Origin: Agromyces sp. G08B096 | Lineage (GTDB): Bacteria; Actinomycetota; Actinomycetes; Actinomycetales; Microbacteriaceae | Assembly: GCF_040267705.1 (NCBI RefSeq) | Contig: NZ_CP158374.1 | Coordinates: 1,178,001-1,242,000, forward strand | DNA length: 64,000 bases | Reading direction: 5' to 3' | In this document: one piece after another, positions 1 through 64,000 of the stretch | How positions within the stretch are numbered: the first letter of the stretch is position 1 | Layout: each line of letters starts with the position of its first letter | The notes under the pieces: generated by a model | Seen by the model: the letters and a program-made list of their open reading frames with translations, nothing else | The model's database searches: none | What the model was told of the DNA's origin: nothing | Program-made: the position numbers and the translations under genes

Positions 1-463
1 GCAGCCAGCCCTTGTCGGGCGGGAGGGCCAGGATCGCGAGCGGGGTGTACGTGCCCGCGATGAGCAGGAAGATGTTGGCGTGATCGATCCGCTTCAGGAT
101 CACCTTGGTCCGCGGCCGCCAGTCGAACCGGTGGTACAGGGCCGAGTTGCCGAAGAGCAGCATCGACGTGAGCATGAACACTGCAGACGCCCACTTGGCC
201 GGCGCGCCGTGCGCGAGCACGATCAGCACGATGCCCGCGGCGATGGTCACCGGGAACGTCCCGGCATGGATCCAGCCGCGCCACGTCGGCTTCAGCTCCG
301 CCGGATCGGCGACCGAGGCGTCGAGCAGCGGGATGTTCGGCAGGTCGGGGCCGCCCCGGTCGTCGCGGGCGACCGCGGCGTCGCCGGCATCGAGCTCGGA
401 CACCGGATGCCCGAGGTGCTCGGCGACGTCTTCGGGGCGGCGGCGGCGGTCGGTGGAAGCCAT
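1..463 (-). CDS. Hemolysin III family (PAQR-like) membrane protein, 3' end cut by window edge
   Basis: The frame opens at an ATG read leftward from 463 and is still open at base 1, so about 154 N-terminal residues are visible. A hydrophilic stretch of about 60 residues leads into 'LKPTWRGWIHAGTFPV', then hydrophobic helices. The conserved family features ALYHRFDW and the following 'RIDHANIF' are both present; the His residues of this superfamily are thought to form a metal site in the membrane. The family (YqfA/TrhA/HlyIII) is widely distributed; true haemolytic activity is not established for most members. It is divergent from the prenyl diphosphate synthase gene at 523, a pairing I know from other Actinobacteria. 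Family assignment is firm; the physiological role is unknown. Confidence 0.85.
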   Translation of the reverse strand, partial: MASTDRRRRPEDVAEHLGHPVSELDAGDAAVARDDRGGPDLPNIPLLDASVADPAELKPTWRGWIHAGTFPVTIAAGIVLIVLAHGAPAKWASAVFMLTSMLLFGNSALYHRFDWRPRTKVILKRIDHANIFLLIAGTYTPLAILALPPDKGWL

Positions 464-522
464 GGGGAAAGCGTAAGCGCAGGCGGTCACGGCATGCTGT
501 GAGGCGGAGGTAGCGTAGTGCC

Positions 523-1311
523 GTGCAGAACAGCGATCGGTCCCGAGGTCGCGGCATCCTCTACCGGCTCTACGAACGCCGGCTCCGCAACGACCTCGGC
601 GACGCCGCCGCGATTCCGCGGCACGTGGCGATGATCATCGACGGCAATCGTCGATGGGCGAGGCAGCTCGGCTACGACTCGGCCGCCCACGGGCACCGGG
701 CCGGCGCCGCGAAGGTGCGGGAGTTCCTCGAGTGGTGCGACGACCTCGGCATCCAGGTCGTCACGCTCTACCTGCTCTCGAGCGACAATCTGTCGAACCG
801 GGAGTCGGCCGAGCTCACCGACCTCATCGAGATCATCGCCGAGCTCGCCGAGGAGCTCAGCCACTACCGAGACTGGCGGGTGCAGCACGTCGGCAGCGAT
901 CAGGGGCTCCCCGGACCGCTCGTCGCGGCGCTCGACGCCGCCGAGCAGCGCACGGCCGACAAGCGAGGGCTGCACGTCAACCTCGCCGTCGGCTACGGCG
1001 GGCGCACCGAGATCACCGATGCGATGCGCGCCATCGTGGCCGCCCATCACGCGGAGGGACGCAGCCTCGAGGATCTCGCTGAGCGCCTCACCCCCGAGCT
1101 CATCGGCGAGCACCTCTACACGGGCGGTCAGCCCGATCCCGACCTCGTCATCCGCACCTCCGGCGAGCAGCGCCTCAGCGACTTCATGCTCTGGCAGGCC
1201 GCCCACAGCGAGTTCTACTTCGTGGAGGCCCTCGGACCCGACCTCCGGCGCGTCGACTTCCTGCGGGCGATCCGCGACTACTCGAAGCGGCACCGCCGCT
1301 TCGGCGGGTGA
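523..1311 (+). CDS. uppS: Z-isoprenyl diphosphate synthase (UppS / short-chain Z-FPP synthase type)
   Basis: Condenses isopentenyl diphosphate with an allylic diphosphate to make a cis-polyprenyl diphosphate, the lipid carrier or its precursor for peptidoglycan and arabinogalactan-type glycans. The 262-residue protein has the cis-prenyltransferase signature MIIDGNRRWA with the Mg-binding Asp at about residue 40, HGHRAG just after it, and the C-terminal RTSGEQRLSDFMLWQ block near residues 211-225. Actinobacteria usually carry two such enzymes; the copy beside a hemolysin III gene corresponds to the mycobacterial Z-farnesyl diphosphate synthase (Rv1086) by context, so chain length cannot be decided here. 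The GTG start is preceded by TAGCGT (511-516) with exactly six bases between, and no Shine-Dalgarno, which suggests a leaderless mRNA. Confidence 0.9.
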   Translation: MQNSDRSRGRGILYRLYERRLRNDLGDAAAIPRHVAMIIDGNRRWARQLGYDSAAHGHRAGAAKVREFLEWCDDLGIQVVTLYLLSSDNLSNRESAELTDLIEIIAELAEELSHYRDWRVQHVGSDQGLPGPLVAALDAAEQRTADKRGLHVNLAVGYGGRTEITDAMRAIVAAHHAEGRSLEDLAERLTPELIGEHLYTGGQPDPDLVIRTSGEQRLSDFMLWQAAHSEFYFVEALGPDLRRVDFLRAIRDYSKRHRRFGG

Positions 1312-1365
1312 CATCCCGTCGCTCGTGTCTGCCAAGATATGCCTCGGAGAAGGGGGCACTCTCAG

Positions 1366-2484
1366 GTGACCATCGAAGACTTTCAGGCCGGGTTCGGCGA
1401 AGAACCCGGATACCTCGACTACGGCCGGGTCGGCCCGCTGTCGCGCGCGGTCGTCGAGGAGACGACCGCGTTCGGGCTCGTGCTCGAGCGCGCGAGGCAC
1501 GGCAGCATGGACGCGTTCGGGGAGCAGGACGCCCGGGTGCGCGCCGCGGCGGCGGCGGTGACCCGGTTCCCCGCCGAGCAGATCGTGTTCCAGCCGAACG
1601 CGACGCAGGGCCTCATGCACGCCATGTTCGGGCTCACGGGCACGGTGCTGCTCTCGCCCGACGAGTTCCCGAGCCTGCCCATCGCCGCGGTCCGTGCCCA
1701 GGAGGCGCTGCACGTCGTGCAGCCGGCCTGGCTCGAGACCGACCACGGCAAGGTCACGCCGGCCGGCATCCGCGACCAGCTCGAGCAGAACGTGGCCGCC
1801 GTGGCGGTGAGCCTCGTCGACTCGCGTACGGGCTACCTGTGCGATCTCGAGGGCATCCGTCAGGTCATCGGCGACCGGCTGCTCATCGTGGACGCCATCC
1901 AGGGCTTCGGCGTCGTCGACGCGCCGTGGGAGGCCGCCGACATCATCACCACCGGCGGTCAGAAGTGGTGCCGCGCCGGGTGGGGTACCGGCGTGCTCGC
2001 CCTGTCCGAACGCGCCCTCGACCGGCTCACGCCCGTGTTCTCCGGATTCACGGGCACCGAGGAGTCCGAGCCGTGGGGCTACGTCCCGCCGCCCGCCGAC
2101 GGCGCCTCCGCCTACCGCGTCTCCAACCCCGACCCGATCGCCGAGGCCAGGTTCGCCACGGCCCTCGAGGAGATCGACCGCGTCGGCGTCGCCGAGATCA
2201 GCCGCGCCATCGCCGAACGGGTGAGCCTCGTCATCGAGCTCGCCGACGAGTTCGCGATCCCCGTCTCGAGTTCGCGCGACGAGCAGGAGCGCGCCGGCAT
2301 CGTCGTGCTCTCGCCGCCCGTCGAACAGGTCACGCTGCTCACCGCGTCGCTGCACAACCACGGCGTCACCGCGACGACGCGGCTCGGCTCCGTGCGCCTC
2401 AGCGTGCACGCGGCGACGAGCCCCGAGACCCTCGACATGCTCCGCGCCGCGTTCGTCTCGTACGCGACCGCCGCCACCTACTGA
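1366..2484 (+). CDS. Class V aminotransferase-fold PLP enzyme (kynureninase/cysteine-desulfurase-like)
   Basis: A 372-residue fold-type I PLP protein. The sequence TTGGQKWCRAGWG carries the predicted Schiff-base lysine near residue 200, preceded by 'LLIVDAIQGFGVVDA' with the aspartate that contacts the pyridine nitrogen; 'FQPNATQGLMHAMFG' is the N-terminal cofactor-phosphate region and 'SVRLSVH' the C-terminal arginine motif. The GTG at 1366 is chosen because GGAGAAGG lies 10-15 bases upstream; an ATG at 1339 would lack a ribosome site. The reaction cannot be fixed: the family includes kynureninase, isopenicillin epimerase-like and selenocysteine lyase-like enzymes. It stands alone, followed by a hairpin, with no pathway neighbours to suggest a substrate. 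Confidence 0.78.
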   Translation: MTIEDFQAGFGEEPGYLDYGRVGPLSRAVVEETTAFGLVLERARHGSMDAFGEQDARVRAAAAAVTRFPAEQIVFQPNATQGLMHAMFGLTGTVLLSPDEFPSLPIAAVRAQEALHVVQPAWLETDHGKVTPAGIRDQLEQNVAAVAVSLVDSRTGYLCDLEGIRQVIGDRLLIVDAIQGFGVVDAPWEAADIITTGGQKWCRAGWGTGVLALSERALDRLTPVFSGFTGTEESEPWGYVPPPADGASAYRVSNPDPIAEARFATALEEIDRVGVAEISRAIAERVSLVIELADEFAIPVSSSRDEQERAGIVVLSPPVEQVTLLTASLHNHGVTATTRLGSVRLSVHAATSPETLDMLRAAFVSYATAATY

Positions 2485-2540
2485 CGCCGTCGGCAGGATC
2501 CGCCGGCGCCGCTGACCGAGGCGGTCGCGCCGATGCGATC

Positions 2541-2562
2541 GGATGCCTCCGACGAGGCATCC
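2541..2562. terminator. Stem-loop downstream of the aminotransferase, made of an inverted GGATGCCTC pair
   Basis: GGATGCCTC, tetraloop CGAC, GAGGCATCC: a perfect 9-bp stem 57 bases after the aminotransferase stop. There is no U-tract, as usual in high-GC Actinobacteria. Both arms are copies of the over-represented word described in the findings. The rest of 2485-2749 shows nothing I can interpret. Confidence 0.6.
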
Positions 2563-2749
2563 CGCCGCTCGGTGCCGCTTCGTGAACGAGCCATGACGCC
2601 CCGCGTGTCGCTGCCACGGATTCGCCCCCGCGGACGTACCGTCGGCACATCGGGCAAGTCGCCCGATCGAGTCGGCTCGTGAACCGCTCGTGGGAGGATC
2701 GCCGGCCGGCGCGAAGAGCCGAGCGGAAGCGCTCGGGGCGGGAGCGGTC

Positions 2750-4132
2750 GTGGCAACAGGTGCAACTTCCCAGTCCGACGGTCGGCAGACGGGCGCGCAG
2801 GCGCGCTCGCGGGTCGCGTCCTCACACGCGGCGGCGCAGGCCGAGCGGACCTATGTGCTCGACACGTCGGTGCTGCTGAGCGATCCCCGGGCGCTATTCC
2901 GGTTCGCCGAGCACGCCGTCGTGCTGCCCGTGGTCGTCATCACCGAGCTGGAGGCCAAGCGGAACGACCCGGAGATCGGGTACTTCGCCAGGCAGTCGCT
3001 GCGGATCCTCGACGAGCTGCGGATCGAGCACGAGCGGCTGGACTTCCCGATCCCGGTCGGCGACGGCGGCTCGCTGCGGGTCGAGCTCAACCACTCGAGC
3101 CCGTCGGTGCTGCCGAGCGGGCTGCAACTCGGCGACAACGACTCCAGGATCCTCGCGTGCGCCGCCAACCTCGCCAACGACGGGGTCGCCGTCACCGTGG
3201 TCTCCAAAGACCTGCCGCTGCGCGTCAAGGCCGCCGCGATCGGCATCGACGCCCAGGAGTACCGCGCCGAGCTCGCCGTCGACTCCGGGTGGACGGGGAT
3301 GGCCGAGGCCACCCTCGGCTCCAACGACATGGCGAAGCTCTACGAGCACGAATCGCTCGTCGTCCGCGAAGCCGTCGGGATGCCGGTCAACACCGGGCTC
3401 GTGCTGCATTCCGACCGCGGCTCCGCCCTGGCCCGCGTCACGGGTGACGACGGCGCCGTCCGCCTCGTCCGCGGCGACCGCGAGGTCTTCGGAGTGCACG
3501 GCCGGTCGGCGGAGCAGCGACTCGCGATCGACCTCCTGCTCGACCCCGAGATCGGCATCCTCTCGCTCGGCGGCCGCGCCGGCACCGGCAAGTCGGCCCT
3601 CGCGCTCTGCGCCGGCCTCGAAGCCGTGCTCGAACGCCAGCAGCACAAGAAGATCATGGTCTTCCGTCCGCTGTACGCCGTGGGCGGCCAGGAGCTCGGC
3701 TACCTGCCGGGCGACCAGGTGGAGAAGATGAACCCCTGGGCGCAAGCCGTCTTCGACACGCTGGGCTCGGTCGTCTCCGACAACGTGCTCGACGAGGTCG
3801 TCGACCGGGGCATCCTCGAGGTGCTGCCGCTCACCCACATCCGCGGCCGGTCGCTGCACGACGCGTTCGTGATCGTCGACGAGGCGCAGTCGCTCGAACG
3901 GAACGTGCTGCTCACGGTGCTGAGCCGGATCGGGCAGAACTCCCGCGTCGTGCTGACCCACGACGTCGCGCAGCGCGACAACCTCCGCGTCGGCCGGCAC
4001 GACGGCGTCGCGTCGGTGATCGAGACATTGAAGGGCCACCCGCTGTTCGCGCACGTGACGCTCACGCGCAGCGAGCGGTCGGCGATCGCCGCGCTCGTGA
4101 GCGAGATGCTCGACGGGGCGGAGCTGGCGTGA
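2750..4132 (+). CDS. PhoH family protein: N-terminal PIN nuclease domain plus PhoH ATPase
   Basis: Predicted ATP-dependent RNA-processing protein; PIN-PhoH proteins of mycobacteria act as RNA helicase/ribonucleases in the VapBC-related PhoH2 family. Residues about 33-165 form the PIN domain: '[13 protein letters not shown]' with the first catalytic Asp, '[10 protein letters not shown]' with the Glu, and '[12 protein letters not shown]' with the later Asp pair. Residues about 240-455 form the PhoH ATPase: Walker [10 protein letters not shown] near 274, Walker B VIVDEAQS near 374. The frame is open back to a GTG at 2690, but GTG 2750 has GGGCGGGAG just upstream and removes a low-complexity N-terminus, so I prefer it. 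About 460 residues, normal for the family. A KTSC-domain gene follows after seven bases and is probably cotranscribed. Confidence 0.88.
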
Positions 4133-4139
4133 CGGGCTG

Positions 4140-4355
4140 ATGGCGAGGGTTCCGCCGATCCGCTCCGACGCGCTCGACGGGGCGTCCTACGATCCCGAGC
4201 GCCGGGTGCTCACCGTGCAGTTCGAGTCGGGCTCGGTGTACGAGTACTTCGACGTCGAGCCCGAGCTCGCGCTCGAGCTCGAGGCTGCGCAGCCGCACCC
4301 GTGGCGTGTCGTGGGGGAGCGCGTGAAGCAGCACCGGTTCCGCCGTCTGAACTGA
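4140..4355 (+). CDS. KTSC domain protein
   Basis: A 71-residue protein consisting only of a KTSC-like domain. It starts with 'SDALDGASYDPERRVLTVQF' and continues with 'SGSVYEYFDV', the beta-hairpin pattern of this small family (named for a Lys-Thr-Ser-Cys tetrad in lysyl-tRNA synthetase C-termini; here the tetrad is not conserved). The function of stand-alone KTSC proteins is unknown. It begins seven bases after the PhoH stop codon, so the two are likely translated from one message, and an RNA-related role is a reasonable but unproven inference. Confidence 0.75.
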   Translation: MARVPPIRSDALDGASYDPERRVLTVQFESGSVYEYFDVEPELALELEAAQPHPWRVVGERVKQHRFRRLN

Positions 4356-4439
4356 CGGCGTCGGGATCCGCGGTCGGGCGGCGGGGCACCCTGCGCCCGG
4401 CGGCGGCGACGGCGATGCTCGCTCGTCGGGGCGCGCGCG

Positions 4440-4898
4440 TCACCCGATGGGCGGCGGCGGCGTGGTGCCGGCGTCGCCGATCGAGGTCGTCAGCACCTCG
4501 AGGGCGTCGATGAGCGCCGCGGTGGCGTCGGCGCCGAGCTCGGCGCGCAGACGCCGGTCGAAGGCGACCGCGTCATCGCGCATGCGGGTGAAGGCGGCGC
4601 GGCCCTCCGCCGTGAACTCGATGCACTGCACCCGACGGTCGTCGGGGTCGCGCGTGCGCTCCACGAGGCCGCGATCCTCGAGGTTGCGCAGGTGATGGGT
4701 GAGGGTCGCGTCGCTGATGCCGACCGCGCGCGCCAGCTCTCGCTGGGTGGGGTGGTCGGCCCCGTCGAGCGCGAGGAAGATGAACCACGTCGCGCGGTTC
4801 CCGCCGTGGTCGGCGAGGATGCGCTCGAACTCGCGGTGCACGACCTGCGTGGCATCCCACAGGGCCATGCCGATCGGTCGGACGCCTCGGGTCTTCAT
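4440..4898 (-). CDS. MarR-family transcriptional regulator
   Basis: A 152-residue winged-helix repressor of MarR type. The helix-turn-helix is visible as 'PTQRELARAVGISDATLTHHLRNLEDRGLVERTRDPDDRRVQCIEF' split over residues about 55-102, including the wing arginines of 'DPDDRR'. The ATG at 4898 is preferred over an upstream ATG at 4973, because the longer version would translate the AT-rich operator and add a nonconserved cysteine-rich leader. The gene is divergent from an FAD oxidoreductase at 5004 and the 105-base gap holds palindromes 4932-4955, so it probably represses both itself and the oxidoreductase. The ligand is unknown; MarR proteins in such pairs often sense phenolic or oxidising compounds. 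Confidence 0.87.
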   Translation of the reverse strand: MKTRGVRPIGMALWDATQVVHREFERILADHGGNRATWFIFLALDGADHPTQRELARAVGISDATLTHHLRNLEDRGLVERTRDPDDRRVQCIEFTAEGRAAFTRMRDDAVAFDRRLRAELGADATAALIDALEVLTTSIGDAGTTPPPPIG

Positions 4899-4931
4899 AG
4901 CCGGAAGTCTAGGCCATTCGATGCAAAAACA

Positions 4932-4955
4932 TTTGATATCAAATCGTTTGATGTC
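4932..4955. promoter_or_regulatory. Predicted MarR operator in the divergent MarR/oxidoreductase promoter
   Basis: TTTGATATCAAA (4932-4943) is a perfect 12-bp palindrome. It overlaps a second inverted repeat in which GATATCAAA (4935-4943) and TTTGATGTC (4947-4955) match at 8 of 9 positions around a 3-base centre. Size and symmetry fit MarR dimer sites, and this is one of the few AT-rich tracts in the window. Binding by the adjacent regulator is inferred from position. Confidence 0.7.
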
Positions 4956-5003
4956 TAACGTTATCGACACCACCAGAGATCGCTCCGGAAAGGACCCAGA
5001 CGG

Positions 5004-6383
5004 ATGACCCGCTCCGACATCGCCGCATCACCCCTCACCGACCGCCTCCCCGCCGTGCTCGGGGATCGCCTGATCACCGCGGCGCACGAGGAGTTCGCAC
5101 CGCTCGCCGCGACCACGTTCACCGGCGACGACCGGACACCCGAGGTCATCGCCCGGCCTCGCAACGCAGCCGAGACCGCCGAGGTCGTGCGACTCGCCGC
5201 CGAGGGCGCCATCCCGTTCGCCGTCCGCGGCGGAGGCCACGCGTACCACCGCCGATCGAGCGTCGCCGGCGGACTCGTCCTCGACACCCGGCTCCTCGAC
5301 GGCATCGACCTCGACCCCGACGCCCGGATCGGCCGCGCCGGCGGCGGCGTGCTGGCCGGTGCCTACACCACGGCGGCGGGCGCGTTCGGGCTCGCGACCG
5401 GGTTCGGCGACACGGGCAGCGTCGGCGTCGCGGGGCTCACGCTCGGCGGCGGCATCGGCCACCTCAGCCGACGCGACGGGCTCGCGATCGACAACCTGCT
5501 CGCCGCCGAGCTGGTCCTCGCCGACGGCCGCGTGGTGCGCGCGAGTGCCGACGAGCACGACGACCTGTTCTGGGCGCTGCGGGGCGGAGGCGGAAACTTC
5601 GGAGTCGTGACCGCCCTCGAGTTCCGGCTGCACCCCACGGCGACCATCGTCGGCGGGTTCCTCGCGTTCGAGTCGTCGCCCGACGTCCTTGCGGCGCTCG
5701 TGCGGGCCGGTCAGGAGGCGCCCGACACCCTCTCCGTCATGGTGAACGCCATGCTGGCGCCGCCCGCGCCGTTCCTGCCCGTCGAGGTGCACGGCCGCCC
5801 GATCGTCGCGGCGCTCGTCTGCTTCTCGGGCGCGCCCGAGGACGCCGATGCCGTCCTCGCACCGTTGCGCGCGGCAGGCACCCCGATCGCCGACCTCGTG
5901 CGCCCGCAGGCGTACCCCGAGCTCTTCGCGGGACCGCCGGCACCGTCCGGGCTGCGCGCGAGCATCCGCACCGGGTTCCGCGACGAGCTCGACCCGGCCT
6001 GGGCCGCCGCCGCGCTCGACGCGATCGGCACGGCGGCCACGCCGGGCGCGATCGTCAACGTGCGGGTGATGGGCGGCGCCATCGGCCGGGTCGATGCCGA
6101 CGCCACCGCGTTCGCGCACCGCGACCGCGGGCTCATGGTCACGGTCGTCGGGTCGCAGCCCGACCCGAACGGCGCCGACGGACGCGAGTGGGTCGACGCC
6201 ACGGCGGGCCGGCTGGGCGTCGCGACCGGCGGATCGTACGTCAACTTCATCGGCGACGACGACCCCGACGGGGCTGCGGCGGCCTACCCCGAGGCGACGC
6301 TGCAGCGGCTCGCCGAGGTGAAGCGCCGGTACGATCCCGAGAACCTGTTCCGCTCGAACCACAACATCGCGCCCCAGGGCTGA
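5004..6383 (+). CDS. FAD-linked oxidoreductase, berberine-bridge (BBE) type
   Basis: A 459-residue PCMH-fold flavoenzyme. 'FAVRGGGHAYHRRS' carries the histidine (about residue 79) that forms the 8-alpha covalent bond to FAD; 'VGVAGLTLGGGIGHLSRRDGL' matches the second FAD-binding segment. The cysteine used for a second covalent bond in bicovalent members (GxCxxVG) is absent (GFGDTGSVG), so mono-covalent attachment is predicted. The C-terminus 'RRYDPENLFRSNHNI' is the typical BBE domain ending. A clear GGAAAGGA lies about ten bases before the ATG. Substrates in this family include alcohols, sugars and alkaloid-like compounds and cannot be predicted here. It is divergent from the MarR gene and probably induced by the regulator's ligand. 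Confidence 0.85.
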   Translation: MTRSDIAASPLTDRLPAVLGDRLITAAHEEFAPLAATTFTGDDRTPEVIARPRNAAETAEVVRLAAEGAIPFAVRGGGHAYHRRSSVAGGLVLDTRLLDGIDLDPDARIGRAGGGVLAGAYTTAAGAFGLATGFGDTGSVGVAGLTLGGGIGHLSRRDGLAIDNLLAAELVLADGRVVRASADEHDDLFWALRGGGGNFGVVTALEFRLHPTATIVGGFLAFESSPDVLAALVRAGQEAPDTLSVMVNAMLAPPAPFLPVEVHGRPIVAALVCFSGAPEDADAVLAPLRAAGTPIADLVRPQAYPELFAGPPAPSGLRASIRTGFRDELDPAWAAAALDAIGTAATPGAIVNVRVMGGAIGRVDADATAFAHRDRGLMVTVVGSQPDPNGADGREWVDATAGRLGVATGGSYVNFIGDDDPDGAAAAYPEATLQRLAEVKRRYDPENLFRSNHNIAPQG

Positions 6384-6408
6384 GCGACGCCGGGCATCGG
6401 CGCAGACG

Positions 6409-6447
6409 ACGGATGCTCCGTGCCGACCAGCGGCACGGAGCATCCGT
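6409..6447. terminator. Bidirectional terminator hairpin between the BBE oxidoreductase and fumC
   Basis: A perfect 16-bp stem (6409-6424 with 6432-6447; core GGATGCTCCGTGCC) and a 7-base loop, lying between two convergent stop codons. It can serve both genes. There is no U-tract. Confidence 0.82.
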
Positions 6448-6461
6448 GTGCGGGCGACGCC

Positions 6462-7877
6462 CTACTTCGCCTGCGGCGGACGCGTCATCGACAGCAGGTC
6501 GAGCGCCTGGTCGAGCTGCTCCTCGGTGAGCTCGCCGCGCTCGACGTAGCCGAGGTCGATCACGGCCTCGCGCACGGTGATGCCCTTGGCGACCGAGTGC
6601 TTGGCGATCTTCGCGGCGGCCTCGTACCCGATGAGCTTGTTCAGCGGGGTCACGATCGACGGAGACATGCCCGCGAGCGCCGCGACGCGCTCGCGGTTCG
6701 GCTCGAGCCCGGAAACCGTCTTGTCGGCGAGCACGCGGACCGAGTTCGCGAGCAGGCGGATGGACTCCAGGAGCGCGGTGCCCATGACGGGGATCTGCAC
6801 GTTGAGCTCGAACGAGCCCGACGCGCCGCCCCACGCGACGGTGGCGTCGTTGCCGATGACCCGTGCCGCGACCATGAGCACGGCCTCGGGGACGACGGGG
6901 TTCACCTTGCCGGGCATGATCGACGAGCCGGGCTGGAGGTCGGGGATGAAGAGCTCGCCGAGGCCGGTGTTCGGGCCGGAGCCCATCCAGCGGAGGTCGT
7001 TGCAGATCTTCGTGAGGCTCACCGCGATGGTGCGGAGGGCGCCGGAGGCGTCCACGAGGCCGTCGCGGTTGGCCTGCGCCTCGAAATGGTCGGCGGCCTC
7101 CACGATCGGCAGCTCGGTCTCCTGCTGCAGCAGCTCGATCACGAGCTGCGGGAAGCCGGCCGGGGTGTTGATGCCCGTGCCCACCGCCGTGCCGCCGAGC
7201 GGCACCTCGGCGACGCGGGGCAGCGCGGTGCGGACCCGCTCGATGCCGAGGCGGATCTGGCGTGCGTAGCCGCCGAACTCCTGCCCGAGGGTGACCGGCG
7301 TCGCGTCCATGAGGTGCGTGCGGCCCGACTTCACGAGATCGGCCCAGGCCGCAGCCTTCTCCTCGAGCGCGACGGCGAGGTGGTCGAGCGCGGGGATGAG
7401 CTCGTCGATGAGCGCAGCGGTGACGGCGATGTGCACCGACGTCGGGAACACGTCGTTCGAGGACTGCGACGCGTTGACGTGGTCGTTGGGATGCACGTCG
7501 CGGCCGAGCTTCTGCGTCGCGAGGGTCGCGAGCACCTCGTTCATGTTCATGTTCGAGCTCGTGCCGGAGCCGGTCTGGTACACGTCGACCGGGAAATGCT
7601 CGACGAAGCCGTGACGGCCCGCGATGACGTCGTCGGCCGCCTCGACGATGGCCTGGGCCAGGTCGGCCTCGAGCACGCCGAGCCGGGCGTTCGCCTGCGC
7701 CGCCGCCTTCTTGATGCGCGCGAGGGCGGCGATCTGCGCCGGCTCGAGGCCGTGCCCCGAGATCGGGAAGTTCTCGACGGCGCGCTGGGTCTGCGCCCGG
7801 TACAGGGCGGACGCGGGCACCCGCACCTCGCCCATCGTGTCGTGCTCGATGCGGTAGTCGGCGGCGTTGTCCACCAC
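6462..7877 (-). CDS. fumC: Fumarate hydratase class II
   Basis: Catalyses fumarate to malate in the TCA cycle; iron-independent homotetramer of the aspartase/fumarase superfamily. The 471-residue protein starts '[19 protein letters not shown]', has '[15 protein letters not shown]' and the superfamily signature [11 protein letters not shown] near residues 317-327 with the catalytic serine loop, and '[17 protein letters not shown]' with the histidine segment. Length is normal. The GTG at 7877 is preceded by AAGGGAA at a workable spacing; a second GTG follows directly at 7874. It lies 80 bases downstream of the carbonic anhydrase gene in the same direction, at the end of the xseA-xseB-DUF4245-carbonic anhydrase series. 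Confidence 0.96.
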
Positions 7878-7957
7878 GTGCGTGTTCCCTTCGCTTGCGT
7901 TTGGCTTCGGCGTGCTGCCGGATGCCTCGGCCGTTCGCGCGGCGCGGACGCTGAGCG

Positions 7958-8611
7958 TCAGATGCGGCCGACGACGACGTCGGTCTCGGCGCGGCCCTCG
8001 ACGAGCCGGTAGTTGGCGCCGACGACTGCCAGCCTACCCGCTGCCACCGCGTCGCTGATCATCTCGCTGCGCTCGAGCAGCTCGTGCACGGTGTCGCGCA
8101 GGTGCTCGCGGCCGACGAAGCCCGCGTCGACGTGCGACGTGTCGACCGGGGCGCCGTCCTCGGTGCCCGTGACCCGTCGGACGGCGGGGACGATGCGCTC
8201 CACGAGTCCCGCGATGTAGGGCGGAAGCGGCGCCGCGTCAGCGGCCGTCGAGTCGATCGCGGCCCGGACCGCGCCGCACTCGTCGTGGCCGAGCACGAGG
8301 ATGAGCGGGACGCCCAGCACCCCGACGGCGTACTCGAGCGAGCCGATGATCGAGTCGCCCATCACCTGGCCCGCGTTGCGGACGACGAATGCGTCGCCGA
8401 GGCCGAGGTCGAAGATGATCTCGGCGGCCAGGCGAGAGTCGCTGCAGCCGAAGATCGCGACGCGGGGGGTCTGCCCGACGGCGAGCTCCGTGCGTCGCTC
8501 GACGTCCTGATGCGGGTGCGAGGGCTTGCCCGACACGAAGCGATCGTTGCCGAGGCGGAGTTCCCTCCAAGCCTCGGCGGGGGTCACGGTGCGCTGCTGC
8601 GCGTCGTTCAC
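7958..8611 (-). CDS. Beta-class carbonic anhydrase
   Basis: Interconverts CO2 and bicarbonate; cytoplasmic zinc enzyme that supplies bicarbonate to carboxylases. The 217-residue protein shows the four expected ligands/catalytic residues: Cys56-x-Asp58-x-Arg60 in IFGCSDSR, and His109 and Cys112 in LGHDECGA. The N-terminal '[16 protein letters not shown]' is typical for the actinobacterial type. The GTG start at 8611 is supported by GAGAGGAGC seven bases upstream. It follows the DUF4245 gene after 23 bases and is probably in the same transcript. Confidence 0.93.
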
Positions 8612-8634
8612 GGGCGCTCCTCTCGCTGCCGGCG

Positions 8635-9279
8635 CTACTCCTGCGCGGCGATCGTGGGGGTGAGTGCCTCGGCGAGGATCTCGAACTCGTCGGGCGTGGC
8701 GGTGCCGAGCAGCACGAAGGTCGTGCCGTTCGCCTCGGTGGTGAGGCCGTACCGCGCGTTGCCCACGTCTTCGGAGGATTCGCGGTTGTCGTAGACGGTC
8801 CAGTCGACGCCGTCGATCGTCGTGGTGCCGGTCGCGAGCGTCCGGGCGAGGAGCCCGGCGACCCACGTGGGGTTCGCGCCCTCGGCCTGCGAGAGGCCGA
8901 TGTACTCGTCGCTCGGGGTGAGGTAGCCGACGTACCAGGCGGTCACATCGTCGACCTCGCTGCGCCGGATCTCGGCGGCGTTCGCGCGCCATCCTTCGGG
9001 CAGCTCGGGCACCGCGAGCGGATCGCCCATCGAGGCCTGCGCCTGCTCCGCGGTGCCCGCGACATCGACGTCGCGCTCGATCGGCGTGTCGCTCCGCGGC
9101 ACGATGAGCACGATCACGAGGACGACGATGAGGCTCGCGCCGAGCGCGAGGACGAGGTTCAGCACGGTCTGGCGCTGACGGTGCTTGCGGCTGTTCTCGG
9201 CCTTGCGGGCCGCCGTCTCCTCGGGCGTCTCGGGGCGGCCGAGCTCGGCGACCACCCGCGGCGGACGGGAGGAGGCCAT
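8635..9279 (-). CDS. DUF4245 family membrane-anchored protein
   Basis: A 214-residue protein with a basic, hydrophilic N-terminus, one transmembrane helix at about residues 41-60 and an extracytoplasmic domain. The domain carries 'WRANAAEIR', 'WYVGYLTPSDEYIGLSQAEG' and 'YGLTTEANGTTFVLLGTATPDEF', which I recognise as the actinobacterial DUF4245 pattern; function unknown. Its ATG overlaps the xseB stop codon by one base (TGATG), so translation is probably coupled to xseB. The same neighbourhood (xseA, xseB, DUF4245, carbonic anhydrase, fumC) is familiar from other Actinobacteria. Confidence 0.82.
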   Translation of the reverse strand: MASSRPPRVVAELGRPETPEETAARKAENSRKHRQRQTVLNLVLALGASLIVVLVIVLIVPRSDTPIERDVDVAGTAEQAQASMGDPLAVPELPEGWRANAAEIRRSEVDDVTAWYVGYLTPSDEYIGLSQAEGANPTWVAGLLARTLATGTTTIDGVDWTVYDNRESSEDVGNARYGLTTEANGTTFVLLGTATPDEFEILAEALTPTIAAQE

Positions 9280-9518
9280 CAGCCGGCCTGCTCGTCGCTC
9301 GGACGGGAGCCCGCGCGGGCCGCCTCGAGGCGGGCCTTCGCGCCGACGAGCCACTCCTCGCAGCGGGCGGCGAGCGCCTCGCCGCGTTCCCAGAGGGCGA
9401 GCGACTGCTCGAGCGTCGCCGACCCCTGCTCGAGCTCGGCGACGACCTGCACGAGCTCGTCGCGCGCCTGCTCGTAGCTGAGCTCGGCGACATCCGCGGG
9501 GGTGGGCATGACAGCCAT
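9279..9518 (-). CDS. xseB: Exodeoxyribonuclease VII small subunit
   Basis: Small helical subunit that assembles in several copies on XseA to form exonuclease VII, which degrades single-stranded DNA. The 79-residue sequence has the family pattern '[43 protein letters not shown]'. An internal ATG at 9509 is an alternative start. It begins one base after the xseA stop codon and overlaps the DUF4245 start, so the three genes form a tight operon. Confidence 0.94.
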
Positions 9519-9519
9519 T

Positions 9520-10800
9520 CTATTCGGCGCCGCCGACGGCCTCCGCCGCCGCGGGGCGGTGATCGGATGCCTCCCCCTCGGACACCGCCGCGAGCGTGCC
9601 GCCGGCGAGCGTCAGGGTGAGGGCCTCGCCGGCCGGGGCATCCGACGCCTCCCGGAGCACCCGGCCGTCGGCGCCCTGCGCGATCGCGTACCCGCGGTCG
9701 AGCGTCGCCTGCGGCGACAGCGCCCGGAGGTGCGTGCGGAGCGCGCTCACGCGCGCCTGCTGGCGCTCGAGCTGGCGCTCCACGAGGTCGGTGCCGCGGG
9801 CGACCCACCGGGTGAGCTCCTCGGCGCGCCGGTCGATGATCCAGTCGGGCGTGGCGAGCGAGGGCCGCGACCGGAGGTGGGCGATGCGATCGGTCTCGCG
9901 CGTGAGGATGGCCGACAGGCGCATGCCGAGCCGCGCGCGAGCGTGCTCGACGCGCGCGAGCTCCTCCGTCACATCGGGCACCACGCGCTTGGCCGCATCG
10001 GTCGGCGTGGAGGCACGCAGGTCGGCGACCTCGTCGAGGAGCGGCCGGTCGGCCTCGTGGCCGATCGCCGACACGATCGGGGTGGATGCCGCGGCCGCGG
10101 CCCGCACGACGCGTTCATCGCTGAAGCCGAGGAGGTTCTGGAAGTCGCCGCCGCCGCGCGCCACGATGATGACCTCCACCTCGGGGTCGGCATCCAGACG
10201 CTCGATGGCGCGCACGACCTCGGGCACCGTGCGATCGCCCTGGACGGCCGCGTACACGGTGCGGAACTCCACGGCCGGCCACCGCAGGCGGGCGTTGCGG
10301 AGCACGTCCTGCTCGGCGTCGGAGTCGCGACCGGTCACGAGCCCGATCACGCGGGGGAGGAAGGGCAGCGGGCGCTTGCGGTCGAGCGCGAACAGGCCTT
10401 CGGCCGCGAGCTGGGCGCGCAGCCGCTCGAGTCGTTCGAGCAGATCGCCGAGGCCCACGTGGCGGAGGTCGTAGACCTGCATCGTGAGCGAGCCGCCCTT
10501 GACCCACCAGCTGGGCTTCACGAGTGCGACGACACGGTCGCCCTGCTTGAACTGCTCGGTGAGTCGCGCGCGCACCGACGACCAGATCGTGAACGACACC
10601 GTGGCGTCGACGTCGCAGTCTTTGAGCTTGCCGTACACGTTTCCCGCCGACACGCCCCACTGGGTGAGCTCGCCCTCGACCCAGACGGTGCCGAGCCGGT
10701 CGACGTACTCCTTGAGCTTGCCCGAGAGCACCGACACGGGCCACGGCGTCTCGCGCGTGGTGGGGCCTTGGGCCAACGGTCGCTCCCAGCCGCTCGTCAT
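9520..10800 (-). CDS. xseA: Exodeoxyribonuclease VII large subunit
   Basis: Catalytic subunit of exonuclease VII. The 426-residue protein starts with an N-terminal OB fold ('[10 protein letters not shown]....NVYGKLKD', about residues 35-110), then the catalytic domain with '[16 protein letters not shown]', '[20 protein letters not shown]' and '[30 protein letters not shown]', ending in the coiled-coil that binds XseB. The ATG at 10800 is the first in frame after the divergent ispH promoter. It heads the operon with xseB and DUF4245. Confidence 0.95.
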
Positions 10801-10824
10801 CTGCCGCCGCGTAGGATGGGCACC

Positions 10825-11907
10825 GTGACGAGCACGACGGAAGCCCCGCGGATCGGCCTCGGCATGCCGAGGATCCCGAGCGTGCGAGGCCGGCTCAAGG
10901 ATATCCCCGTCCCCGGACGCAAGCGCGTGCTGCTCGCGGCGCCCCGCGGCTACTGCGCGGGCGTCGATCGGGCGGTCGTCGCCGTGGAGAAGGCCATCGA
11001 GCACTACGGCGCCCCGGTGTACGTGCGCAAGCAGATCGTGCACAACATCCACGTCGTCACCGAGCTCGAGAAGCAGGGCGCCGTCTTCGTCGACGAGGTC
11101 GACGAGGTGCCGGAGGGTGCGCACGTGGTCTTCAGCGCCCACGGCGTCTCGCCCGCGGTCGTGAACGCCGCGGCCGATCGGGGCCTGCACGCCATCGACG
11201 CGACGTGCCCGCTGGTGACGAAAGTGCACCGCGAGGCGGTCCGCTTCGCGCGCGACGACTTCGAGATCCTCCTGATCGGTCACGAGGGCCACGAAGAGGT
11301 CGAGGGCACGGCGGGCGAGGCGCCCGACCACGTCACGCTCGTGAACAGTCCCGACGACGTTCCGAACATCGAGGTCCGCGACCCCGACAAGGTGGTGTGG
11401 CTCTCGCAGACGACGCTGTCGGTCGATGAGACGATGGAGACGGTCCGGCGTCTGCGCGAGCGGTTCCCGAATCTGCAGGACCCGCCGTCCGACGACATCT
11501 GCTACGCCACGCAGAACCGCCAGGTCGCAATCAAGAAGGTCGCGCAGGACGCCGATCTCGTGATCGTCGTCGGCTCGGCGAACTCCTCGAACAGCGTGCG
11601 GCTCGTCGAGGTCGCGCTGGAGTACGGCGCGAAGGCGGCCTACCGCGTCGACTTCTCATCGGAGATCAAGCAGGAGTGGCTCGAGGGCGTCGAGACCATC
11701 GGCGTCACGAGCGGGGCGTCCGTGCCCGAGGGGCTGGTGCAGGAGGTGCTGCTCGAGCTGGCCGACGCGGGGTACGCCGACGTCGCCGAGGTGAAGACGG
11801 CCGAGGAGGACCTCATGTTCTCCCTGCCGAAGGAGCTCCGCCGCGACCTCGCGGGCAACCGCGACGAGCGGGCCCTCGGCGGTCGCACGCGCGCCGCGAA
11901 CGCCTGA
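10825..11907 (+). CDS. ispH: 4-hydroxy-3-methylbut-2-enyl diphosphate reductase
   Basis: Last enzyme of the MEP isoprenoid pathway, making IPP and DMAPP with an iron-sulfur cluster. The three cluster cysteines are present: Cys44 (GYCAGV), Cys128 (DATCPLV) and Cys226 ([10 protein letters not shown]). The active-site elements HGVSP and HEEVEGT are present too. A preceding ATG at 10816 is possible, but GTG 10825 stands seven bases after TAGGAT (10812-10817), matching the leaderless arrangement seen at many genes here. About 360 residues; the roughly 30-residue N-terminal extension before 'RVLLAAPRG' is common in Actinobacteria. It is divergent from xseA with no room for a long leader. Confidence 0.95.
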
Positions 11908-11948
11908 GCGGGGTCAGCCGCGCCGAGCGCGCGTGATCGCCCCGCTCA
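11905..11948. terminator. Shared hairpin between ispH and the DUF6264-like gene, with both stop codons in its base
   Basis: TGAGCGGGG (11905-11913) pairs perfectly with CCCCGCTCA (11940-11948); the 26-base loop is GC-rich and can fold further. The first three bases are the ispH stop codon and the last three are the stop codon of the convergent gene. Confidence 0.6.
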
Positions 11949-12563
11949 CGGCGCGGGGGTCGGCACCGAGCTGAGCGTCCGGTAGAACTCGGGATCGCTC
12001 GCGAAGACCACCATGCCGACGACGAGCACGACGATGAAGGCCGCCACCCCGGCGAGCACCGGCACCCACCAGGCGAGCCGCCCCTGGCGCATCCGCGCCC
12101 GAGACCACAGCAGGGCGCCCAGCCACAGCCCGAGCTGCAGCGCGACGCCGAGGCCGATCGCGACGGGCACCACGGGGCCCGGGGTGAACGATGCCGGCGG
12201 CTCGGTGCCGAGCACGGCCGCGGACAGGCGCGCCGATTCGAGCACGCTCTGCGGCAGCACGAGCAGCGAGAACGCGTTGTACAGCGCCCCGAGCGCGCCG
12301 AAGACGAGCAGCGCGATGGTCCAGCCTCGGTCGACGGGATGCGCCGCCGGTGCGCCGTCGGGGAAGCCGGAGGCTGCGGGCGCCGCCGTCGGCGGTGTCG
12401 CGGGCTCAGCCGCGGACTCGCGCTCGGCGGGCGGCTGCCAGCTCCAGCCGGGAGGGGCGTACTCGCCGTAGCGCGGACGGGGCCGCTCGTCGGCCGGTCC
12501 TCCGCCGGGAGGCGTCCCGTCGGCGGATGCGTCGGGCGTTCGAGCGGCCTCGTCCTGCGACAT
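11946..12563 (-). CDS. DUF6264-like membrane protein
   Basis: A 205-residue protein with a Pro/Ala-rich hydrophilic N-terminus of about 90 residues, containing 'YGEYAPPGWSWQPP', followed by three predicted transmembrane helices ('TIALLVFGALGALYNAF', 'VPVAIGLGVALQLGLWLGAL', 'WWVPVLAGVAAFIVVLVVG'). I believe it belongs to the actinobacterial DUF6264 group, but that label is from memory of the motif pattern. Function unknown. It starts nine bases downstream of the fbaA stop and may be cotranscribed with fbaA; its stop lies in a hairpin shared with ispH. Confidence 0.65.
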   Translation of the reverse strand: MSQDEAARTPDASADGTPPGGGPADERPRPRYGEYAPPGWSWQPPAERESAAEPATPPTAAPAASGFPDGAPAAHPVDRGWTIALLVFGALGALYNAFSLLVLPQSVLESARLSAAVLGTEPPASFTPGPVVPVAIGLGVALQLGLWLGALLWSRARMRQGRLAWWVPVLAGVAAFIVVLVVGMVVFASDPEFYRTLSSVPTPAP

Positions 12564-12571
12564 CCGGTGCC

Positions 12572-13603
<1,032 letters not shown>

Positions 13604-13747
13604 GGACGCTCCTTCGAAGACGAGGTGGGTTCGCGCACGAGTCTAGCCAGTCGCGAGCCCGCCTCGAATCGGCCGGAACCGGTGGCCGGCGCGCGGCCCG
13701 GGGGCCTCGGTGCGGCCCGTCGCCCGTAGCGGCGCGAGGATGGAGGC

Positions 13748-14725
13748 ATGCACGAGCGACTCGCCGACGGCTTCCTCCACGCCTGCGCGGCCGCGGCGCG
13801 CACCGCGCTCCCGCTCGTCGGCGCCGGCGACGGCGACGCGGTCGACGGGGCGGCCGTCGCGGCGCTCCGCGCAGGGCTCGACGACCTGCCGATGTCGGCG
13901 CGCGTCGTCGTGGGCGAGGGGGAGAAGGACGGCGCGCCCATGCTCGCGCCGGGGGAGCGGCTGGGTCGCGGCGGTCCCGATGCGCCGGCGTTCGACCTCG
14001 CGATCGATCCGGTCGACGGGACGCGCCTGGCCGCGGCGGGCCGTTCCGGAGCGCTCGTCGTGGTGGCGGTCGCGCCGCGCGGCGCACTCGCCGACCTCGC
14101 CGCGGCGCACTACCTCGAGAAGCTCGCGACGTGGCTGCCCGCAGCACGTCAGGCGGATGCCTCGGGCGACGGCCCCGCGCCGCTCCTCGAACGTCTGCCG
14201 TGGCTGGTGCACCGGATCGCGGCGGCTCGCCAGGTCGATGCCGGGCAGGTGGTCGTCGCGGTGCAGGACCGGCCGCGGAACCGGGCCTACGCGGACGCCG
14301 CCGCCGGGGCGGGCGCTCGCGTCGAGCTGTTCGAACACGGCGACGTCGAGCGGACGTTCCGGGCGGCCCGGCCCGGTCACGGCATCGACATCGTCGCCGG
14401 CATCGGCGGCGCGCCGGAGGGCGTGCTTACGGCGGTCGCCGTGCGCTCGCTCGGCGGCGACCTGCGGGTCCGGCCCGCCCCGCAGTCGGAGGCCGAGGCA
14501 GGGCGGATCCTCTCGGCTGGGATCGCGCCCGATCGGGTGCTCGGCCTCGACGACCTCTGCGCCGCGAGCCCCGGCGAGGAGACGGTGTTCGTCGCCGCGG
14601 TCACCCAGGCCGACGTCGGGGTCCCGTTGACCGGTGCGACCCGTCGCGGGCGAGGCATCCGCGTCGCGGCCTGGACGTCGGCTCGGCCCGCCGACGCGGT
14701 GACCATCGACTTTCCCGACGGTTAA
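13748..14725 (+). CDS. Divergent GlpX-like phosphatase, tandem paralogue of the next gene
   Basis: A 325-residue member of the class II fructose-1,6-bisphosphatase fold. Metal/catalytic elements are kept: VDGAAV, GEGEKDGAPML, DPVDGT, HGDVE and GIGGAPEG. Relative to E. coli GlpX the RGDK segment is AGDG, so the lysine and arginine next to the active site are missing; the KPRH segment is RPRN; and the C-terminal RTIRRI block is absent. The acceptor-substrate side is therefore altered while the metal site is intact. It may act on a different phosphate ester or be regulatory. The ATG follows GAGGAT (13736-13741) by six bases. The next gene, 114 bases on, is the canonical enzyme. Confidence 0.75.
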   Translation: MHERLADGFLHACAAAARTALPLVGAGDGDAVDGAAVAALRAGLDDLPMSARVVVGEGEKDGAPMLAPGERLGRGGPDAPAFDLAIDPVDGTRLAAAGRSGALVVVAVAPRGALADLAAAHYLEKLATWLPAARQADASGDGPAPLLERLPWLVHRIAAARQVDAGQVVVAVQDRPRNRAYADAAAGAGARVELFEHGDVERTFRAARPGHGIDIVAGIGGAPEGVLTAVAVRSLGGDLRVRPAPQSEAEAGRILSAGIAPDRVLGLDDLCAASPGEETVFVAAVTQADVGVPLTGATRRGRGIRVAAWTSARPADAVTIDFPDG

Positions 14726-14839
14726 GAACGCCCGATCTTGCACGGACGTGCGGGCCTCAGGCGGGCTCCGGTGAAGGCCCCGCGGCTAGGCTCGAATCGG
14801 TGGGAGACCCCGCCGACCGGCCCCGGAAGGACCTCGAAG

Positions 14840-15835
14840 GTGAGCACCGACGACAGCCTCTACCTGCACCCCGACCGCAACATCGCCCTCGAGCTCGTGC
14901 GCGCGACCGAAGCCGCCTCGATCCGCGCCTACCCATGGATCGGGCGGGGCGACAAGATCGGAGCCGACGGCGCCGCCGTCGACGCGATGCGTGCCTTCCT
15001 CGGCACCGTGAACTTCGACGGCGTCGTCGTGATCGGCGAGGGCGAGAAGGACGAGGCGCCGATGCTCTTCAACGGCGAGCGGGTCGGCAACGGGCGCGGA
15101 CCCGCGTGCGACATCGCCGTCGACCCGATCGACGGCACCTCGCTCACCGCAGCCGGGCGGCAGAACGCCCTCTCGGTGATCGCCGTCGCCGACCGCGGCA
15201 CCATGCTCGACGCGTCGAGCGTCTTCTACATGGACAAGATCGTGACGGATGCCTCGGGCAAGGGCGTCGTCGACATCCGCAAGCCGATCGGCGAGAACCT
15301 CCGCGCGCTCGCCGCGGCGAAGGGCAAGCAGGTCGGCGAGCTCCGCGTCGCCGTGCTCAACCGGCCTCGGCACGAACAGCTCATCGCCGACATCCGCGAG
15401 GCCGGGGCGGGCACCCGGCTGATCAGCGACGGCGACGTCGCGGGCGGCATCAACGCCGCCCGGTACGAGTCCCGCATCGACATGTGCGTCGGCATCGGCG
15501 GCAGCCCCGAGGGCATCACGACCGCGTGCGCGATCAAAGCGCTCGGGGGCTTCATGCAGGGCCGGCTCGCCCCGAAGGACGACGCCGAGCGCGCCCGCGG
15601 CGAGGCGGCGGGGCTCGACTGCGACCGCGTGTACGAGCTCGACGACCTGGTGCGCAGCGACAACACCTTCTTCGTCGCCACCGGTGTCACCGACGGCGAG
15701 CTCGTCGACGGCGTGCGGAAGAAGGGGCCCGTCATCCGCACGGAGTCCATCGTGCTCCGAGGCCGCTCCGGCACGATCCGCCGCATCGTCGCCGACCACC
15801 TCGTCGAGAAGTGGCTCGACGAGGGCGACCGCTGA
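14840..15835 (+). CDS. glpX: Class II fructose-1,6-bisphosphatase
   Basis: Removes the 1-phosphate of fructose 1,6-bisphosphate in gluconeogenesis. The 331-residue protein has all expected motifs: GRGDKIGADGAAV, GEGEKDEAPML, DIAVDPIDGTSLTAAG, NRPRHEQLI, SDGDVAGG, GIGGSPEG and the C-terminal RSGTIRRI. GTG 14840 is chosen over an in-frame ATG at 14738 because GGAAGGA lies 8-14 bases upstream and the protein then begins near the usual 'LYLHPDRNIALELVRATE'. It is the main FBPase; the upstream paralogue lacks several of these residues. Confidence 0.94.
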   Translation: MSTDDSLYLHPDRNIALELVRATEAASIRAYPWIGRGDKIGADGAAVDAMRAFLGTVNFDGVVVIGEGEKDEAPMLFNGERVGNGRGPACDIAVDPIDGTSLTAAGRQNALSVIAVADRGTMLDASSVFYMDKIVTDASGKGVVDIRKPIGENLRALAAAKGKQVGELRVAVLNRPRHEQLIADIREAGAGTRLISDGDVAGGINAARYESRIDMCVGIGGSPEGITTACAIKALGGFMQGRLAPKDDAERARGEAAGLDCDRVYELDDLVRSDNTFFVATGVTDGELVDGVRKKGPVIRTESIVLRGRSGTIRRIVADHLVEKWLDEGDR

Positions 15836-15895
15836 CCCAGCCCTCGTCGCGCGGTCGTGGTCGACGGCGTGGGCGGCATCCGCGATGATGAGCGG

Positions 15896-17284
15896 ATGAC
15901 TCGCGCCGAGCGTCTCCCGCGCGCCCTCCGACCGTTCGGCTCCGGGCAGTACCGCCTGCTCGTCGCCGCGCTCGCCGCATCGCTGCTGTCGTCGGGCGCC
16001 TGGCTGGTCGCCGCGGTCTGGCAGGTCGTCGAGCTCGGCGGCTCGCCGATCGACCTCTCCCTCGTCGCGACGGGGTCGGCCCTCGGGCTCGTCGCCGCTG
16101 TGCTCGTCGGCGGTGTCGCAGCCGATCGCATCCCGCAGCGGCGGATCCTGTTCGTCGTCGAACTCGTCCGCGGCGGCGCGTTCGCGGTCGCGGCGCTCCT
16201 CGCCGGCACAGGCATCGTCGAGGTGTGGCACATCGCTGCGATCTCGTTCGTCCTCGGCGTCGCCGACGGGTTCTTCTACCCGGCGTACTCGGCGTGGCTG
16301 CCGTCGCTGCTGCCAGCCGACCACCTCCTCGCGGCGAACGGCATCGAGGGGGTGCTGCGACCGGCCGTCATGCAAGCGGCGGGCCCCGCACTCGCGAGCG
16401 CGCTCATCGCGGTGCAAGCGCCGTGGCTCGCGTTCGCCGTCGTGGCGGTGCTGCAGGCCGCTGCGGCCGGCGTGCTTGCCCTGATGCGGACGACCGCCGT
16501 CCGCCGCGACTTCGAGGTCACGGACGCGCACCCGTTCCGTCAGGTGGTGGGCGATTTCCGCGACGGGTTCGCGTACCTCGTACGCACCCGGTGGCTGTTC
16601 GCGACCCTGGTGTTCTCGATCGTGCTGGTGTTCCTCATCATGGGCCCGATCGAGGTGCTCCTCCCGTTCGCGGTGAAGGATCAGACGGGTGGCGGCGCCG
16701 GCGCCTTCGCGCTCGTGCTCGCCGCGTTCGGGCTCGGCGGCGCGGTCGGCTCGCTGGCCGTGGCCTCGCTGCCGCTTCCGCGGCGCTACCTCACGCTCAT
16801 GATCCTCGCGTGGGGGGTCGGCTGCGTGCCGCTCGCGATCATCGGCTTCACGTCGTGGCTCTGGGTCATGGTGGTCGCCGTCTTCATCGTCGGCGTGCTG
16901 TTCGATGGGGCGCAGGTCGTGTGGGGCACCCTGCTGCAGCGCCGAGTGCCTCCGGCGATGCTCGGCCGCGTCTCGAGCCTCGACTTCTTCGTCTCGCTCG
17001 CGCTGATGCCGATCTCGATGGCGGTGGCCGGCCCCGTGGGCGAGGCGATCGGGCTCGCACCGGCGTTCCTCATCGCCGGGCTCGTCCCGCCGTTCCTCGC
17101 GCTGGCGACGCTCGCGTTCGCCCGGCTCGGCCGGGACGAACTCGCGCACCCGCTCGATGCGGCGCCGCCGGATCCGACGATCGTGACCGGGCCGGAGGCC
17201 GCCGCAGGATTCGAGGCGCCGGCCGACGAGCGGCAGCCCGGGGTGCCGGGCGAGGAACGGCAGCCCGAGGCACCCGAACGCTGA
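15896..17284 (+). CDS. MFS transporter (enterobactin exporter/DUF894-like type)
   Basis: A 462-residue major facilitator protein with about twelve hydrophobic segments. 'FGSGQYRLLVAALAASLLSSGAWLVAAVWQV' is the first helix region, and the loop after helix 2 has 'GVAADRIPQRRILFVVELVRGG', the MFS motif A. The arrangement resembles EntS-like/MFS_3 exporters. The hydrophilic C-terminal tail of about 45 residues carries a repeated 'ERQPxxPGEE' type pattern. ATG 15896 follows GATGAT by six bases (leaderless pattern); an upstream GTG at 15857 is less likely. Substrate unknown. Confidence 0.82.
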   Translation: MTRAERLPRALRPFGSGQYRLLVAALAASLLSSGAWLVAAVWQVVELGGSPIDLSLVATGSALGLVAAVLVGGVAADRIPQRRILFVVELVRGGAFAVAALLAGTGIVEVWHIAAISFVLGVADGFFYPAYSAWLPSLLPADHLLAANGIEGVLRPAVMQAAGPALASALIAVQAPWLAFAVVAVLQAAAAGVLALMRTTAVRRDFEVTDAHPFRQVVGDFRDGFAYLVRTRWLFATLVFSIVLVFLIMGPIEVLLPFAVKDQTGGGAGAFALVLAAFGLGGAVGSLAVASLPLPRRYLTLMILAWGVGCVPLAIIGFTSWLWVMVVAVFIVGVLFDGAQVVWGTLLQRRVPPAMLGRVSSLDFFVSLALMPISMAVAGPVGEAIGLAPAFLIAGLVPPFLALATLAFARLGRDELAHPLDAAPPDPTIVTGPEAAAGFEAPADERQPGVPGEERQPEAPER

Positions 17285-17343
17285 GGGTGGCGGCCGGGGC
17301 CGGCACGTGGAAGGCTGACGCCACCGGATGAGGGGAGTCCGCA

Positions 17344-17733
17344 ATGGTGGAGATCCGCGACGCGTTCCCCGGGTTCAGCGTGAACGACGTGAAGGCCGCA
17401 CGGCGGTTCTACCGCGAGGTGCTGGGACTCGGGGTCGCCGATGAGATGGGCGGGCTTCGGCTGACGTTGCCGTCTGGGCAGTCCGTGTTCGTGTACCCGA
17501 AGGACGATCACGAACCCGCGTCGTTCACCATCCTGAACTTCATGGTGGGTGACATCTCGCAGACGGTCGACGACCTGAACGCCGCGGGCGTGGTGACGAA
17601 GATCTACACCGAGGGCTTCGCGTTCGGCACGGATGAGCGCGGGATCAACTGGGGGTCGAAGTCGGGTATGGGCCCCGACATCTGCTGGTTCAAGGATCCG
17701 GCGGGAAATGTGCTGAGCGTCATCCAGGAGTAG
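17344..17733 (+). CDS. VOC-family (glyoxalase/bleomycin-resistance fold) protein
   Basis: A 129-residue single VOC module: 'FPGFSVNDVKAARRFYREVLGLGVADEMGGL' forms the first beta-alpha-beta unit, and 'GPDICWFKDPAGNVLSVIQE' the C-terminal strand with the glutamate that is a metal ligand in catalytic members. The usual first metal ligand His is Ser or absent here (FSVND), so enzyme activity is doubtful. GAGGGGAG stands six bases before the ATG. No pathway context is visible; 17734-17823 holds GC-rich repeats of no clear structure. Confidence 0.8.
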   Translation: MVEIRDAFPGFSVNDVKAARRFYREVLGLGVADEMGGLRLTLPSGQSVFVYPKDDHEPASFTILNFMVGDISQTVDDLNAAGVVTKIYTEGFAFGTDERGINWGSKSGMGPDICWFKDPAGNVLSVIQE

Positions 17734-17823
17734 CAGTTCGCCGCGCGGAGGCGCAGCGCGGCGCAGGCCGCAGCCGAAGCCGGCCCGCGTCGGGGCCCGA
17801 GGCCGGGCGCGCTCGAGCGGCGC

Positions 17824-19278
17824 TCAGATCGAGCGGATCTCGGGGTCGATGTCGGCGATCAGCGTGTCGTGGTGCACGACGATCTCGGCTTCCACATCGA
17901 CCTCGACCTCGAGGTCGGCCTCAGCCTCGAGCTCGCCCGCCGAGGCGGCGGCGGCCGTGAACTCGTACGCCGCCAGTTCGCGCGGGCTCTCTTCGATGCC
18001 CTCGAGGGTGGCGAGCACCTTCGTCTCGTCGAGCGCCTTGAGCTTGCGGGCGGTCGGCAGCACGCGCGACTCGAGCGAGCCGACGAAGGTGTTGTAGTCC
18101 TTCACGGTGCGCTCGATCGTGCGGCCCAGCTTTTCGATCTGGCCGGCGGTCGTGGCCAGGCGCGAGTAGAGCTCGCGGCTGAGGTCGAAGAGAGTCTGCG
18201 CCTCCTTGGTGAGCACGTCCTGCTGCCAGCTGAACGCGACGGTCTTCAGCACCGACCAGAGCGTGACCGGCGAAGCGAGCGCGACACGCTTCGCGAACGC
18301 GAACTCGAGCAGCGACGGGTCGGCCTCGAGGGCGCTCGAGATGAGCGACTCGCTCGGGATGAAGGCGATGACCATCTCGGGCGAGGCGCCGAGGCCCTCC
18401 CAGTAGGTCTTTCCGCCGAGGGCGGTGATGTGGTCGCGCACGGCCTTGACGTGCTGCTTCATGAGGGTTTCGCGGCGCGCACCGTCGGCGCCGGTCGCCG
18501 TGGCGGCGATCTGGCTGGCTTCGAGGTAGGCGTTGAACGGCACCTTCGCGTCGACGGCGATGTGCTTGCCGCCCGGCAGATGGATGACCATGTCGGGCCG
18601 GCCTGCGCCGGCGTCGGTCGTGATCGACCGCTGCGTGTCGAAGTCGACGCGCTCGATGAGCCCGGCCGCCTCGACGACGCTTCGCAGCTGCGTCTCGCCC
18701 CACACTCCGCGCGTGCTGTTCGACCGGAGCGCAGAGGCCAGCGACTCAGCCGTCGAGCGCAGGCGCTCCTCGTTCTCGGCGGCGATCTTCAGCTGCTGGC
18801 TGAGCTCGCCGTGCTGCTGATGGCGCTGCGTCTCGAGGGCGGTCACCTTGGACTGCATCTCGGTGAGCGTCTGCTTGACGGGGGCGAGGGCTTGCAGCAC
18901 CTTGCTCTCCGCCGCCTCGCGCGCCTCGCGCTCCTGCTGTTCGGCCCGCTGCCGCTCGACGATCTCGCGGTACTGCTGCCTGGCGGACTCGATCTGCTCG
19001 CGGAGCCCGGCCGTCGTGGCGTCGAGCGCAGCGAGCTCCGCGCGCAGCTCGGCCTGCACCTGCTGCTCCTCGGCGCGGATGCGCGCCTGCTCCGCCGCGT
19101 GCGCGGCGTGGACGCCGGCGAGCTCGGCGTGGTGCCGCGCCTCGACGAGCGCCGGGTCTTCGGCCGGCGGCATCGCCGAGCCGGCCTCGGTCGCGCGGCG
19201 CGAGGCGACGAACCAGGTCGCGAGGGCGCCCAGGGCGCCGCCGACGACGAGGCCGATGACGAGCAGCAGGATCTCCAT
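17824..19278 (-). CDS. rmuC: DNA recombination protein RmuC
   Basis: A 484-residue membrane-anchored protein related to restriction-endonuclease-fold nucleases; RmuC limits inversions at short inverted repeats. The N-terminal helix (residues 1-22), a long coiled coil (about 55-200), and the conserved core 'RGVWGETQLRSVVEAAGL', 'PGGKHIAVDAKVPFNAYLEA' (PD-(D/E)xK-type Asp and Lys), and 'FIPSESLISSALEADPSL' are visible. The ATG at 19278 is preferred over one at 19308, because it places the hydrophobic helix at the very N-terminus. The C-terminal tail is strongly acidic (repeated Glu/Asp-Val pairs). Confidence 0.92.
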   Translation of the reverse strand: MEILLLVIGLVVGGALGALATWFVASRRATEAGSAMPPAEDPALVEARHHAELAGVHAAHAAEQARIRAEEQQVQAELRAELAALDATTAGLREQIESARQQYREIVERQRAEQQEREAREAAESKVLQALAPVKQTLTEMQSKVTALETQRHQQHGELSQQLKIAAENEERLRSTAESLASALRSNSTRGVWGETQLRSVVEAAGLIERVDFDTQRSITTDAGAGRPDMVIHLPGGKHIAVDAKVPFNAYLEASQIAATATGADGARRETLMKQHVKAVRDHITALGGKTYWEGLGASPEMVIAFIPSESLISSALEADPSLLEFAFAKRVALASPVTLWSVLKTVAFSWQQDVLTKEAQTLFDLSRELYSRLATTAGQIEKLGRTIERTVKDYNTFVGSLESRVLPTARKLKALDETKVLATLEGIEESPRELAAYEFTAAAASAGELEAEADLEVEVDVEAEIVVHHDTLIADIDPEIRSI

Positions 19279-19346
19279 GCCGACGAGTGTCGCAGCCGCC
19301 GCCGACATCCGCGCGGAACCGGCGCGGCGCGGGCGAACCCCGTCGA

Positions 19347-19964
19347 CTACTGCAGCGCCATAGGCCCGTGCACCGCGGCTCTCCGGCGGGAGGCCGCGAC
19401 GCCGAGGGCGCCGGGGCGCACGGCGGTGCGGCGGGCCAGCCGGTCGAGATCGTCGACCTCGTGGCGCTTCGCCGCGTGCACCACGATCGCCGCGCAGGCG
19501 AGTGCGTCATCGAGCGCGTTGTGGTGCGAGAAGTCCTCGAAGCCGGCGGCCATCGCCGCCGACGGCAGCCGGTACGAGTCGAGATGGTAGGTCTTCCGCG
19601 CCACCTGCAGGCTGCAGAGGTAGGCGTGATCGGGGACGTCGATCGCGAACGCCTCGCACGTCTTCTGGATGACGCCCATGTCGAAGCCCGCATTGTGCGC
19701 GACCAGCCAGTCGTCGCCGGCGAACGCGCGGAAGGACGGCATGAGCTCGGCCCACGTCGCGGCATCCGTCACCATGTCGGGCGTGATGCCGTGGATCCGC
19801 ACGTTCCACTCCGAGAACTCGTCGTGCGGGAACGGCGGCCGCAGCAGGTGGTACGCCCGGTCGACGACGCGCCCGTCGCGCACCTTCACCAGTCCCACCG
19901 AACACGCGGACGCTCCGGACGAATTGGCGGTCTCGAAGTCGATCGCGGTGAAGTCCACTGGCAT
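19347..19964 (-). CDS. DnaQ-like 3'-5' exonuclease
   Basis: A 205-residue DEDDh-type exonuclease resembling the DNA polymerase III epsilon proofreading fold. Motif ExoI is 'FTAIDFETANSSG' (Asp9 and Glu11), ExoII lies in 'WLVAHNAGFDMGV' and ExoIII is 'HHNALDDALACA' with His and Asp. An ATG at 19973 gives three extra residues. The C-terminal 40 residues are basic and outside the nuclease fold. Stand-alone proteins of this kind are common in Actinobacteria; the polymerase partner, if any, is not apparent. Confidence 0.87.
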   Translation of the reverse strand: MPVDFTAIDFETANSSGASACSVGLVKVRDGRVVDRAYHLLRPPFPHDEFSEWNVRIHGITPDMVTDAATWAELMPSFRAFAGDDWLVAHNAGFDMGVIQKTCEAFAIDVPDHAYLCSLQVARKTYHLDSYRLPSAAMAAGFEDFSHHNALDDALACAAIVVHAAKRHEVDDLDRLARRTAVRPGALGVAASRRRAAVHGPMALQ

Positions 19965-20057
19965 GTCCCGCATCGTGCCACGTGCCGCCGACGGTTGACG
20001 GATGCCTCGCCGCGGGCGTGGAATGGGCGCGAGGACCCGCCCGGAAGGGAGGCCGAA

Positions 20058-20837
20058 ATGGCCGAGGCATCCGACCCATCGCTCGTCACCGACCCCGCCG
20101 ACCCGGCGACCCGGCGGTCGGCGAGATCGTTCGGCCTCGCGGCATCCGTCTACCAGACGGCCCGGCCGGGGTACCCGGCCGAGGCGGTCGCGTGGCTCAT
20201 CGGCGATGCCGAGCGCGTGCTCGACCTCGGCGCGGGCACGGGCAAGCTCACCGAGGCGCTCGTCTCCCTCGACCGCGAGGTGATCGCCGTCGACCCCGTC
20301 GAGGAGATGCTCGAGGAGCTGGAGGTGCGCGTCCCCGGCGTGCCCCGCATCCTCGGCGTGGCCGAGGACATCCCGATCGAGGACGACTCGGTCGACGCCG
20401 TCGTCGCCGGGCAGGCGTGGCATTGGTTCGAGGCCGACCGTGCCGTCGCGGAGATCGCGAGGGTGCTGAAACCCGGCGGAGTGCTCGGACTGGTCTGGAA
20501 CAGCCGCGACACCCGCGCGGGGTGGCTGCACGAGGCCGGTGAGCTCATGCACGAGCGGCACGACGCGAGCGTCACGTTCGAATCGTACGTCCGCATCGGC
20601 CCGCCGTTCGGGGCCATCGAGGAGCATCAGGTCGAGTGGGTCGAGACGATGACGCGCGCGCGGTTCCTGGACCTCGTCCGCTCGCGGTCGGCCTTCATCA
20701 CCGCCGGCGAGGCCGAACAGCAGTCGACGATCGCGGCGATCGAGATGCTGCTCGCCACTCATCCCGACGTCGCCGGCGCCGCTGAGCTCGCGGTGCCCTA
20801 CGTGACCCGCTGCTTCCGCGCCCGGCTCGGCGGCTGA
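20058..20837 (+). CDS. Class I SAM-dependent methyltransferase
   Basis: A 259-residue methyltransferase of the UbiE/TAM type. After 'RSFGLAASVYQTARPGYPAEAV' comes motif I VLDLGAGTGKL (about residues 55-65), then 'VIAVDPVEEMLEEL' (motif II acidic residue), 'DSVDAVVAGQAWHWF' (motif post II) and 'ARVLKPGGVLGLVWN' (motif III). The substrate is not predictable; the QAWHWF variant is found in small-molecule methyltransferases. GGAAGGGAGG precedes the ATG. It ends four bases before the convergent hydrolase gene. Confidence 0.86.
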   Translation: MAEASDPSLVTDPADPATRRSARSFGLAASVYQTARPGYPAEAVAWLIGDAERVLDLGAGTGKLTEALVSLDREVIAVDPVEEMLEELEVRVPGVPRILGVAEDIPIEDDSVDAVVAGQAWHWFEADRAVAEIARVLKPGGVLGLVWNSRDTRAGWLHEAGELMHERHDASVTFESYVRIGPPFGAIEEHQVEWVETMTRARFLDLVRSRSAFITAGEAEQQSTIAAIEMLLATHPDVAGAAELAVPYVTRCFRARLGG

Positions 20838-20841
20838 GCGA

Positions 20842-21648
20842 TCACGTGCGCGACTCGCCGTCGACGCGGTCGAGCCAGTCGACGAGCAACGCGTCGAGCA
20901 GCGTCGGCCGTTCGATCTGCAGGTTGTGACCCGCGACGTCGAGCACGGCGAAACTCGCGTGCGGGTAGTGCTCGAGGAGGTCCCACTGGTCGAGGTAGCC
21001 CGTCACGTTGTCTTGGCGGCCCGTCACGATCAGTGTCGGCGCGAGGAGTGGCCCGTCCGACTCGGGCGGGCTCGTCAGCGCATACGCCGACCGGATGCGC
21101 GCCACCGCTGCCTGGTCGGCGCGCGAGAGTCCCGGGGCGATCTCGGCGCGGAACCGGCGCCAGGTCTCGGGCGACTGGACGACCGCGATCTCGGTGAAGT
21201 CCGCCGCCTCGGCCGGGTCGAGGCCGGCGACGAGCTCAGGGTCGGACCGGCGGACCTCCAGCGGCGGTACGCGTCGATCGTGCGACTCGACCGCGGTGCC
21301 CATCGGGCAGATGAGCGCCAGGCCGAGCACTCGGTCGCGCCTCCGGTTCGCGATCGCCCGCGCGAGATATCCGCCGAAGGACTCACCGACGAGAAGGAAC
21401 GGCGCATCGCCGATCGCCTCGTCGAGGAACTCCTCGACGCGCGCGAGCACGTCGTCGGTGCTCGAGACGCCGTCGCCGGGTGAGCGGCCGAGCCCCGGCA
21501 GGTCGGGATACAGGCGGCGGATGCCGCCCCGGGCGGACAGCACGGGCTCGAGGCATCCGCTCATCAGCTCATGGTCGACGGGGAATCCGTGCAGAGCGAC
21601 GAGCGGGACGCCGTCGCCGCGATCGAGGGCGTTGAGACGGTGGGTCAC
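20842..21648 (-). CDS. Alpha/beta hydrolase
   Basis: A 268-residue hydrolase: oxyanion-hole HGFP at 20-23, nucleophile elbow GESFGG with Ser90, acid in 'VTGRQDNVTG' and the catalytic His in 'VAGHNLQIE'. GTG 21648 is preferred to an ATG at 21678, since it puts the HG motif at the usual distance and stands seven bases after TACTGT on the minus strand (leaderless pattern). The substrate is unknown. It is divergent from ychF. Confidence 0.82.
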   Translation of the reverse strand: MTHRLNALDRGDGVPLVALHGFPVDHELMSGCLEPVLSARGGIRRLYPDLPGLGRSPGDGVSSTDDVLARVEEFLDEAIGDAPFLLVGESFGGYLARAIANRRRDRVLGLALICPMGTAVESHDRRVPPLEVRRSDPELVAGLDPAEAADFTEIAVVQSPETWRRFRAEIAPGLSRADQAAVARIRSAYALTSPPESDGPLLAPTLIVTGRQDNVTGYLDQWDLLEHYPHASFAVLDVAGHNLQIERPTLLDALLVDWLDRVDGESRT

Positions 21649-21714
21649 GTCCGCCACAGTAGGCGCCGCCGCCGACATCGGGTGCACGGGTCGCGGCAGG
21701 TAGGCTAGACGCCC

Positions 21715-22788
21715 GTGGCACTCACCATCGGAATCGTCGGCCTCCCCAACGTCGGCAAGTCGACGCTGTTCAACGCTCTCACCAAGAACCAGGTGCTCGC
21801 GGCGAACTACCCCTTCGCGACCATCGAGCCGAACATCGGCGTGGTGAACCTGCCCGACCCGCGGCTCGAGGTGCTCGCCGGCATCTTCGGCTCGGAGCGC
21901 ATCCTGCCGGCCACCGTCTCGTTCGTCGACATCGCCGGCATCGTCCGCGGCGCGAGCGAGGGCGAGGGGCTCGGCAACAAGTTCCTCGCGAACATCCGCG
22001 AGGCCGATGCGATCGCGCAGGTCGTGCGCGGCTTCAGCGACTCCGACGTCGTGCACGTCGACGGCGCCGTCGACCCGAAGGCCGACATGGAGACCATCAA
22101 CACCGAGCTGATCCTCGCCGACCTCGAGACCCTCGAGCGCGCCATCACGCGCTATGAGAAGGAGGTCAAGGGCAAGAAGCTCGACCCGTCGGTGCTCGCC
22201 GCCGCCGTCGAGGCTCGTGACGCCCTGCAGGCCGGCACGCCGCTCTCGGCGACCAAGATCGACCTGGAGCCCGTCAAGGAGCTCGGTCTGCTCACCGCGA
22301 AGCCGTTCATCTACGTCTTCAACGTCGACGAGGACGTGCTGACGGATGCCTCGAAGAAGGCCGAGCTCGCAGCGCTCGTCGCGCCGGCCGAGGCTGTCTT
22401 CCTCGACGCGAAGATCGAGTCCGAGCTCATCGACCTCGACCCGGCCGACGCGGCCGAGCTGCTCGCCTCCACCGGGCAGGAGGAGTCGGGCCTCGACCAG
22501 CTCGCGCGCGTCGGCTTCGACACGCTCGGCCTGCAGACCTACCTCACCGCCGGCCCCAAGGAGTCGCGCGCGTGGACCATCCGCAAGGGATGGAAGGCGC
22601 CGCAGGCGGCGGGCGTCATCCACACCGACTTCGAGCGCGGCTTCATCAAGGCCGAGGTCATCTCGTTCGACGACCTCGTCGCCGCCGGCTCGGTCGCCGA
22701 GGCCCGCGCCAAGGGGAAGGCCCGCATGGAGGGCAAGGACTACGTCATGCAGGACGGCGACGTCGTCGAGTTCCGGTTCAACGTCTGA
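21715..22788 (+). CDS. ychF: Redox-regulated ATPase/GTPase YchF (OLA1 family)
   Basis: Universally conserved P-loop NTPase that binds ribosomes and prefers ATP; implicated in translation and oxidative-stress response. The 357 residues include G1 GLPNVGKST (8-16), 'FATIEPNIGVV' (G2), 'DIAGIVRGASEGEGLGN' (G3), the coiled-coil insertion, and the C-terminal TGS-like domain ending 'DYVMQDGDVVEFRFNV'. Length normal. The GTG start lies eight bases after TAGGCT (21701-21706), with no Shine-Dalgarno. Confidence 0.96.
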   Translation: MALTIGIVGLPNVGKSTLFNALTKNQVLAANYPFATIEPNIGVVNLPDPRLEVLAGIFGSERILPATVSFVDIAGIVRGASEGEGLGNKFLANIREADAIAQVVRGFSDSDVVHVDGAVDPKADMETINTELILADLETLERAITRYEKEVKGKKLDPSVLAAAVEARDALQAGTPLSATKIDLEPVKELGLLTAKPFIYVFNVDEDVLTDASKKAELAALVAPAEAVFLDAKIESELIDLDPADAAELLASTGQEESGLDQLARVGFDTLGLQTYLTAGPKESRAWTIRKGWKAPQAAGVIHTDFERGFIKAEVISFDDLVAAGSVAEARAKGKARMEGKDYVMQDGDVVEFRFNV

Positions 22789-23063
22789 CGAAGCACCGGG
22801 GGACCGCGCGCCCTCTCGTCGGCACGGCTGGCTGATCCTCGAGGCCACGCGATCGCACCATGAGGGACCGACGAGTTCCCCGCTCAGCGACCCCGCGGCC
22901 GATGCGTGAGAGCTCCCGCAGACCGCGCCGCCGGCGCCAGTCGTCGGGCTACCGCCACTGTCTGGTTCAGACGATCGCCGTCCTTGCCCATACACTGCGA
23001 AGTGCGAATGCCTTGGGGGAGGTGCGGCCGAGGGGGCCGCTCGCGTGAAGGAGGGGGGCCCGC

Positions 23064-24764
23064 ATGGGTCGGAAGACGCTGCTGCTTGCAATCGCACTGA
23101 CTGCAGCCTGTCTGTCGGGAATCGCCGGAGCCGCTCCGGCGATCGGGGCCACATGGGGCGCGCCGTCACCGCATATCGCGCCGAGTACGGACGCGGCCGA
23201 CGAGCCCCCGCCACCCGCTGAGGAGAGTGATCCGTTCGCCACGGATCCGTCGGCGACGGATCTGCCGGCGACGGATCCGCCCCCGACCGTGCCGGTGCCG
23301 ACGGTGCCGGCGCCGGCGCCCTCGGCCCCCGACGAGGTAGCTCCCTCGCCGGAACCGACGGTGGTTCCCCCTGGCGATCCCGGGACGACCTCAGATGGGG
23401 CGACGCTCCGAGCCGCCGCTACCGTCATCGAGCCGTTCGGGGCTGGAACGCACCGCCTCGCCGGTGCCGATCGGTTCGCCACCGCGGTCGCGATCTCGGG
23501 CCGGTTCCAGCCGGGTGTGCCCGTCGTCTATCTTGCGACCGGCCTCGACTTCGCGGATGCCCTCGCGGCGGCGGCCGCCGCCGCGAGGCAAGGCGGACCG
23601 CTCCTGATCACGACGCCCGACGTGCTGCCGGCGGTCATCCGCGACGAACTGATCAGGCTCGCACCAGCACAGATCGTGGTCGCGGGCAGCGAGCTCGCGA
23701 TCTCGCCGGCTGTGTTCGCCGAGGTGGCGACGCTCGCTCCCGTCGTGCATCGGATCGGCGGAGCGGACCGCTACGAGACCGCGGACCTGCTCATCGACGG
23801 GGCGTTCCCGGTGGCAACGCAGGCGTATGTGGCCACCGGCCGGGCGTTCCCCGACGCTCTCGCCGCGTCTGCTGCAGCCGCGGAGATCGACGCCCCCGTC
23901 TTCCTCATCGACGGACTTGCCGCAGTCGTTCGCGATGAGAGCATCGCCCTCATGCGCTCGCTCGGCGTGCGAACAGTCCGCATCGCCGGCGGCGATGCCG
24001 CTGTGGGAACTGCGCTCGAACGCGACCTCGACGCAGCTGGATTCGCCGTCGTGCGCCATCAGGGTGCCGATCGGTACCAGACCGCCGCAGCCATCAACGA
24101 GGCAGTGTTCGGCGACGAGGCCTCGATCCCGGCGGCCTTCTTGACGACCGGAGGCGACTTCGCGGACGCGCTCGGCGGCGCTGCGCTTGCCGGCGGCATC
24201 GGCTCGCCGATCTACTTGGTCCGGACCGAGTGCGTGCCGCCGGAGGTAGCCGACGCGCTCGTGGGCCTGGCGCCCAGCGCCAGGGTCGTCCTCGGCGGGC
24301 TGGAGTCAGTCGGCGAGCCCGTTGCGCGCGGCATCGAGTGCGCCGTCGTGTGGACGAAGCCCGCGACCGGCCGCATCACCGACGGTTTCGGTCCGCGCGC
24401 CCCGATCTGCACGCCGGGCGGGTGTACGCAGTCGTTCCACCGCGGCACCGACATCGCCACCGGATGCTGGGCGCCGATCCGCGCCGCCTCCAGCGGCCGT
24501 GTCGTGACGGCTGGCGTCGTCGGAACCTACGGCAACTTCGTGAAGATCGATCACGGCAGCGGCATCCAGACCGGCTACGCGCATCTGTCCAACGGTGGCG
24601 TCCTGGTGCGCGTCGGGCAGTACGTTCAAGTCGGAGATCAGATCGGCTGGTCCGGAGCGACGGGGGCGGCCACCGGCTGCCACCTCCACTACGAGGTCTA
24701 CGTGAACGGCAGCCAGGTCGACCCGGTTCCCTTCATGCTGTCGAGGGGGGTGATGCTCGGCTGA
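23064..24764 (+). CDS. Secreted M23 endopeptidase with three CWB2 cell-wall-binding repeats
   Basis: A 566-residue exported peptidoglycan hydrolase. Residues 1-29 are a signal peptide (cleavage near APAIGA); about 45-115 are a Pro/Thr/Ala-rich linker with repeated 'DPxATD' units. Three cell-wall-binding type 2 repeats begin near residues 129, 228 and 330 (HRLAGADRF, HRIGGADRY, RHQGADRY, each followed by 'xATGxxFxDAL'). The C-terminal LytM/M23 domain has the zinc motif HRGTD near 458 and HLHYEV near 539, so it should be an active metalloendopeptidase. CWB2 modules are thought to bind anionic wall polymers. A possible TACACT -10 is at about 22992. Of 22789-23063 nothing else is clear. Confidence 0.9.
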   Translation: MGRKTLLLAIALTAACLSGIAGAAPAIGATWGAPSPHIAPSTDAADEPPPPAEESDPFATDPSATDLPATDPPPTVPVPTVPAPAPSAPDEVAPSPEPTVVPPGDPGTTSDGATLRAAATVIEPFGAGTHRLAGADRFATAVAISGRFQPGVPVVYLATGLDFADALAAAAAAARQGGPLLITTPDVLPAVIRDELIRLAPAQIVVAGSELAISPAVFAEVATLAPVVHRIGGADRYETADLLIDGAFPVATQAYVATGRAFPDALAASAAAAEIDAPVFLIDGLAAVVRDESIALMRSLGVRTVRIAGGDAAVGTALERDLDAAGFAVVRHQGADRYQTAAAINEAVFGDEASIPAAFLTTGGDFADALGGAALAGGIGSPIYLVRTECVPPEVADALVGLAPSARVVLGGLESVGEPVARGIECAVVWTKPATGRITDGFGPRAPICTPGGCTQSFHRGTDIATGCWAPIRAASSGRVVTAGVVGTYGNFVKIDHGSGIQTGYAHLSNGGVLVRVGQYVQVGDQIGWSGATGAATGCHLHYEVYVNGSQVDPVPFMLSRGVMLG

Positions 24765-24823
24765 TCGAGGCGCGACGTCCCCCGCGCGACGGCCAATCGC
24801 GCACCGCCCCCGTCCAGGGCGGA

Positions 24824-25399
24824 TCAGTCGGGCGTCGTCTCCGAGCGCAGACGCGGCTCCGTTCGCCGGCGCGGGGTGAACCCGGCCTTGTCGGCGTAGA
24901 AGGAGCGGATGCGGTCCATGTCGTGCGAGACGTCGCCGGTGAGCTCCATCGTCGGGCCGAGCCCCGTGGTCATGGTCGTGCGATCCACATAGCCGAGGGT
25001 CACCGGCATCCCGGCGTCGCGGGCGATGCGGTAGAAGCCCGACTTCCAGTACTCGTTCGCCCCCCGCGTGCCGTCGGGCGTGACCACGAGGCCGAAGACC
25101 TCGCCGGCCCGCACACGCGCCACCACCTCGTCGACGACGCGTCCGGCATCGGCTCGGTCGACGGGGATGCCTCCCAGCCGACGCATGATCGGACCCCGCC
25201 AGCCCGCGAAGAGGCTCTGCTTGCCGAGCCAGCGCACGTCGATGCCGAGCTGCCAGGCGATGGCGAGCATGAGCACGAAGTCCCAGTTCGAGGTGTGCGG
25301 CGCGCCCACGAGCACGGTGGGGCGCGTCGGCGCCGGTTCGGTGACCAGCTTCCACCGGCTGCAGGCCCAGAAGAGGCGGGAGACGAGTCGACGGAGCAT
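24824..25399 (-). CDS. 1-acyl-glycerol-3-phosphate acyltransferase-like protein
   Basis: A 191-residue PlsC-like protein. Motif I is 'GAPHTSNWDFVLML' (HX4D), motif II 'LFAGWRGPIMRRLGGIPVDR', and motif III 'VTPDGTRG', where the usual EGTR glutamate is Asp. This is characteristic of a small-acyltransferase branch distinct from classical PlsC; lipid acylation is likely but the acceptor is unknown. The ATG follows TACCGT on the minus strand by six bases (leaderless pattern). It ends 59 bases from the convergent CWB2-M23 gene. Confidence 0.82.
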   Translation of the reverse strand: MLRRLVSRLFWACSRWKLVTEPAPTRPTVLVGAPHTSNWDFVLMLAIAWQLGIDVRWLGKQSLFAGWRGPIMRRLGGIPVDRADAGRVVDEVVARVRAGEVFGLVVTPDGTRGANEYWKSGFYRIARDAGMPVTLGYVDRTTMTTGLGPTMELTGDVSHDMDRIRSFYADKAGFTPRRRTEPRLRSETTPD

Positions 25400-25452
25400 C
25401 CGGCCACGGTACGCGACCGCGTATGGCGGCCGCGGCATGCGCACGCGACGCG

Positions 25453-26172
25453 TCAGGCCTCGGGCAGATCGTGGCAGACGACGTCGGTGATCCAGGCGTC
25501 GGCGTAGTCGTCGTGGCCGTACACGAGCGGGACCAGCTCGCCCGCGCCGATCGCGGTGAATCGGAGGGTCCGCGTCTCTTCGGGCTCCATCACGCTCGGG
25601 TCGGATGCGAAGCCGACCCACACGGTGAGGACGTTGCAGTCGGCTTCGGGGAAGATCGCTCCCTCCCAACAGCCCTGCTCGAACTCGACGGGGCAGTCGG
25701 CCGCGAACCGTCCGTCTGTGTAGTACTCGAGCTCGGCCGGGAACGTGAACGCGGTCGCACCGGAGCCGTAGTGGATGACGCCGTCATCGCCGGTGCCGTC
25801 GCCGCCGACCGGTGCCGCAAGGGTCATCCGGTCGAGCACGGCCGGGAGGGCGAAGGCGATGCCCGCCGCGAGTCCCAGGACGAGCACGGCTGCGGTCGCC
25901 GCGATGCCCGCGATCCATCCGCCCGACAGCCCCCGGGACGGCCGCGGAGGCTGCGTGAACGCCTGCTGCGGCGCGATGGTCTCGAGCAGCACGCGGCGGG
26001 CTTCTCCGAGCGTCTCGGCCCAGCCCACGGCCGCGCGCCGGCCTTCGTCATCCGGGTAACGCGACGGATGTCTCGCCCAGAGCTCGGCCCGGAACGCCTC
26101 CTCGACGGTCGTCGGGGTGAGCGGGGCGACGGGGTCGAGGCGCAGCAGGGTGCGCGCGGTGTTCGGGTCCAC
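25453..26172 (-). CDS. J-like-domain membrane protein, copy 1 of a duplicated pair
   Basis: I do not recognise a named family. The 239-residue protein has a cytoplasmic N-terminus (about 5-65) that follows the J-domain pattern: 'LTPTTVEEAFRAELWARHPSRYP' then an Arg-rich helix, with HPS (35-37) where DnaJ has HPD. A transmembrane helix spans about 86-109, and the exterior C-terminal domain has four cysteines at 160, 168, 179 and 233. The paralogue at 28280-28996 has HPS and all four cysteines at the same residue numbers. GTG 26172 follows TATGAT (26184-26179) by six bases, as in the paralogue. It is divergent from an Fpg-like gene. Role unknown. Confidence 0.78.
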   Translation of the reverse strand: MDPNTARTLLRLDPVAPLTPTTVEEAFRAELWARHPSRYPDDEGRRAAVGWAETLGEARRVLLETIAPQQAFTQPPRPSRGLSGGWIAGIAATAAVLVLGLAAGIAFALPAVLDRMTLAAPVGGDGTGDDGVIHYGSGATAFTFPAELEYYTDGRFAADCPVEFEQGCWEGAIFPEADCNVLTVWVGFASDPSVMEPEETRTLRFTAIGAGELVPLVYGHDDYADAWITDVVCHDLPEA

Positions 26173-26286
26173 GCCGTGATCATATGGCCGCGGTGAGTGG
26201 GGCGTACAGCGGCCGGGGTGATCGTCATGGCCGCGCCCGACGCCGCGGACCGTGACGGCGTCGGCGGCCTGTGCGATGCTGACGGC

Positions 26287-27132
26287 ATGCCCGAATCACC
26301 GGAGGTGCAGGCACTCGCCGAGGAGCTCGACGAACGGCTGCGCGGGCGCACGATCACCGGCGTCGACGTCCTGGAGTTCCGCGCGGCGAAGACCAGGTCG
26401 CGTCCGCCGTCCTCGCTCGAGGGCGAACGCATCGCCGGGGTGACCCGTCACGGCAAGCTCCTCGACGTCGCGGTCGAGGCCGGCGCGCACCTCGTCGTCT
26501 CTCTCGGTCGTCATGGCTGGGGGAGATGGGCCGACGAGACGGCGGATCCCGCGCCCGGCGAGCGTCCGCCCGCACTCGTCTCGATCGGCTTCGACGAGGG
26601 GCCCGCGCTCGAGCTGACCGACGCCGGCGGCTGGGTCTCGCTCGGGCTCTGGGTCGTCGACGACCCCCGCGAGGTGCCCGCGATCGCGAAGCTCGGCCCC
26701 GACCCCGCCGACGAGTCGTTCACGCGAACCGACTTCGACGAGGCGTTCGTCGGTCGGCGCAAGCAGACGAAGGCCGTGCTGCAGGAGCAGGAGTCGCTCG
26801 CCGGCATCGGCAATGCGTACTCCGACGAGATCCTCCACCTGGCGAAGGTCTCGCCGGTGGCGCACGCCTCGACCCTGACGGGCGAGGAGCTCGACCGCCT
26901 GTTCGCCGCCACGACGGGCGTCGTGCGAACGGCGATCGCCGAGCGGCGGGGCATCCCCATCGACCAGCAGAAGGCGGCCAAGGTGGCCGCGATGCGCGTG
27001 CACGGCCGCACGGGCGAGGCGTGTCCCGTCTGCGGTGACGAGATCCGTGATTTCTCCTTCGCGAGCACCACGGCGCAGTACTGCCCGACCTGCCAGACCG
27101 GCGGCGAGCGGCTGCCGTTGCGTCCCGCGTGA
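26287..27132 (+). CDS. Fpg/Nei-family DNA glycosylase, copy 1
   Basis: Predicted bifunctional base-excision repair glycosylase/AP lyase for oxidised bases. The 281-residue protein begins MPESPEVQ, keeping the catalytic Pro2 (Schiff base) and Glu3; 'RHGKLLDV' holds the DNA-phosphate-binding lysine; 'GIGNAYSDEILH' matches the helix-two-turn-helix; and the C-terminal zinc finger is CPVC-X16-CPTC. The finger lacks the usual Arg five residues before the third Cys (Thr here), a residue used by classical Fpg to bind DNA. Length normal. The ATG follows GATGCT (26275-26280) by six bases. It faces the J-like membrane gene across 114 bases, and this pair recurs at 28280-29963. Confidence 0.88.
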   Translation: MPESPEVQALAEELDERLRGRTITGVDVLEFRAAKTRSRPPSSLEGERIAGVTRHGKLLDVAVEAGAHLVVSLGRHGWGRWADETADPAPGERPPALVSIGFDEGPALELTDAGGWVSLGLWVVDDPREVPAIAKLGPDPADESFTRTDFDEAFVGRRKQTKAVLQEQESLAGIGNAYSDEILHLAKVSPVAHASTLTGEELDRLFAATTGVVRTAIAERRGIPIDQQKAAKVAAMRVHGRTGEACPVCGDEIRDFSFASTTAQYCPTCQTGGERLPLRPA

Positions 27133-27190
27133 GCGCCGGTCGCCGGGGGCGCTCGACGCAGCTCGGCCGCATCGGCCATCATGGGGGACG

Positions 27191-27994
27191 ATGACGACTG
27201 ACACCGCCCGGCTGCTCCGGGCCTACGACGACCAGCTCCGCACCGACGCCGAGACGCCCAGCGCGATCGCCGTCACCCGATCCGGGCCGCTGCGCCTCGT
27301 GACCTTCGCCGGTGGCCGCGGGTTCGTTACCTACCGCGACCTCGGCGGCGCCGACGCGGCAGAGGTGGCCAGGCTGGTCGAGACCGCGGTCGCCCACTAC
27401 CTCGCCGACCCCGCGATCGACCGCGTCGAGTGGAAGACGCGTGGACACGATCACGCGCCGGGCCTGCACGACGCCCTTCTCGCGAACGGGTTCTCGCCCG
27501 AGGAACCGGAGTCGATCATGGTCGGCGAGGCGACCGCGCTCCTCGCCGAGGTGGAGCTTCCCGCCGGCACCACGCTGCGGAAAGTCACCGAGGAGGCCGA
27601 CGTGCGGGCTGCGAGTGCGATGGCCGACATCGCGTTCGGCGACGCCGTCGACCCCGGACAGGCTGACGCACTCCTGCGCCGCCTGGCTCGGGACGACGGC
27701 ATGGAGATCTGGGTGGGCGAGGTCGACGGCGAGATCGTCACCACCGGCCGCTTGGAACCGGTGGCCGGGACGGAATTCGCCGGGATCTGGGGTGGTGCCA
27801 CTCTGCCGGCCTGGCGCGGGCGCGGCATCTACCGAGCCCTCACGGCCGCTCGGGCGCGGTCGGCGATCGCCGGGGGCAAGCGCCTCATCCACAGCGATTC
27901 GACCGAGTACTCCAGGCCGATCCTCGAGCGCTCGGGTCTCGTGAAGGTCTCGACGACGACGCCGTACCAGTGGCGGCGGCCGCAGGCCGCGTGA
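27191..27994 (+). CDS. GNAT-family acetyltransferase with N-terminal extension
   Basis: A 267-residue protein. Residues about 120-260 form a GNAT fold: 'VGEVDGEIVTTGRLEP', 'GGATLPAWRGRGIYRALTAARARSA' with the acetyl-CoA pyrophosphate loop (RGRGIYRA, a variant of Q/RxxGxG/A), and 'RPILERSGLVKVSTTTPYQW'. The N-terminal half may be a degenerate second GNAT module, as in tandem GNAT proteins, but motifs are not clear. GGGGGA stands two to eight bases before the ATG, which also follows CATCAT by eight bases. It lies between the two copies of the glycosylase/J-like module; no substrate can be assigned. Confidence 0.8.
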   Translation: MTTDTARLLRAYDDQLRTDAETPSAIAVTRSGPLRLVTFAGGRGFVTYRDLGGADAAEVARLVETAVAHYLADPAIDRVEWKTRGHDHAPGLHDALLANGFSPEEPESIMVGEATALLAEVELPAGTTLRKVTEEADVRAASAMADIAFGDAVDPGQADALLRRLARDDGMEIWVGEVDGEIVTTGRLEPVAGTEFAGIWGGATLPAWRGRGIYRALTAARARSAIAGGKRLIHSDSTEYSRPILERSGLVKVSTTTPYQWRRPQAA

Positions 27995-28011
27995 GGGCAG
28001 CCGGCGCCGGC

Positions 28012-28227
28012 TCAGGCCGCGTGCGACCGGTCGTCGACGCGGACTCGGCTGACCGCCTCGGGCGCTGAGGTGAAGCGCCCGGCGCGGCCGTCGGTCGTCA
28101 CGTACTGCACGCGGATGCCTCGCCCGATGCGCGCCAGCTTCGTGACCTCGTACTCGCGCCCCGAGGTGTTGACGAGCGTGTCGCCGACTCGCAGGTAGCG
28201 AGTCTGTCGCAGTTCGATGGCCTCCAT
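28012..28227 (-). CDS. Small conserved-looking hypothetical protein
   Basis: A 71-residue, soluble, basic protein with alternating beta-like segments: 'YLRVGDTLVNTSGREYEVTKLARIGRGIRVQYVTTDGRAGRFT'. The pattern suggests a small SH3- or KOW-like beta barrel, but that is a guess. It reads in the same direction as the J-like copy 2 gene upstream of it (53 bases downstream of that stop) and converges on the acetyltransferase gene after 17 bases. Codon usage is like its neighbours, which supports a real gene. Confidence 0.6.
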   Translation of the reverse strand: MEAIELRQTRYLRVGDTLVNTSGREYEVTKLARIGRGIRVQYVTTDGRAGRFTSAPEAVSRVRVDDRSHAA

Positions 28228-28279
28228 GCTGAGAGTGTCTCAGCAGCCACTGACATCGCGACTGCGCCCCCGGTGCGGA

Positions 28280-28996
28280 TCAGGACCCCGGAGCGACGCA
28301 CTCCACATCCTGGATCCAGCCGAATCGGTAGTCGTCGTCCGCGAAGGTGACGTAGGTGGGGCTCCCTGATTTCGCGTCGTCGAATGTCAGCCGCTCGACC
28401 GCGTCGGGGACCGTGGCGGTGTACTCGTCGGTGTACCCGACGGTGACCACGAGGCGTGCGCAGTCGGCTTCCGGAAGAACCGCCATCTGCCAGCAGCCCC
28501 GGACTTCGTCGGGCGGGCAATCCTGCCAGAGCCGCCCGTCCGAATAGACCTCGAGGCCCGCCGGGAAGCTGTAGGCGGTGTAGTCGGCGTCGTACCGGTC
28601 GGTGGCGATCTCCGACTGCGCCTCCTGTCGTTCAGCCGCGGTCGATGCGGCCGAAACGGCTGCGGAGGCGAGGAAGAGCCCCGCCGCGAGGACCGCACCC
28701 AAGCCGGCGATCGACCCGGCGACGATCCCGACGACCACCCAGGGGCGCCGCCTGGCGCGCGGATCGCCCGGGGTCGGGGCGGGCGGGGTGGCCGGCGTGC
28801 CGGCGTTGATCAGGCTCTCGCGCGCCGCCGACAAGGTGCGGGCCCACGCCTCGGCTTCGCGTCGCTCCTCGCCCTCCGGGTATCGGGAGGGATGGCGGTC
28901 CCAGGTCGCCGCCAGATACGCCGCGTCGATCTCATCGAGCGTGACCGGGTGGTCGGGCGGGAGGCGCAGCAGCGCGCGTGCGGTGTTCGGGTCCAC
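28280..28996 (-). CDS. J-like-domain membrane protein, copy 2 of a duplicated pair
   Basis: A 238-residue paralogue of the protein at 25453. 'LPPDHPVTLDEIDAAYLAATWDRHP' over residues 12-36 closely follows a J-domain helix I-loop-helix II, with 'RHPSRYP' in place of the HPD loop and 'EAEAWARTLSAARESL' as helix III. After a Pro-rich linker, a transmembrane helix covers about 86-112; the exterior domain keeps Cys160, Cys168 (GCW), Cys179 (EADC) and Cys233. GTG 28996 follows TATGAT (29008-29003) by six bases. Loss of the HPD aspartate argues against stimulating DnaK; it may be an adaptor or signalling module. It is divergent from Fpg-like copy 2 across 106 bases. Confidence 0.78.
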   Translation of the reverse strand: MDPNTARALLRLPPDHPVTLDEIDAAYLAATWDRHPSRYPEGEERREAEAWARTLSAARESLINAGTPATPPAPTPGDPRARRRPWVVVGIVAGSIAGLGAVLAAGLFLASAAVSAASTAAERQEAQSEIATDRYDADYTAYSFPAGLEVYSDGRLWQDCPPDEVRGCWQMAVLPEADCARLVVTVGYTDEYTATVPDAVERLTFDDAKSGSPTYVTFADDDYRFGWIQDVECVAPGS

Positions 28997-29102
28997 AGCG
29001 CGATCATAGGGGGCCGCCTGCCTGTCGGTGACACCCGCCATCGCAGCGGGGAGAGATGGAGATTTCGGGCGGGATGTCGGTGGGCGGGTGCAGGATGGAG
29101 GG

Positions 29103-29963
29103 GTGCCTGAGCTGCCCGAAGTGGAGGCGCTCGCGCGGTTCCTCCGCGAGCGCGCGGTGGGCCATGCCATCGCGTCGGTCCGGCTCGCGTCCATCTCGGC
29201 GCTGAAGACGTTCGATCCGCCCGTGCAGGCGCTCGAGGGTGCGGTCGTCGACGGGGTCGCCCGGCACGGCAAGTTCGTCGACCTCGACGCGGGCGGCGTC
29301 CACCTCGTCTTCCACCTCGCGCGGGCCGGATGGCTCCGCTGGTACGAGGAGGTGCCTGCGACACCGGTGAAGCCCGGCAAGTCGCCGCTCGCCCTGCGGC
29401 TGCGGTTCGACGACGGGGCCGGGTTCGACCTCACCGAGGCGGGCACCAAGAAGTCGCTCGCCGTGTATGTCGTCCGCGATCCCGCGGAGGTGCCGGGCAT
29501 CGCCCGCCTCGGGCCCGACCCGACCGCGCCTGGCTTCAGCCTCGACGACTTCGCGGCGGTGCTGGCCGGTCGGCGCACGCAGGTCAAGGGCGTGCTGCGC
29601 GACCAATCGGTGTTCGCGGGCATCGGCAACGCCTACTCCGACGAGATCCTGCACGCGGCCCGGATGTCACCGTACGCGTTGGCCGCGAAGCTCTCACCCG
29701 AACAGGTCGAAACGCTCTACCGGGCGATGCGCGAGACCCTGGCCGAGGCCGTGGAGACGGCTTCGGGCCGGCCGCCCGCCGAGCTGAAGGACGCGAAGCG
29801 GCGCGGCATGCAGGTGCACGGCCGAACAGGAGAGGCCTGCCCGGTGTGCGGCGACACGGTGCGTCAGGTCATCTTCGCCGACTCGACGTTCCAGTACTGC
29901 CCCACGTGCCAGACGGGCGGAAAGCCGCTCGCCGATCGGGTGCTGTCCCGGCTCGTGAAATAA
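29103..29963 (+). CDS. Fpg/Nei-family DNA glycosylase, copy 2
   Basis: A 286-residue glycosylase closest to the first copy at 26287. It begins MPELPEVEAL (catalytic Pro2, Glu3), has 'RHGKFVDL', 'GIGNAYSDEILHAARMSPY' and the zinc finger CPVC-X16-CPTC. As in copy 1 the finger arginine of classical Fpg is missing (Ser). 'FQYCPTCQTGGKPLADR' near the C-terminus is a form I associate with an actinobacterial Fpg-like subgroup. The GTG start follows CAGGAT (29091-29096) by six bases. Whether the copies differ in lesion range cannot be told from sequence. Confidence 0.9.
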   Translation: MPELPEVEALARFLRERAVGHAIASVRLASISALKTFDPPVQALEGAVVDGVARHGKFVDLDAGGVHLVFHLARAGWLRWYEEVPATPVKPGKSPLALRLRFDDGAGFDLTEAGTKKSLAVYVVRDPAEVPGIARLGPDPTAPGFSLDDFAAVLAGRRTQVKGVLRDQSVFAGIGNAYSDEILHAARMSPYALAAKLSPEQVETLYRAMRETLAEAVETASGRPPAELKDAKRRGMQVHGRTGEACPVCGDTVRQVIFADSTFQYCPTCQTGGKPLADRVLSRLVK

Positions 29964-30058
29964 CGAGGGTATGCGCAACGCGCCGACGCCGGTCGGCGCG
30001 TCGCGGATACTCGCACGGATCCGCTGCTCGGCCAGGATGAACGGATCAGCTGGCGCGT

Positions 30059-30577
30059 TCAGGTGCGCGGATCGCCGTCGGTGCGGCGGCCCTCCTCAGG
30101 ACGGACCGTCGTCGCGTCGGCGCGCGAGTCGCCGACCGCGGCGTCGTCGGTCGCGCCGGCCGCATGGCGCGGCACGCCGCCGTCCGCAGTCCGGTCCGAC
30201 CGGTCGCGATCGGCGGTGACATCCGGGTCGAGGTCGTCCGCCTTCCTCAGCCGCGCGTCCGTCTCGTCCCGCAGCTGCGCCGCCTCCGCGCCGCGCGACT
30301 CGCTCTCGCGCGCGAGCCGGTCGGCTTGGAGCTGAGCGGCGCGGGCATCCGCCTCGGCCTTCGCCGCTGCGGCGGCGGCCTGCGACGCCGCCACGTCGTG
30401 CGCGGCGGCGCGCTCCTGCGTCTGCTGCGCTTCGGCGCGGATCTCTGCGGCCTTGCGGCGCTGCTGCTCGGCTCGCGCCTCCCGTGCGCGTCGCGATGTC
30501 AGGGCCACGACGATCGCGATGATGACGATGACGACGACGATCGCGACGATGATCCAGATCACGGTGCTGGTGTCCAT
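30059..30577 (-). CDS. Single-pass membrane protein with Ala/Glu/Arg-rich coiled coil
   Basis: A 172-residue protein: an N-terminal, almost pure Val/Ile transmembrane helix (residues 7-26), then a basic helical region rich in Arg, Glu, Gln and Ala to about 110, which should form a coiled coil, then an Asp/Arg-rich disordered tail. I do not recognise a family. The orientation is probably N-out, helix, cytoplasmic coiled coil, from the positive-inside rule. A run of GAT/GAC/CAT-type triplets makes the gene start locally repetitive. Confidence 0.7.
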   Translation of the reverse strand: MDTSTVIWIIVAIVVVIVIIAIVVALTSRRAREARAEQQRRKAAEIRAEAQQTQERAAAHDVAASQAAAAAAKAEADARAAQLQADRLARESESRGAEAAQLRDETDARLRKADDLDPDVTADRDRSDRTADGGVPRHAAGATDDAAVGDSRADATTVRPEEGRRTDGDPRT

Positions 30578-30690
30578 GGCTGTCCGCCTCCTCGGTCGGG
30601 TTCCCCGACAGTCGACCGCGGATGTCCGCGGCGCGGCAACGGGTTGCGTGGGGCCCTCGGTTGCGCCATGATCCCTGCGATCATGAGGGG

Positions 30691-31296
30691 GTGACGTCTC
30701 CCGATGTGCGCTGGCCGCGGCCGGCGGGTCCGCTCGTCCTCCGGCCCGCGACCGATTCCGACCTCGACGAGGTCCTGCGCTGGCGCAACCGCCCCGAGGT
30801 GACGCGATGGTTGCTCCGGACGGAGGTCGACCCCGACGCGTTCCGGCGCGTCTGGCGCGAGCGGGCCGTCGACCCGACCGACCATGCGGCCGTCGCCCTG
30901 CTCGGCGATCGGGTCGTGGGTACCGCCTCGTTGCAGGTCGTCGACGCGATGGGCCAGATGCACGTCGATCCCGGACCGTGGCGAGGTGCCGAGGCCGAGC
31001 TCGGCTACCTCGTCGACCCCTCCCACGCGGGTCGCGGATTCGCCACGGCCATCGCCGGTGCGATGCTCGACCTTGCCTTCGGCGAGCTCGGCGTGCACCG
31101 CGTCACGGCCGGCTGCTTCGCCGACAACAGCGCATCCTGGCGCGTCATGGAGAAGCTCGGCATGCGCCGCGAGCAGCACGGCGTGCAGGATTCCTGGCAT
31201 GCCGAGCTCGGCTGGGTCGACGGGTACACCTATGCGATGCTCGCCGAGGAATGGCAGCGGAGCCGGCGCACCGCCACTGGTGAGGGCGCCGCGTGA
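30691..31296 (+). CDS. RimJ/RimL-type GNAT acetyltransferase
   Basis: A 201-residue acetyltransferase with the full GNAT core: 'LVLRPATDSDLDEVLRWRNRPEVTRWLL', 'AELGYLVDPSHAGRGFATAIAGAMLDLAF' with the CoA loop AGRGFA, and 'RVTAGCFADNSASWRVMEKLGMRRE'. This is the RimJ/RimL subfamily that acetylates protein N-termini or small molecules. The GTG start is directly preceded by GAGGGG and by GATCAT six bases upstream. Its last four bases overlap the next gene (GTGA), indicating translational coupling with the PrmC-like methyltransferase. Confidence 0.87.
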   Translation: MTSPDVRWPRPAGPLVLRPATDSDLDEVLRWRNRPEVTRWLLRTEVDPDAFRRVWRERAVDPTDHAAVALLGDRVVGTASLQVVDAMGQMHVDPGPWRGAEAELGYLVDPSHAGRGFATAIAGAMLDLAFGELGVHRVTAGCFADNSASWRVMEKLGMRREQHGVQDSWHAELGWVDGYTYAMLAEEWQRSRRTATGEGAA

Positions 31297-32078
31297 GCGC
31301 AGATCCGCTCGTCGCGCGCCTGCGGGCGGCGGGGTGCGTGTTCGCCGAGGAGGAGGCTGCCCTGCTCCGTGGCGCCGCCGCCGACGATGCGGCCCTCGAA
31401 GCTCTCGTCGCGCGCCGCGTCGCGGGGGAGCCGCTGGAGCCCCTGCTCGGATGGGTGGAGTTCAGCGCGCTCCGGATCGAGGTGGTGCCCGGCGTCTTCG
31501 TGCCGCGGCGTCGCACCGAGGCGCTGGTGACCGAGGCGGTGCGGCTCGCACGCGAGGTGGCTTCGCCGGTCATCGTCGACCTCTGCTGCGGCGTCGGCGC
31601 GATCGGTGCGGCCGTCGCGGCCGGTGTTGCGCCGAGGCCGTTGGGCCGCCTCGTCGCCGCCGACATCGACCCGCTCGCAGTCGAGGTCGCCCGGCGCAAC
31701 CTGCGTCCGTTCGGTGGTGAGGCCGTGGTCGGCGACCTGTTCGCCGCGTTGCCAGGGGAGCTGGCTGGATTCGTCGACCTGCTCGTCGTGAACGCGCCGT
31801 ACGTTCCCACCGCCGACATCGGATGGATGCCACGCGAGGCGCGCGAGCACGAACCGATGCGCACGCTCGACGGCGGGACCGACGGATTGGACGTGCACCG
31901 GCGGGTGGCCGCCGGTGCACGTGATTGGCTGGTGCCGGGCGGGCGGGTGCTCATCGAGACCAGTGAGGCGCAGGCCGGGCGGACCGCCGACGCGCTCGCC
32001 GAGGCGGGTCTGACGACCCGGATCGGGGTCGATGCTGAGCGGGGCGGCACCTACGCCGTCGGGACGGCGCCGCGCTGA
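31293..32078 (+). CDS. PrmC/HemK-related putative protein N5-glutamine methyltransferase
   Basis: A 261-residue SAM-dependent methyltransferase related to PrmC. It has the helical N-terminal region, 'PLEPLLGWVEFSALRIEVVPGVFVPRRRTE' (as in PrmC), motif I VIVDLCCGVGAIG, and the NPPY-type motif as NAPY in 'LLVVNAPYVPT'. The Ala for the first Pro is a variant I associate with a PrmC-related actinobacterial subfamily of unknown substrate. A true prmC would be next to prfA; here it is coupled to a RimJ/L-like acetyltransferase by a 4-base overlap, so the pair may modify one common protein. Confidence 0.83.
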   Translation: MSADPLVARLRAAGCVFAEEEAALLRGAAADDAALEALVARRVAGEPLEPLLGWVEFSALRIEVVPGVFVPRRRTEALVTEAVRLAREVASPVIVDLCCGVGAIGAAVAAGVAPRPLGRLVAADIDPLAVEVARRNLRPFGGEAVVGDLFAALPGELAGFVDLLVVNAPYVPTADIGWMPREAREHEPMRTLDGGTDGLDVHRRVAAGARDWLVPGGRVLIETSEAQAGRTADALAEAGLTTRIGVDAERGGTYAVGTAPR

Positions 32079-32127
32079 CGCCGACCACGTCCGGCGTGCG
32101 GTCGTTCCAGACCGGTGACGCGGCCTG

Positions 32128-32778
32128 TCACGACGGACGCCGCGCGGCGAGGATGGCCGACACCTCGTCGTCGCTCGTCTGAGTGAAGTCGAGGTAGTGC
32201 ATTCCGACGGCCATGAACCCGGTGGGCGTCGCCAGGCACACGACGTCGTCGGCCTCGGGCACGGCGGCGTCGACGCCGGGCGGTCCGACCGGAGCGGCGA
32301 GGACGACCCGCTCGGCGCCGAGCGCCCTCGCGATGCCGCAGGCGACCCGCGCAGTCGCCCCGGTCGCGACTCCGTCGTCGACGATGACGGCGGTGCGCCC
32401 GCGGAGATCGACGGCGTGCCGGCCGCCTCGGAACCGTTCGACCCGCGCCGCGACTTCCGACCGCTCACGCCGTTCGATCCGATCGAGCTCGTCGCCGCTC
32501 GCATGCGCCGCCCGGCGCAGTTCCGCATTCCAGACGGCTGCCGCATCCTCGCCCACCGCCCCGATCGCGACCTCCGGCTGCCCGGGCATCCCGAGCTTTC
32601 GTACGACGAGCACGTCGAGCGGGGCGTCGAGCGCTCGCGCCACCTCGTCGGCGACGGGCACTCCGCCGCGCGGCAGTCCGAGTACCACGGGCCGGTCGAG
32701 CCGGCCGTCGCTGGCAAGGTCGGCGAGCCGGGCACCGAGCCTCCGGCCGGCGTCCCGCCGGTCGCGGAACCGCTCCAT
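32128..32778 (-). CDS. Phosphoribosyltransferase-fold protein
   Basis: A 216-residue type I PRTase-fold protein: 'MERFRDRRDAGRRLGARL', 'VLGLPRGGVPVADEVARAL', and the PRPP loop VIVDDGVATGATA at about residues 120-132. It belongs to the widely occurring group often fused to dienelactone hydrolases or found near heat-shock-type genes; its substrate is unknown. An ATG at 32787 adds three residues; I chose the internal ATG because the conserved sequence begins there. It is divergent from the VWA gene. Confidence 0.83.
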   Translation of the reverse strand: MERFRDRRDAGRRLGARLADLASDGRLDRPVVLGLPRGGVPVADEVARALDAPLDVLVVRKLGMPGQPEVAIGAVGEDAAAVWNAELRRAAHASGDELDRIERRERSEVAARVERFRGGRHAVDLRGRTAVIVDDGVATGATARVACGIARALGAERVVLAAPVGPPGVDAAVPEADDVVCLATPTGFMAVGMHYLDFTQTSDDEVSAILAARRPS

Positions 32779-33123
32779 GGGCGACATCCGAACCGAGTTC
32801 GGGTGACGCGTCAACCCCCTGTCTCCCCGCTCTCCGAACCGGTAGTGTCGCAGCCACGACGGGAATCGGAACGTGGTGCTCGGAGGGCCTCGCGCGGGGG
32901 TGCGGGACGTCATCGAGATCACGGTGGCCGGTCGGGGGACCGGCTCGGCGGGCGGTGCTGGGGGCATCGCCCGCCCTTTCCCGTGCCCGGATCGTGCAAC
33001 GGGACGTTCGAGTCGAGGAAGCATCGCCTACACTGATGGAACCTTCCCCCTGAGCGGGGAACCCGTTCAGACCGGGATCGGCGGTGCCCCCCTTGATGCC
33101 GCCGGTCGGCTTGGAGTGTCCCC
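32779..33123 (+). other. 345-base divergent intergenic region with a structured leader before the VWA gene
   Basis: No gene is evident. A likely -10 box TACACT lies at 33029-33034 in front of the VWA gene. The following roughly 85 bases can form a TTCCCC/GGGGAA hairpin (33044-33061) and a larger GC-rich structure bounded by GACCGG (33070-33075) and CCGGTC (33102-33107). No known riboswitch class is recognised. Confidence 0.45.
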
Positions 33124-34890
33124 GTGGGTCGTCACAGCATCGCTGCTCCGGCGAGTAAGCCGGGCCGCCGCGCCCTGATCCTGTCCATCGTCGCTGCCGT
33201 CGCGGTCGTCGGCGTCGTCGCATCCGGGGTGTACCTCTGGGTCGGCGGCCACCTGAACCCGCTGTTCGCGGCGGCGGAGCCGGGCTGTGAGACACCCGAC
33301 GAACTGCTGATCGTCGCCGACACCTCGATCGCTCCGGTGCTCTCTGACGTCGCGGCGGAGTTCGACGCGTCGGGCGACCTGTGCGTGAGCACGGAGGTGC
33401 GGGCGCAGGATGCCGCGGACACGGCGGCCGTCGTCGCCGGCGGCGGTCTCGATGCCGACGCCTGGGTGCCCGATTCCAGCGTCTGGATCGACCGCGTCGC
33501 GGCGACCGCGTCCTCGCTCGGCCAGCCGGCGCCCGCGGTCGAGGCTCGGGAGTCCGTGGCGAGCTCGCCGGTCGTCTTCGCCGTCCCGGCCACCCGCGCC
33601 GAAGAGGTCGTTGCGGCCGAGCCCGCGAGCTGGACCCGGGTGCTCACGGGCACCCTGCCGGCGATCATGCCCGACCCGGAGGCATCCGCGTCGAGCCTCG
33701 CCGGTCTGCTGGCGCTCCGCGCCCACGCGTCGCCCGCCGATCCGCGCGCCTTTCCCGGCGCGATGATCGCGCTCGGCAAGGCGATCCCGGCATCCACGAG
33801 CGCAGCGTTCAGTGCGGTGTCGTCCGCGCCGCAGGCGAGCGTTGTGATCACCAGCGAGGCGCAGCTGGCCGCGTACAACCTCGACGACCCCGCGGAGCAG
33901 CTGGTTGCGGCGTACCCGGCCGACGGCACCGTGTCGCTCGACTACCCCTTCCTCGTGCTGGCGCCGGAGGACGGCGGTGCGGATGCCGCGTCCGAGAGCG
34001 AGACCGCCGAGCCCGGCGACGCCGCCGGGGAAGCCACCGGAGACGGAGCGGACGAGGCCGCGACGCAGCCCTCGCACGCCGAGCTCCTCGACCGCTTCGA
34101 GCAGGCGGTCCGCGACGCGAGCGACCGGTTCCTCGCGGCCGGGTTCCGCGCGCCCGACGGCAGCGGCGAGCTCGACGTGGCGGGCGTGGGCGCGACGGCC
34201 GCTCCGCCGGCGGCCCCGCTCGACGGCGCCGCCCAGCTCGAGATCCTCCGCGCGTGGGGTGTGCTGACGCTCCGGTCGCGCATGCTCGCCGTGATCGACG
34301 TGTCGGGCTCCATGGAGGAGCCCGCCGAGAACGGCTTGCGTCGCATCGACATCTTCCAGCAGGCCGCCATCGGAGCCATGTCCAAGTTCTCGGGCGAGGT
34401 CGAACTCGGGGTATGGGTCTTCTCCACGGCGCGGAACGGCGACCTCGACTACGAGGATCTCGCGCCGATCGCCCCGCTCGCCGACCAGGCGCACACCCAG
34501 GGCATTCAGCAGATCATCGGTTCGCTGCCGGCCCGCCTCGGCGGGGCGACCGGCCTCTACGACACGACGCTCGCGGCGGTCCAGCGCGTGCGTGAGACGT
34601 ACGACCCGGAGAAGGTCAACTCGGTGCTGCTCATCACCGACGGCAAGAACGAGGACGAGAACGGCATCTCCCTCGAGCAGCTGCTCGGCGAGCTGCAGAA
34701 GATGAACGACCCGGCGAAGCCGGTGCCGGTCATCATGATCGGCTTCGGTCCCGACACCGACCTCGGCGCGATGCAGCAGATCGCGAAGACGACGGGCGGG
34801 GCGGCGTATTCGGCCTCCAAGCCGGAGGATCTCGGTCTCGTGCTCGTGGACGCCCTGACGCAGCGCACCTGCCGGCCGAACTGCGGCTGA
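33124..34890 (+). CDS. Membrane-anchored protein: binding-protein-like domain plus VWA domain
   Basis: A 588-residue protein. Residues about 17-40 are an uncleaved or signal-like transmembrane segment. About 55-280 resemble an ABC-type extracellular binding-protein fold: 'ELLIVADTSIAPVLSDVAAEFD', 'DADAWVPDSSVWIDRV', 'VVFAVPATRAEEV'. An acidic linker (about 283-320) leads to a von Willebrand factor A domain with MIDAS DVSGSM at 392-397, 'GGATGLYDTTLAAV' (MIDAS Thr) and 'LLITDGKNEDENG'. The fold order is clear; the function is not. Related actinobacterial proteins are annotated only as VWA domain proteins. The protein ends in a Cys pair, CRPNCG. The GTG start follows GGAG by seven bases. Confidence 0.85.
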   Translation: MGRHSIAAPASKPGRRALILSIVAAVAVVGVVASGVYLWVGGHLNPLFAAAEPGCETPDELLIVADTSIAPVLSDVAAEFDASGDLCVSTEVRAQDAADTAAVVAGGGLDADAWVPDSSVWIDRVAATASSLGQPAPAVEARESVASSPVVFAVPATRAEEVVAAEPASWTRVLTGTLPAIMPDPEASASSLAGLLALRAHASPADPRAFPGAMIALGKAIPASTSAAFSAVSSAPQASVVITSEAQLAAYNLDDPAEQLVAAYPADGTVSLDYPFLVLAPEDGGADAASESETAEPGDAAGEATGDGADEAATQPSHAELLDRFEQAVRDASDRFLAAGFRAPDGSGELDVAGVGATAAPPAAPLDGAAQLEILRAWGVLTLRSRMLAVIDVSGSMEEPAENGLRRIDIFQQAAIGAMSKFSGEVELGVWVFSTARNGDLDYEDLAPIAPLADQAHTQGIQQIIGSLPARLGGATGLYDTTLAAVQRVRETYDPEKVNSVLLITDGKNEDENGISLEQLLGELQKMNDPAKPVPVIMIGFGPDTDLGAMQQIAKTTGGAAYSASKPEDLGLVLVDALTQRTCRPNCG

Positions 34891-34897
34891 GCGGAAG

Positions 34898-34939
34898 ACG
34901 GAGCGGGGCCCGGTGGCGAACCACCGGGCCCCGCTCCGT
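34898..34939. terminator. Strong bidirectional terminator between VWA and DHA2 exporter genes
   Basis: A perfect 19-bp stem (34898-34916 with 34921-34939) and loop CGAA, located between convergent stop codons. It is the strongest hairpin in the window. Confidence 0.9.
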
Positions 34940-34973
34940 GCGTGGGTTCGTGTCGTCGGAAGGGCGCGACGCG

Positions 34974-36560
34974 TCAGTGTCCGACCGGCGCGCCTTCGGC
35001 CATGTCGGCCGGCTTCCGCACGAACAATGCGCCGACGATGGCGGCGATCGAGATGATCGCCCCGACCGTGAAGGCACCGCGGATGCCCGCGGCCTGAGCG
35101 GCGAGGTCGCCCGCGCCGGCCGCGGCGGCCGCGGTCTCCCTCGCCGCCATGACGGTGATGAAGAGCGCGGTGCCGACGGCGCCGGCCACCTGCTGGATGG
35201 TGCCGATGATGGCGGAGCCGTAGGAGTAGAACCGGGGTTCCACCGACCCGAGCGCCGAGGTGAACAGCGGCGTGAACATGAACGCGAGCGCGACCGACAT
35301 CACCAGGTGCAGCCCGAGCACGAGCCAGAGCGAGGTGTCCTCGCCGACCATGGTGAGCGACCACAGCACGGCACTTAGCACGACGCTCGCCGGCACGAGC
35401 AGCGGCGTGGGCCCGAACCGGTCGAAGAGCCGCCCGACCGTCGGGCCGAGCAGCCCCATGAGCAGGCCGCCGGGAAGCAGCATCAGGCCGGTCTGCAGCG
35501 GCTCGAGCAGTAGCACGCGCTGCAGGTAGAACGGCAGCACGATGATGGTGCCGAACAGCGACGCCATGAGCACGACCATCATGCCGACCGAGATCGAGAA
35601 GTTCTTCGACCGGAAGGTGCGCAGGTCGAGCAGCGCGCGGTCGCGGCGCTGCAGCAGCAGCTGCCGCCAGATGAACGCGCCGAGCGCGAGCCCGCCCACG
35701 ACGAACGCAGCCGGCAGCGCCCACGCAGGGGTCGCCGACGCGTCACCGCCGCCTTCGCCGCCGATGAGGCTCAGACCGTACACGAGGCCGCCGAAGCCGA
35801 ACGCGGACAGCACGACCGACCAGAGGTCGATCGGCAGCTTCCGCGGCTCGTTGACCGTCTCGACCTTGCGCGCCCCGATGACGAGCATCACGACCGCGAT
35901 GGGCAGGACGAGCCAGAACATGAAGCGCCAGCTGAGCGTGTTGAGGATGATGCCCGAGATGGTGGGGCCGACGGCGGGCGCCACCGACATCACGATCGAG
36001 ACGCGGCCCATGAACCGGCCGCGGTCGCTCGGAGCGACGACCGTCATGAGGGTGGTCATGAGCAGCGGCATCATGATCGCCGTGCCGCTCGCCTGCACGA
36101 CGCGGGCCGCGAGCAGCACCTCGAAGCCGGGAGCCAGCGCGGCGAGGAGCGTGCCGGCCGAGAACAGGCTCATCGCGGTGATGAAGATCGGCTTCGTCGG
36201 GAAGCGCTGCAGCAGGAAGCCCGTGATGGGGATGACGACGGCCATGGTCAGCATGAACGCCGTCGTCAGCCACTGGGCGGCCGTGACGGAGATGTGGAGG
36301 TCGTCGACGAGGTGCGGCACCGCGACGCCCATGATCGTCTCGTTGAGGAAGACGACGAAGGTCGCGGCGAGCAGGAGCCAGATGACGCGGGTGTTGCGGG
36401 CGCCGTGGTCGGGCTGGTGGGCCCGGACCGCGGCGTCCTCCGCGGCGGCGCGCGGGCTGTCGGCGAGGTGGGTGGGTTCGGCCGACGTCGAGCCGGAGGG
36501 CTCGAGGTCGACGGAGTCGAGGTCGGATACGGCGCGTTCGGTCACGGAGCGGTTTCCCAT
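34974..36560 (-). CDS. DHA2-family (EmrB/QacA) MFS drug exporter
   Basis: A 528-residue, 14-helix proton-driven multidrug exporter. The N-terminal 60 residues are hydrophilic; helix 1 begins at 'VIWLLLAATFVVFLNETIMGVAVPHL', which contains the DHA2 motif D1 element. 'QWLTTAFMLTMAVVIPITGFLLQRFPTKPIF' has motif A; 'GRVSIVMSVAPAVGPTISGII' is motif C typical of antiporters. ATG 36560 is chosen over an upstream ATG at 36671, because the longer version would encode a low-complexity leader across the promoter region. The 36561-36752 gap has a small CCTCG/CGAGG hairpin; no regulator gene is adjacent. Confidence 0.9.
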   Translation of the reverse strand: MGNRSVTERAVSDLDSVDLEPSGSTSAEPTHLADSPRAAAEDAAVRAHQPDHGARNTRVIWLLLAATFVVFLNETIMGVAVPHLVDDLHISVTAAQWLTTAFMLTMAVVIPITGFLLQRFPTKPIFITAMSLFSAGTLLAALAPGFEVLLAARVVQASGTAIMMPLLMTTLMTVVAPSDRGRFMGRVSIVMSVAPAVGPTISGIILNTLSWRFMFWLVLPIAVVMLVIGARKVETVNEPRKLPIDLWSVVLSAFGFGGLVYGLSLIGGEGGGDASATPAWALPAAFVVGGLALGAFIWRQLLLQRRDRALLDLRTFRSKNFSISVGMMVVLMASLFGTIIVLPFYLQRVLLLEPLQTGLMLLPGGLLMGLLGPTVGRLFDRFGPTPLLVPASVVLSAVLWSLTMVGEDTSLWLVLGLHLVMSVALAFMFTPLFTSALGSVEPRFYSYGSAIIGTIQQVAGAVGTALFITVMAARETAAAAAGAGDLAAQAAGIRGAFTVGAIISIAAIVGALFVRKPADMAEGAPVGH

Positions 36561-36752
36561 CGGTCGCGGCGCTCGACGGCGCCGGGCAGTCACGGCGTCG
36601 TCGGAGTGAGGGTGGGTGGAGCGAGACGGAACGGGCGGGCTCGTGGCCCAGTCGTTCCGGTAGACAGGCACAACCTCGTGGCGAGGAGGTGCTATTCCCG
36701 TTCGCGGCGAAGGATAGGAACGTATGCAGTTCGTGCGCGCGCGAGGCGGGGA

Positions 36753-36941
36753 TCAGGGAGCGGGCGCGGGCCCGTCGGTCGGCGACGGCTCGGGGAGCCA
36801 TCCGTCGAGCAGGCCCTCTTCGGGAGCGAGCTCGGTCTCTTCGCGGCGCTCGCGTTCGGCGTCGTCGCGGGCCAGGCCGGCCCGCTCGGCGTCGGCCGCG
36901 TCGCGGGCCTCGGAGTCTCGGTCAGGCGTCTGGTCGGTCAT
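36753..36941 (-). CDS. Small acidic protein coupled to the NAD operon
   Basis: A 62-residue, very hydrophilic protein, rich in Asp, Glu, Arg and Ala: 'DSEARDAADAERAGLARDDAER' split by no hydrophobic core, ending 'GLLDGWLPEPSP'. Its ATG overlaps the stop codon of the cysteine desulfurase by four bases (ATGA), strong evidence that it is translated as the last gene of the operon. I recognise no family. It could be an intrinsically disordered partner of the desulfurase or of another NAD enzyme, but nothing in the sequence shows that. Confidence 0.62.
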   Translation of the reverse strand: MTDQTPDRDSEARDAADAERAGLARDDAERERREETELAPEEGLLDGWLPEPSPTDGPAPAP

Positions 36942-38083
36942 GCCGCCACGATACCGCGCACGGCCGACACTGCTCTGGCCACCGCGTCTGCGGCGAGCGA
37001 AACCTCCTCGGCCGTGGTCTCCCGGCCGAGGGTGAACCGCACGGCCGTCTGCGCCAGTTCGGCGGGCACGCCCATCGCGGTGAGCACATGCGAGGGCTCG
37101 TCGCGTCCGGCGGCGCACGCCGAGCCGCTCGAGGAGAGGACGCCGTCGCGTTCGAGCTCGAGCAGCACCGCCTCGCCGGCGGCGCCGGGGAAGACGAACG
37201 ACGCCGTGCCCGGGAGCCGGGCCACCCGGTCGCCGGTCAGCTCGGCGCCGGGGATCTCGGCGAGCACCCGGTCGACGAGCGCCTCGCCGAGGGCGCGGAC
37301 CCTGGCCGAGGCATCCGCTCGTTCCTCCTCCGCGAGGCGCAGCGCGGTCGCGAACGCCACGGCACCCGCGACGTTCTCCGTGCCGGATCGGCGACCGCGC
37401 TCCTGGCCGCCGCCGTGCAGCACGGGCTCGATCGGCAGCCGTCCGCGCACGATCAACGCCCCCGTGCCCTTGGGCGCGCCGACCTTGTGTCCGGCGAGCG
37501 AGAGCGCGTCGGCACCGAGCCCGTCGAGGCCGAGCGGCAGCCATCCCGCGGCCTGCACGGCGTCGGTGTGCACGGCCGCGCCGGCCGCGTGCGCGATGCG
37601 TGCGAGCTCGGCGACCGGCTGGACCGTGCCGACCTCGTTGTTCGCCAGCTGGACGGACACGAGCGCGGTGTCGGGCCGGATGACCCGGGCCAGGGCATCC
37701 GGGTGCACGAGGCCGCCGCGGTCGACGTCGACCACCGACACCTCGAAGCCGTGCCGGCGCTCGAGGAAGCGTGCGGACTCCAGCACCGCCTCGTGCTCGA
37801 TCGCCGAGACGACGACGTGCCGCCCGCGGGGTGTCGCGAGCGCGAGCCCCTTCACGGCGAGGTTGTCGGCCTCGGTGCCGCCGCCCGTGAAGACGGCGTC
37901 ACCGGGCCGTGCCCCCACGACCGCGGCGACCTCGGCCCGGGCCCACTCGAGCGCCCGGGCCGCCTCGTCGCCGAGGCGATGCCGGCTCGACGGGTTGCCG
38001 AACGCGCCCGTGAGGTAGGGCCACATCGCCTCGAGCGCCTCGCGGCGGACCGGCGAGGTGGCGGCGTGGTCGAGGAAGATCAC
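36938..38083 (-). CDS. Cysteine desulfurase of the NAD operon (NadS-like)
   Basis: A 381-residue class V PLP enzyme that removes sulfur from cysteine as a persulfide. It starts 'IFLDHAATSPVRREALEAM', has 'GGTEADNLAVKG', 'VSAIEHEAVLES', the PLP lysine in 'SLAGHKVGAPKG', 'RRSGTENVAG' and the active-site loop 'SSSGSACAAG' with the catalytic Cys. The position after nadC in the nadA-nadB-nadC operon is that of NadS, proposed to supply sulfur for the [4Fe-4S] cluster of NadA. GTG start at 38083, twelve bases after the nadC stop. A general IscS role cannot be excluded. Confidence 0.88.
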   Translation of the reverse strand: MIFLDHAATSPVRREALEAMWPYLTGAFGNPSSRHRLGDEAARALEWARAEVAAVVGARPGDAVFTGGGTEADNLAVKGLALATPRGRHVVVSAIEHEAVLESARFLERRHGFEVSVVDVDRGGLVHPDALARVIRPDTALVSVQLANNEVGTVQPVAELARIAHAAGAAVHTDAVQAAGWLPLGLDGLGADALSLAGHKVGAPKGTGALIVRGRLPIEPVLHGGGQERGRRSGTENVAGAVAFATALRLAEEERADASARVRALGEALVDRVLAEIPGAELTGDRVARLPGTASFVFPGAAGEAVLLELERDGVLSSSGSACAAGRDEPSHVLTAMGVPAELAQTAVRFTLGRETTAEEVSLAADAVARAVSAVRGIVAA

Positions 38084-38095
38084 CTGGGGCTCCGT

Positions 38096-38947
38096 TCAGC
38101 CGATCGCGATGTCGAGTCCGAGGTCGAGCGAGCGCACAGAGTGGGTCAGCGCGCCCACCGAGATGACGTCCACGCCCGTCGCGGCGATCTCCGCGACCGT
38201 CTCCAGCGAGACGCCGCCCGACGCCTCCACGATGGCGCGGCCGGCGATGCGGGCGACGCCCTCGCGCAATTCGTCGGGTGTGAAGTTGTCGAGCATGACG
38301 GTGTCGGCTCCGCCGGCGAGCACGGCGTCGATCTGGTCGAGCCGGTCGACCTCGACCTCGAGGTGGGCGGTGTGCGGCATCCGCTCACGCGCGGCGCGGA
38401 GGGCGCTCGCGAGGTCGACGCCGCCGGCGGCGAGCACCGCGAGGTGGTTGTCCTTCGCCATCACCGCGTCGGAGAGGCTCCGGCGGTGATTGCGGCCGCC
38501 GCCGTCGCGGACGGCCTGCCGCTCCAGGCTGCGCAGGCCCGGCGTGGTCTTGCGGGTGTCGACGATGCGGGCGGTGGTGCCCGCGACGGCGGCGACGTAG
38601 GTCGCGGTGAGCGTCGCGATGCCGGACATCCGCTGCACGAGGTTCAGGGCGACGCGTTCGGCGCGGAGGATGCCCCGCGCCGGGCCGGTGACGCGCGTCA
38701 GCACGGCTCCGGCGTCGAAGCGGTCGCCGTCCGCGGCGAGCGGCTCGACGGCGATGCGCGGGTCGGCCAGGCGGAACGCCGCGGCGAAGACGTCGACCCC
38801 CGACAGCACGCCCGCTTCACGCGCGACCAGGTCTGCCGCGGCGGTCGCCGTCTCGGGGATGAGGGTTTCGCCCGTGAGGTCGCCCCACGGGGCGTCCTCG
38901 TCGAGCGCGGCGCCCACGATCCGTTCGATCTCGCGTCGGTCGGTCAT
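38096..38947 (-). CDS. nadC: Nicotinate-nucleotide pyrophosphorylase (carboxylating)
   Basis: Quinolinate phosphoribosyltransferase, making nicotinate mononucleotide from quinolinate and PRPP. The 283-residue protein has 'EDAPWGDLTGETL', 'ERVALNLVQRMSGIATLT', the quinolinate-binding 'DTRKTTPGLR' and 'AVRDGGGRNHRRSLSDAVMAKDNH', and the C-terminal barrel strands 'EVEVDRLDQ', 'VMLDNFTP', 'VEASGGV'. Its ATG overlaps the nadB stop by one base. Confidence 0.95.
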   Translation of the reverse strand: MTDRREIERIVGAALDEDAPWGDLTGETLIPETATAAADLVAREAGVLSGVDVFAAAFRLADPRIAVEPLAADGDRFDAGAVLTRVTGPARGILRAERVALNLVQRMSGIATLTATYVAAVAGTTARIVDTRKTTPGLRSLERQAVRDGGGRNHRRSLSDAVMAKDNHLAVLAAGGVDLASALRAARERMPHTAHLEVEVDRLDQIDAVLAGGADTVMLDNFTPDELREGVARIAGRAIVEASGGVSLETVAEIAATGVDVISVGALTHSVRSLDLGLDIAIG

Positions 38948-40485
38948 CAGGCGGCCTCCAGCTCGGGTGCGGTGGATGCCCCGGCCGGGGCATCCGATCG
39001 GAAGTGGGCGCCGACGCTCTCGCGACGTGCCAGGGCGGCGTCGACGGTGAGCCGGGCGAGGTCGAGCAGGTTGCGGTCCTCCGCACTCGCCCGGTCGACG
39101 GGGTCCGGCGCGCGCCAGGCGGCGAGCCGGGCGGATGCCTCGGCGAGACCCGCCGCGTCGCGTTCGAGGCCGGCCCGGGTCCACATGAGCTGCTGCAGTG
39201 CGGCGCGGTCGACCGTAGGCGCCTCCGCCCGGATCGCAGCCGGGGCCGACCGTCGGGCCGCGTCTGCCGGATCGCTCGAGTCCGCGGCGCCGGCCTGGCG
39301 GGTGGCATCCTCAGCAGCGGCTCCGCCGGCTAGCGCGCGTGCCGCTCGGTCGGCGAAGACCGCGGCCTCCAGCAGCGAGTTCGAGGCGAGCCGGTTCGCG
39401 CCGTGCACGCCCGTGCGGGCGCACTCGCCCACGGCGAGCAGGCCCGGAAGGCTGCTCCGGCCGTCGAGGTCGGTGATGATGCCGCCCATGGCATAGTGCG
39501 CGGCCGGGATGACGGGGATGGGTTTCCGCGACCAGTCGAAGCCGGCATCCCGCGTCACCCGGTCGAGGCCGGGGAACCGGCGGGCGAGGAACGCGCCGCC
39601 GAGGGCGGTCGCGTCGAGCAGCACGGCGGAGCCGCCCTGCTCGGCCATACGACGCCAGCTCGCCCGGGCGACGACGTCGCGAGGAGCGAGTTCCGCGCGC
39701 GCGTCGACGGCGGGCATGAATCGGATGCCCCGCGCGTCGAGCAGTACCGCCCCCTCGCCGCGGACGGCCTCGGAGATGAGCGGCGTGCCCGGCGCCGCGA
39801 GCGCTGTCGGGTGGAACTGGGTGAACTCGAGATCGGCGACCGCCGCGCCCGCCCGCCACGCTGCGGCCACGCCGTCGCCGGTCGCGACGGCCGGGTTCGT
39901 CGTATGCCGGTAGAGGCATCCGCTGCCGCCCGTCGCGAGCACCACGGCGTCGGCGCGATGCTCGGCGACCGTGCCGTCGGCGTGCAGGATCGCCGCGCCG
40001 GTCACGCGGCCGCGCTCGACGAGGAGGTCGACGAGCATCGCCCGCTCGACGATCGAGACGGCGCGGCGGCGGACGGTGGCCACGAGCGCCTGCTCGATCG
40101 CCGCGCCGGTCGCGTCGCCGCCCGCATGCACGATGCGGGCGCGGGAATGCGCGGCCTCGAGCCCGCGGTCGAGGCCCGACTCGCCGCGATCGAACTCGAC
40201 GCCGAACCGGATCAGGTCGCGAACGCGCGCCGGGCCCTCGTCGCAGAGCACGCGGACGGCGGCGGGGTCGCCGAGACCGGCGCCGGCTTCCAGCGTGTCG
40301 CGGAGGTGCCGCTCGACCGAGTCGTCGGGGAAGAGGGCCGCGGCGATACCGCCCTGCGCGTAGCGCGTGCTGCCCTCGGCGAGGTCGGCCTTGGTCACGA
40401 GCTCCACGCGGTGCCCGGCGTCGGCGGCGCGCACCGCGGTCCACAGCCCCGCGATGCCGCCGCCGACCACCAGGACGTGCCCCAT
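38947..40485 (-). CDS. nadB: L-aspartate oxidase
   Basis: FAD enzyme oxidising L-aspartate to iminoaspartate, first step of de novo NAD synthesis. The 512-residue protein shows the FAD-binding 'HVLVVGGGIAGLWTAVRA', 'STRYAQGGIAAAL', 'EFTQFHPTAL', 'HYAMGGIITDLDGR' and 'NRLASNSLLEA', as in succinate dehydrogenase/NadB flavoproteins. The region at about 395-430 is an Ala-rich spacer before the C-terminal helical domain. The ATG at 40485 stands one base after the nadA stop. Confidence 0.94.
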   Translation of the reverse strand: MGHVLVVGGGIAGLWTAVRAADAGHRVELVTKADLAEGSTRYAQGGIAAALFPDDSVERHLRDTLEAGAGLGDPAAVRVLCDEGPARVRDLIRFGVEFDRGESGLDRGLEAAHSRARIVHAGGDATGAAIEQALVATVRRRAVSIVERAMLVDLLVERGRVTGAAILHADGTVAEHRADAVVLATGGSGCLYRHTTNPAVATGDGVAAAWRAGAAVADLEFTQFHPTALAAPGTPLISEAVRGEGAVLLDARGIRFMPAVDARAELAPRDVVARASWRRMAEQGGSAVLLDATALGGAFLARRFPGLDRVTRDAGFDWSRKPIPVIPAAHYAMGGIITDLDGRSSLPGLLAVGECARTGVHGANRLASNSLLEAAVFADRAARALAGGAAAEDATRQAGAADSSDPADAARRSAPAAIRAEAPTVDRAALQQLMWTRAGLERDAAGLAEASARLAAWRAPDPVDRASAEDRNLLDLARLTVDAALARRESVGAHFRSDAPAGASTAPELEAA

Positions 40486-40486
40486 G

Positions 40487-41824
40487 TCAGGCCCCGGCGG
40501 CACTGGTGGTCTGTGCGCCCGGCTTGGCTGCGAGCATGCGCTCGAGGGCGACGCGTGCCGGCGCGGCCACCGCGTCGGGCACGGTGATGCGATTCACGAC
40601 GCGGCCGGCGACGAGCTCCTCCAGCACCCAGGCGAGGTAGCCCGGGTGGATGCGGTACATCGTCGAGCACGGGCACACGACCGGGTCGAGGCAGAAGATC
40701 TCGTGCTCGGGATGCTCCGCCGCGAGGCGCTGCACGAGGTTGATCTCGGTGCCGATGGCGAACGTCGACCCGGCGGGTGCGGCCTGGATGGCCTTCACGA
40801 TGAAGTCGGTCGAGCCCGCGGCATCCGCGGCGTCGACGACCGGCATCGGGCACTCGGGATGCACGATGACCCGCACGCCGGGCTGCGACGCCCTGGCCGC
40901 CTCGATCTGGTCGACGGTGAAGCGCTTGTGGACCGAGCAGAAGCCGTGCCAGAGGATGACGCGGGCGTCCTCGAGGTCGGTCGCCTCGTTGCCGCCGAGG
41001 GGTTTGCGCGGGTTCCACATCGGCATCCGCTCGACGGGCACGCCCATCGCCTTCGCCGTATTGCGGCCGAGGTGCTGGTCGGGGAAGAACAGCACCCGCT
41101 GCCCGCGCTCGAACGCCTGCTCGAGCACCGTGCGCGCGTTGGAGGACGTGCACACGATGCCGCCGTGCCGGCCCACGAAGCCCTTCAACGCGGCGCTGGA
41201 GTTCATGTAGGTGACCGGGATCACAGGCACCCGGCCGTCGGCGTCGACCTCGTCGAGGCCGCCGTAGACCTCGGCGAGCTGCTCCCAGCATTCCTCGACG
41301 CTGGACTCGTCGGCCATGTCGGCCATCGAGCAGCCGGCCGCGAGGTTCGGCAGGATCACGGCCTGCTCGGGGCGCGAGAGGAGGTCGGCCGTCTCGGCCA
41401 TGAAGTGGACGCCGCAGAAGACGATCGCCTCGGCGTCGGGGCGGGTGAGCGCCGCGTTCGGGAGCTGGAAGGAGTCGCCCACGAAGTCGGCGTGCCGGAT
41501 GACCTCGTCGCGCTGGTAGAAGTGACCGAGCACGACGACGCGCTCGCCGAGGGTCGCTTTCGCGGCCTCGATGCGCGCGTGGAGTTCGTCATCCGACGCA
41601 CGGCGGTACGCCTCGGGCAGCGAGCCCTGGCGCGGCGAGCCGGCCGGGATGACGTCGCCCATGGACGCGCCCGGCCCGTAGCCGGCCGGGCCGGCGTCGA
41701 ACTCCCACGGTCCGCGGGCGAGCTCGGGGGAGCACGCCGCGCCGGCCGCGGCGCCCGTCGAAATGAGACGGATGCTGCGATCGACGGATGCCGCGTCGCG
41801 GAGCTCGTCGGCGGTGATGGTCAT
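40487..41824 (-). CDS. nadA: Quinolinate synthase
   Basis: [4Fe-4S] enzyme condensing iminoaspartate with DHAP to quinolinate. The 445-residue protein includes 'VVVLGHFYQRDEVI', 'FCGVHFMAETADLLS' (first cluster Cys), 'GGIVCTSSNA' (second) and 'LDPVVCPCSTMYRIHPGYL' (third), plus 'PDQHLGRNTA' and 'WNPRKPLGGN'. The roughly 90-residue N-terminal extension is usual in Actinobacteria. Its ATG overlaps the nrtR stop codon by four bases, so the enzyme is coupled to its own regulator. Confidence 0.95.
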   Translation of the reverse strand: MTITADELRDAASVDRSIRLISTGAAAGAACSPELARGPWEFDAGPAGYGPGASMGDVIPAGSPRQGSLPEAYRRASDDELHARIEAAKATLGERVVVLGHFYQRDEVIRHADFVGDSFQLPNAALTRPDAEAIVFCGVHFMAETADLLSRPEQAVILPNLAAGCSMADMADESSVEECWEQLAEVYGGLDEVDADGRVPVIPVTYMNSSAALKGFVGRHGGIVCTSSNARTVLEQAFERGQRVLFFPDQHLGRNTAKAMGVPVERMPMWNPRKPLGGNEATDLEDARVILWHGFCSVHKRFTVDQIEAARASQPGVRVIVHPECPMPVVDAADAAGSTDFIVKAIQAAPAGSTFAIGTEINLVQRLAAEHPEHEIFCLDPVVCPCSTMYRIHPGYLAWVLEELVAGRVVNRITVPDAVAAPARVALERMLAAKPGAQTTSAAGA

Positions 41825-42561
41825 GGCCGTGGCCTTTCTTCTCGGAGCGCTTGGTCCGCCCGGAACGGCTCGTCCGCCAGGAACGGCTCGCCGGTGCGCC
41901 GACCTGCGGGTGCGGTGTCGTAGCGGTAGAGCTTCGGCGGCCGATGCGGGGTGCCGGCGACGACCTCCCCGGTCTCGCGCAGGCCGCCCGACGCGAGCAT
42001 CGTGCGCCGGAAGTTCGCGGGGTCGAGCCCGCGCTGCAGCACGGCCTCGTACACGGAGCGGAGCTCGGCGAGGGTGAACGTCTCGCCGAGCAGCGCGTGG
42101 GCGATCTCGGAGTACTCGACCTTGGTGCGCAGGCGCCAGAGCGCGTACTCCACGATGCGCCGGTGGTCGAAGGCGAGCTCGGGCAGGTGGTCGGCGGGCA
42201 CCCAGCGCACGTTCGGGCCGGTCGCGGCCTTGGCCGCTTCGTCGCTTCGTACGAGGGCCCAGTAGACGACGGAGACGACGCGCTCGTCGGGGGAGCGGTC
42301 GACCTCGCCGAAGGTGTACAGCTGCTCGAGGTAGGTGGGGGCGAGCGCCGTGGTCGCGCGGAGGGTCCGGGCGGCGGCGGCCTCCAGCTCTTCCGCCGCG
42401 GGCAGCCAGCCGCCGGGCAGCGCCCATCGGCCGAGCTGCGGCTCGCGGGTGCGGCGGACGAGCGGGATCCAGAGTGCCGGCCGCCCGCTCGCGTGGTCGG
42501 GGCGGAGGGCGAAGATCACGGTGGACACGGCGAGCCGGATCTCGGGCACGGGTCTGGCCAC
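41821..42561 (-). CDS. nrtR: Nudix-related transcriptional regulator of NAD synthesis (NrtR)
   Basis: A 246-residue protein. Residues about 8-145 are a Nudix fold ('VSTVIFALRPD', 'GRWALPGGWL') whose Nudix box is broken: the catalytic RExxEE is RTLRAT, so it should bind but not hydrolyse an ADP-ribose-type ligand. Residues about 150-220 are the winged helix 'VEYSEIAHALLGETFTLAELRSVYEAV' plus 'LDPANFRRTML', the form found in NrtR. It is the first gene of the NAD operon, four-base overlapped with nadA, and a perfect inverted repeat lies 35 bases before its GTG start. NrtR repression relieved by ADP-ribose is known in other bacteria; here it is inferred. Confidence 0.9.
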   Translation of the reverse strand: MARPVPEIRLAVSTVIFALRPDHASGRPALWIPLVRRTREPQLGRWALPGGWLPAAEELEAAAARTLRATTALAPTYLEQLYTFGEVDRSPDERVVSVVYWALVRSDEAAKAATGPNVRWVPADHLPELAFDHRRIVEYALWRLRTKVEYSEIAHALLGETFTLAELRSVYEAVLQRGLDPANFRRTMLASGGLRETGEVVAGTPHRPPKLYRYDTAPAGRRTGEPFLADEPFRADQALREERPRP

Positions 42562-42595
42562 GGGACACCTCGCCTTCCGATCGGGGAAACCGAAC

Positions 42596-42618
42596 CTTCG
42601 AGTCAGCCTGACTCGAAG
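42596..42618. promoter_or_regulatory. Predicted NrtR operator: perfect 11-bp inverted repeat
   Basis: CTTCGAGTCAG (42596-42606), one central base, then CTGACTCGAAG (42608-42618). It lies 35 bases upstream of the nrtR start, between it and a possible minus-strand -10 (TAAGCT near 42633), so a bound dimer would block the operon. No other inverted repeat this long and perfect lies in the intergenic region. Binding is inferred from position and symmetry. Confidence 0.78.
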
Positions 42619-42697
42619 TGGGGATGCGCTCAGCTTACAGTCATCCCGACCAGAACCGGGAATCGCCGCGATCGATGGGCCCGGGGCATCCACCCGC

Positions 42698-42703
42698 TAG
42701 ACT
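42698..42703 (+). promoter_or_regulatory. -10 box of the glycine riboswitch-gcvTHP transcript
   Basis: TAGACT, about 35 bases before the start of the first aptamer. No convincing -35 is seen. Transcription would start near 42710. Confidence 0.6.
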
Positions 42704-42737
42704 GACCGGACAATCTCACACCGGGCCATCGACGCGT

Positions 42738-42950
42738 CGCGGGAGAGCCGGCAGCCCAGCCATCGGCAGGGCCGGCCGGCACCGAAGGAGCAAGCCTCCC
42801 CGCCAATCTCTCAGGTCACACACCGCGATGACGAGGCCGCTCTGAAAAGTGGATCGAGCAGGCTCTGCCTCGTCCCGCCCAAGGTGAAAGCGCCCGAGCC
42901 CGACCGCTCGGCGTGAAACTCTCAGGCCCATGACAGAGGGGGAGTTCTCA
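42738..42950 (+). ncRNA. Tandem glycine riboswitch
   Basis: Two successive aptamers lie between the TAGACT promoter and gcvT. The first begins GCGGGAGAGC and holds 'GCACCGAAGGAGCAAGCC' and closing 'AATCTCTCAGGTC'; the second begins near 42838 with 'GCTCTGAAAAGTGG', holds 'GCCCAAGGTGAAAGC', 'GGCGTGAAACTCTCAGG' and closes with 'GACAGAGGGGGAG'. These are the conserved core words of the gcvT RNA element. In this class, glycine binding usually switches on the downstream glycine cleavage genes. gcvT starts about 44 bases after the second aptamer. Confidence 0.95.
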
Positions 42951-42993
42951 ACAGCGGCATCCGCCGCGCGATTCGCGCGACCCAGGAGAACTC

Positions 42994-44157
42994 GTGACCA
43001 CATCAGGCCCCACCCGGGCGCGGCTCAGCCCGCTCGACGCCGTGCACCGCGCCGCCGGCGCATCGTTCACCGACTTCGCCGGCTGGCAGATGCCCGTGCG
43101 GTACTCCTCCGACCTCGCCGAGCACAAGGCCGTCCGCGAGCACGCCGGGCTGTTCGACCTGTCGCACATGGGCGAGATCTTCGTCGTCGGCGCCGAGGCC
43201 GGCGCGGCCCTCGACCACGCGCTCGCCGGCAAACTCTCGGCGATCGCCGAGGGCCAGGCGAAGTACTCCCTCCTCCTCGCCGAAGACGGCGGCATCATCG
43301 ACGATCTCGTCGTCTACCGCACCGGCGACGACCGCTTCATGGTGGTGGCCAACGCCGCCAACCGCGAGACCGTCGCGGCCGAGCTGACCGCGCGGGCCGA
43401 CGGGTTCGACGCCTTCGTCTCCGACGAGAGCGACGACATCGCGCTCATCGCCCTGCAAGGTCCGGACGCGCTCGCCGTGCTGCTCGAGACCGAGGGCTTC
43501 GGCGTCGACGGCCCCGGCAACGACGACGAGGACTTCGACCGCACGCTCACCGAGCTGAAGTACTACCGCGCGTTCGCCGCGACCTTCGACGGCGAGCCGG
43601 TGCTGGTCGCCCGCACCGGCTACACCGGCGAGGACGGATTCGAGCTCTACCTCGCGCCCGAGCGTGCGGCCCGGCTGTGGGAGGCGCTCCGCGAGACCGG
43701 CGGGCCCCGCGTCGTGCCGTGCGGACTCGCGAGCCGCGACACCCTCCGGCTCGAGGCCGGCATGCCGCTGTACGGGCACGAGCTGACCCGCGACACCCTG
43801 CCCGTGCAGGCCGGTCTCGGCCGCGTCGTCGCGCTGTCGAAGGACGGCGACTTCGTCGGCCGCGCCGCCGTCGAGCGCGGCCCCGGCGAGGATGCCCCCG
43901 TGCTGGTCGGCCTCACCGCCGAGGGTCGCCGGGCTCCGCGCGCCGAGTACGAGATCTACGACGGGCCCGGCGAGGACGCCGTGCGCGTCGGCGTCGTGAC
44001 GTCGGGGGCGCTGTCGCCGACGCTCGGCCACCCGATCGCCCTCGCCTACGTCGCGCCGGGGGCCGCCGAGCCCGGCACCACGCTGCACGTCGACGTGCGC
44101 GGCACGCGCGTGCCCGCCGCCGTCGTCGCGCCGCCGTTCTACCGCCGCTCCGCGTGA
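42994..44157 (+). CDS. gcvT: Aminomethyltransferase (glycine cleavage T protein)
   Basis: Transfers the aminomethyl carbon from lipoyl-H protein to tetrahydrofolate, releasing ammonia. The 387-residue protein has '[16 protein letters not shown]', '[10 protein letters not shown]', '[11 protein letters not shown]', the folate-region Asp, and '[15 protein letters not shown]'. The GTG start at 42994 is preceded by AGGAGAA. First gene after the riboswitch; gcvH follows after 64 bases. Confidence 0.95.
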
Positions 44158-44221
44158 GCCGCGGCATCCCGTCAGCCACCACCGACCCAGCACGCCGTCA
44201 GCCGCGATCGAGGAGACACCC

Positions 44222-44593
44222 ATGACCGACGTCACCGCCCTGCAGTACACCGAAGAGCACGAGTGGGTGCGCCTCGACGGCGACACCGCCGTCATCGGCA
44301 TCACCGACTACGCCGCCGAGAAGCTCGGCGACGTCGTCTACGTCGACCTGCCCGCCGCGGGCACCGCCGTCAGCGCCGGCACCGTCGTCGGCGAGATCGA
44401 GTCGACCAAGTCGGTCGGCGAGCTCTTCGCCCCCATCGACGGCGAAGTCGTCGAGGCGAACCAGGCCGTGATCGACTCGCCCGAGCTCGTGAACTCCGAC
44501 CCGTTCGGCGAGGGCTGGCTGCTGAAGATCTCCGCCGGCGAGCTGCCGAAGCTGCTGAGCCACGCCGAGTACCGCGCCCTCGTCGGCGAGTAA
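44222..44593 (+). CDS. gcvH: Glycine cleavage system H protein
   Basis: Lipoyl carrier protein shuttling the aminomethyl group between P, T and L proteins. The 123 residues include '[21 protein letters not shown]' and the lipoylation site '[15 protein letters not shown]' with the modified Lys. GAGGAGACACC precedes the ATG. It is followed by gcvP after 15 bases. Confidence 0.96.
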
Positions 44594-44608
44594 GGAACGA
44601 CCCGCCCG

Positions 44609-47500
<2,892 letters not shown>

Positions 47501-47512
47501 GACGGTTGCCGG

Positions 47513-47537
47513 CCGCGGGCCGTGCCGAGGCCCGCGG
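47513..47537. terminator. Terminator hairpin after gcvP
   Basis: CCGCGGGCC (47513-47521) pairs with GGCCCGCGG (47529-47537) around a 7-base loop, twelve bases after the gcvP stop and before a convergent small gene. Confidence 0.72.
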
Positions 47538-47542
47538 ACGGT

Positions 47543-47734
47543 TCAGGCGCGGACGGGGCGCATCCGGACCGTCGCGTGCCGCCCGCGTTCGGTGAGGACG
47601 CGGGCGGCGCGGCGGCGCGCCTGCTCGGTGGCGCGCCGCTCGGCGGCGGCGAGCTCCCGCTCGTCCGGGGCGAGGAGGTGCTCGGTCGCGTGGTGGGCGA
47701 GGAGGCCGGCGGCGTAGGCGTGTGCGAGGTCCAT
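47543..47734 (-). CDS. Small Ala/Arg-rich hypothetical protein
   Basis: A 63-residue helical protein: 'MDLAHAYAAGLLAHHATEHLLAPDERELAAAERRATEQARRRAARVL', with several His and a charged C-terminal helix. No family recognised. It fits between the gcvP terminator and the next promoter, uses the same codon preferences, and its ATG is at a plausible position, but GC-rich DNA gives many chance frames. Confidence 0.45.
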   Translation of the reverse strand: MDLAHAYAAGLLAHHATEHLLAPDERELAAAERRATEQARRRAARVLTERGRHATVRMRPVRA

Positions 47735-47832
47735 GGATCGAGGCTCGCCCCGGCTGCGCTCCGCCGGAACCGGGCGGTCACGCAGTCCGCCCCCGGGAGT
47801 ACACTGAGGATCTCTCGGTTAGGGGGCCGCGA

Positions 47833-48321
47833 ATGATCTCCGTCGATCTCGTCGCCGTACTCGCGAGCGTCGCCTTCGTGGGCGCGATCGTCGGGTCCAC
47901 CCTGCTCGCCTCGGACGGGCTCGGGCTCGACCGACGGGCCGCGATGCTCGAACGACGCGATCCCGGCACCGCCGAGGCGCTCCGCCGGGCCGGCGCGATC
48001 GGCGACTACTCGCGCGGCGGCATCTTCGGCGACGAGGCCTTCGCGGCGGTGTGCACCCCGACGAGACGATCGGCGCTCGACATGGCGCGCGTGCGCGCCA
48101 CCGACTCCGACCTGCGCATCGAGCCGCCCGAGGAGGCGCTGCCGCCGATGCCCGCCACGGTCGTCGCGCTGGCCAGCGGGACGCACGTCGCGACGAGGCA
48201 TCCGTCGCCCGCCGGCTCGCCCGCCGGCCCGGCGGCACCGCGTCCCGCGGCACCAGCGGTCACGCCGACGGGGGAGCGAACAGCGCCGGCCACCACATCG
48301 CCGCGAGCGGATACCCGATGA
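47833..48321 (+). CDS. Hypothetical protein with N-terminal transmembrane helix
   Basis: A 162-residue protein. 'SVDLVAVLASVAFVGAIVGSTLLAS' (residues 3-27) is a transmembrane anchor; a 90-residue hydrophilic region follows and a Pro/Ala/Thr-rich tail. TACACT (about 47800) may be its -10 and AGGGGGCC its ribosome site. Its last 62 bases overlap the 3' end of the convergent CPBP gene, both frames being open, so the two C-termini share DNA. No family recognised. Confidence 0.6.
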   Translation: MISVDLVAVLASVAFVGAIVGSTLLASDGLGLDRRAAMLERRDPGTAEALRRAGAIGDYSRGGIFGDEAFAAVCTPTRRSALDMARVRATDSDLRIEPPEEALPPMPATVVALASGTHVATRHPSPAGSPAGPAAPRPAAPAVTPTGERTAPATTSPRADTR

Positions 48322-49024
48322 AGGAGACCAGGTCGAGCACCCAGTGCGCGACGACCAGCGGCATCGTGCGGCCCCACCGCGTGTAGCACCAGCCGAAGAC
48401 GATGCCCATCGCCACGTTGCCCGCGAACGGGCCGAAGCCCTGGTAGAGGTGGTACGTGCCCCGCAGCACGGCGCTCGAGAGGATCGTCGCCCACGGCCCC
48501 ACGCCGAGCTCCCGCAGTCGCGTGAAGAGGTAGCCCACCACGATGACCTCCTCCGTGAGCGCCGCCTTCAGCGCGGCCAGCACGAGGATCGGGATGGTCC
48601 ACCAGTGCGCGTCGAGCGGCGCGGGCACGACCGCCACGGTGAACCCCAGCGCGCGCCCGGCCGCGTAGAGCGCGAGACCAGGGACGCCGATGACGGCGAC
48701 GAGCGCGAGTCCGGATGCCGCATCGCGACCCGGCCGGGTGAGGTCGAGCCCGATGCGTCGGAAGGGGTCGACGCCCGGCCGCCACAGCAGGTACAGCACG
48801 AGCGCGACGACGGCGAGGCCGAACACGACGTCGAGGAACTGGTAGGTGAAGTCGAGCCACTCGCGGCTCGACCGCGACTGATTGATCGCGGCCGACTGCT
48901 GCGACAGCGGCGTGTCGGCCGTCAGGCGCGCCACGATCGAGACGATCGAGTACACGGCGGATGCCCCGAGCGACAGCGCCAGCACGATGGCGACCTCGAT
49001 CCGCAGGCGAACGGCCCTCTGCAT
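48260..49024 (-). CDS. CPBP family intramembrane metalloprotease
   Basis: A 254-residue Rce1/CaaX-protease-like membrane protein with about seven hydrophobic segments. The three CPBP motifs are present: 'ALTEEVIVVGYLFTRL' (EE motif), 'LRGTYHLYQGFGPF' (His motif) and 'LVVAHWVLDLVSF' (third His). Bacterial members are linked to bacteriocin self-immunity or protein processing, but no bacteriocin gene is near. The ATG follows GAGGAT on the minus strand by six bases (leaderless pattern). Divergent from the ABC importer operon. Confidence 0.87.
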   Translation of the reverse strand: MQRAVRLRIEVAIVLALSLGASAVYSIVSIVARLTADTPLSQQSAAINQSRSSREWLDFTYQFLDVVFGLAVVALVLYLLWRPGVDPFRRIGLDLTRPGRDAASGLALVAVIGVPGLALYAAGRALGFTVAVVPAPLDAHWWTIPILVLAALKAALTEEVIVVGYLFTRLRELGVGPWATILSSAVLRGTYHLYQGFGPFAGNVAMGIVFGWCYTRWGRTMPLVVAHWVLDLVSFIGYPLAAMWWPALFAPPSA

Positions 49025-49136
49025 GCAGGAATCCTCGCATGGAGCGGCCGCACGCAAGAATCGTGCGCGCCGCGACGGAATCGACCCGACCCGCGAGTGC
49101 CTCAGGTTTCGCGTCGGTAACGGTTTGCCATTGGGT

Positions 49137-49166
49137 TTGGACTCGGACCTCGCAGGTTCGTAGTCT
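49137..49166 (+). promoter_or_regulatory. Promoter of the ABC importer operon
   Basis: TTGGAC (49137-49142) and TAGTCT (49161-49166) with 18 bases between, 65 bases before the substrate-binding protein start. It is one of the clearest -35/-10 pairs in the window. Confidence 0.6.
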
Positions 49167-49231
49167 CGGGGTACCCGCGCGCGCACTGCCATAAGCCGTG
49201 TCGTCGTCGCGCACATCTCACAGGAGGAACA

Positions 49232-50851
49232 TTGAAGATCAAGAGAATCGGCGTCGCCGCCATTGCTCTTGCCGCCGCCGGCGCGCTGACGCTGGCGGGC
49301 TGCACGAGCGGCGGCACCGAGCCCACCGAGGGTGCGAGCTCGTCGGCCGTCATCACCACGAACGGCTCCGAGCCGCAGAACCCGCTGGTCCCGACCAACA
49401 CCAACGAGGTCGGCGGCGGCAAGATCCTCGACGCCATCTTCGCCGGCCTGGTCTACTACGACGCCGAGGGTGCCGCGCACAACGACGTCGCGGAGTCGAT
49501 CGAGACTGAAGACGCGCAGCACTACACGATCAAGCTCCGCGAGGGCCTGACCTTCTCGAACGGCGAGCCCGTCACGGCGAACTCGTTCGTCGACGCCTGG
49601 AACTACGGCGCCGACACCGCCAACGAGCAGCTGTCGCAGTACTTCTTCGAGTCGATCGAGGGCTTCAGCTACGACGAGTCGGTGCCCGAGCTGCCCGGCC
49701 TCGTGGTCGTCGACGACACCACGTTCGAGGTCACGCTCAAGCAGCCCGAGTCGGACTTCCCGCTCCGCCTCGGCTACTCGGCGTTCTACCCGCTCCCCGA
49801 GTCGGCCTTCGAGGACCTCGAGGCGTTCGGTGAGAACCCGGTCGGCAACGGCCCGTACATGCTCGACGGTGAGGGCGCCTGGAAGCACAACGAGGAGATC
49901 AACCTCGTCGTGAACCCCGACTACGACGGTCCCCGCACCGCGCAGAACGGCGGCCTCGACATCATCTTCTACGCCACGCAGGACGCGGCCTACGCCGACC
50001 TCCAGTCGGGCGCCCTCGATGTGCTCGACGCCATCCCCGACAGCGCGCTGGAGATCTACGAGGACGAGTTCGAGGGCCGCTCGGTCAACCAGGCCGCCGC
50101 GATCTTCCAGTCGTTCACCATCCCGGGCCGCCTCCCGCACTTCTCGGGTGAGGAGGGCCAGCTCCGCCGCGCCGCCATCTCGAAGGCGATCAACCGCGAG
50201 GAGATCACCGAGGTGATCTTCGCCGGCACGCGCACCCCGGCGCACGACTTCACGTCGCCGGTCATCGACGGCTACTCCGAGGACATCCCCGGCGCCGACG
50301 TGCTCGACTTCGACCCCGACGCCGCGAAGGAGCTGTGGGCCCAGGCCGACGCCATCTCCCCGTGGACCGGCACCTTCCAGATCGCGTACAACGCCGACGG
50401 CGGCCACGCGAGCTGGGTCGACGCCGTGTCGAACCAGCTGAAGAACAACCTCGGCATCGACGCGTCGGGCGCTCCGTACCCGACCTTCGCCGAGGCGCGC
50501 ACCGAGATCACCAACCGCACCATCCAGACCGCGTTCCGCAGCGGTTGGCAGGCCGACTACCCGGCGCTGTTCAACTTCCTCGGGCCGCTGTACGGCACGG
50601 GCGCGGGCTCGAACGACGGTGACTACTCGAACCCCGAGGTCGACGCGCTCCTCAAGGAGGGCCTCGCCGAGACCGACATCGACGCCGCCAACGAGAAGTT
50701 CCAGGCCGCGCAGGAGATCCTCTTCAAGGACCTCCCCGCGATCCCGCTCTGGTACTCGACGGTCAACGGCGCGTGGAGCGAGGCGGTCGACAACGTCGAG
50801 TTCGGCTGGAACTCGGTGCCTCTCTACCACGAGATCACCAAGAGCGAGTAA
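49232..50851 (+). CDS. ABC transporter substrate-binding lipoprotein, oligopeptide type (SBP family 5)
   Basis: A 539-residue periplasmic-binding-type lipoprotein for peptides or similar solutes. The signal sequence ends in the lipobox LAGC with the lipidated Cys at 24. 'ILDAIFAGLVYYDAEGAAHNDVAESIE' and 'YTIKLREGLTFSNGEPVTANSFVDAWNY' are the family-5 signature region. The start is a TTG at 49232, ten bases after a strong AGGAGG, an unusual start codon. A hairpin (50894-50925) separates it from the permease genes, which normally lets the binding protein be made in excess. Confidence 0.9.
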   Translation: MKIKRIGVAAIALAAAGALTLAGCTSGGTEPTEGASSSAVITTNGSEPQNPLVPTNTNEVGGGKILDAIFAGLVYYDAEGAAHNDVAESIETEDAQHYTIKLREGLTFSNGEPVTANSFVDAWNYGADTANEQLSQYFFESIEGFSYDESVPELPGLVVVDDTTFEVTLKQPESDFPLRLGYSAFYPLPESAFEDLEAFGENPVGNGPYMLDGEGAWKHNEEINLVVNPDYDGPRTAQNGGLDIIFYATQDAAYADLQSGALDVLDAIPDSALEIYEDEFEGRSVNQAAAIFQSFTIPGRLPHFSGEEGQLRRAAISKAINREEITEVIFAGTRTPAHDFTSPVIDGYSEDIPGADVLDFDPDAAKELWAQADAISPWTGTFQIAYNADGGHASWVDAVSNQLKNNLGIDASGAPYPTFAEARTEITNRTIQTAFRSGWQADYPALFNFLGPLYGTGAGSNDGDYSNPEVDALLKEGLAETDIDAANEKFQAAQEILFKDLPAIPLWYSTVNGAWSEAVDNVEFGWNSVPLYHEITKSE

Positions 50852-50893
50852 TTCTCGATCGAAGACCGCCTGGGGTTAGACTCTCAGACGGCC

Positions 50894-50925
50894 GTGGGGC
50901 GGCAGCCGGTAGGTTGCCGCCCCAC
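50894..50925 (+). terminator. Attenuator-like hairpin between the binding protein and permease genes
   Basis: A 14-bp stem with one G-T pair (50894-50907 with 50912-50925; arm GTGGGGCGGCA) and loop GGTA. A TAGACT at 50877-50882 just before it may be an internal -10. Within 50852-51033 this and the short reading frame at 51001 are the only features seen. Confidence 0.65.
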
Positions 50926-51000
50926 TCCCACGTATCCGCGCGGTGCGCGTTCGGCGTAGCATCGTGTGGTCACTCGCATCACGGTGAGGTTTCTTCCAAC

Positions 51001-51030
51001 ATGTCCTATTCCGCGGAAAGCGGGGCCTGA
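51001..51030 (+). other. Possible 9-codon upstream reading frame before the first permease gene
   Basis: ATG at 51001 opens a frame for MSYSAESGA that stops at 51028-51030, three bases before the permease ATG. GTGAGGT lies about ten bases upstream. The permease ribosome site (GGAAAG) is inside this frame, so its translation could aid or hinder permease translation. It may equally be chance. Confidence 0.3.
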
Positions 51031-51033
51031 TCC

Positions 51034-51963
51034 ATGGCCGGCTACATTCTGCGCCGACTGCTCCAGGCGATCCCTGTCCTGCTCGGCACCACGTTCCTGA
51101 TCTACTTCATGGTCTTCGCCATGCCGGGTGACCCCATCGTCGCCCTGTTCGGCGACAAGACACCGCCCCAATCGGTCATCGACAACCTGCGCGAGCAGTA
51201 CAACCTCGACAAGCCGTTCATCGTCCAGTACTTCATCTTCCTGGGGGGCATCTTCCAGGGCGACTTCGGCACCTCGTTCTCCGGCGAGCCCGTGTCCGAC
51301 ATCCTCGCCCGCACCTTCCCGGTGACGCTGCAGCTGGCGATCATGGCGGTCATCTTCGAGATGGTGGCCGGCATCACGATCGGCCTCGTCTCCGGCCTCC
51401 GCAAGGGCGGCATCTTCGACGCGAGCGCGCTCGTCGTCAGCCTGATCCTCATCTCGCTGCCGATCTTCGTCGTCGCGTTCGTCTGCCAGTTCGTCTTCGG
51501 CGTGCAACTCGGATGGTTCCCGACGACCGTGGGCAGTGGCGCCCCGCTCGGCGACCTCGTGCTGCCCGCGATCGTCCTCGCGACGATCAGCTTCGCCCAG
51601 ATCGTCCGACTGACGAGGGCGTCGGTCATCGACACCCAGGGCCAGGACTTCGTCCGCACCGCCGCGAGCAAGGGCCTGTCGCGCAGCCGCATCGTCCCCG
51701 TGCACGTCCTCCGCAACTCGCTCATCCCGGTCGTCACCTACCTCGCCGTCGACTTCGGCGTGCTCATGGTCGGCGCGACGGTGACCGAGGGCATCTTCAA
51801 CGTGCCGGGCGTCGGCCGCACCCTTTACCAGGCGATCATCCGAGGCGAGGGACCGACGGTCGTCTCCTTCGTGACCGTCATGGTGCTGATCTACCTCGTG
51901 GTGAACCTGCTGGTGGATCTGCTGTACGCCGTTCTCGACCCGAGGATCCGCTATGCCAAGTAA
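51034..51963 (+). CDS. ABC transporter permease, DppB/OppB type
   Basis: A 309-residue inner-membrane permease with six predicted helices. 'YILRRLLQAIPVLLGTTFLIYFMVFAMPGDP' is the family N-terminus and 'TAASKGLSRSRIVPVHVLRNSLIPVVTYLAVDFG' contains the EAA-like loop that docks the ATPase. The N-terminal periplasmic loop is of normal size. It overlaps the next permease gene by 11 bases. Confidence 0.93.
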   Translation: MAGYILRRLLQAIPVLLGTTFLIYFMVFAMPGDPIVALFGDKTPPQSVIDNLREQYNLDKPFIVQYFIFLGGIFQGDFGTSFSGEPVSDILARTFPVTLQLAIMAVIFEMVAGITIGLVSGLRKGGIFDASALVVSLILISLPIFVVAFVCQFVFGVQLGWFPTTVGSGAPLGDLVLPAIVLATISFAQIVRLTRASVIDTQGQDFVRTAASKGLSRSRIVPVHVLRNSLIPVVTYLAVDFGVLMVGATVTEGIFNVPGVGRTLYQAIIRGEGPTVVSFVTVMVLIYLVVNLLVDLLYAVLDPRIRYAK

Positions 51964-52906
51964 CACCAGACCCGATCAGCAGCACTTCGTCGCGGCCGTC
52001 GAGGACACCCCGCTCGTCGCCGTCGACTCCGTCAAGGCCGAGGGCAAGCCGTCGAACCTCTGGCGCGACGCCTGGGCCGACGTGCGCAAGCGCCCGATGT
52101 TCTGGATCTCCGCCGCGCTCATCCTGCTCGTGGTGGTCGTCGCCCTGTTCCCCGGCCTGTTCACGCAGACCCCGCCGAACAACGACTGCCAGCTCGCCAA
52201 CTCCAACGGCGGGCCGACGGCGGGGCATCCGCTCGGCTTCACCAAGCAGGGCTGCGACATCTACTCGCGCATCGTGCACGGCACGTCGACGTCGCTGTCG
52301 GTGGGCCTCATCGTGACGTTCCTCGTCGCTGTGCTCGGCATCGTCTTCGGCGCGCTCGCCGGCTTCTACGGCGGCTGGGTCGACTCGGTGCTCTCGCGCC
52401 TCGGCGACATCTTCTTCTCGATCCCCTACATCCTCGCCGCCGTGGTCATCATGTCGGTGTTCTCGCAGTACGCGAACGTGTGGGTGATCTCACTCGCGAT
52501 CGGCATCTTCGCGTGGCCGGCGACGGCCCGCGTGCTGAGAGCCGAGATCCTGAGGGTGAAGAACTCCGACTTCGTGATGGCGGCCACTGCGCTCGGCGTC
52601 TCGCGCTTCCGTATCCTGCTGCGCCACGTGCTGCCGAACTCGATCGCGCCCGTCATCGTGATCACCACGATCTCGCTGGCGTCGGCGATCGTCGCGGAGG
52701 CGACCCTGTCGTTCCTCGGCGTCGGCCTGCCGCCGTCGACGATGTCGTGGGGCAATGACATCTCCGCCGCCCAGACCAGCCTCCGGACGGCGCCGCAGAC
52801 GCTCATCCTCCCCTCGATCGCCCTGTCGGTGACCGTGCTGAGCTTCATCATGCTCGGCGAGGTCGTCCGCGACGCGCTCGACCCGAAGGCGAGGGCCCGT
52901 CGATGA
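51953..52906 (+). CDS. ABC transporter permease, DppC/OppC type
   Basis: A 317-residue permease partner. A hydrophilic N-terminus of about 50 residues precedes 'FWISAALILLVVVVALFPGLF'; the EAA loop is 'MAATALGVSRFRILLRHVLPNSIAPVIV', and 'SFLGVGLPPSTMSWGNDISAAQ' is the typical C-terminal loop. It overlaps the preceding gene by 11 bases and the ATPase gene by four (ATGA), so the three are translationally coupled. Confidence 0.93.
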   Translation: MPSNTRPDQQHFVAAVEDTPLVAVDSVKAEGKPSNLWRDAWADVRKRPMFWISAALILLVVVVALFPGLFTQTPPNNDCQLANSNGGPTAGHPLGFTKQGCDIYSRIVHGTSTSLSVGLIVTFLVAVLGIVFGALAGFYGGWVDSVLSRLGDIFFSIPYILAAVVIMSVFSQYANVWVISLAIGIFAWPATARVLRAEILRVKNSDFVMAATALGVSRFRILLRHVLPNSIAPVIVITTISLASAIVAEATLSFLGVGLPPSTMSWGNDISAAQTSLRTAPQTLILPSIALSVTVLSFIMLGEVVRDALDPKARARR

Positions 52907-54666
52907 GCGACATCTCGAACGGACAGCACGTGCAGCAGCCCACCCACGGGGAGCGTCCGCTCCTCGAGATCAAAGACCTGCAGGTCGCCTTCAACACCCA
53001 GGAGGGCAAGGTCACCGCGGTCGACGGCGTGAACATCACGCTGTACCGGGGCCAGAGCCTCGCCATCGTGGGGGAGTCGGGCTCCGGCAAGTCGACGACG
53101 GCGCACGCGATCATCAACCTCCTGCCCGGCACCGGCCACATCGCCGGCGGTCAGATCCTTCTCGACGGCCAAGACCTCACGAAGGCGTCGAAGAAGGAGA
53201 TGGAGTCGATCCGCGGTCGCAAGATCGGCTTCGTCCCGCAGGACCCGATGTCCAATCTCAACCCGGTGTGGTCGATCGGCTTCCAGGTCGAGGAGGCCAT
53301 CCAGGCCAACGGCATCGCCTCCGGCCGCAAGGCCGTGAAGCAGCGCGCCATCGAGGTGCTGAAGCAGGCCGGCCTGCAGGACGCCGACCGGCGCCTGCGG
53401 CAGTTCCCGCACCAGTTCTCGGGCGGCATGCGTCAGCGCGTGCTCATCGGCATGGGCCTCGCGGCCGACCCGCAGCTGCTCATCGCCGACGAGCCGACCT
53501 CGGCGCTCGACGTCACGGTGCAGCGGGTCATCCTCGACCACCTCGAGTCGCTCACCCGCGAGCTCGGCACCACGCTGCTGTTCATCACGCACGATCTCGG
53601 CCTCGCGGCCGAGCGTGCCGAGCAGCTCGTCGTGATGTACAAGGGCAAGGTCGTCGAGTCGGGTCCGTCGGTCGAGATCCTGCAGAACCCGCAGCACCCG
53701 TACACGCAGCGTCTCGTCGCCGCCGCGCCGAGCCTTGCCTCGCGCCGGATCCAGGCGTCGGGCAGCATCCACGCCGCCGAGACGGCGATCGCGGAGGAGG
53801 CGTCCGACGCCGCCGGCGAGGCGATCGACCTCATCGCGACCGCTGAGGCACGTGCCGAGGCCGTCGAGGCCGCGGCCGCCGCGCCGCCCGCGATCGTCGT
53901 GGAGAATCTGACGAAGGTCTTCAAGATCCGCGGCTCGGGCGACTTCAAGGCCGTCGACGACGTGTCGTTCCAGATCGCCCGCGGCACGACCACCGCACTG
54001 GTGGGCGAGTCGGGGTCGGGCAAGTCGACCGTGGCGAAGATGCTGCTGAAGCTCGAGGATGTCACGAGCGGCAAGATCCTCGTCGGCGGGAAGGACCTCG
54101 CGTCGCTGTCCGGTCAGGAGCTGTTCCAGCTCCGCAGCCGCATGCAGCCGGTCTTCCAGGACCCGTACGGCTCGCTGAACCCGCTCCGCAACATCGGCAA
54201 CACGATCGCGGAGCCGCTGTTCACGCACAAGGTCGGCGACCGCAAGTCGCGTCGCGAGCGTGTGTACGAGCTGCTCGACCAGGTCGCGCTGCCGCGCACG
54301 CTGGTCGGCCGCTACCCGAACGAGCTCTCGGGCGGCCAGCGGCAGCGCATCGCGATCGCGCGTGCCCTCGCCCTGAAGCCCGAGATCGTCGTGCTCGACG
54401 AGGCGGTCTCCGCGCTCGACGTGCTCGTCCAGGCGCAGATCCTGCGTCTGCTCGCCGACCTCCAGGCCGAGCTCGGGCTCACGTACCTCTTCATCACGCA
54501 CGACCTCGCGGTCGTGCGCGTCATCGCGGACAACGTCTGCGTCATGCAGAAGGGGCGCATCGTCGAGGCGGCGTCGACCGACGAGGTCTTCGACCACCCG
54601 AAGGAGCAGTACACCAAGGATCTGCTCGCGGCGATCCCGGGGGCGAACATCCCGCTCGGCGCGTAG
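52903..54666 (+). CDS. Fused DppD-DppF-type ABC ATPase
   Basis: A 587-residue protein with two complete nucleotide-binding domains. Domain 1 (about 20-275): Walker A GESGSGKST at 57-65, signature 'FSGGMRQRV', Walker B 'LLIADEPTSALDV'. Domain 2 (about 328-580): Walker A GESGSGKST near 368, signature 'LSGGQRQRIAIARAL', Walker B 'IVVLDEAVSALDV'. A roughly 50-residue Ala/Glu-rich linker joins them. In many bacteria these are two genes; the fused form is common in Actinobacteria. In the second domain the usual DEPTS is DEAVS, typical of DppF-like halves. It powers import of peptides or similar solutes. Confidence 0.93.
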   Translation: MSDISNGQHVQQPTHGERPLLEIKDLQVAFNTQEGKVTAVDGVNITLYRGQSLAIVGESGSGKSTTAHAIINLLPGTGHIAGGQILLDGQDLTKASKKEMESIRGRKIGFVPQDPMSNLNPVWSIGFQVEEAIQANGIASGRKAVKQRAIEVLKQAGLQDADRRLRQFPHQFSGGMRQRVLIGMGLAADPQLLIADEPTSALDVTVQRVILDHLESLTRELGTTLLFITHDLGLAAERAEQLVVMYKGKVVESGPSVEILQNPQHPYTQRLVAAAPSLASRRIQASGSIHAAETAIAEEASDAAGEAIDLIATAEARAEAVEAAAAAPPAIVVENLTKVFKIRGSGDFKAVDDVSFQIARGTTTALVGESGSGKSTVAKMLLKLEDVTSGKILVGGKDLASLSGQELFQLRSRMQPVFQDPYGSLNPLRNIGNTIAEPLFTHKVGDRKSRRERVYELLDQVALPRTLVGRYPNELSGGQRQRIAIARALALKPEIVVLDEAVSALDVLVQAQILRLLADLQAELGLTYLFITHDLAVVRVIADNVCVMQKGRIVEAASTDEVFDHPKEQYTKDLLAAIPGANIPLGA

Positions 54667-54678
54667 CGGCGCACGTCT

Positions 54679-54717
54679 CGAACGCCCGGTCCGGCTCCAT
54701 GCCGGACCGGGCGTTCG
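54679..54717. terminator. Terminator of the ABC importer operon
   Basis: A perfect 17-bp stem (54679-54695 with 54701-54717; core AACGCCCGGTCCGGC) and 5-base loop, twelve bases after the ATPase stop. Confidence 0.88.
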
Positions 54718-54873
54718 GCGTTCTCGCGGCAACGCGCGCTAGGCTGGACGGGCGCGCACCGTCATCGTCGGCTTCCGCGCTCCCACAGACTCCCATCCAG
54801 CGCACCCGCGCGGCCCCGGCGAGCCGGCTCCCGGCCCGCCGCCGACGGATGCCCCACCGCGAGGACACCACCC

Positions 54874-56778
<1,905 letters not shown>

Positions 56779-56809
56779 ACGCCGGCGCGCTATCGACGAC
56801 GTGACGGAT

Positions 56810-56833
56810 GCCCCGTGCCGGACGGCGCGGGGC
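56810..56833 (+). terminator. Terminator after typA
   Basis: GCCCCGTGCC pairs with GGCGCGGGGC (ten pairs including one G-U) around loop GGAC, 31 bases after the typA stop. Confidence 0.7.
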
Positions 56834-56941
56834 TTCCGTGCGTCCGGCGGCTCCGAACGCCGTTCGGTACGTTCGCATGGATGGGATGCCCATGCAGCGG
56901 GCAGGTTCTTCTCAGGGTCGATGCGTACCGTGGCGGGGTCC

Positions 56942-56958
56942 GTTACCGGTTCGTGATC
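56942..56958 (+). promoter_or_regulatory. Possible MtrA-type direct-repeat site upstream of the M23 gene
   Basis: GTTACC, five bases, GTGATC: two similar hexamers in the 6-5-6 direct-repeat arrangement described for the actinobacterial response regulator MtrA, which controls cell-wall hydrolase genes. It lies 57 bases before the gene. The second half deviates, so this is only suggestive. Confidence 0.35.
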
Positions 56959-57014
56959 ATTCGCGTCCCCCAGATCGCGGTACCGACGCCCCCGACCCCC
57001 GCGCTTCCCCCCAT

Positions 57015-57896
57015 ATGAGCACCAGCCCCCACGGCCGCCGCGCGGCCGCGCGCCCCCGCGCCCTCACCCTCCGCACCCCGACCCCCGCACCGGCCTCCGA
57101 CTCGGCCCGGCGCTCGACGGGCGGCCGCCGAGCAGCGCCGTCCGGTCGATCCCGGCCCGTCGCCCGCCCGGCCGTCGCCCGCCGCTTCACCCCGCGCGAC
57201 GGCCTCGCCGCGCTCGCGATGACCTTCGCCGGTGGCCTGCTCTTCGTGACGAGCGTGCCCGCCCTGGCCATCACCGCGACGGCGGAGGCTCCCGTCAACA
57301 ACGTCTACGAACCGGTCGTGGCCGACGAGATCGTCGCCGCCCCGCAGCAGCTCGAGCCCGCGGCCGACGCCGGGCCCGTCGCGCTCGCGCCGGAGGCGTA
57401 CGCCGTCGAGGCGGCCCCGCCGCCCATCCAGTCGAGCGTCGCCAGCCTCGGCACCGTCTCGCTCGTCAAGTCGGATGCGATCGTCTGGCCCGTCGTCGAC
57501 CCGTCGCGCACGAGCTCGGGCTTCGGCCCGCGCGAAGCGCCATGTGCGGGCTGCTCGACGAACCACGACGGCGTCGACTTCACGCCTGGCGCCGGCACCC
57601 CCGTCATGTCGATCGCCGACGGCGTCGTGGTGCTCGCCACCGAGAACGGCGGCGGGCTCGGCGTCAACGTCGAGGTGCAGCACAACATCGACGGCGAACT
57701 CATCACGAGCTCGTACGCCCACATGCAGTACGGCTCGCTCGCGGTCACCGTGGGTCAGCAGGTCACCGCGGGGCAGCAGCTCGGACTCGTCGGCTCGACC
57801 GGCCAGTCGACCGGGCCGCACCTGCACCTCGAGATGTTCGGCGCCGACGGCGTGCGCTTCGACGGGATGGCCTGGCTGCACGCTCGCCTCGGCTGA
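57015..57896 (+). CDS. M23 family (LytM) metalloendopeptidase, membrane-anchored or exported
   Basis: A 293-residue peptidoglycan hydrolase. An Arg/Pro/Ala-rich basic N-terminus of about 60 residues precedes a hydrophobic segment at about 64-85 ending PALA, a likely long signal peptide. A Val/Ala/Pro-rich spacer leads to the LytM domain with zinc motifs 'NHDGVDF' and 'HLHLEMF', and two Cys in 'EAPCAGCSTNHDG'. The catalytic His/Asp set is complete. ATG 57015 is preferred over the open frame extending back to 56808. The stop codon lies in the first unit of a 9-base repeat array. Confidence 0.85.
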   Translation: MSTSPHGRRAAARPRALTLRTPTPAPASDSARRSTGGRRAAPSGRSRPVARPAVARRFTPRDGLAALAMTFAGGLLFVTSVPALAITATAEAPVNNVYEPVVADEIVAAPQQLEPAADAGPVALAPEAYAVEAAPPPIQSSVASLGTVSLVKSDAIVWPVVDPSRTSSGFGPREAPCAGCSTNHDGVDFTPGAGTPVMSIADGVVVLATENGGGLGVNVEVQHNIDGELITSSYAHMQYGSLAVTVGQQVTAGQQLGLVGSTGQSTGPHLHLEMFGADGVRFDGMAWLHARLG

Positions 57897-57972
57897 GCCG
57901 GCTGAGCCGGCCGAGCCGGGTGAGCCGGCCGAGCCGGGTGAGCCGGCCGATCCGGCCGAGCCCGCTCAGCCG
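57892..57972. repeat. Nine tandem 9-bp repeats spanning two convergent stop codons
   Basis: Units of consensus GCYGAGCCG: GCTGAGCCG, GCTGAGCCG, GCCGAGCCG, GGTGAGCCG, GCCGAGCCG, GGTGAGCCG, GCCGATCCG, GCCGAGCCC, GCTCAGCCG. Unit 1 contains the stop of the M23 gene (57894-57896) and unit 9 the stop of the enoyl-CoA hydratase gene (57966-57968). In one other frame the array reads as an (A/G)-E-P repeat. It fills the whole intergenic space. Confidence 0.93.
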
Positions 57973-58799
57973 GTGGCGGAGTCGGTGAACCGCGGTTCCC
58001 GCTTCTCGAGGAACGCGGCGACGCCCTCGCGCTGATCGGCCGTGCCGAATGCGTCGCGGAAGCCCGCGATCTCGAGTTCGGTGGCGGTCGCCGTCGGCGT
58101 GCCCGCCGCAGACACGAGCACGCGCTTCGCGAGCGCGACCGCGGAGGCGGAGTTCGCGGCGACGAGGTCGAGCGTCTCCCGGGCGCCGGCGAGGAGCGCG
58201 TCGCGGTCGGCGAACCGCTTCGCGACCAGGCCGATGGCGACCGCCTCGTCCGTGCCGATCTGACGACCCGTGTAGATCAGCTCCTTCGCGCGGGCGGCGC
58301 CGACGGCTCGGGGCAGGCGCACGGTGCCGCCGAAGCCCGGGATGAGGCCGAGTTTGACCTCCGGCTGGCCGAAGCGCGAGGCATCCGTCGCATAGATGAG
58401 GTCGCACGCGAGCGCGAGCTCGAGCCCGCCGCCCAGCGCGAACCCGTCGACGGCGGCGATGACGGGCACGGGCAGCGCCTCGACGGCGGCGGCGACGGCG
58501 TGGCCGCGCTCGGCCGTCTCGGTGCCCTGCTCGGGTGTGAGCCCGGTCATGGCGCGGATGTCGGCGCCGGCGACGAACGCCCGGCCGCCTTCACCCGCGA
58601 GGATGACGCCCGCGAGGTCGCCGGGCTCGTCCGAGAGCTCGGCGAAGACCCGGGCCAGCTCGTCGAGCACCTCGGGGGAGAGGGCGTTCAGGCTCTTCGG
58701 CCGGTCGATCACGACGGTCGCGATGCGGCCGTCGCGCTCCACGCGGACGGCGGGCGACGGCTGCTCGTCCGCGGGGCGGGCGGGGGACTGGTCGGTCAT
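57966..58799 (-). CDS. Enoyl-CoA hydratase/isomerase family protein
   Basis: A 277-residue crotonase-fold enzyme, probably hydrating 2-enoyl-CoA in fatty-acid or amino-acid breakdown. '[10 protein letters not shown]' and '[19 protein letters not shown]' form the oxyanion hole and first catalytic Glu region; '[20 protein letters not shown]' holds the second catalytic Glu, so true hydratase activity is likely. The ATG has GGAGAGGA eleven bases upstream. The N-terminal 20 residues are disordered. There is no beta-oxidation operon around it. Confidence 0.9.
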
Positions 58800-58909
58800 C
58801 GTCGATCCTCTCCGGTCGGTCGGCCGCCGGGCGTGCGGCCCCCGTTCACGGTACGCCATGCGCGCCGCCGGCTCACGGCGGGCCGCGATCGCCCGACTAG
58901 ACTCGCGGG

Positions 58910-59335
58910 ATGTCCGATCTGCGCTCCAGCGGCCGCAATCCGTTCGTCGTGGGCATCGTGGCGTTCCTCGTCGGCGCCCTCTACGGCGCGGTGGGCACCA
59001 TCGGCCATCGGCATCAGCTCCGCGTCGGCGAGCTGGTGATCCCATGGGGCATCGCGGCCGCGCTGATCGGCGTCGCGGCTCTGCTCGTCGGCCTCCGCCT
59101 CCTCCTGCCCGGGCGGCTCGCCGCCGCCGCGGCGGGCGTCGGCGTGATCGGCGTGGTCGCGCTCCTCTCCCTGCCGGGGCTCGGCGGCACCATCCTCATC
59201 CCAGCCACGATCGAGGGCACGGTCTGGGCCGTCGCTCCCGCGGTGATCGGGGTGCTCGTCGTCGCGTGGCCGACGATGTCGACGCTTCGTCGCACGACGA
59301 CGCACGCGGCATCCGGCGACCCGGCCGCGGCATAG
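58910..59335 (+). CDS. Four-helix hypothetical membrane protein (DUF6113-like)
   Basis: A 141-residue protein with four predicted transmembrane helices: '[23 protein letters not shown]', '[22 protein letters not shown]', '[18 protein letters not shown]' and '[16 protein letters not shown]'. Small proteins of this kind occur beside fdxA in Actinobacteria; the DUF6113 label is from memory. Function unknown. The ATG follows TAGACT (58898-58903) by exactly six bases, the cleanest leaderless example in the window. Confidence 0.72.
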
Positions 59336-59375
59336 ACTGGATCCTGTCAGCCGCTTCGAAGGGACAGCGCCCACC

Positions 59376-59696
59376 GTGACCTACGTCATCGCCCTCCCGT
59401 GTGTCGACGTCAAAGACCGCGCGTGCATCGACGAGTGTCCCGTCGACTGCATCTACGAGGGCGAGCGCTCGCTCTACATCCACCCCGACGAGTGCGTCGA
59501 CTGCGGCGCGTGCGAGCCCGTGTGCCCCGTCGAGGCCATCTACTACGAAGACGACCTGCCCGACGAGTGGGCCGACTACTACAAGGCCAACGTCGAGTTC
59601 TTCGACGAGATCGGTTCCCCCGGCGGCGCGGCCAAGGTGGGCGTCATCCCCAAGGACCACCCGATCATCGCCGCCCTCCCGCCCCAGGGGCACTGA
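59376..59696 (+). CDS. fdxA: 7Fe ferredoxin ([3Fe-4S][4Fe-4S])
   Basis: A 106-residue electron carrier. The cysteines at 9, 17, 21, 25, 40, 43, 46 and 50 ([17 protein letters not shown] and [12 protein letters not shown]) give the 7Fe pattern, with a long C-terminal tail. The GTG start has AAGGGACAG upstream and a TAGACT -10 at about 59333. Its stop overlaps the dapC start by one base, a conserved actinobacterial pairing whose biochemical meaning is unclear. Confidence 0.95.
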
Positions 59697-60808
59697 TGGG
59701 GCTCGGGCCGCTGCCCGACTACCCGTGGGATTCGATGGGCCCGTACCGGGCCCGTGCTGAGGCACATCCCGACGGGCTGATCGATCTGTCGATCGGTTCA
59801 CCCGTCGACCCGACGCCCGAGCTGATCCGCTCGGCCCTCGCCGACGCGACGGATGCGCACGCCTACCCGGCGACGGCCGGCACGCCGGCGCTCCGCCGGG
59901 CGATCGTCGACTGGTTCGCGCGGCGTCGCGGCGTGACGGGGCTCGACGAGGCATCCGTGCTGCCGACCATCGGCTCGAAGGAGCTCGTGGCGCTGCTGCC
60001 GTTCCTGCTCGGACTCGGCGCCGGCGACGTGGTCGTCCACCCTCGGGCGGCATACCCGACGTACGAGATGGGCGCGGTGTTCGCGGGGGCGACGGCGTTC
60101 GCGTCCGACGATCCTGCCGAGTGGCCTGCGGCGACGCGGCTGATCTGGCTGAACAGTCCCGGGAACCCCGACGGCCGCGTGCTCGGTCTCGACGAGCTGC
60201 GAGCAGCCCGCGCCCGCGCGCGCGAGCTCGGCGCGTGGATCGTGGGCGACGAGTGCTACGCCGAGCTCGGCTGGGAGGGGGAGTGGGCGACGGGCGCCGT
60301 TCCGAGCCTGCTCGACCCGCGGGTCACGGGCGGCGACCTCGAGCGCACGCTCGCCATCTATTCGCTCTCGAAGCAGTCGAACATGGCGGGGTACCGCGCC
60401 GCGTTCATCGCCGGATGCCCCGCCTCGATCGAGCGGCTCACGACGGCGCGCAAGCACGCCGGGCTCATGCTGCCGGCGCCGCTGCAGGCGGCGATGACCG
60501 TCGCCCTCGGCGACGACGAGCATGTCGCAGCGCAGAAGGACCGGTACCGAGTCCGTCGCGACCTGCTGAAGCCGGCGCTCGAGGCGGCCGGGTTCCGCAT
60601 CGACCGGAGCGAGGCCGGGCTCTACCTGTGGGCGACCGAGGGGCGCGACGCGTGGGACTCGATCGGTCGGCTCGCCGATCTCGGCATCCTCGCGGGCCCC
60701 GGCCACTTCTACGGGGTGCACTTTCCCCAGCACGTCCGGCTCTCGCTCACGGCGACCGACGAGCGCGTGGCATCCGCCGCCGCCAGGCTGGGCACGTCGG
60801 CGCGGTGA
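59696..60808 (+). CDS. dapC: Succinyldiaminopimelate transaminase
   Basis: PLP aminotransferase of lysine and diaminopimelate biosynthesis. The 370-residue fold-type I protein has 'YPATAGTPALRRAIVDWFARRRGV', 'WLNSPGNPDGRVL' (Asn contacting PLP), 'IVGDECYAELGW' and the Schiff-base lysine in 'YSLSKQSNMAGYR'. The FdxA-adjacent position identifies it as the actinobacterial DapC (mycobacterial Rv0858c type) rather than a general aminotransferase. TGATG coupling with fdxA. Confidence 0.88.
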   Translation: MGLGPLPDYPWDSMGPYRARAEAHPDGLIDLSIGSPVDPTPELIRSALADATDAHAYPATAGTPALRRAIVDWFARRRGVTGLDEASVLPTIGSKELVALLPFLLGLGAGDVVVHPRAAYPTYEMGAVFAGATAFASDDPAEWPAATRLIWLNSPGNPDGRVLGLDELRAARARARELGAWIVGDECYAELGWEGEWATGAVPSLLDPRVTGGDLERTLAIYSLSKQSNMAGYRAAFIAGCPASIERLTTARKHAGLMLPAPLQAAMTVALGDDEHVAAQKDRYRVRRDLLKPALEAAGFRIDRSEAGLYLWATEGRDAWDSIGRLADLGILAGPGHFYGVHFPQHVRLSLTATDERVASAAARLGTSAR

Positions 60809-61011
60809 TCTCCGCGGCACGGCCCGGCGACAACCGGACGCAGGCCGGCCGGCGCATCCGGCCGACTGTGCGAACAGGCAACGGACGCCCGGTTGCCTTG
60901 GCGGATGCCACAGTGTGCCGCGGGCGCGTCTAGGCTGTAGTGGGCCGATGGCGCCGCCCGGGCGCCCGGCAGGAGAAGGTGACCGCGCAAGTGACGATCA
61001 CAGGAGGCGCC

Positions 61012-62322
61012 GTGAGCGACGTCGAGAACCCCGCGGGAGGGCAGAGCCCCCTCACCGCGACGCTGAACTTCCCCGGCGGCACCGCGGAGTTCCCGATCCG
61101 GACGGCCGTCGAGGGCAACTCGAGCCTCGACCTGTCGACGCTGACCCGGCAGACCGGGTTCACCGGCCTCGACTACGGCTTCGTGAACACCGCGTCCACG
61201 CGCTCCGCGATCACCTACATCGACGGCGAGCAGGGCATCCTCCGCTACCGCGGCTACCCCATCGAGCAGCTCGCCGAGCACTCCACCTACCTCGAGGTCG
61301 CCTGGCTGCTCATCTACGGCGAGCTGCCCACGGCCGACCAGCTCGCCGAGTTCGACGAGAAGATCCGCCGGCACACGCTGCTGCACGAAGACCTCAAGCG
61401 GTTCTTCTCCGCGCTTCCGCACACCGCGCACCCCATGGCCGTGCTCTCGAGCGCGGTCTCGGCGCTGTCGACGTACTACGAGGACTCCTCCGACCCGCAC
61501 GACCCCGATCACGTCGAGCTCACCACCGTGCGCCTGCTGGCCAAGCTCCCCGTGATCGCCGCCTACGCGCACAAGAAGAGCATCGGCCAGGCGTTCCTCT
61601 ACCCCGACAACTCGCTGTCGTTCGTCGAGAACTTCCTGCGGCTGAACTTCGGCAACCTCGCCGAGCCGTACACGATCGAGCCGACGCTCGCGCGGGCGCT
61701 CGACCGGCTGCTCATCCTCCACGAAGACCACGAGCAGAACGCCTCGACCTCGACCGTGCGTCTCGTCGGCTCGACCGGCGCGAACCTCTACGCGTCCATC
61801 TCGGCCGGCATCCAGGCGCTCTCGGGCCCGCTGCACGGCGGAGCGAACGAGGCCGTGCTGCAGATGCTCGCCCGTATCCAGGACTCGGGCGAGGGTGTCG
61901 CGAAGTTCGTCGAGCGCGTCAAGCGCAAGGAAGACGGCGTGAAGCTCATGGGCTTCGGGCACCGGGTCTACAAGAACTACGACCCGCGCGCGAAGATCGT
62001 CAAGCAGTCGGCCGACGCCGTGCTCGAGGGCCTCGGCGTGAATGACCCGCTGCTCGACATCGCGAAGGAGCTCGAGCAGTTCGCCCTGGAGGACGACTAC
62101 TTCAAGGAGCGGCGGCTCTACCCGAACGTCGACTTCTACACCGGCGTCATCTACAAGGCCATGGGCTTCCCCACGCGCATGTTCACCGTGCTGTTCGCCA
62201 TCGGCCGGCTCCCCGGCTGGATCGCGCACTGGCGCGAGATGAACCTCGACCCGCAGACGAAGATCGGCCGCCCGCAGCAGCTGTACACGGGCGAGGCGGA
62301 GCGCCGCTACCCGGGCGCGTAG
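61012..62322 (+). CDS. gltA: Citrate synthase
   Basis: Condenses acetyl-CoA and oxaloacetate at the entry of the TCA cycle. The 436-residue protein has 'YRGYPIEQLAEHS', the catalytic residues in 'GPLHGGANEAVLQML' (His), 'GFGHRVYKNYDPRA' (His) and 'YPNVDFYTG' (Asp), and 'PGWIAHWREM'. GTG 61012 is preferred because AGGAGG stands four bases before it; in-frame GTGs at 60979 and 60991 and an ATG at 60940 are alternatives. TAGGCT near 60932 may be the promoter -10. Nothing else is seen in the 203 bases upstream apart from a weak GGCAAC/GTTGCC repeat. Confidence 0.95.
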   Translation: MSDVENPAGGQSPLTATLNFPGGTAEFPIRTAVEGNSSLDLSTLTRQTGFTGLDYGFVNTASTRSAITYIDGEQGILRYRGYPIEQLAEHSTYLEVAWLLIYGELPTADQLAEFDEKIRRHTLLHEDLKRFFSALPHTAHPMAVLSSAVSALSTYYEDSSDPHDPDHVELTTVRLLAKLPVIAAYAHKKSIGQAFLYPDNSLSFVENFLRLNFGNLAEPYTIEPTLARALDRLLILHEDHEQNASTSTVRLVGSTGANLYASISAGIQALSGPLHGGANEAVLQMLARIQDSGEGVAKFVERVKRKEDGVKLMGFGHRVYKNYDPRAKIVKQSADAVLEGLGVNDPLLDIAKELEQFALEDDYFKERRLYPNVDFYTGVIYKAMGFPTRMFTVLFAIGRLPGWIAHWREMNLDPQTKIGRPQQLYTGEAERRYPGA

Positions 62323-62340
62323 CGCGAGGCATCCGATCGC

Positions 62341-62373
62341 CGAAGGGCCGCACCACCACGGTGCGGCCCTTCG
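62341..62373. terminator. Bidirectional terminator after gltA
   Basis: CGAAGGGCCGCACC (62341-62354) pairs perfectly with 62360-62373 around loop ACCAC. It lies 18 bases after the gltA stop and also serves the convergent acylase gene. Confidence 0.88.
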
Positions 62374-62425
62374 TGTGTCGCCGGTCGCGAACGGCGAAGG
62401 GCGGCGAGCGGCGGCCTCCGCGGTG

Positions 62426-64000
62426 TCACTGCGCGGGCTGCAGGGTCAGGGTCGCGCGCGCGGCGCGCTCGACCGCCTCCGCGCTGAAGGGCCAGTCGAG
62501 CAGTTCCCCGCGCTGCCAGCTGGGCGCCTGGTCGGCGTAGTGCGGGTGGAACGCATGGCCGGACGCGCCCGTGAGGTTCACCCAGCGGGAGCGGTCGAAG
62601 TCGGCGAGGTCGACGATCATGCGCATCGAGGGCACCCAGTGCACGTCGTAGCCCTCCGACGCGTCCCAGCCGATGGCGTTCGCGATCGCCGAGCCGCCGC
62701 CGACCTCGTACGGACCGCGGTTGAAGAGCCACTCGATCGGGGCGATGCCCGACTCGCCGAAGCTCTGGTTCGTCAGCGTGAGCGTGTGCAGGCGCCCCCA
62801 CCGCCAGCGCTCGGCGTCGCCGCCCATCCGCCGGCTCGCCTCCTGCCAGGCCGCATCGAGGGCAGCGGCGATCACCGCGTCGCGTCCGGATGCCCCGGTG
62901 TCGGCGTCGCTCCACCACGCGGCGTCGGGCTCGTCGAGGAGACCGCCGACGACGGCGAACCAGCGGTCGCCGCCGGCAGGGTGGGTGCCCTCGGGGAGCC
63001 CGCGGAACATCCGGTCGAGCAGGGTGCGCCAGAAGACGGCGAAGTAGGCGGCCTCGGCGCTGTCGACGTCGGCGCGCGCGTCCCAGTCGGCGAGCAGCGC
63101 CTGGCCCTTCGCCGCATCGCCGTCGAGGTCGAGCTCGGCGATCACCGGCAGGAAGGCGGCCGCGTTGGCATCGGCCGTGTCGAGCTGGATGTCGGCGAGG
63201 TCGTCGGCGGTGATCGGCTCGCCGTCGGCCAGGAGGCCCTGGATGCGTCGTTCGATGGCCTGCGCCCGGTAGCCGAGGTCCCAGTCCTGCGTGAGCATCG
63301 GGCCCGACGCGGACGAGACCGCGTTGTTCGCGGTCACGAGGTAGCCGCGCTCGGGGTTGAACACGCTCGGCAGTTGATCGAACGGGATGGTCCCGGCCCA
63401 GCCGTTGCCGCTCGTCCAGCCGGGCAGGGGGACGGTGCCGTCGCCCGAGAGACGAATCGGGATCTCGCCGGGCGCCTGGTAGCCGATGTTGCCGTCGACG
63501 TCGGCGTAGACGAGGTTCTGCGCGGGCACGTCGAACTGCGACGCGGCGAGACGGAACTCCTCCCACGTCTGGGCGCGATCGAGGGTGAAGATCGCGGCGG
63601 GGGTGGTGCCGGGGGTGAGCGCCGTCCACTGCAGGGAGAGCTCGAGCCCGCCCTCGCCGACGCCGGCGGCGGCCGGGTACTCGTCGCCGATGCGCGCGAA
63701 ATCGCCGCCGAGGTCGGTGACGATGGGGCCGCGGGCGGTGGAGCGGACCGTGATCGTCTCCGGCTCGCCGCCTGCGACCTCGATGGTCTCCTCGCGGAGC
63801 GTCAGCGGCCGCAGGGCACCGTCGAGCTCGTACTCGTCGCCCTGGACCTTCTCGAGGAAGAGGTCCGCCACGTCGGGACCGAGGTTCGTGAAGCCCCAGG
63901 CGATGCGCTGGTTGTGCCCGATGATGACGCCCGGCAGGCCGGCGAAGGTGTAGCCGGCCACGTCGAAGCTGCAGTCCTCGTCGAGCTCGGCGCAGCCGAT
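62426..64000 (-). CDS. Penicillin acylase family (Ntn-hydrolase) protein, N-terminal part beyond the window
   Basis: About 524 C-terminal residues are visible; the frame continues past base 64000, so the signal peptide, alpha subunit and nucleophile serine are outside. 'YTFAGLPGVIIGHNQRIAWGFTNLGPDVADLFLEKV' spans conserved beta-subunit blocks, with 'IGHNQRIAWG' characteristic of the family; later 'NLVYADVDGNIGYQAPGEIPIR', 'YLVTANNAVSS' and 'DGLAS'-like elements follow. An internal GTG at 63961 is not the true start. Members cleave acyl amides (beta-lactams, acyl-homoserine lactones); specificity cannot be told. Usually exported and autoprocessed. Confidence 0.85.
   Translation of the reverse strand: MGCAELDEDCSFDVAGYTFAGLPGVIIGHNQRIAWGFTNLGPDVADLFLEKVQGDEYELDGALRPLTLREETIEVAGGEPETITVRSTARGPIVTDLGGDFARIGDEYPAAAGVGEGGLELSLQWTALTPGTTPAAIFTLDRAQTWEEFRLAASQFDVPAQNLVYADVDGNIGYQAPGEIPIRLSGDGTVPLPGWTSGNGWAGTIPFDQLPSVFNPERGYLVTANNAVSSASGPMLTQDWDLGYRAQAIERRIQGLLADGEPITADDLADIQLDTADANAAAFLPVIAELDLDGDAAKGQALLADWDARADVDSAEAAYFAVFWRTLLDRMFRGLPEGTHPAGGDRWFAVVGGLLDEPDAAWWSDADTGASGRDAVIAAALDAAWQEASRRMGGDAERWRWGRLHTLTLTNQSFGESGIAPIEWLFNRGPYEVGGGSAIANAIGWDASEGYDVHWVPSMRMIVDLADFDRSRWVNLTGASGHAFHPHYADQAPSWQRGELLDWPFSAEAVERAARATLTLQPAQ

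Follow-up and report, generated by a model that had tools for sequence, protein, structure and literature searches.

Why does one short word recur so often in this window of the Agromyces sp. G08B096 chromosome (the whole 64-kb stretch analysed here), within genes and between them, and what might keep it there? The original prediction offered as candidates an uptake-like sequence, a recognition site for a chromosome-organising or recombination protein, and a modification site. It placed the 9-mer GGATGCCTC or its complement GAGGCATCC at 22 positions, 20 of them extending to the 10-mer CGGATGCCTC, and a recount of the whole window verified every one and found no copy elsewhere. On the forward strand the 10-mer lies at 2540..2549, 7919..7928, 9564..9573, 14154..14163, 15246..15255 (within a glpX-type fructose-1,6-bisphosphatase gene, 14738-15835), 19999..20008, 22343..22352 (within a YchF-type GTPase gene, 21715-22788), 28112..28121 and 39132..39141; on the reverse strand it lies at 14652..14661, 20064..20073, 21550..21559, 33679..33688, 37308..37317, 39913..39922, 45678..45687, 48195..48204, 58378..58387, 59948..59957 and 62326..62335. 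The two copies that stop at nine bases are 2554..2562 (-) and 25165..25173 (+). Dinucleotide-preserving shuffles of the window (100 for each word) gave a mean of 0.87 9-mers and 0.49 10-mers, with a largest count of 3 in both cases. Under a third-order Markov model built from the window, 0.62 copies of CGGATGCCTC would be expected against the 20 observed, so such a model fails as a sufficient account.

The excess extends over the rest of the genome: the 3.59-Mb chromosome holds 824 copies of CGGATGCCTC (423 + 401) against a single copy (0 + 1) of the reversed control word, and a 464-kb sample of it holds 108 where a third-order Markov model expects 4.4. All 60 Agromyces genomes searched, our own included, carry the 10-mer in 70 to 1,390 copies, with 0 to 7 of the reversed control. 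The strong over-representation therefore stands, but the fixed 10-mer is not the unit; this is degenerate, CGGATGCC-N-C(G), and the position N in the 464 kb is T 108 times, G 91, C 56 and A 21. The window has 60 copies of GGATGCCNC. DUS and USS uptake sequences, too, are short words that recur hundreds to thousands of times along a chromosome, far above expectation.

Composition, codon usage or a mobile repeat might produce such a word without any function. Crude script-made gene calls, which span 73% of the 464-kb sample, contain 73 of the 10-mers, and two reading frames hold 54 of these, as a codon or amino-acid by-product would allow; one stretch (L016) has a 54-bp tandem array bearing the word, as a spreading repeat or terminator family would. 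Within-gene shuffling of synonymous codons, however, yields a mean of only 3.1 and at most 8 copies (100 runs), which upholds the earlier view that no codon-pair effect is at work. Of the control words in these shuffles, GCATCGG was likewise above its shuffled level (161 against 119, largest 141) and CCGTAGG below it (19 against 25). Beyond about 12-14 bases the flanks are nearly uninformative, so that a larger repeat element is rejected as the source save for the single L016 array, and paired sites are few. Chance, dinucleotide or Markov composition and codon bias were each tested and are excluded by the shuffles and Markov expectations; the by-product or repeat-element account is already refuted for the bulk of the sites, and we give it practically no credence.

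Orientation bears on the candidates that act on the chromosome itself. Chi and KOPS/SRS are over-represented, octamer-like chromosomal words that are strand-polarised. The Agromyces word resembles them as an over-represented chromosomal word, short, present in hundreds of copies and mostly in coding DNA, and a recombination hotspot of the Chi type or a segregation signal of the KOPS type could be imagined. It differs in that strand polarity is absent: with the origin placed by a gene that by eye looks DnaA-like and by four parS-like sites, at 0.1-7.7 kb, and the terminus assumed opposite, the leading/lagging split is 53/55 for the 10-mer in the 464-kb sample and 192/212 for GGATGCCNC. Coding 10-mers are likewise even (37 sense, 36 antisense). 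The even split contradicts the polarised kinds of recombination-protein site and rules out Chi or KOPS/SRS polarity, and a function of either type now seems very improbable. Occurrence in both orientations without replication polarity is, on the other hand, a trait of DUS and USS.

Close pairs of the word are far from even. Among the 31 pairs at most 60 bp apart, 19 are in the order +-, 3 -+, 5 ++ and 4 -- (p = 2e-5 for +- against one quarter), and the bias holds without the L016 array too. The close inverted pairs give stable hairpins; 13 of the 19 +- pairs lie outside called genes and for five a called stop is at most 60 bases away, as far as crude gene calls can place it. The pair that had been described as a terminator-like hairpin at 2541-2562 consists of the 10-mer at 2540..2549 and the 9-mer at 2554..2562, and is in keeping with that description: the hairpin at 2540-2562 has a predicted folding energy of -26.4 kcal/mol (z -3.8) and lies 56 bases downstream of a called stop codon. 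The window has two more inverted pairs, GGATGCCGC ... GAGGCATCC at 21519..21558, outside called genes and with the 10-mer at 21550..21559 (-) as its right arm, and GGATGCCCC ... GGGGCATCC at 38974..38995, a variant with N = C within a called ORF. Terminator-associated inverted pairs are a further DUS/USS trait, here matched by the 19/31 bias and the hairpins as putative terminators, with stop proximity taken from the crude gene calls.

Sites of the word are kept at orthologous places. In comparisons with 54 of 59 relatives (G006, G011, G021, G040 and G052 were omitted, their glpX being close to where a contig ends or a record begins), 5155 of 11225 sites (0.46) were retained against 0.14 for matched control words, 3.2 times more, with genome pairs that are mutually dependent and some sequence blocks that are short. 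Ordered pairs with fewer than 3,000 aligned bases were dropped (56 of 2,970), as were 296 of 903 sites for lying outside called genes and every site that had under five control words. Taken as words in their own right, CCGTAGG, GCATGCC, GCATCGG and GGTAGCC gave ratios of about 1.2-1.35, and GGATCCC below 1. Rare codons are retained more often at word sites than at controls (GCA 0.74 vs 0.19, GAT 0.70 vs 0.33, TCC 0.88 vs 0.47); TGC (0.94 vs 0.93) and GGC (0.86 vs 0.81) hardly differ, and CTC (0.61 vs 0.81), GAG (0.69 vs 0.83), ATG (0.88 vs 0.95) and ATC (0.95 vs 0.97) are retained less. CTC and GAG are the codons that span the degenerate position. In a plain per-position identity profile around the sites, G/C positions did not clearly stand out. 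The conservation signal sits in retained A/T and rare codons, and for this reason we rely on the matched-control figures.

Prophages are poor in the word. Pooled, CGGATGCC stands at 2.1 times expectation in prophages against 7.8 in the same hosts, about four-fold scarcer, and GGATGCC at 2.1 against 4.8, with borders drawn by eye from GC dips so that host DNA is possibly included. All five regions fall below their own host's block, the depletion in foreign DNA also known of DUS and USS. Six of seven capsid hits exceeded the curated cut-off; the G005 hit was under it, and the pool leaves out the G000 and G005 hits. For one region, L014, word-poverty was noticed before its assignment as an island.

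Much of this would also suit a Microbacteriaceae protein, of the chromosome-organising or nucleoid kind, that binds specific sequences for bridging, compaction or non-polar segregation and whose sites would be preserved by selection for coverage while foreign DNA had yet to acquire them. Placement along the chromosome is random-like (gaps average 1,074 bp, with a coefficient of variation of 1.00), GGATGCCNC is present in each of the 21 sampled stretches, and the orthologous conservation, the absence of polarity and the word-poor prophages all agree with such a protein. It does not predict the +- bias among close pairs, nor the shifts of flanking bases between species described below, and an unsystematic look brought up no candidate protein. 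Of the proposed chromosome-organising sites, then, the KOPS and Chi kinds misfit the 53/55 split and the non-polarised kind stays, as a possible but unlikely explanation.

Among the genomes of the order that were compared, strong enrichment turned up in Microbacteriaceae alone: 18 genomes of the family, from four genera (six of our own genus, nine of g85, two of g79 and one of g50), have a median ratio of 14.3, with three below 4, against a median of 1.6 and a maximum of 4.0 in 230 genomes outside it. The core GGATGCC is shared and its flanks are genus-specific; flank preference also shifts between species, G005 being divergent. Each named locus used for the flanks, and for the transformable genera below, comes from the glpX region, and a group built from several of them counts words in conserved genes more than once; the other groups, each 80 kb of one genome, are free of such repeat counting. 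Frigoribacterium has an enriched word of its own.

Could a methyltransferase have made the word? An orphan enzyme with a repair bias might create and keep its sites, as for cyanobacterial HIP1, likewise a very frequent word with alternates in some relatives; HIP1 and its replacements generally accompany cognate methyltransferases (PMC4390886). An N6_N4-type methyltransferase match occurs in 58 of 60 Agromyces genomes, the two misses being draft genomes, and 18 of the 58 were inspected closely. The protein of our genome (319 aa with the start codon chosen by hand; 3287148-3288107, - strand) shares 72-85% identity with its counterparts from 17 further genomes and looks like an orphan, with no restriction enzyme among nine neighbouring proteins at five loci; the flank-divergent G005 has two copies, one 58% identical and the other without the DPPF residues. 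Yet Nesterenkonia cremea, of another family (Micrococcaceae), has an enzyme 75% identical over 220 aa, and seven Nesterenkonia loci hold five CGGATGCC where 10-16 are expected, the enzyme being known for N. cremea alone; GGATGCC stands at 1.1-1.4 times expectation in these loci (1.4-2.2 in the N. cremea locus). GGATGCC is moreover asymmetric, that is, not palindromic, unlike HIPs. The modification site proposed at the outset thus gains a putative orphan methyltransferase and is weakened by a close relative of that enzyme in a genus without CGGATGCC excess; we consider it decidedly unlikely. A combination is conceivable, in which an uptake motif is recognised in methylated form and the conserved methyltransferase sets the mark, as in Campylobacter jejuni, where self-recognition in transformation also uses a short frequent motif (PMC8468864). 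It would draw on both bodies of support (orthologous retention, inverted pairs, methyltransferase in 58/60), but it meets the same Nesterenkonia enzyme, and in C. jejuni the mark is methylation of the motif (PMC8468864), whereas in Agromyces the word itself is strongly enriched. We hold it to be highly improbable.

We favour the reading of the word as a DNA-uptake-type self-recognition sequence because of its abundance, non-polarity, inverted hairpin pairs, orthologous retention, prophage scarcity, family-level confinement and dialects and the competence genes of the genome; judged from these sequence features, it has an even chance of being correct. The competence apparatus would have a DNA receptor at the cell surface that prefers double-stranded DNA bearing CGGATGCC-N-C(G) and that would probably belong to a Tad/Flp-type pilus that feeds ComEA and ComEC. 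Kin DNA would be imported and recombined, and because of this recombination alleles with a good copy would displace alleles without one. Such a drive would multiply the word, hold its sites fixed and distribute copies over either strand and into intergenic DNA, inverted pairs there perhaps serving additionally as terminators; recent foreign DNA would stay word-poor, and drift in receptor specificity would shift the flanks jointly, giving genus and species dialects around GGATGCC. We infer that a receptor reads the word and that the word biases uptake, and likewise which protein the receptor is. Any selected binding site would equally give retention and prophage scarcity, and in prophages the word is still at twice expectation.

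Neisseriaceae DUS, as described, are likewise a short word in thousands of copies, coding and intergenic, with terminator-linked inverted pairs and dialects that share an invariant core (PMC3630211), and Pasteurellaceae USS a short motif; USS and DUS motifs of ca. 9-12 nt are highly enriched genome-wide, with dialects, and in 2025 enriched-word uptake sequences were given as known only from these two families (PMC12616744). The Agromyces word is distinct from both, belongs to a high-GC Gram-positive host and has one openly degenerate position. Among the matches listed in open-licence PMC papers we found no prior report of it; subscription papers and preprints were outside the scope. It is a little short of evenly balanced that Microbacteriaceae join Neisseriaceae and Pasteurellaceae as a third family, the first among Gram-positive bacteria, with a dialect-bearing enriched-word uptake system, independent of DUS/USS and using Tad/Flp-type pili without an outer membrane, other genera (e.g. 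Frigoribacterium) having perhaps switched words. If so, the trait would have arisen independently under a different envelope and pilus, one would be able to tell in advance which actinobacteria of soil and plants are naturally transformable, and donor DNA that carries the word might make these genera easier to transform. Whatever its function, a word present throughout the genus and in much of the family, and for whose sake rare synonymous codons are retained, constrains a very large number of genes.

Most sequence-level tests thus fit the proposed uptake-like sequence; the distribution of competence genes within the family does not follow the word. Of the Microbacteriaceae genomes searched, 245 of 249 have ComEC and 90 of 90 have T2SSE, motif-poor ones included, and near-universal presence rejects both as discriminators of word-rich genomes. 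Two Microbacteriaceae are reported as naturally transformable, taking up linear DNA and, for Rhodoluna, plasmid DNA too (PMC11577799). Judged by loci of other members, the two genera are not visibly word-rich (GGATGCC: four in 21 kb of Aurantimicrobium minutum, three in 13 kb of a Rhodoluna MAG). Transformation of Micrococcus luteus requires Flp/tad genes (PMC4322843). Our own genome, in keeping with DUS/USS bearers though not discriminating within the family, has ComEA, ComEC and two loci with T2SSE ATPases (T2SSE/T2SSF) and Tad-like neighbours, the Tad/Flp labels resting on T2SSE/T2SSF matches and on the pilin-like look of some small proteins, two of them without a Pfam match. T2SSE matches with E below 1e-130, which we take to be PilB-type ATPases, occur in many genera. 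The best matches of our genome are only near 1e-41, in Tad-like surroundings; a PilB-type ATPase is therefore rejected as the machine here, and is unnecessary for the word.

The 22 positions originally listed for the 9-mer GGATGCCTC are its complete set on both strands of the window (bases 1178001–1242000 of a single contig of 3,593,141 bases), without a mismatch, and 20 of them reach the full 10-mer CGGATGCCTC, as had been stated. The excess over chance also holds: shuffled sequences carried on average 0.87 copies of the 9-mer and 0.49 of the 10-mer and never more than 3, and a third-order Markov model built on the window sequence, a kind of test named beforehand as a possible refutation, predicts 0.62 copies of the 10-mer against the 20 present. 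The excess extends over the whole genome, with 423 forward and 401 reverse copies of the 10-mer, compared with 0 and 1 for the same letters read backwards. All 60 Agromyces genomes searched, including our own, possess the 10-mer at 70–1,390 copies per genome (reversed control: 0–7). The nearest named relatives of the GlpX encoded in the window come from three Agromyces (92–94% identity), on which basis our genome is assigned to this genus and to the Microbacteriaceae.

The unit was characterized in a 464 kb sample of the genome (the window and 20 evenly spaced 20 kb stretches), where GGATGCC occurs 561 times against 156 expected under a third-order Markov model and CGGATGCCTC 108 times against 4.4. 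Variants at position 9 of the 10-mer are common (G 91, C 56, and A 21 copies) and those at position 1 moderately exceed expectation (G 21 vs. 2.1, T 10 vs. 1.7, A 6 vs. 2.5); the remaining single-base variants have 0–9 copies each. The consensus is approximately CGGATGCC-N-C-G with a weak preference for G or A on its 5′ side, and the flanks beyond carry little information. G is favoured at the degenerate position in most of 54 Agromyces blocks. Composition or codon use as the source of the word was ruled out by synonymous-codon shuffles, in which codons were permuted inside each of 319 called genes: 73 copies of the 10-mer were observed against 3.1 after shuffling (maximum 8 in 100 runs), in line with the original statement that the word is no codon-pair effect. 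GGATGCC in called genes behaves similarly (395 observed, 148 shuffled); the control words gave 19 against 25 (reversed word) and 161 against 119 (GCATCGG).

Of the 59 other Agromyces searched, 54 yielded a syntenic glpX block, and these blocks were aligned all against all. At coding GGATGCCNC sites the word is retained in 5,155 of 11,225 comparisons (0.459), whereas control words matched for codon phase and A/T pattern are retained at 0.144; the comparisons share ancestry and are non-independent, so that the effect size is what matters. The gap is present across every identity class, and other words under the identical test gave ratios near 1.2–1.35 or below 1. Limiting the comparison to single codons with the first two bases kept, survival inside the motif exceeds that elsewhere for GCA (0.74 vs. 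0.19), GAT (0.70 vs. 0.33), TCC (0.88 vs. 0.47), GGA (0.50 vs. 0.21), GCC (0.81 vs. 0.59), and CAT (0.78 vs. 0.51), and is slightly lower for CTC, GAG, ATG, and ATC. This higher survival indicates, on the evidence of the alignments, that it is the word and not the protein that holds rare synonymous codons at motif sites.

A DnaA-like gene together with four parS-like sites marks the origin within the first 8 kb; taking the terminus to lie opposite, the 10-mer has no replication polarity in the own-genome sample (leading 53, lagging 55). Relative to called genes, it is sense in 37 cases and antisense in 36, while 34 copies fall outside them and one straddles a gene edge. Gaps between GGATGCCNC sites average 1,074 bp with a coefficient of variation of 1.00, so placement resembles a random one, and sites per 5 kb increase with GC in the sample (Spearman 0.34). 

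Close pairs are biased in orientation. Among 31 adjacent GGATGCCNC pairs at most 60 bases apart, 19 have the hairpin-forming order GGATGCC…GGCATCC (+−), with 3 −+, 5 ++, and 4 −− (p = 2e-5 against one quarter, unchanged on omitting a tandem array described below). Of the 19, 13 fall outside called genes and 5 have a called stop codon at most 60 bases away; two of these 5 are between convergent genes. Six example pairs were folded, and all are stable; stability clearly exceeds that of shuffled sequences in four (z −3.8 to −9.1) and only weakly in the other two (z −1.7 and −1.9). The same inverted-pair arrangement is described for Neisseriaceae uptake sequences (PMC3630211). The tandem array, at 2,703,995–2,704,201 of our genome (L016:3995-4201, in a sample stretch), has 3.8 units of 54 bp, most of which contain an inverted pair of the word.

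Foreign DNA is poorer in the word. Seven of 60 Agromyces have an HK97-type capsid match, and six of these matches exceed the curated cut-off. Five prophage regions (108 kb, limits drawn by eye) contain 22 copies of CGGATGCC, or 2.1 times expectation, against 84 copies (7.8 times) in the glpX blocks of the same hosts (94 kb); for GGATGCC the ratios are 2.1 and 4.8, and all five regions are poorer than their host. Microbacterium phage Min1 gives 1.1 for CGGATGCC. One sample stretch of our genome (2340001–2360000) has a GC content of 0.67, no CGGATGCCTC, and several short called genes, and is perhaps a recently acquired island.

In a scan of 248 genomes within the order, the 18 Microbacteriaceae drawn, from four genera, show a median count ratio of 14.3 between CGGATGCC and the reversed word (range 2.6–21.8; three below 4), against a median of 1.57 and a maximum of 3.96 in the 230 others. 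Across 249 Microbacteriaceae genomes the 7-base core varies; two relatives, for instance, have a 25-fold excess (G116, 7,364 to 293) and none (G110, 229 to 245). De novo word counts revealed a shared core with preferred flanks that differ between genomes: CGGATGCCTCG in our genome, CGGATG[CT]CTCG and G[CT]GGATGCCG in the Agromyces G036 and G005, respectively, GACGGATGCCG in G112, about ACGGATG[CT]CGCG in G065 and G138, CGGATG[CA]CCCG in G111, and GGATGCCG preceded by C, T, or A in four Microbacterium loci. GGATGCC stands at 0.7–1.5 times expectation in the Leifsonia, Streptomyces, Arthrobacter-group, and Amycolatopsis loci.

Judged from sequence, the anatomy of the word matches that of a DNA uptake sequence in the features examined, dialect congruence aside, and we would give the uptake reading roughly even chances; a chromosome-binding protein that recognizes the word would be a rather unlikely explanation. 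Our genome encodes ComEC and ComEA (SLBB and helix-hairpin-helix). It also carries T2SSE ATPases in two Tad-like loci, one of which includes a T2SSF protein as well; the labels were assigned partly by eye. One family-wide prediction of the uptake reading, machinery tracking the word, is unsupported: ComEC is found in 245 of 249 and T2SSE in 90 of 90 Microbacteriaceae genomes, motif-poor ones included, so the machinery is a permissive condition and does not explain the pattern. Many Microbacteriaceae genera have a full-length T2SSE match (E < 1e-130), presumably PilB-like, beside weaker Tad-like ones; it is absent from both Agromyces drawn. Transformation needs the tad genes in Micrococcus luteus (PMC4322843), and natural transformation has been achieved in the Microbacteriaceae Rhodoluna lacicola and Aurantimicrobium photophilum (PMC11577799). 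Among the matches listed from text searches of open-licence papers, none reported an actinobacterial uptake sequence or this word.

A lead towards methylation is an orphan-looking N6_N4 DNA methyltransferase at 3287148–3288107 of our genome (G000:C1, minus strand; L219:9148-10107; PADLOC MTase_II PDLC03300, 2e-150), the nearest solved relative of which is M.RsrI. Such matches occur in 58 of 60 Agromyces, the gene is 72–85% identical to our copy across the 18 genomes examined except G005, and no restriction partner was found among the neighbours examined (lipoate-ligase, LacI, luciferase-like, and surface-protein genes). A conserved orphan of this kind suits the cyanobacterial HIP1 model (PMC4390886). 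The lead is not preferred because Nesterenkonia cremea (Micrococcaceae) encodes an enzyme with 75% identity over 220 aligned aa, and the Nesterenkonia loci lack an excess of CGGATGCC (5 vs. 10–16 expected) and have little of GGATGCC (46 vs. 32–42). Taken together, the methylation-linked readings are rather unlikely. A methylated uptake motif, by analogy with Campylobacter jejuni (PMC8468864), would be a possible combination. G005, with its divergent flank preference, carries two methyltransferase copies, one 58% identical and the other with HPPA in place of the DPPF residues (L220, L221).

Other words were seen in related genera. Three loci of the motif-poor Frigoribacterium (L035, L046, L049) are enriched on both strands in GGAGGCGCG, often as AGGAGGCGCGG. 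Of the 27 copies in 48 kb (2.4 expected), L046 and L049 account for 26; this unrelated word possibly plays the same role there. The palindrome CGGATCCG / GCGGATCC is over-represented in Microbacterium L032, L042, L047, and L048 (62 vs. 13.9 expected, both strands counted), a group with no such excess of GGATGCC (28 vs. 21.7), and in Clavibacter L053 (13 copies). The window itself also contains a glycine riboswitch aptamer (RF00504, 42730–42835, plus strand, 54.4 bits) upstream of genes including glycine dehydrogenase (44609–47500).
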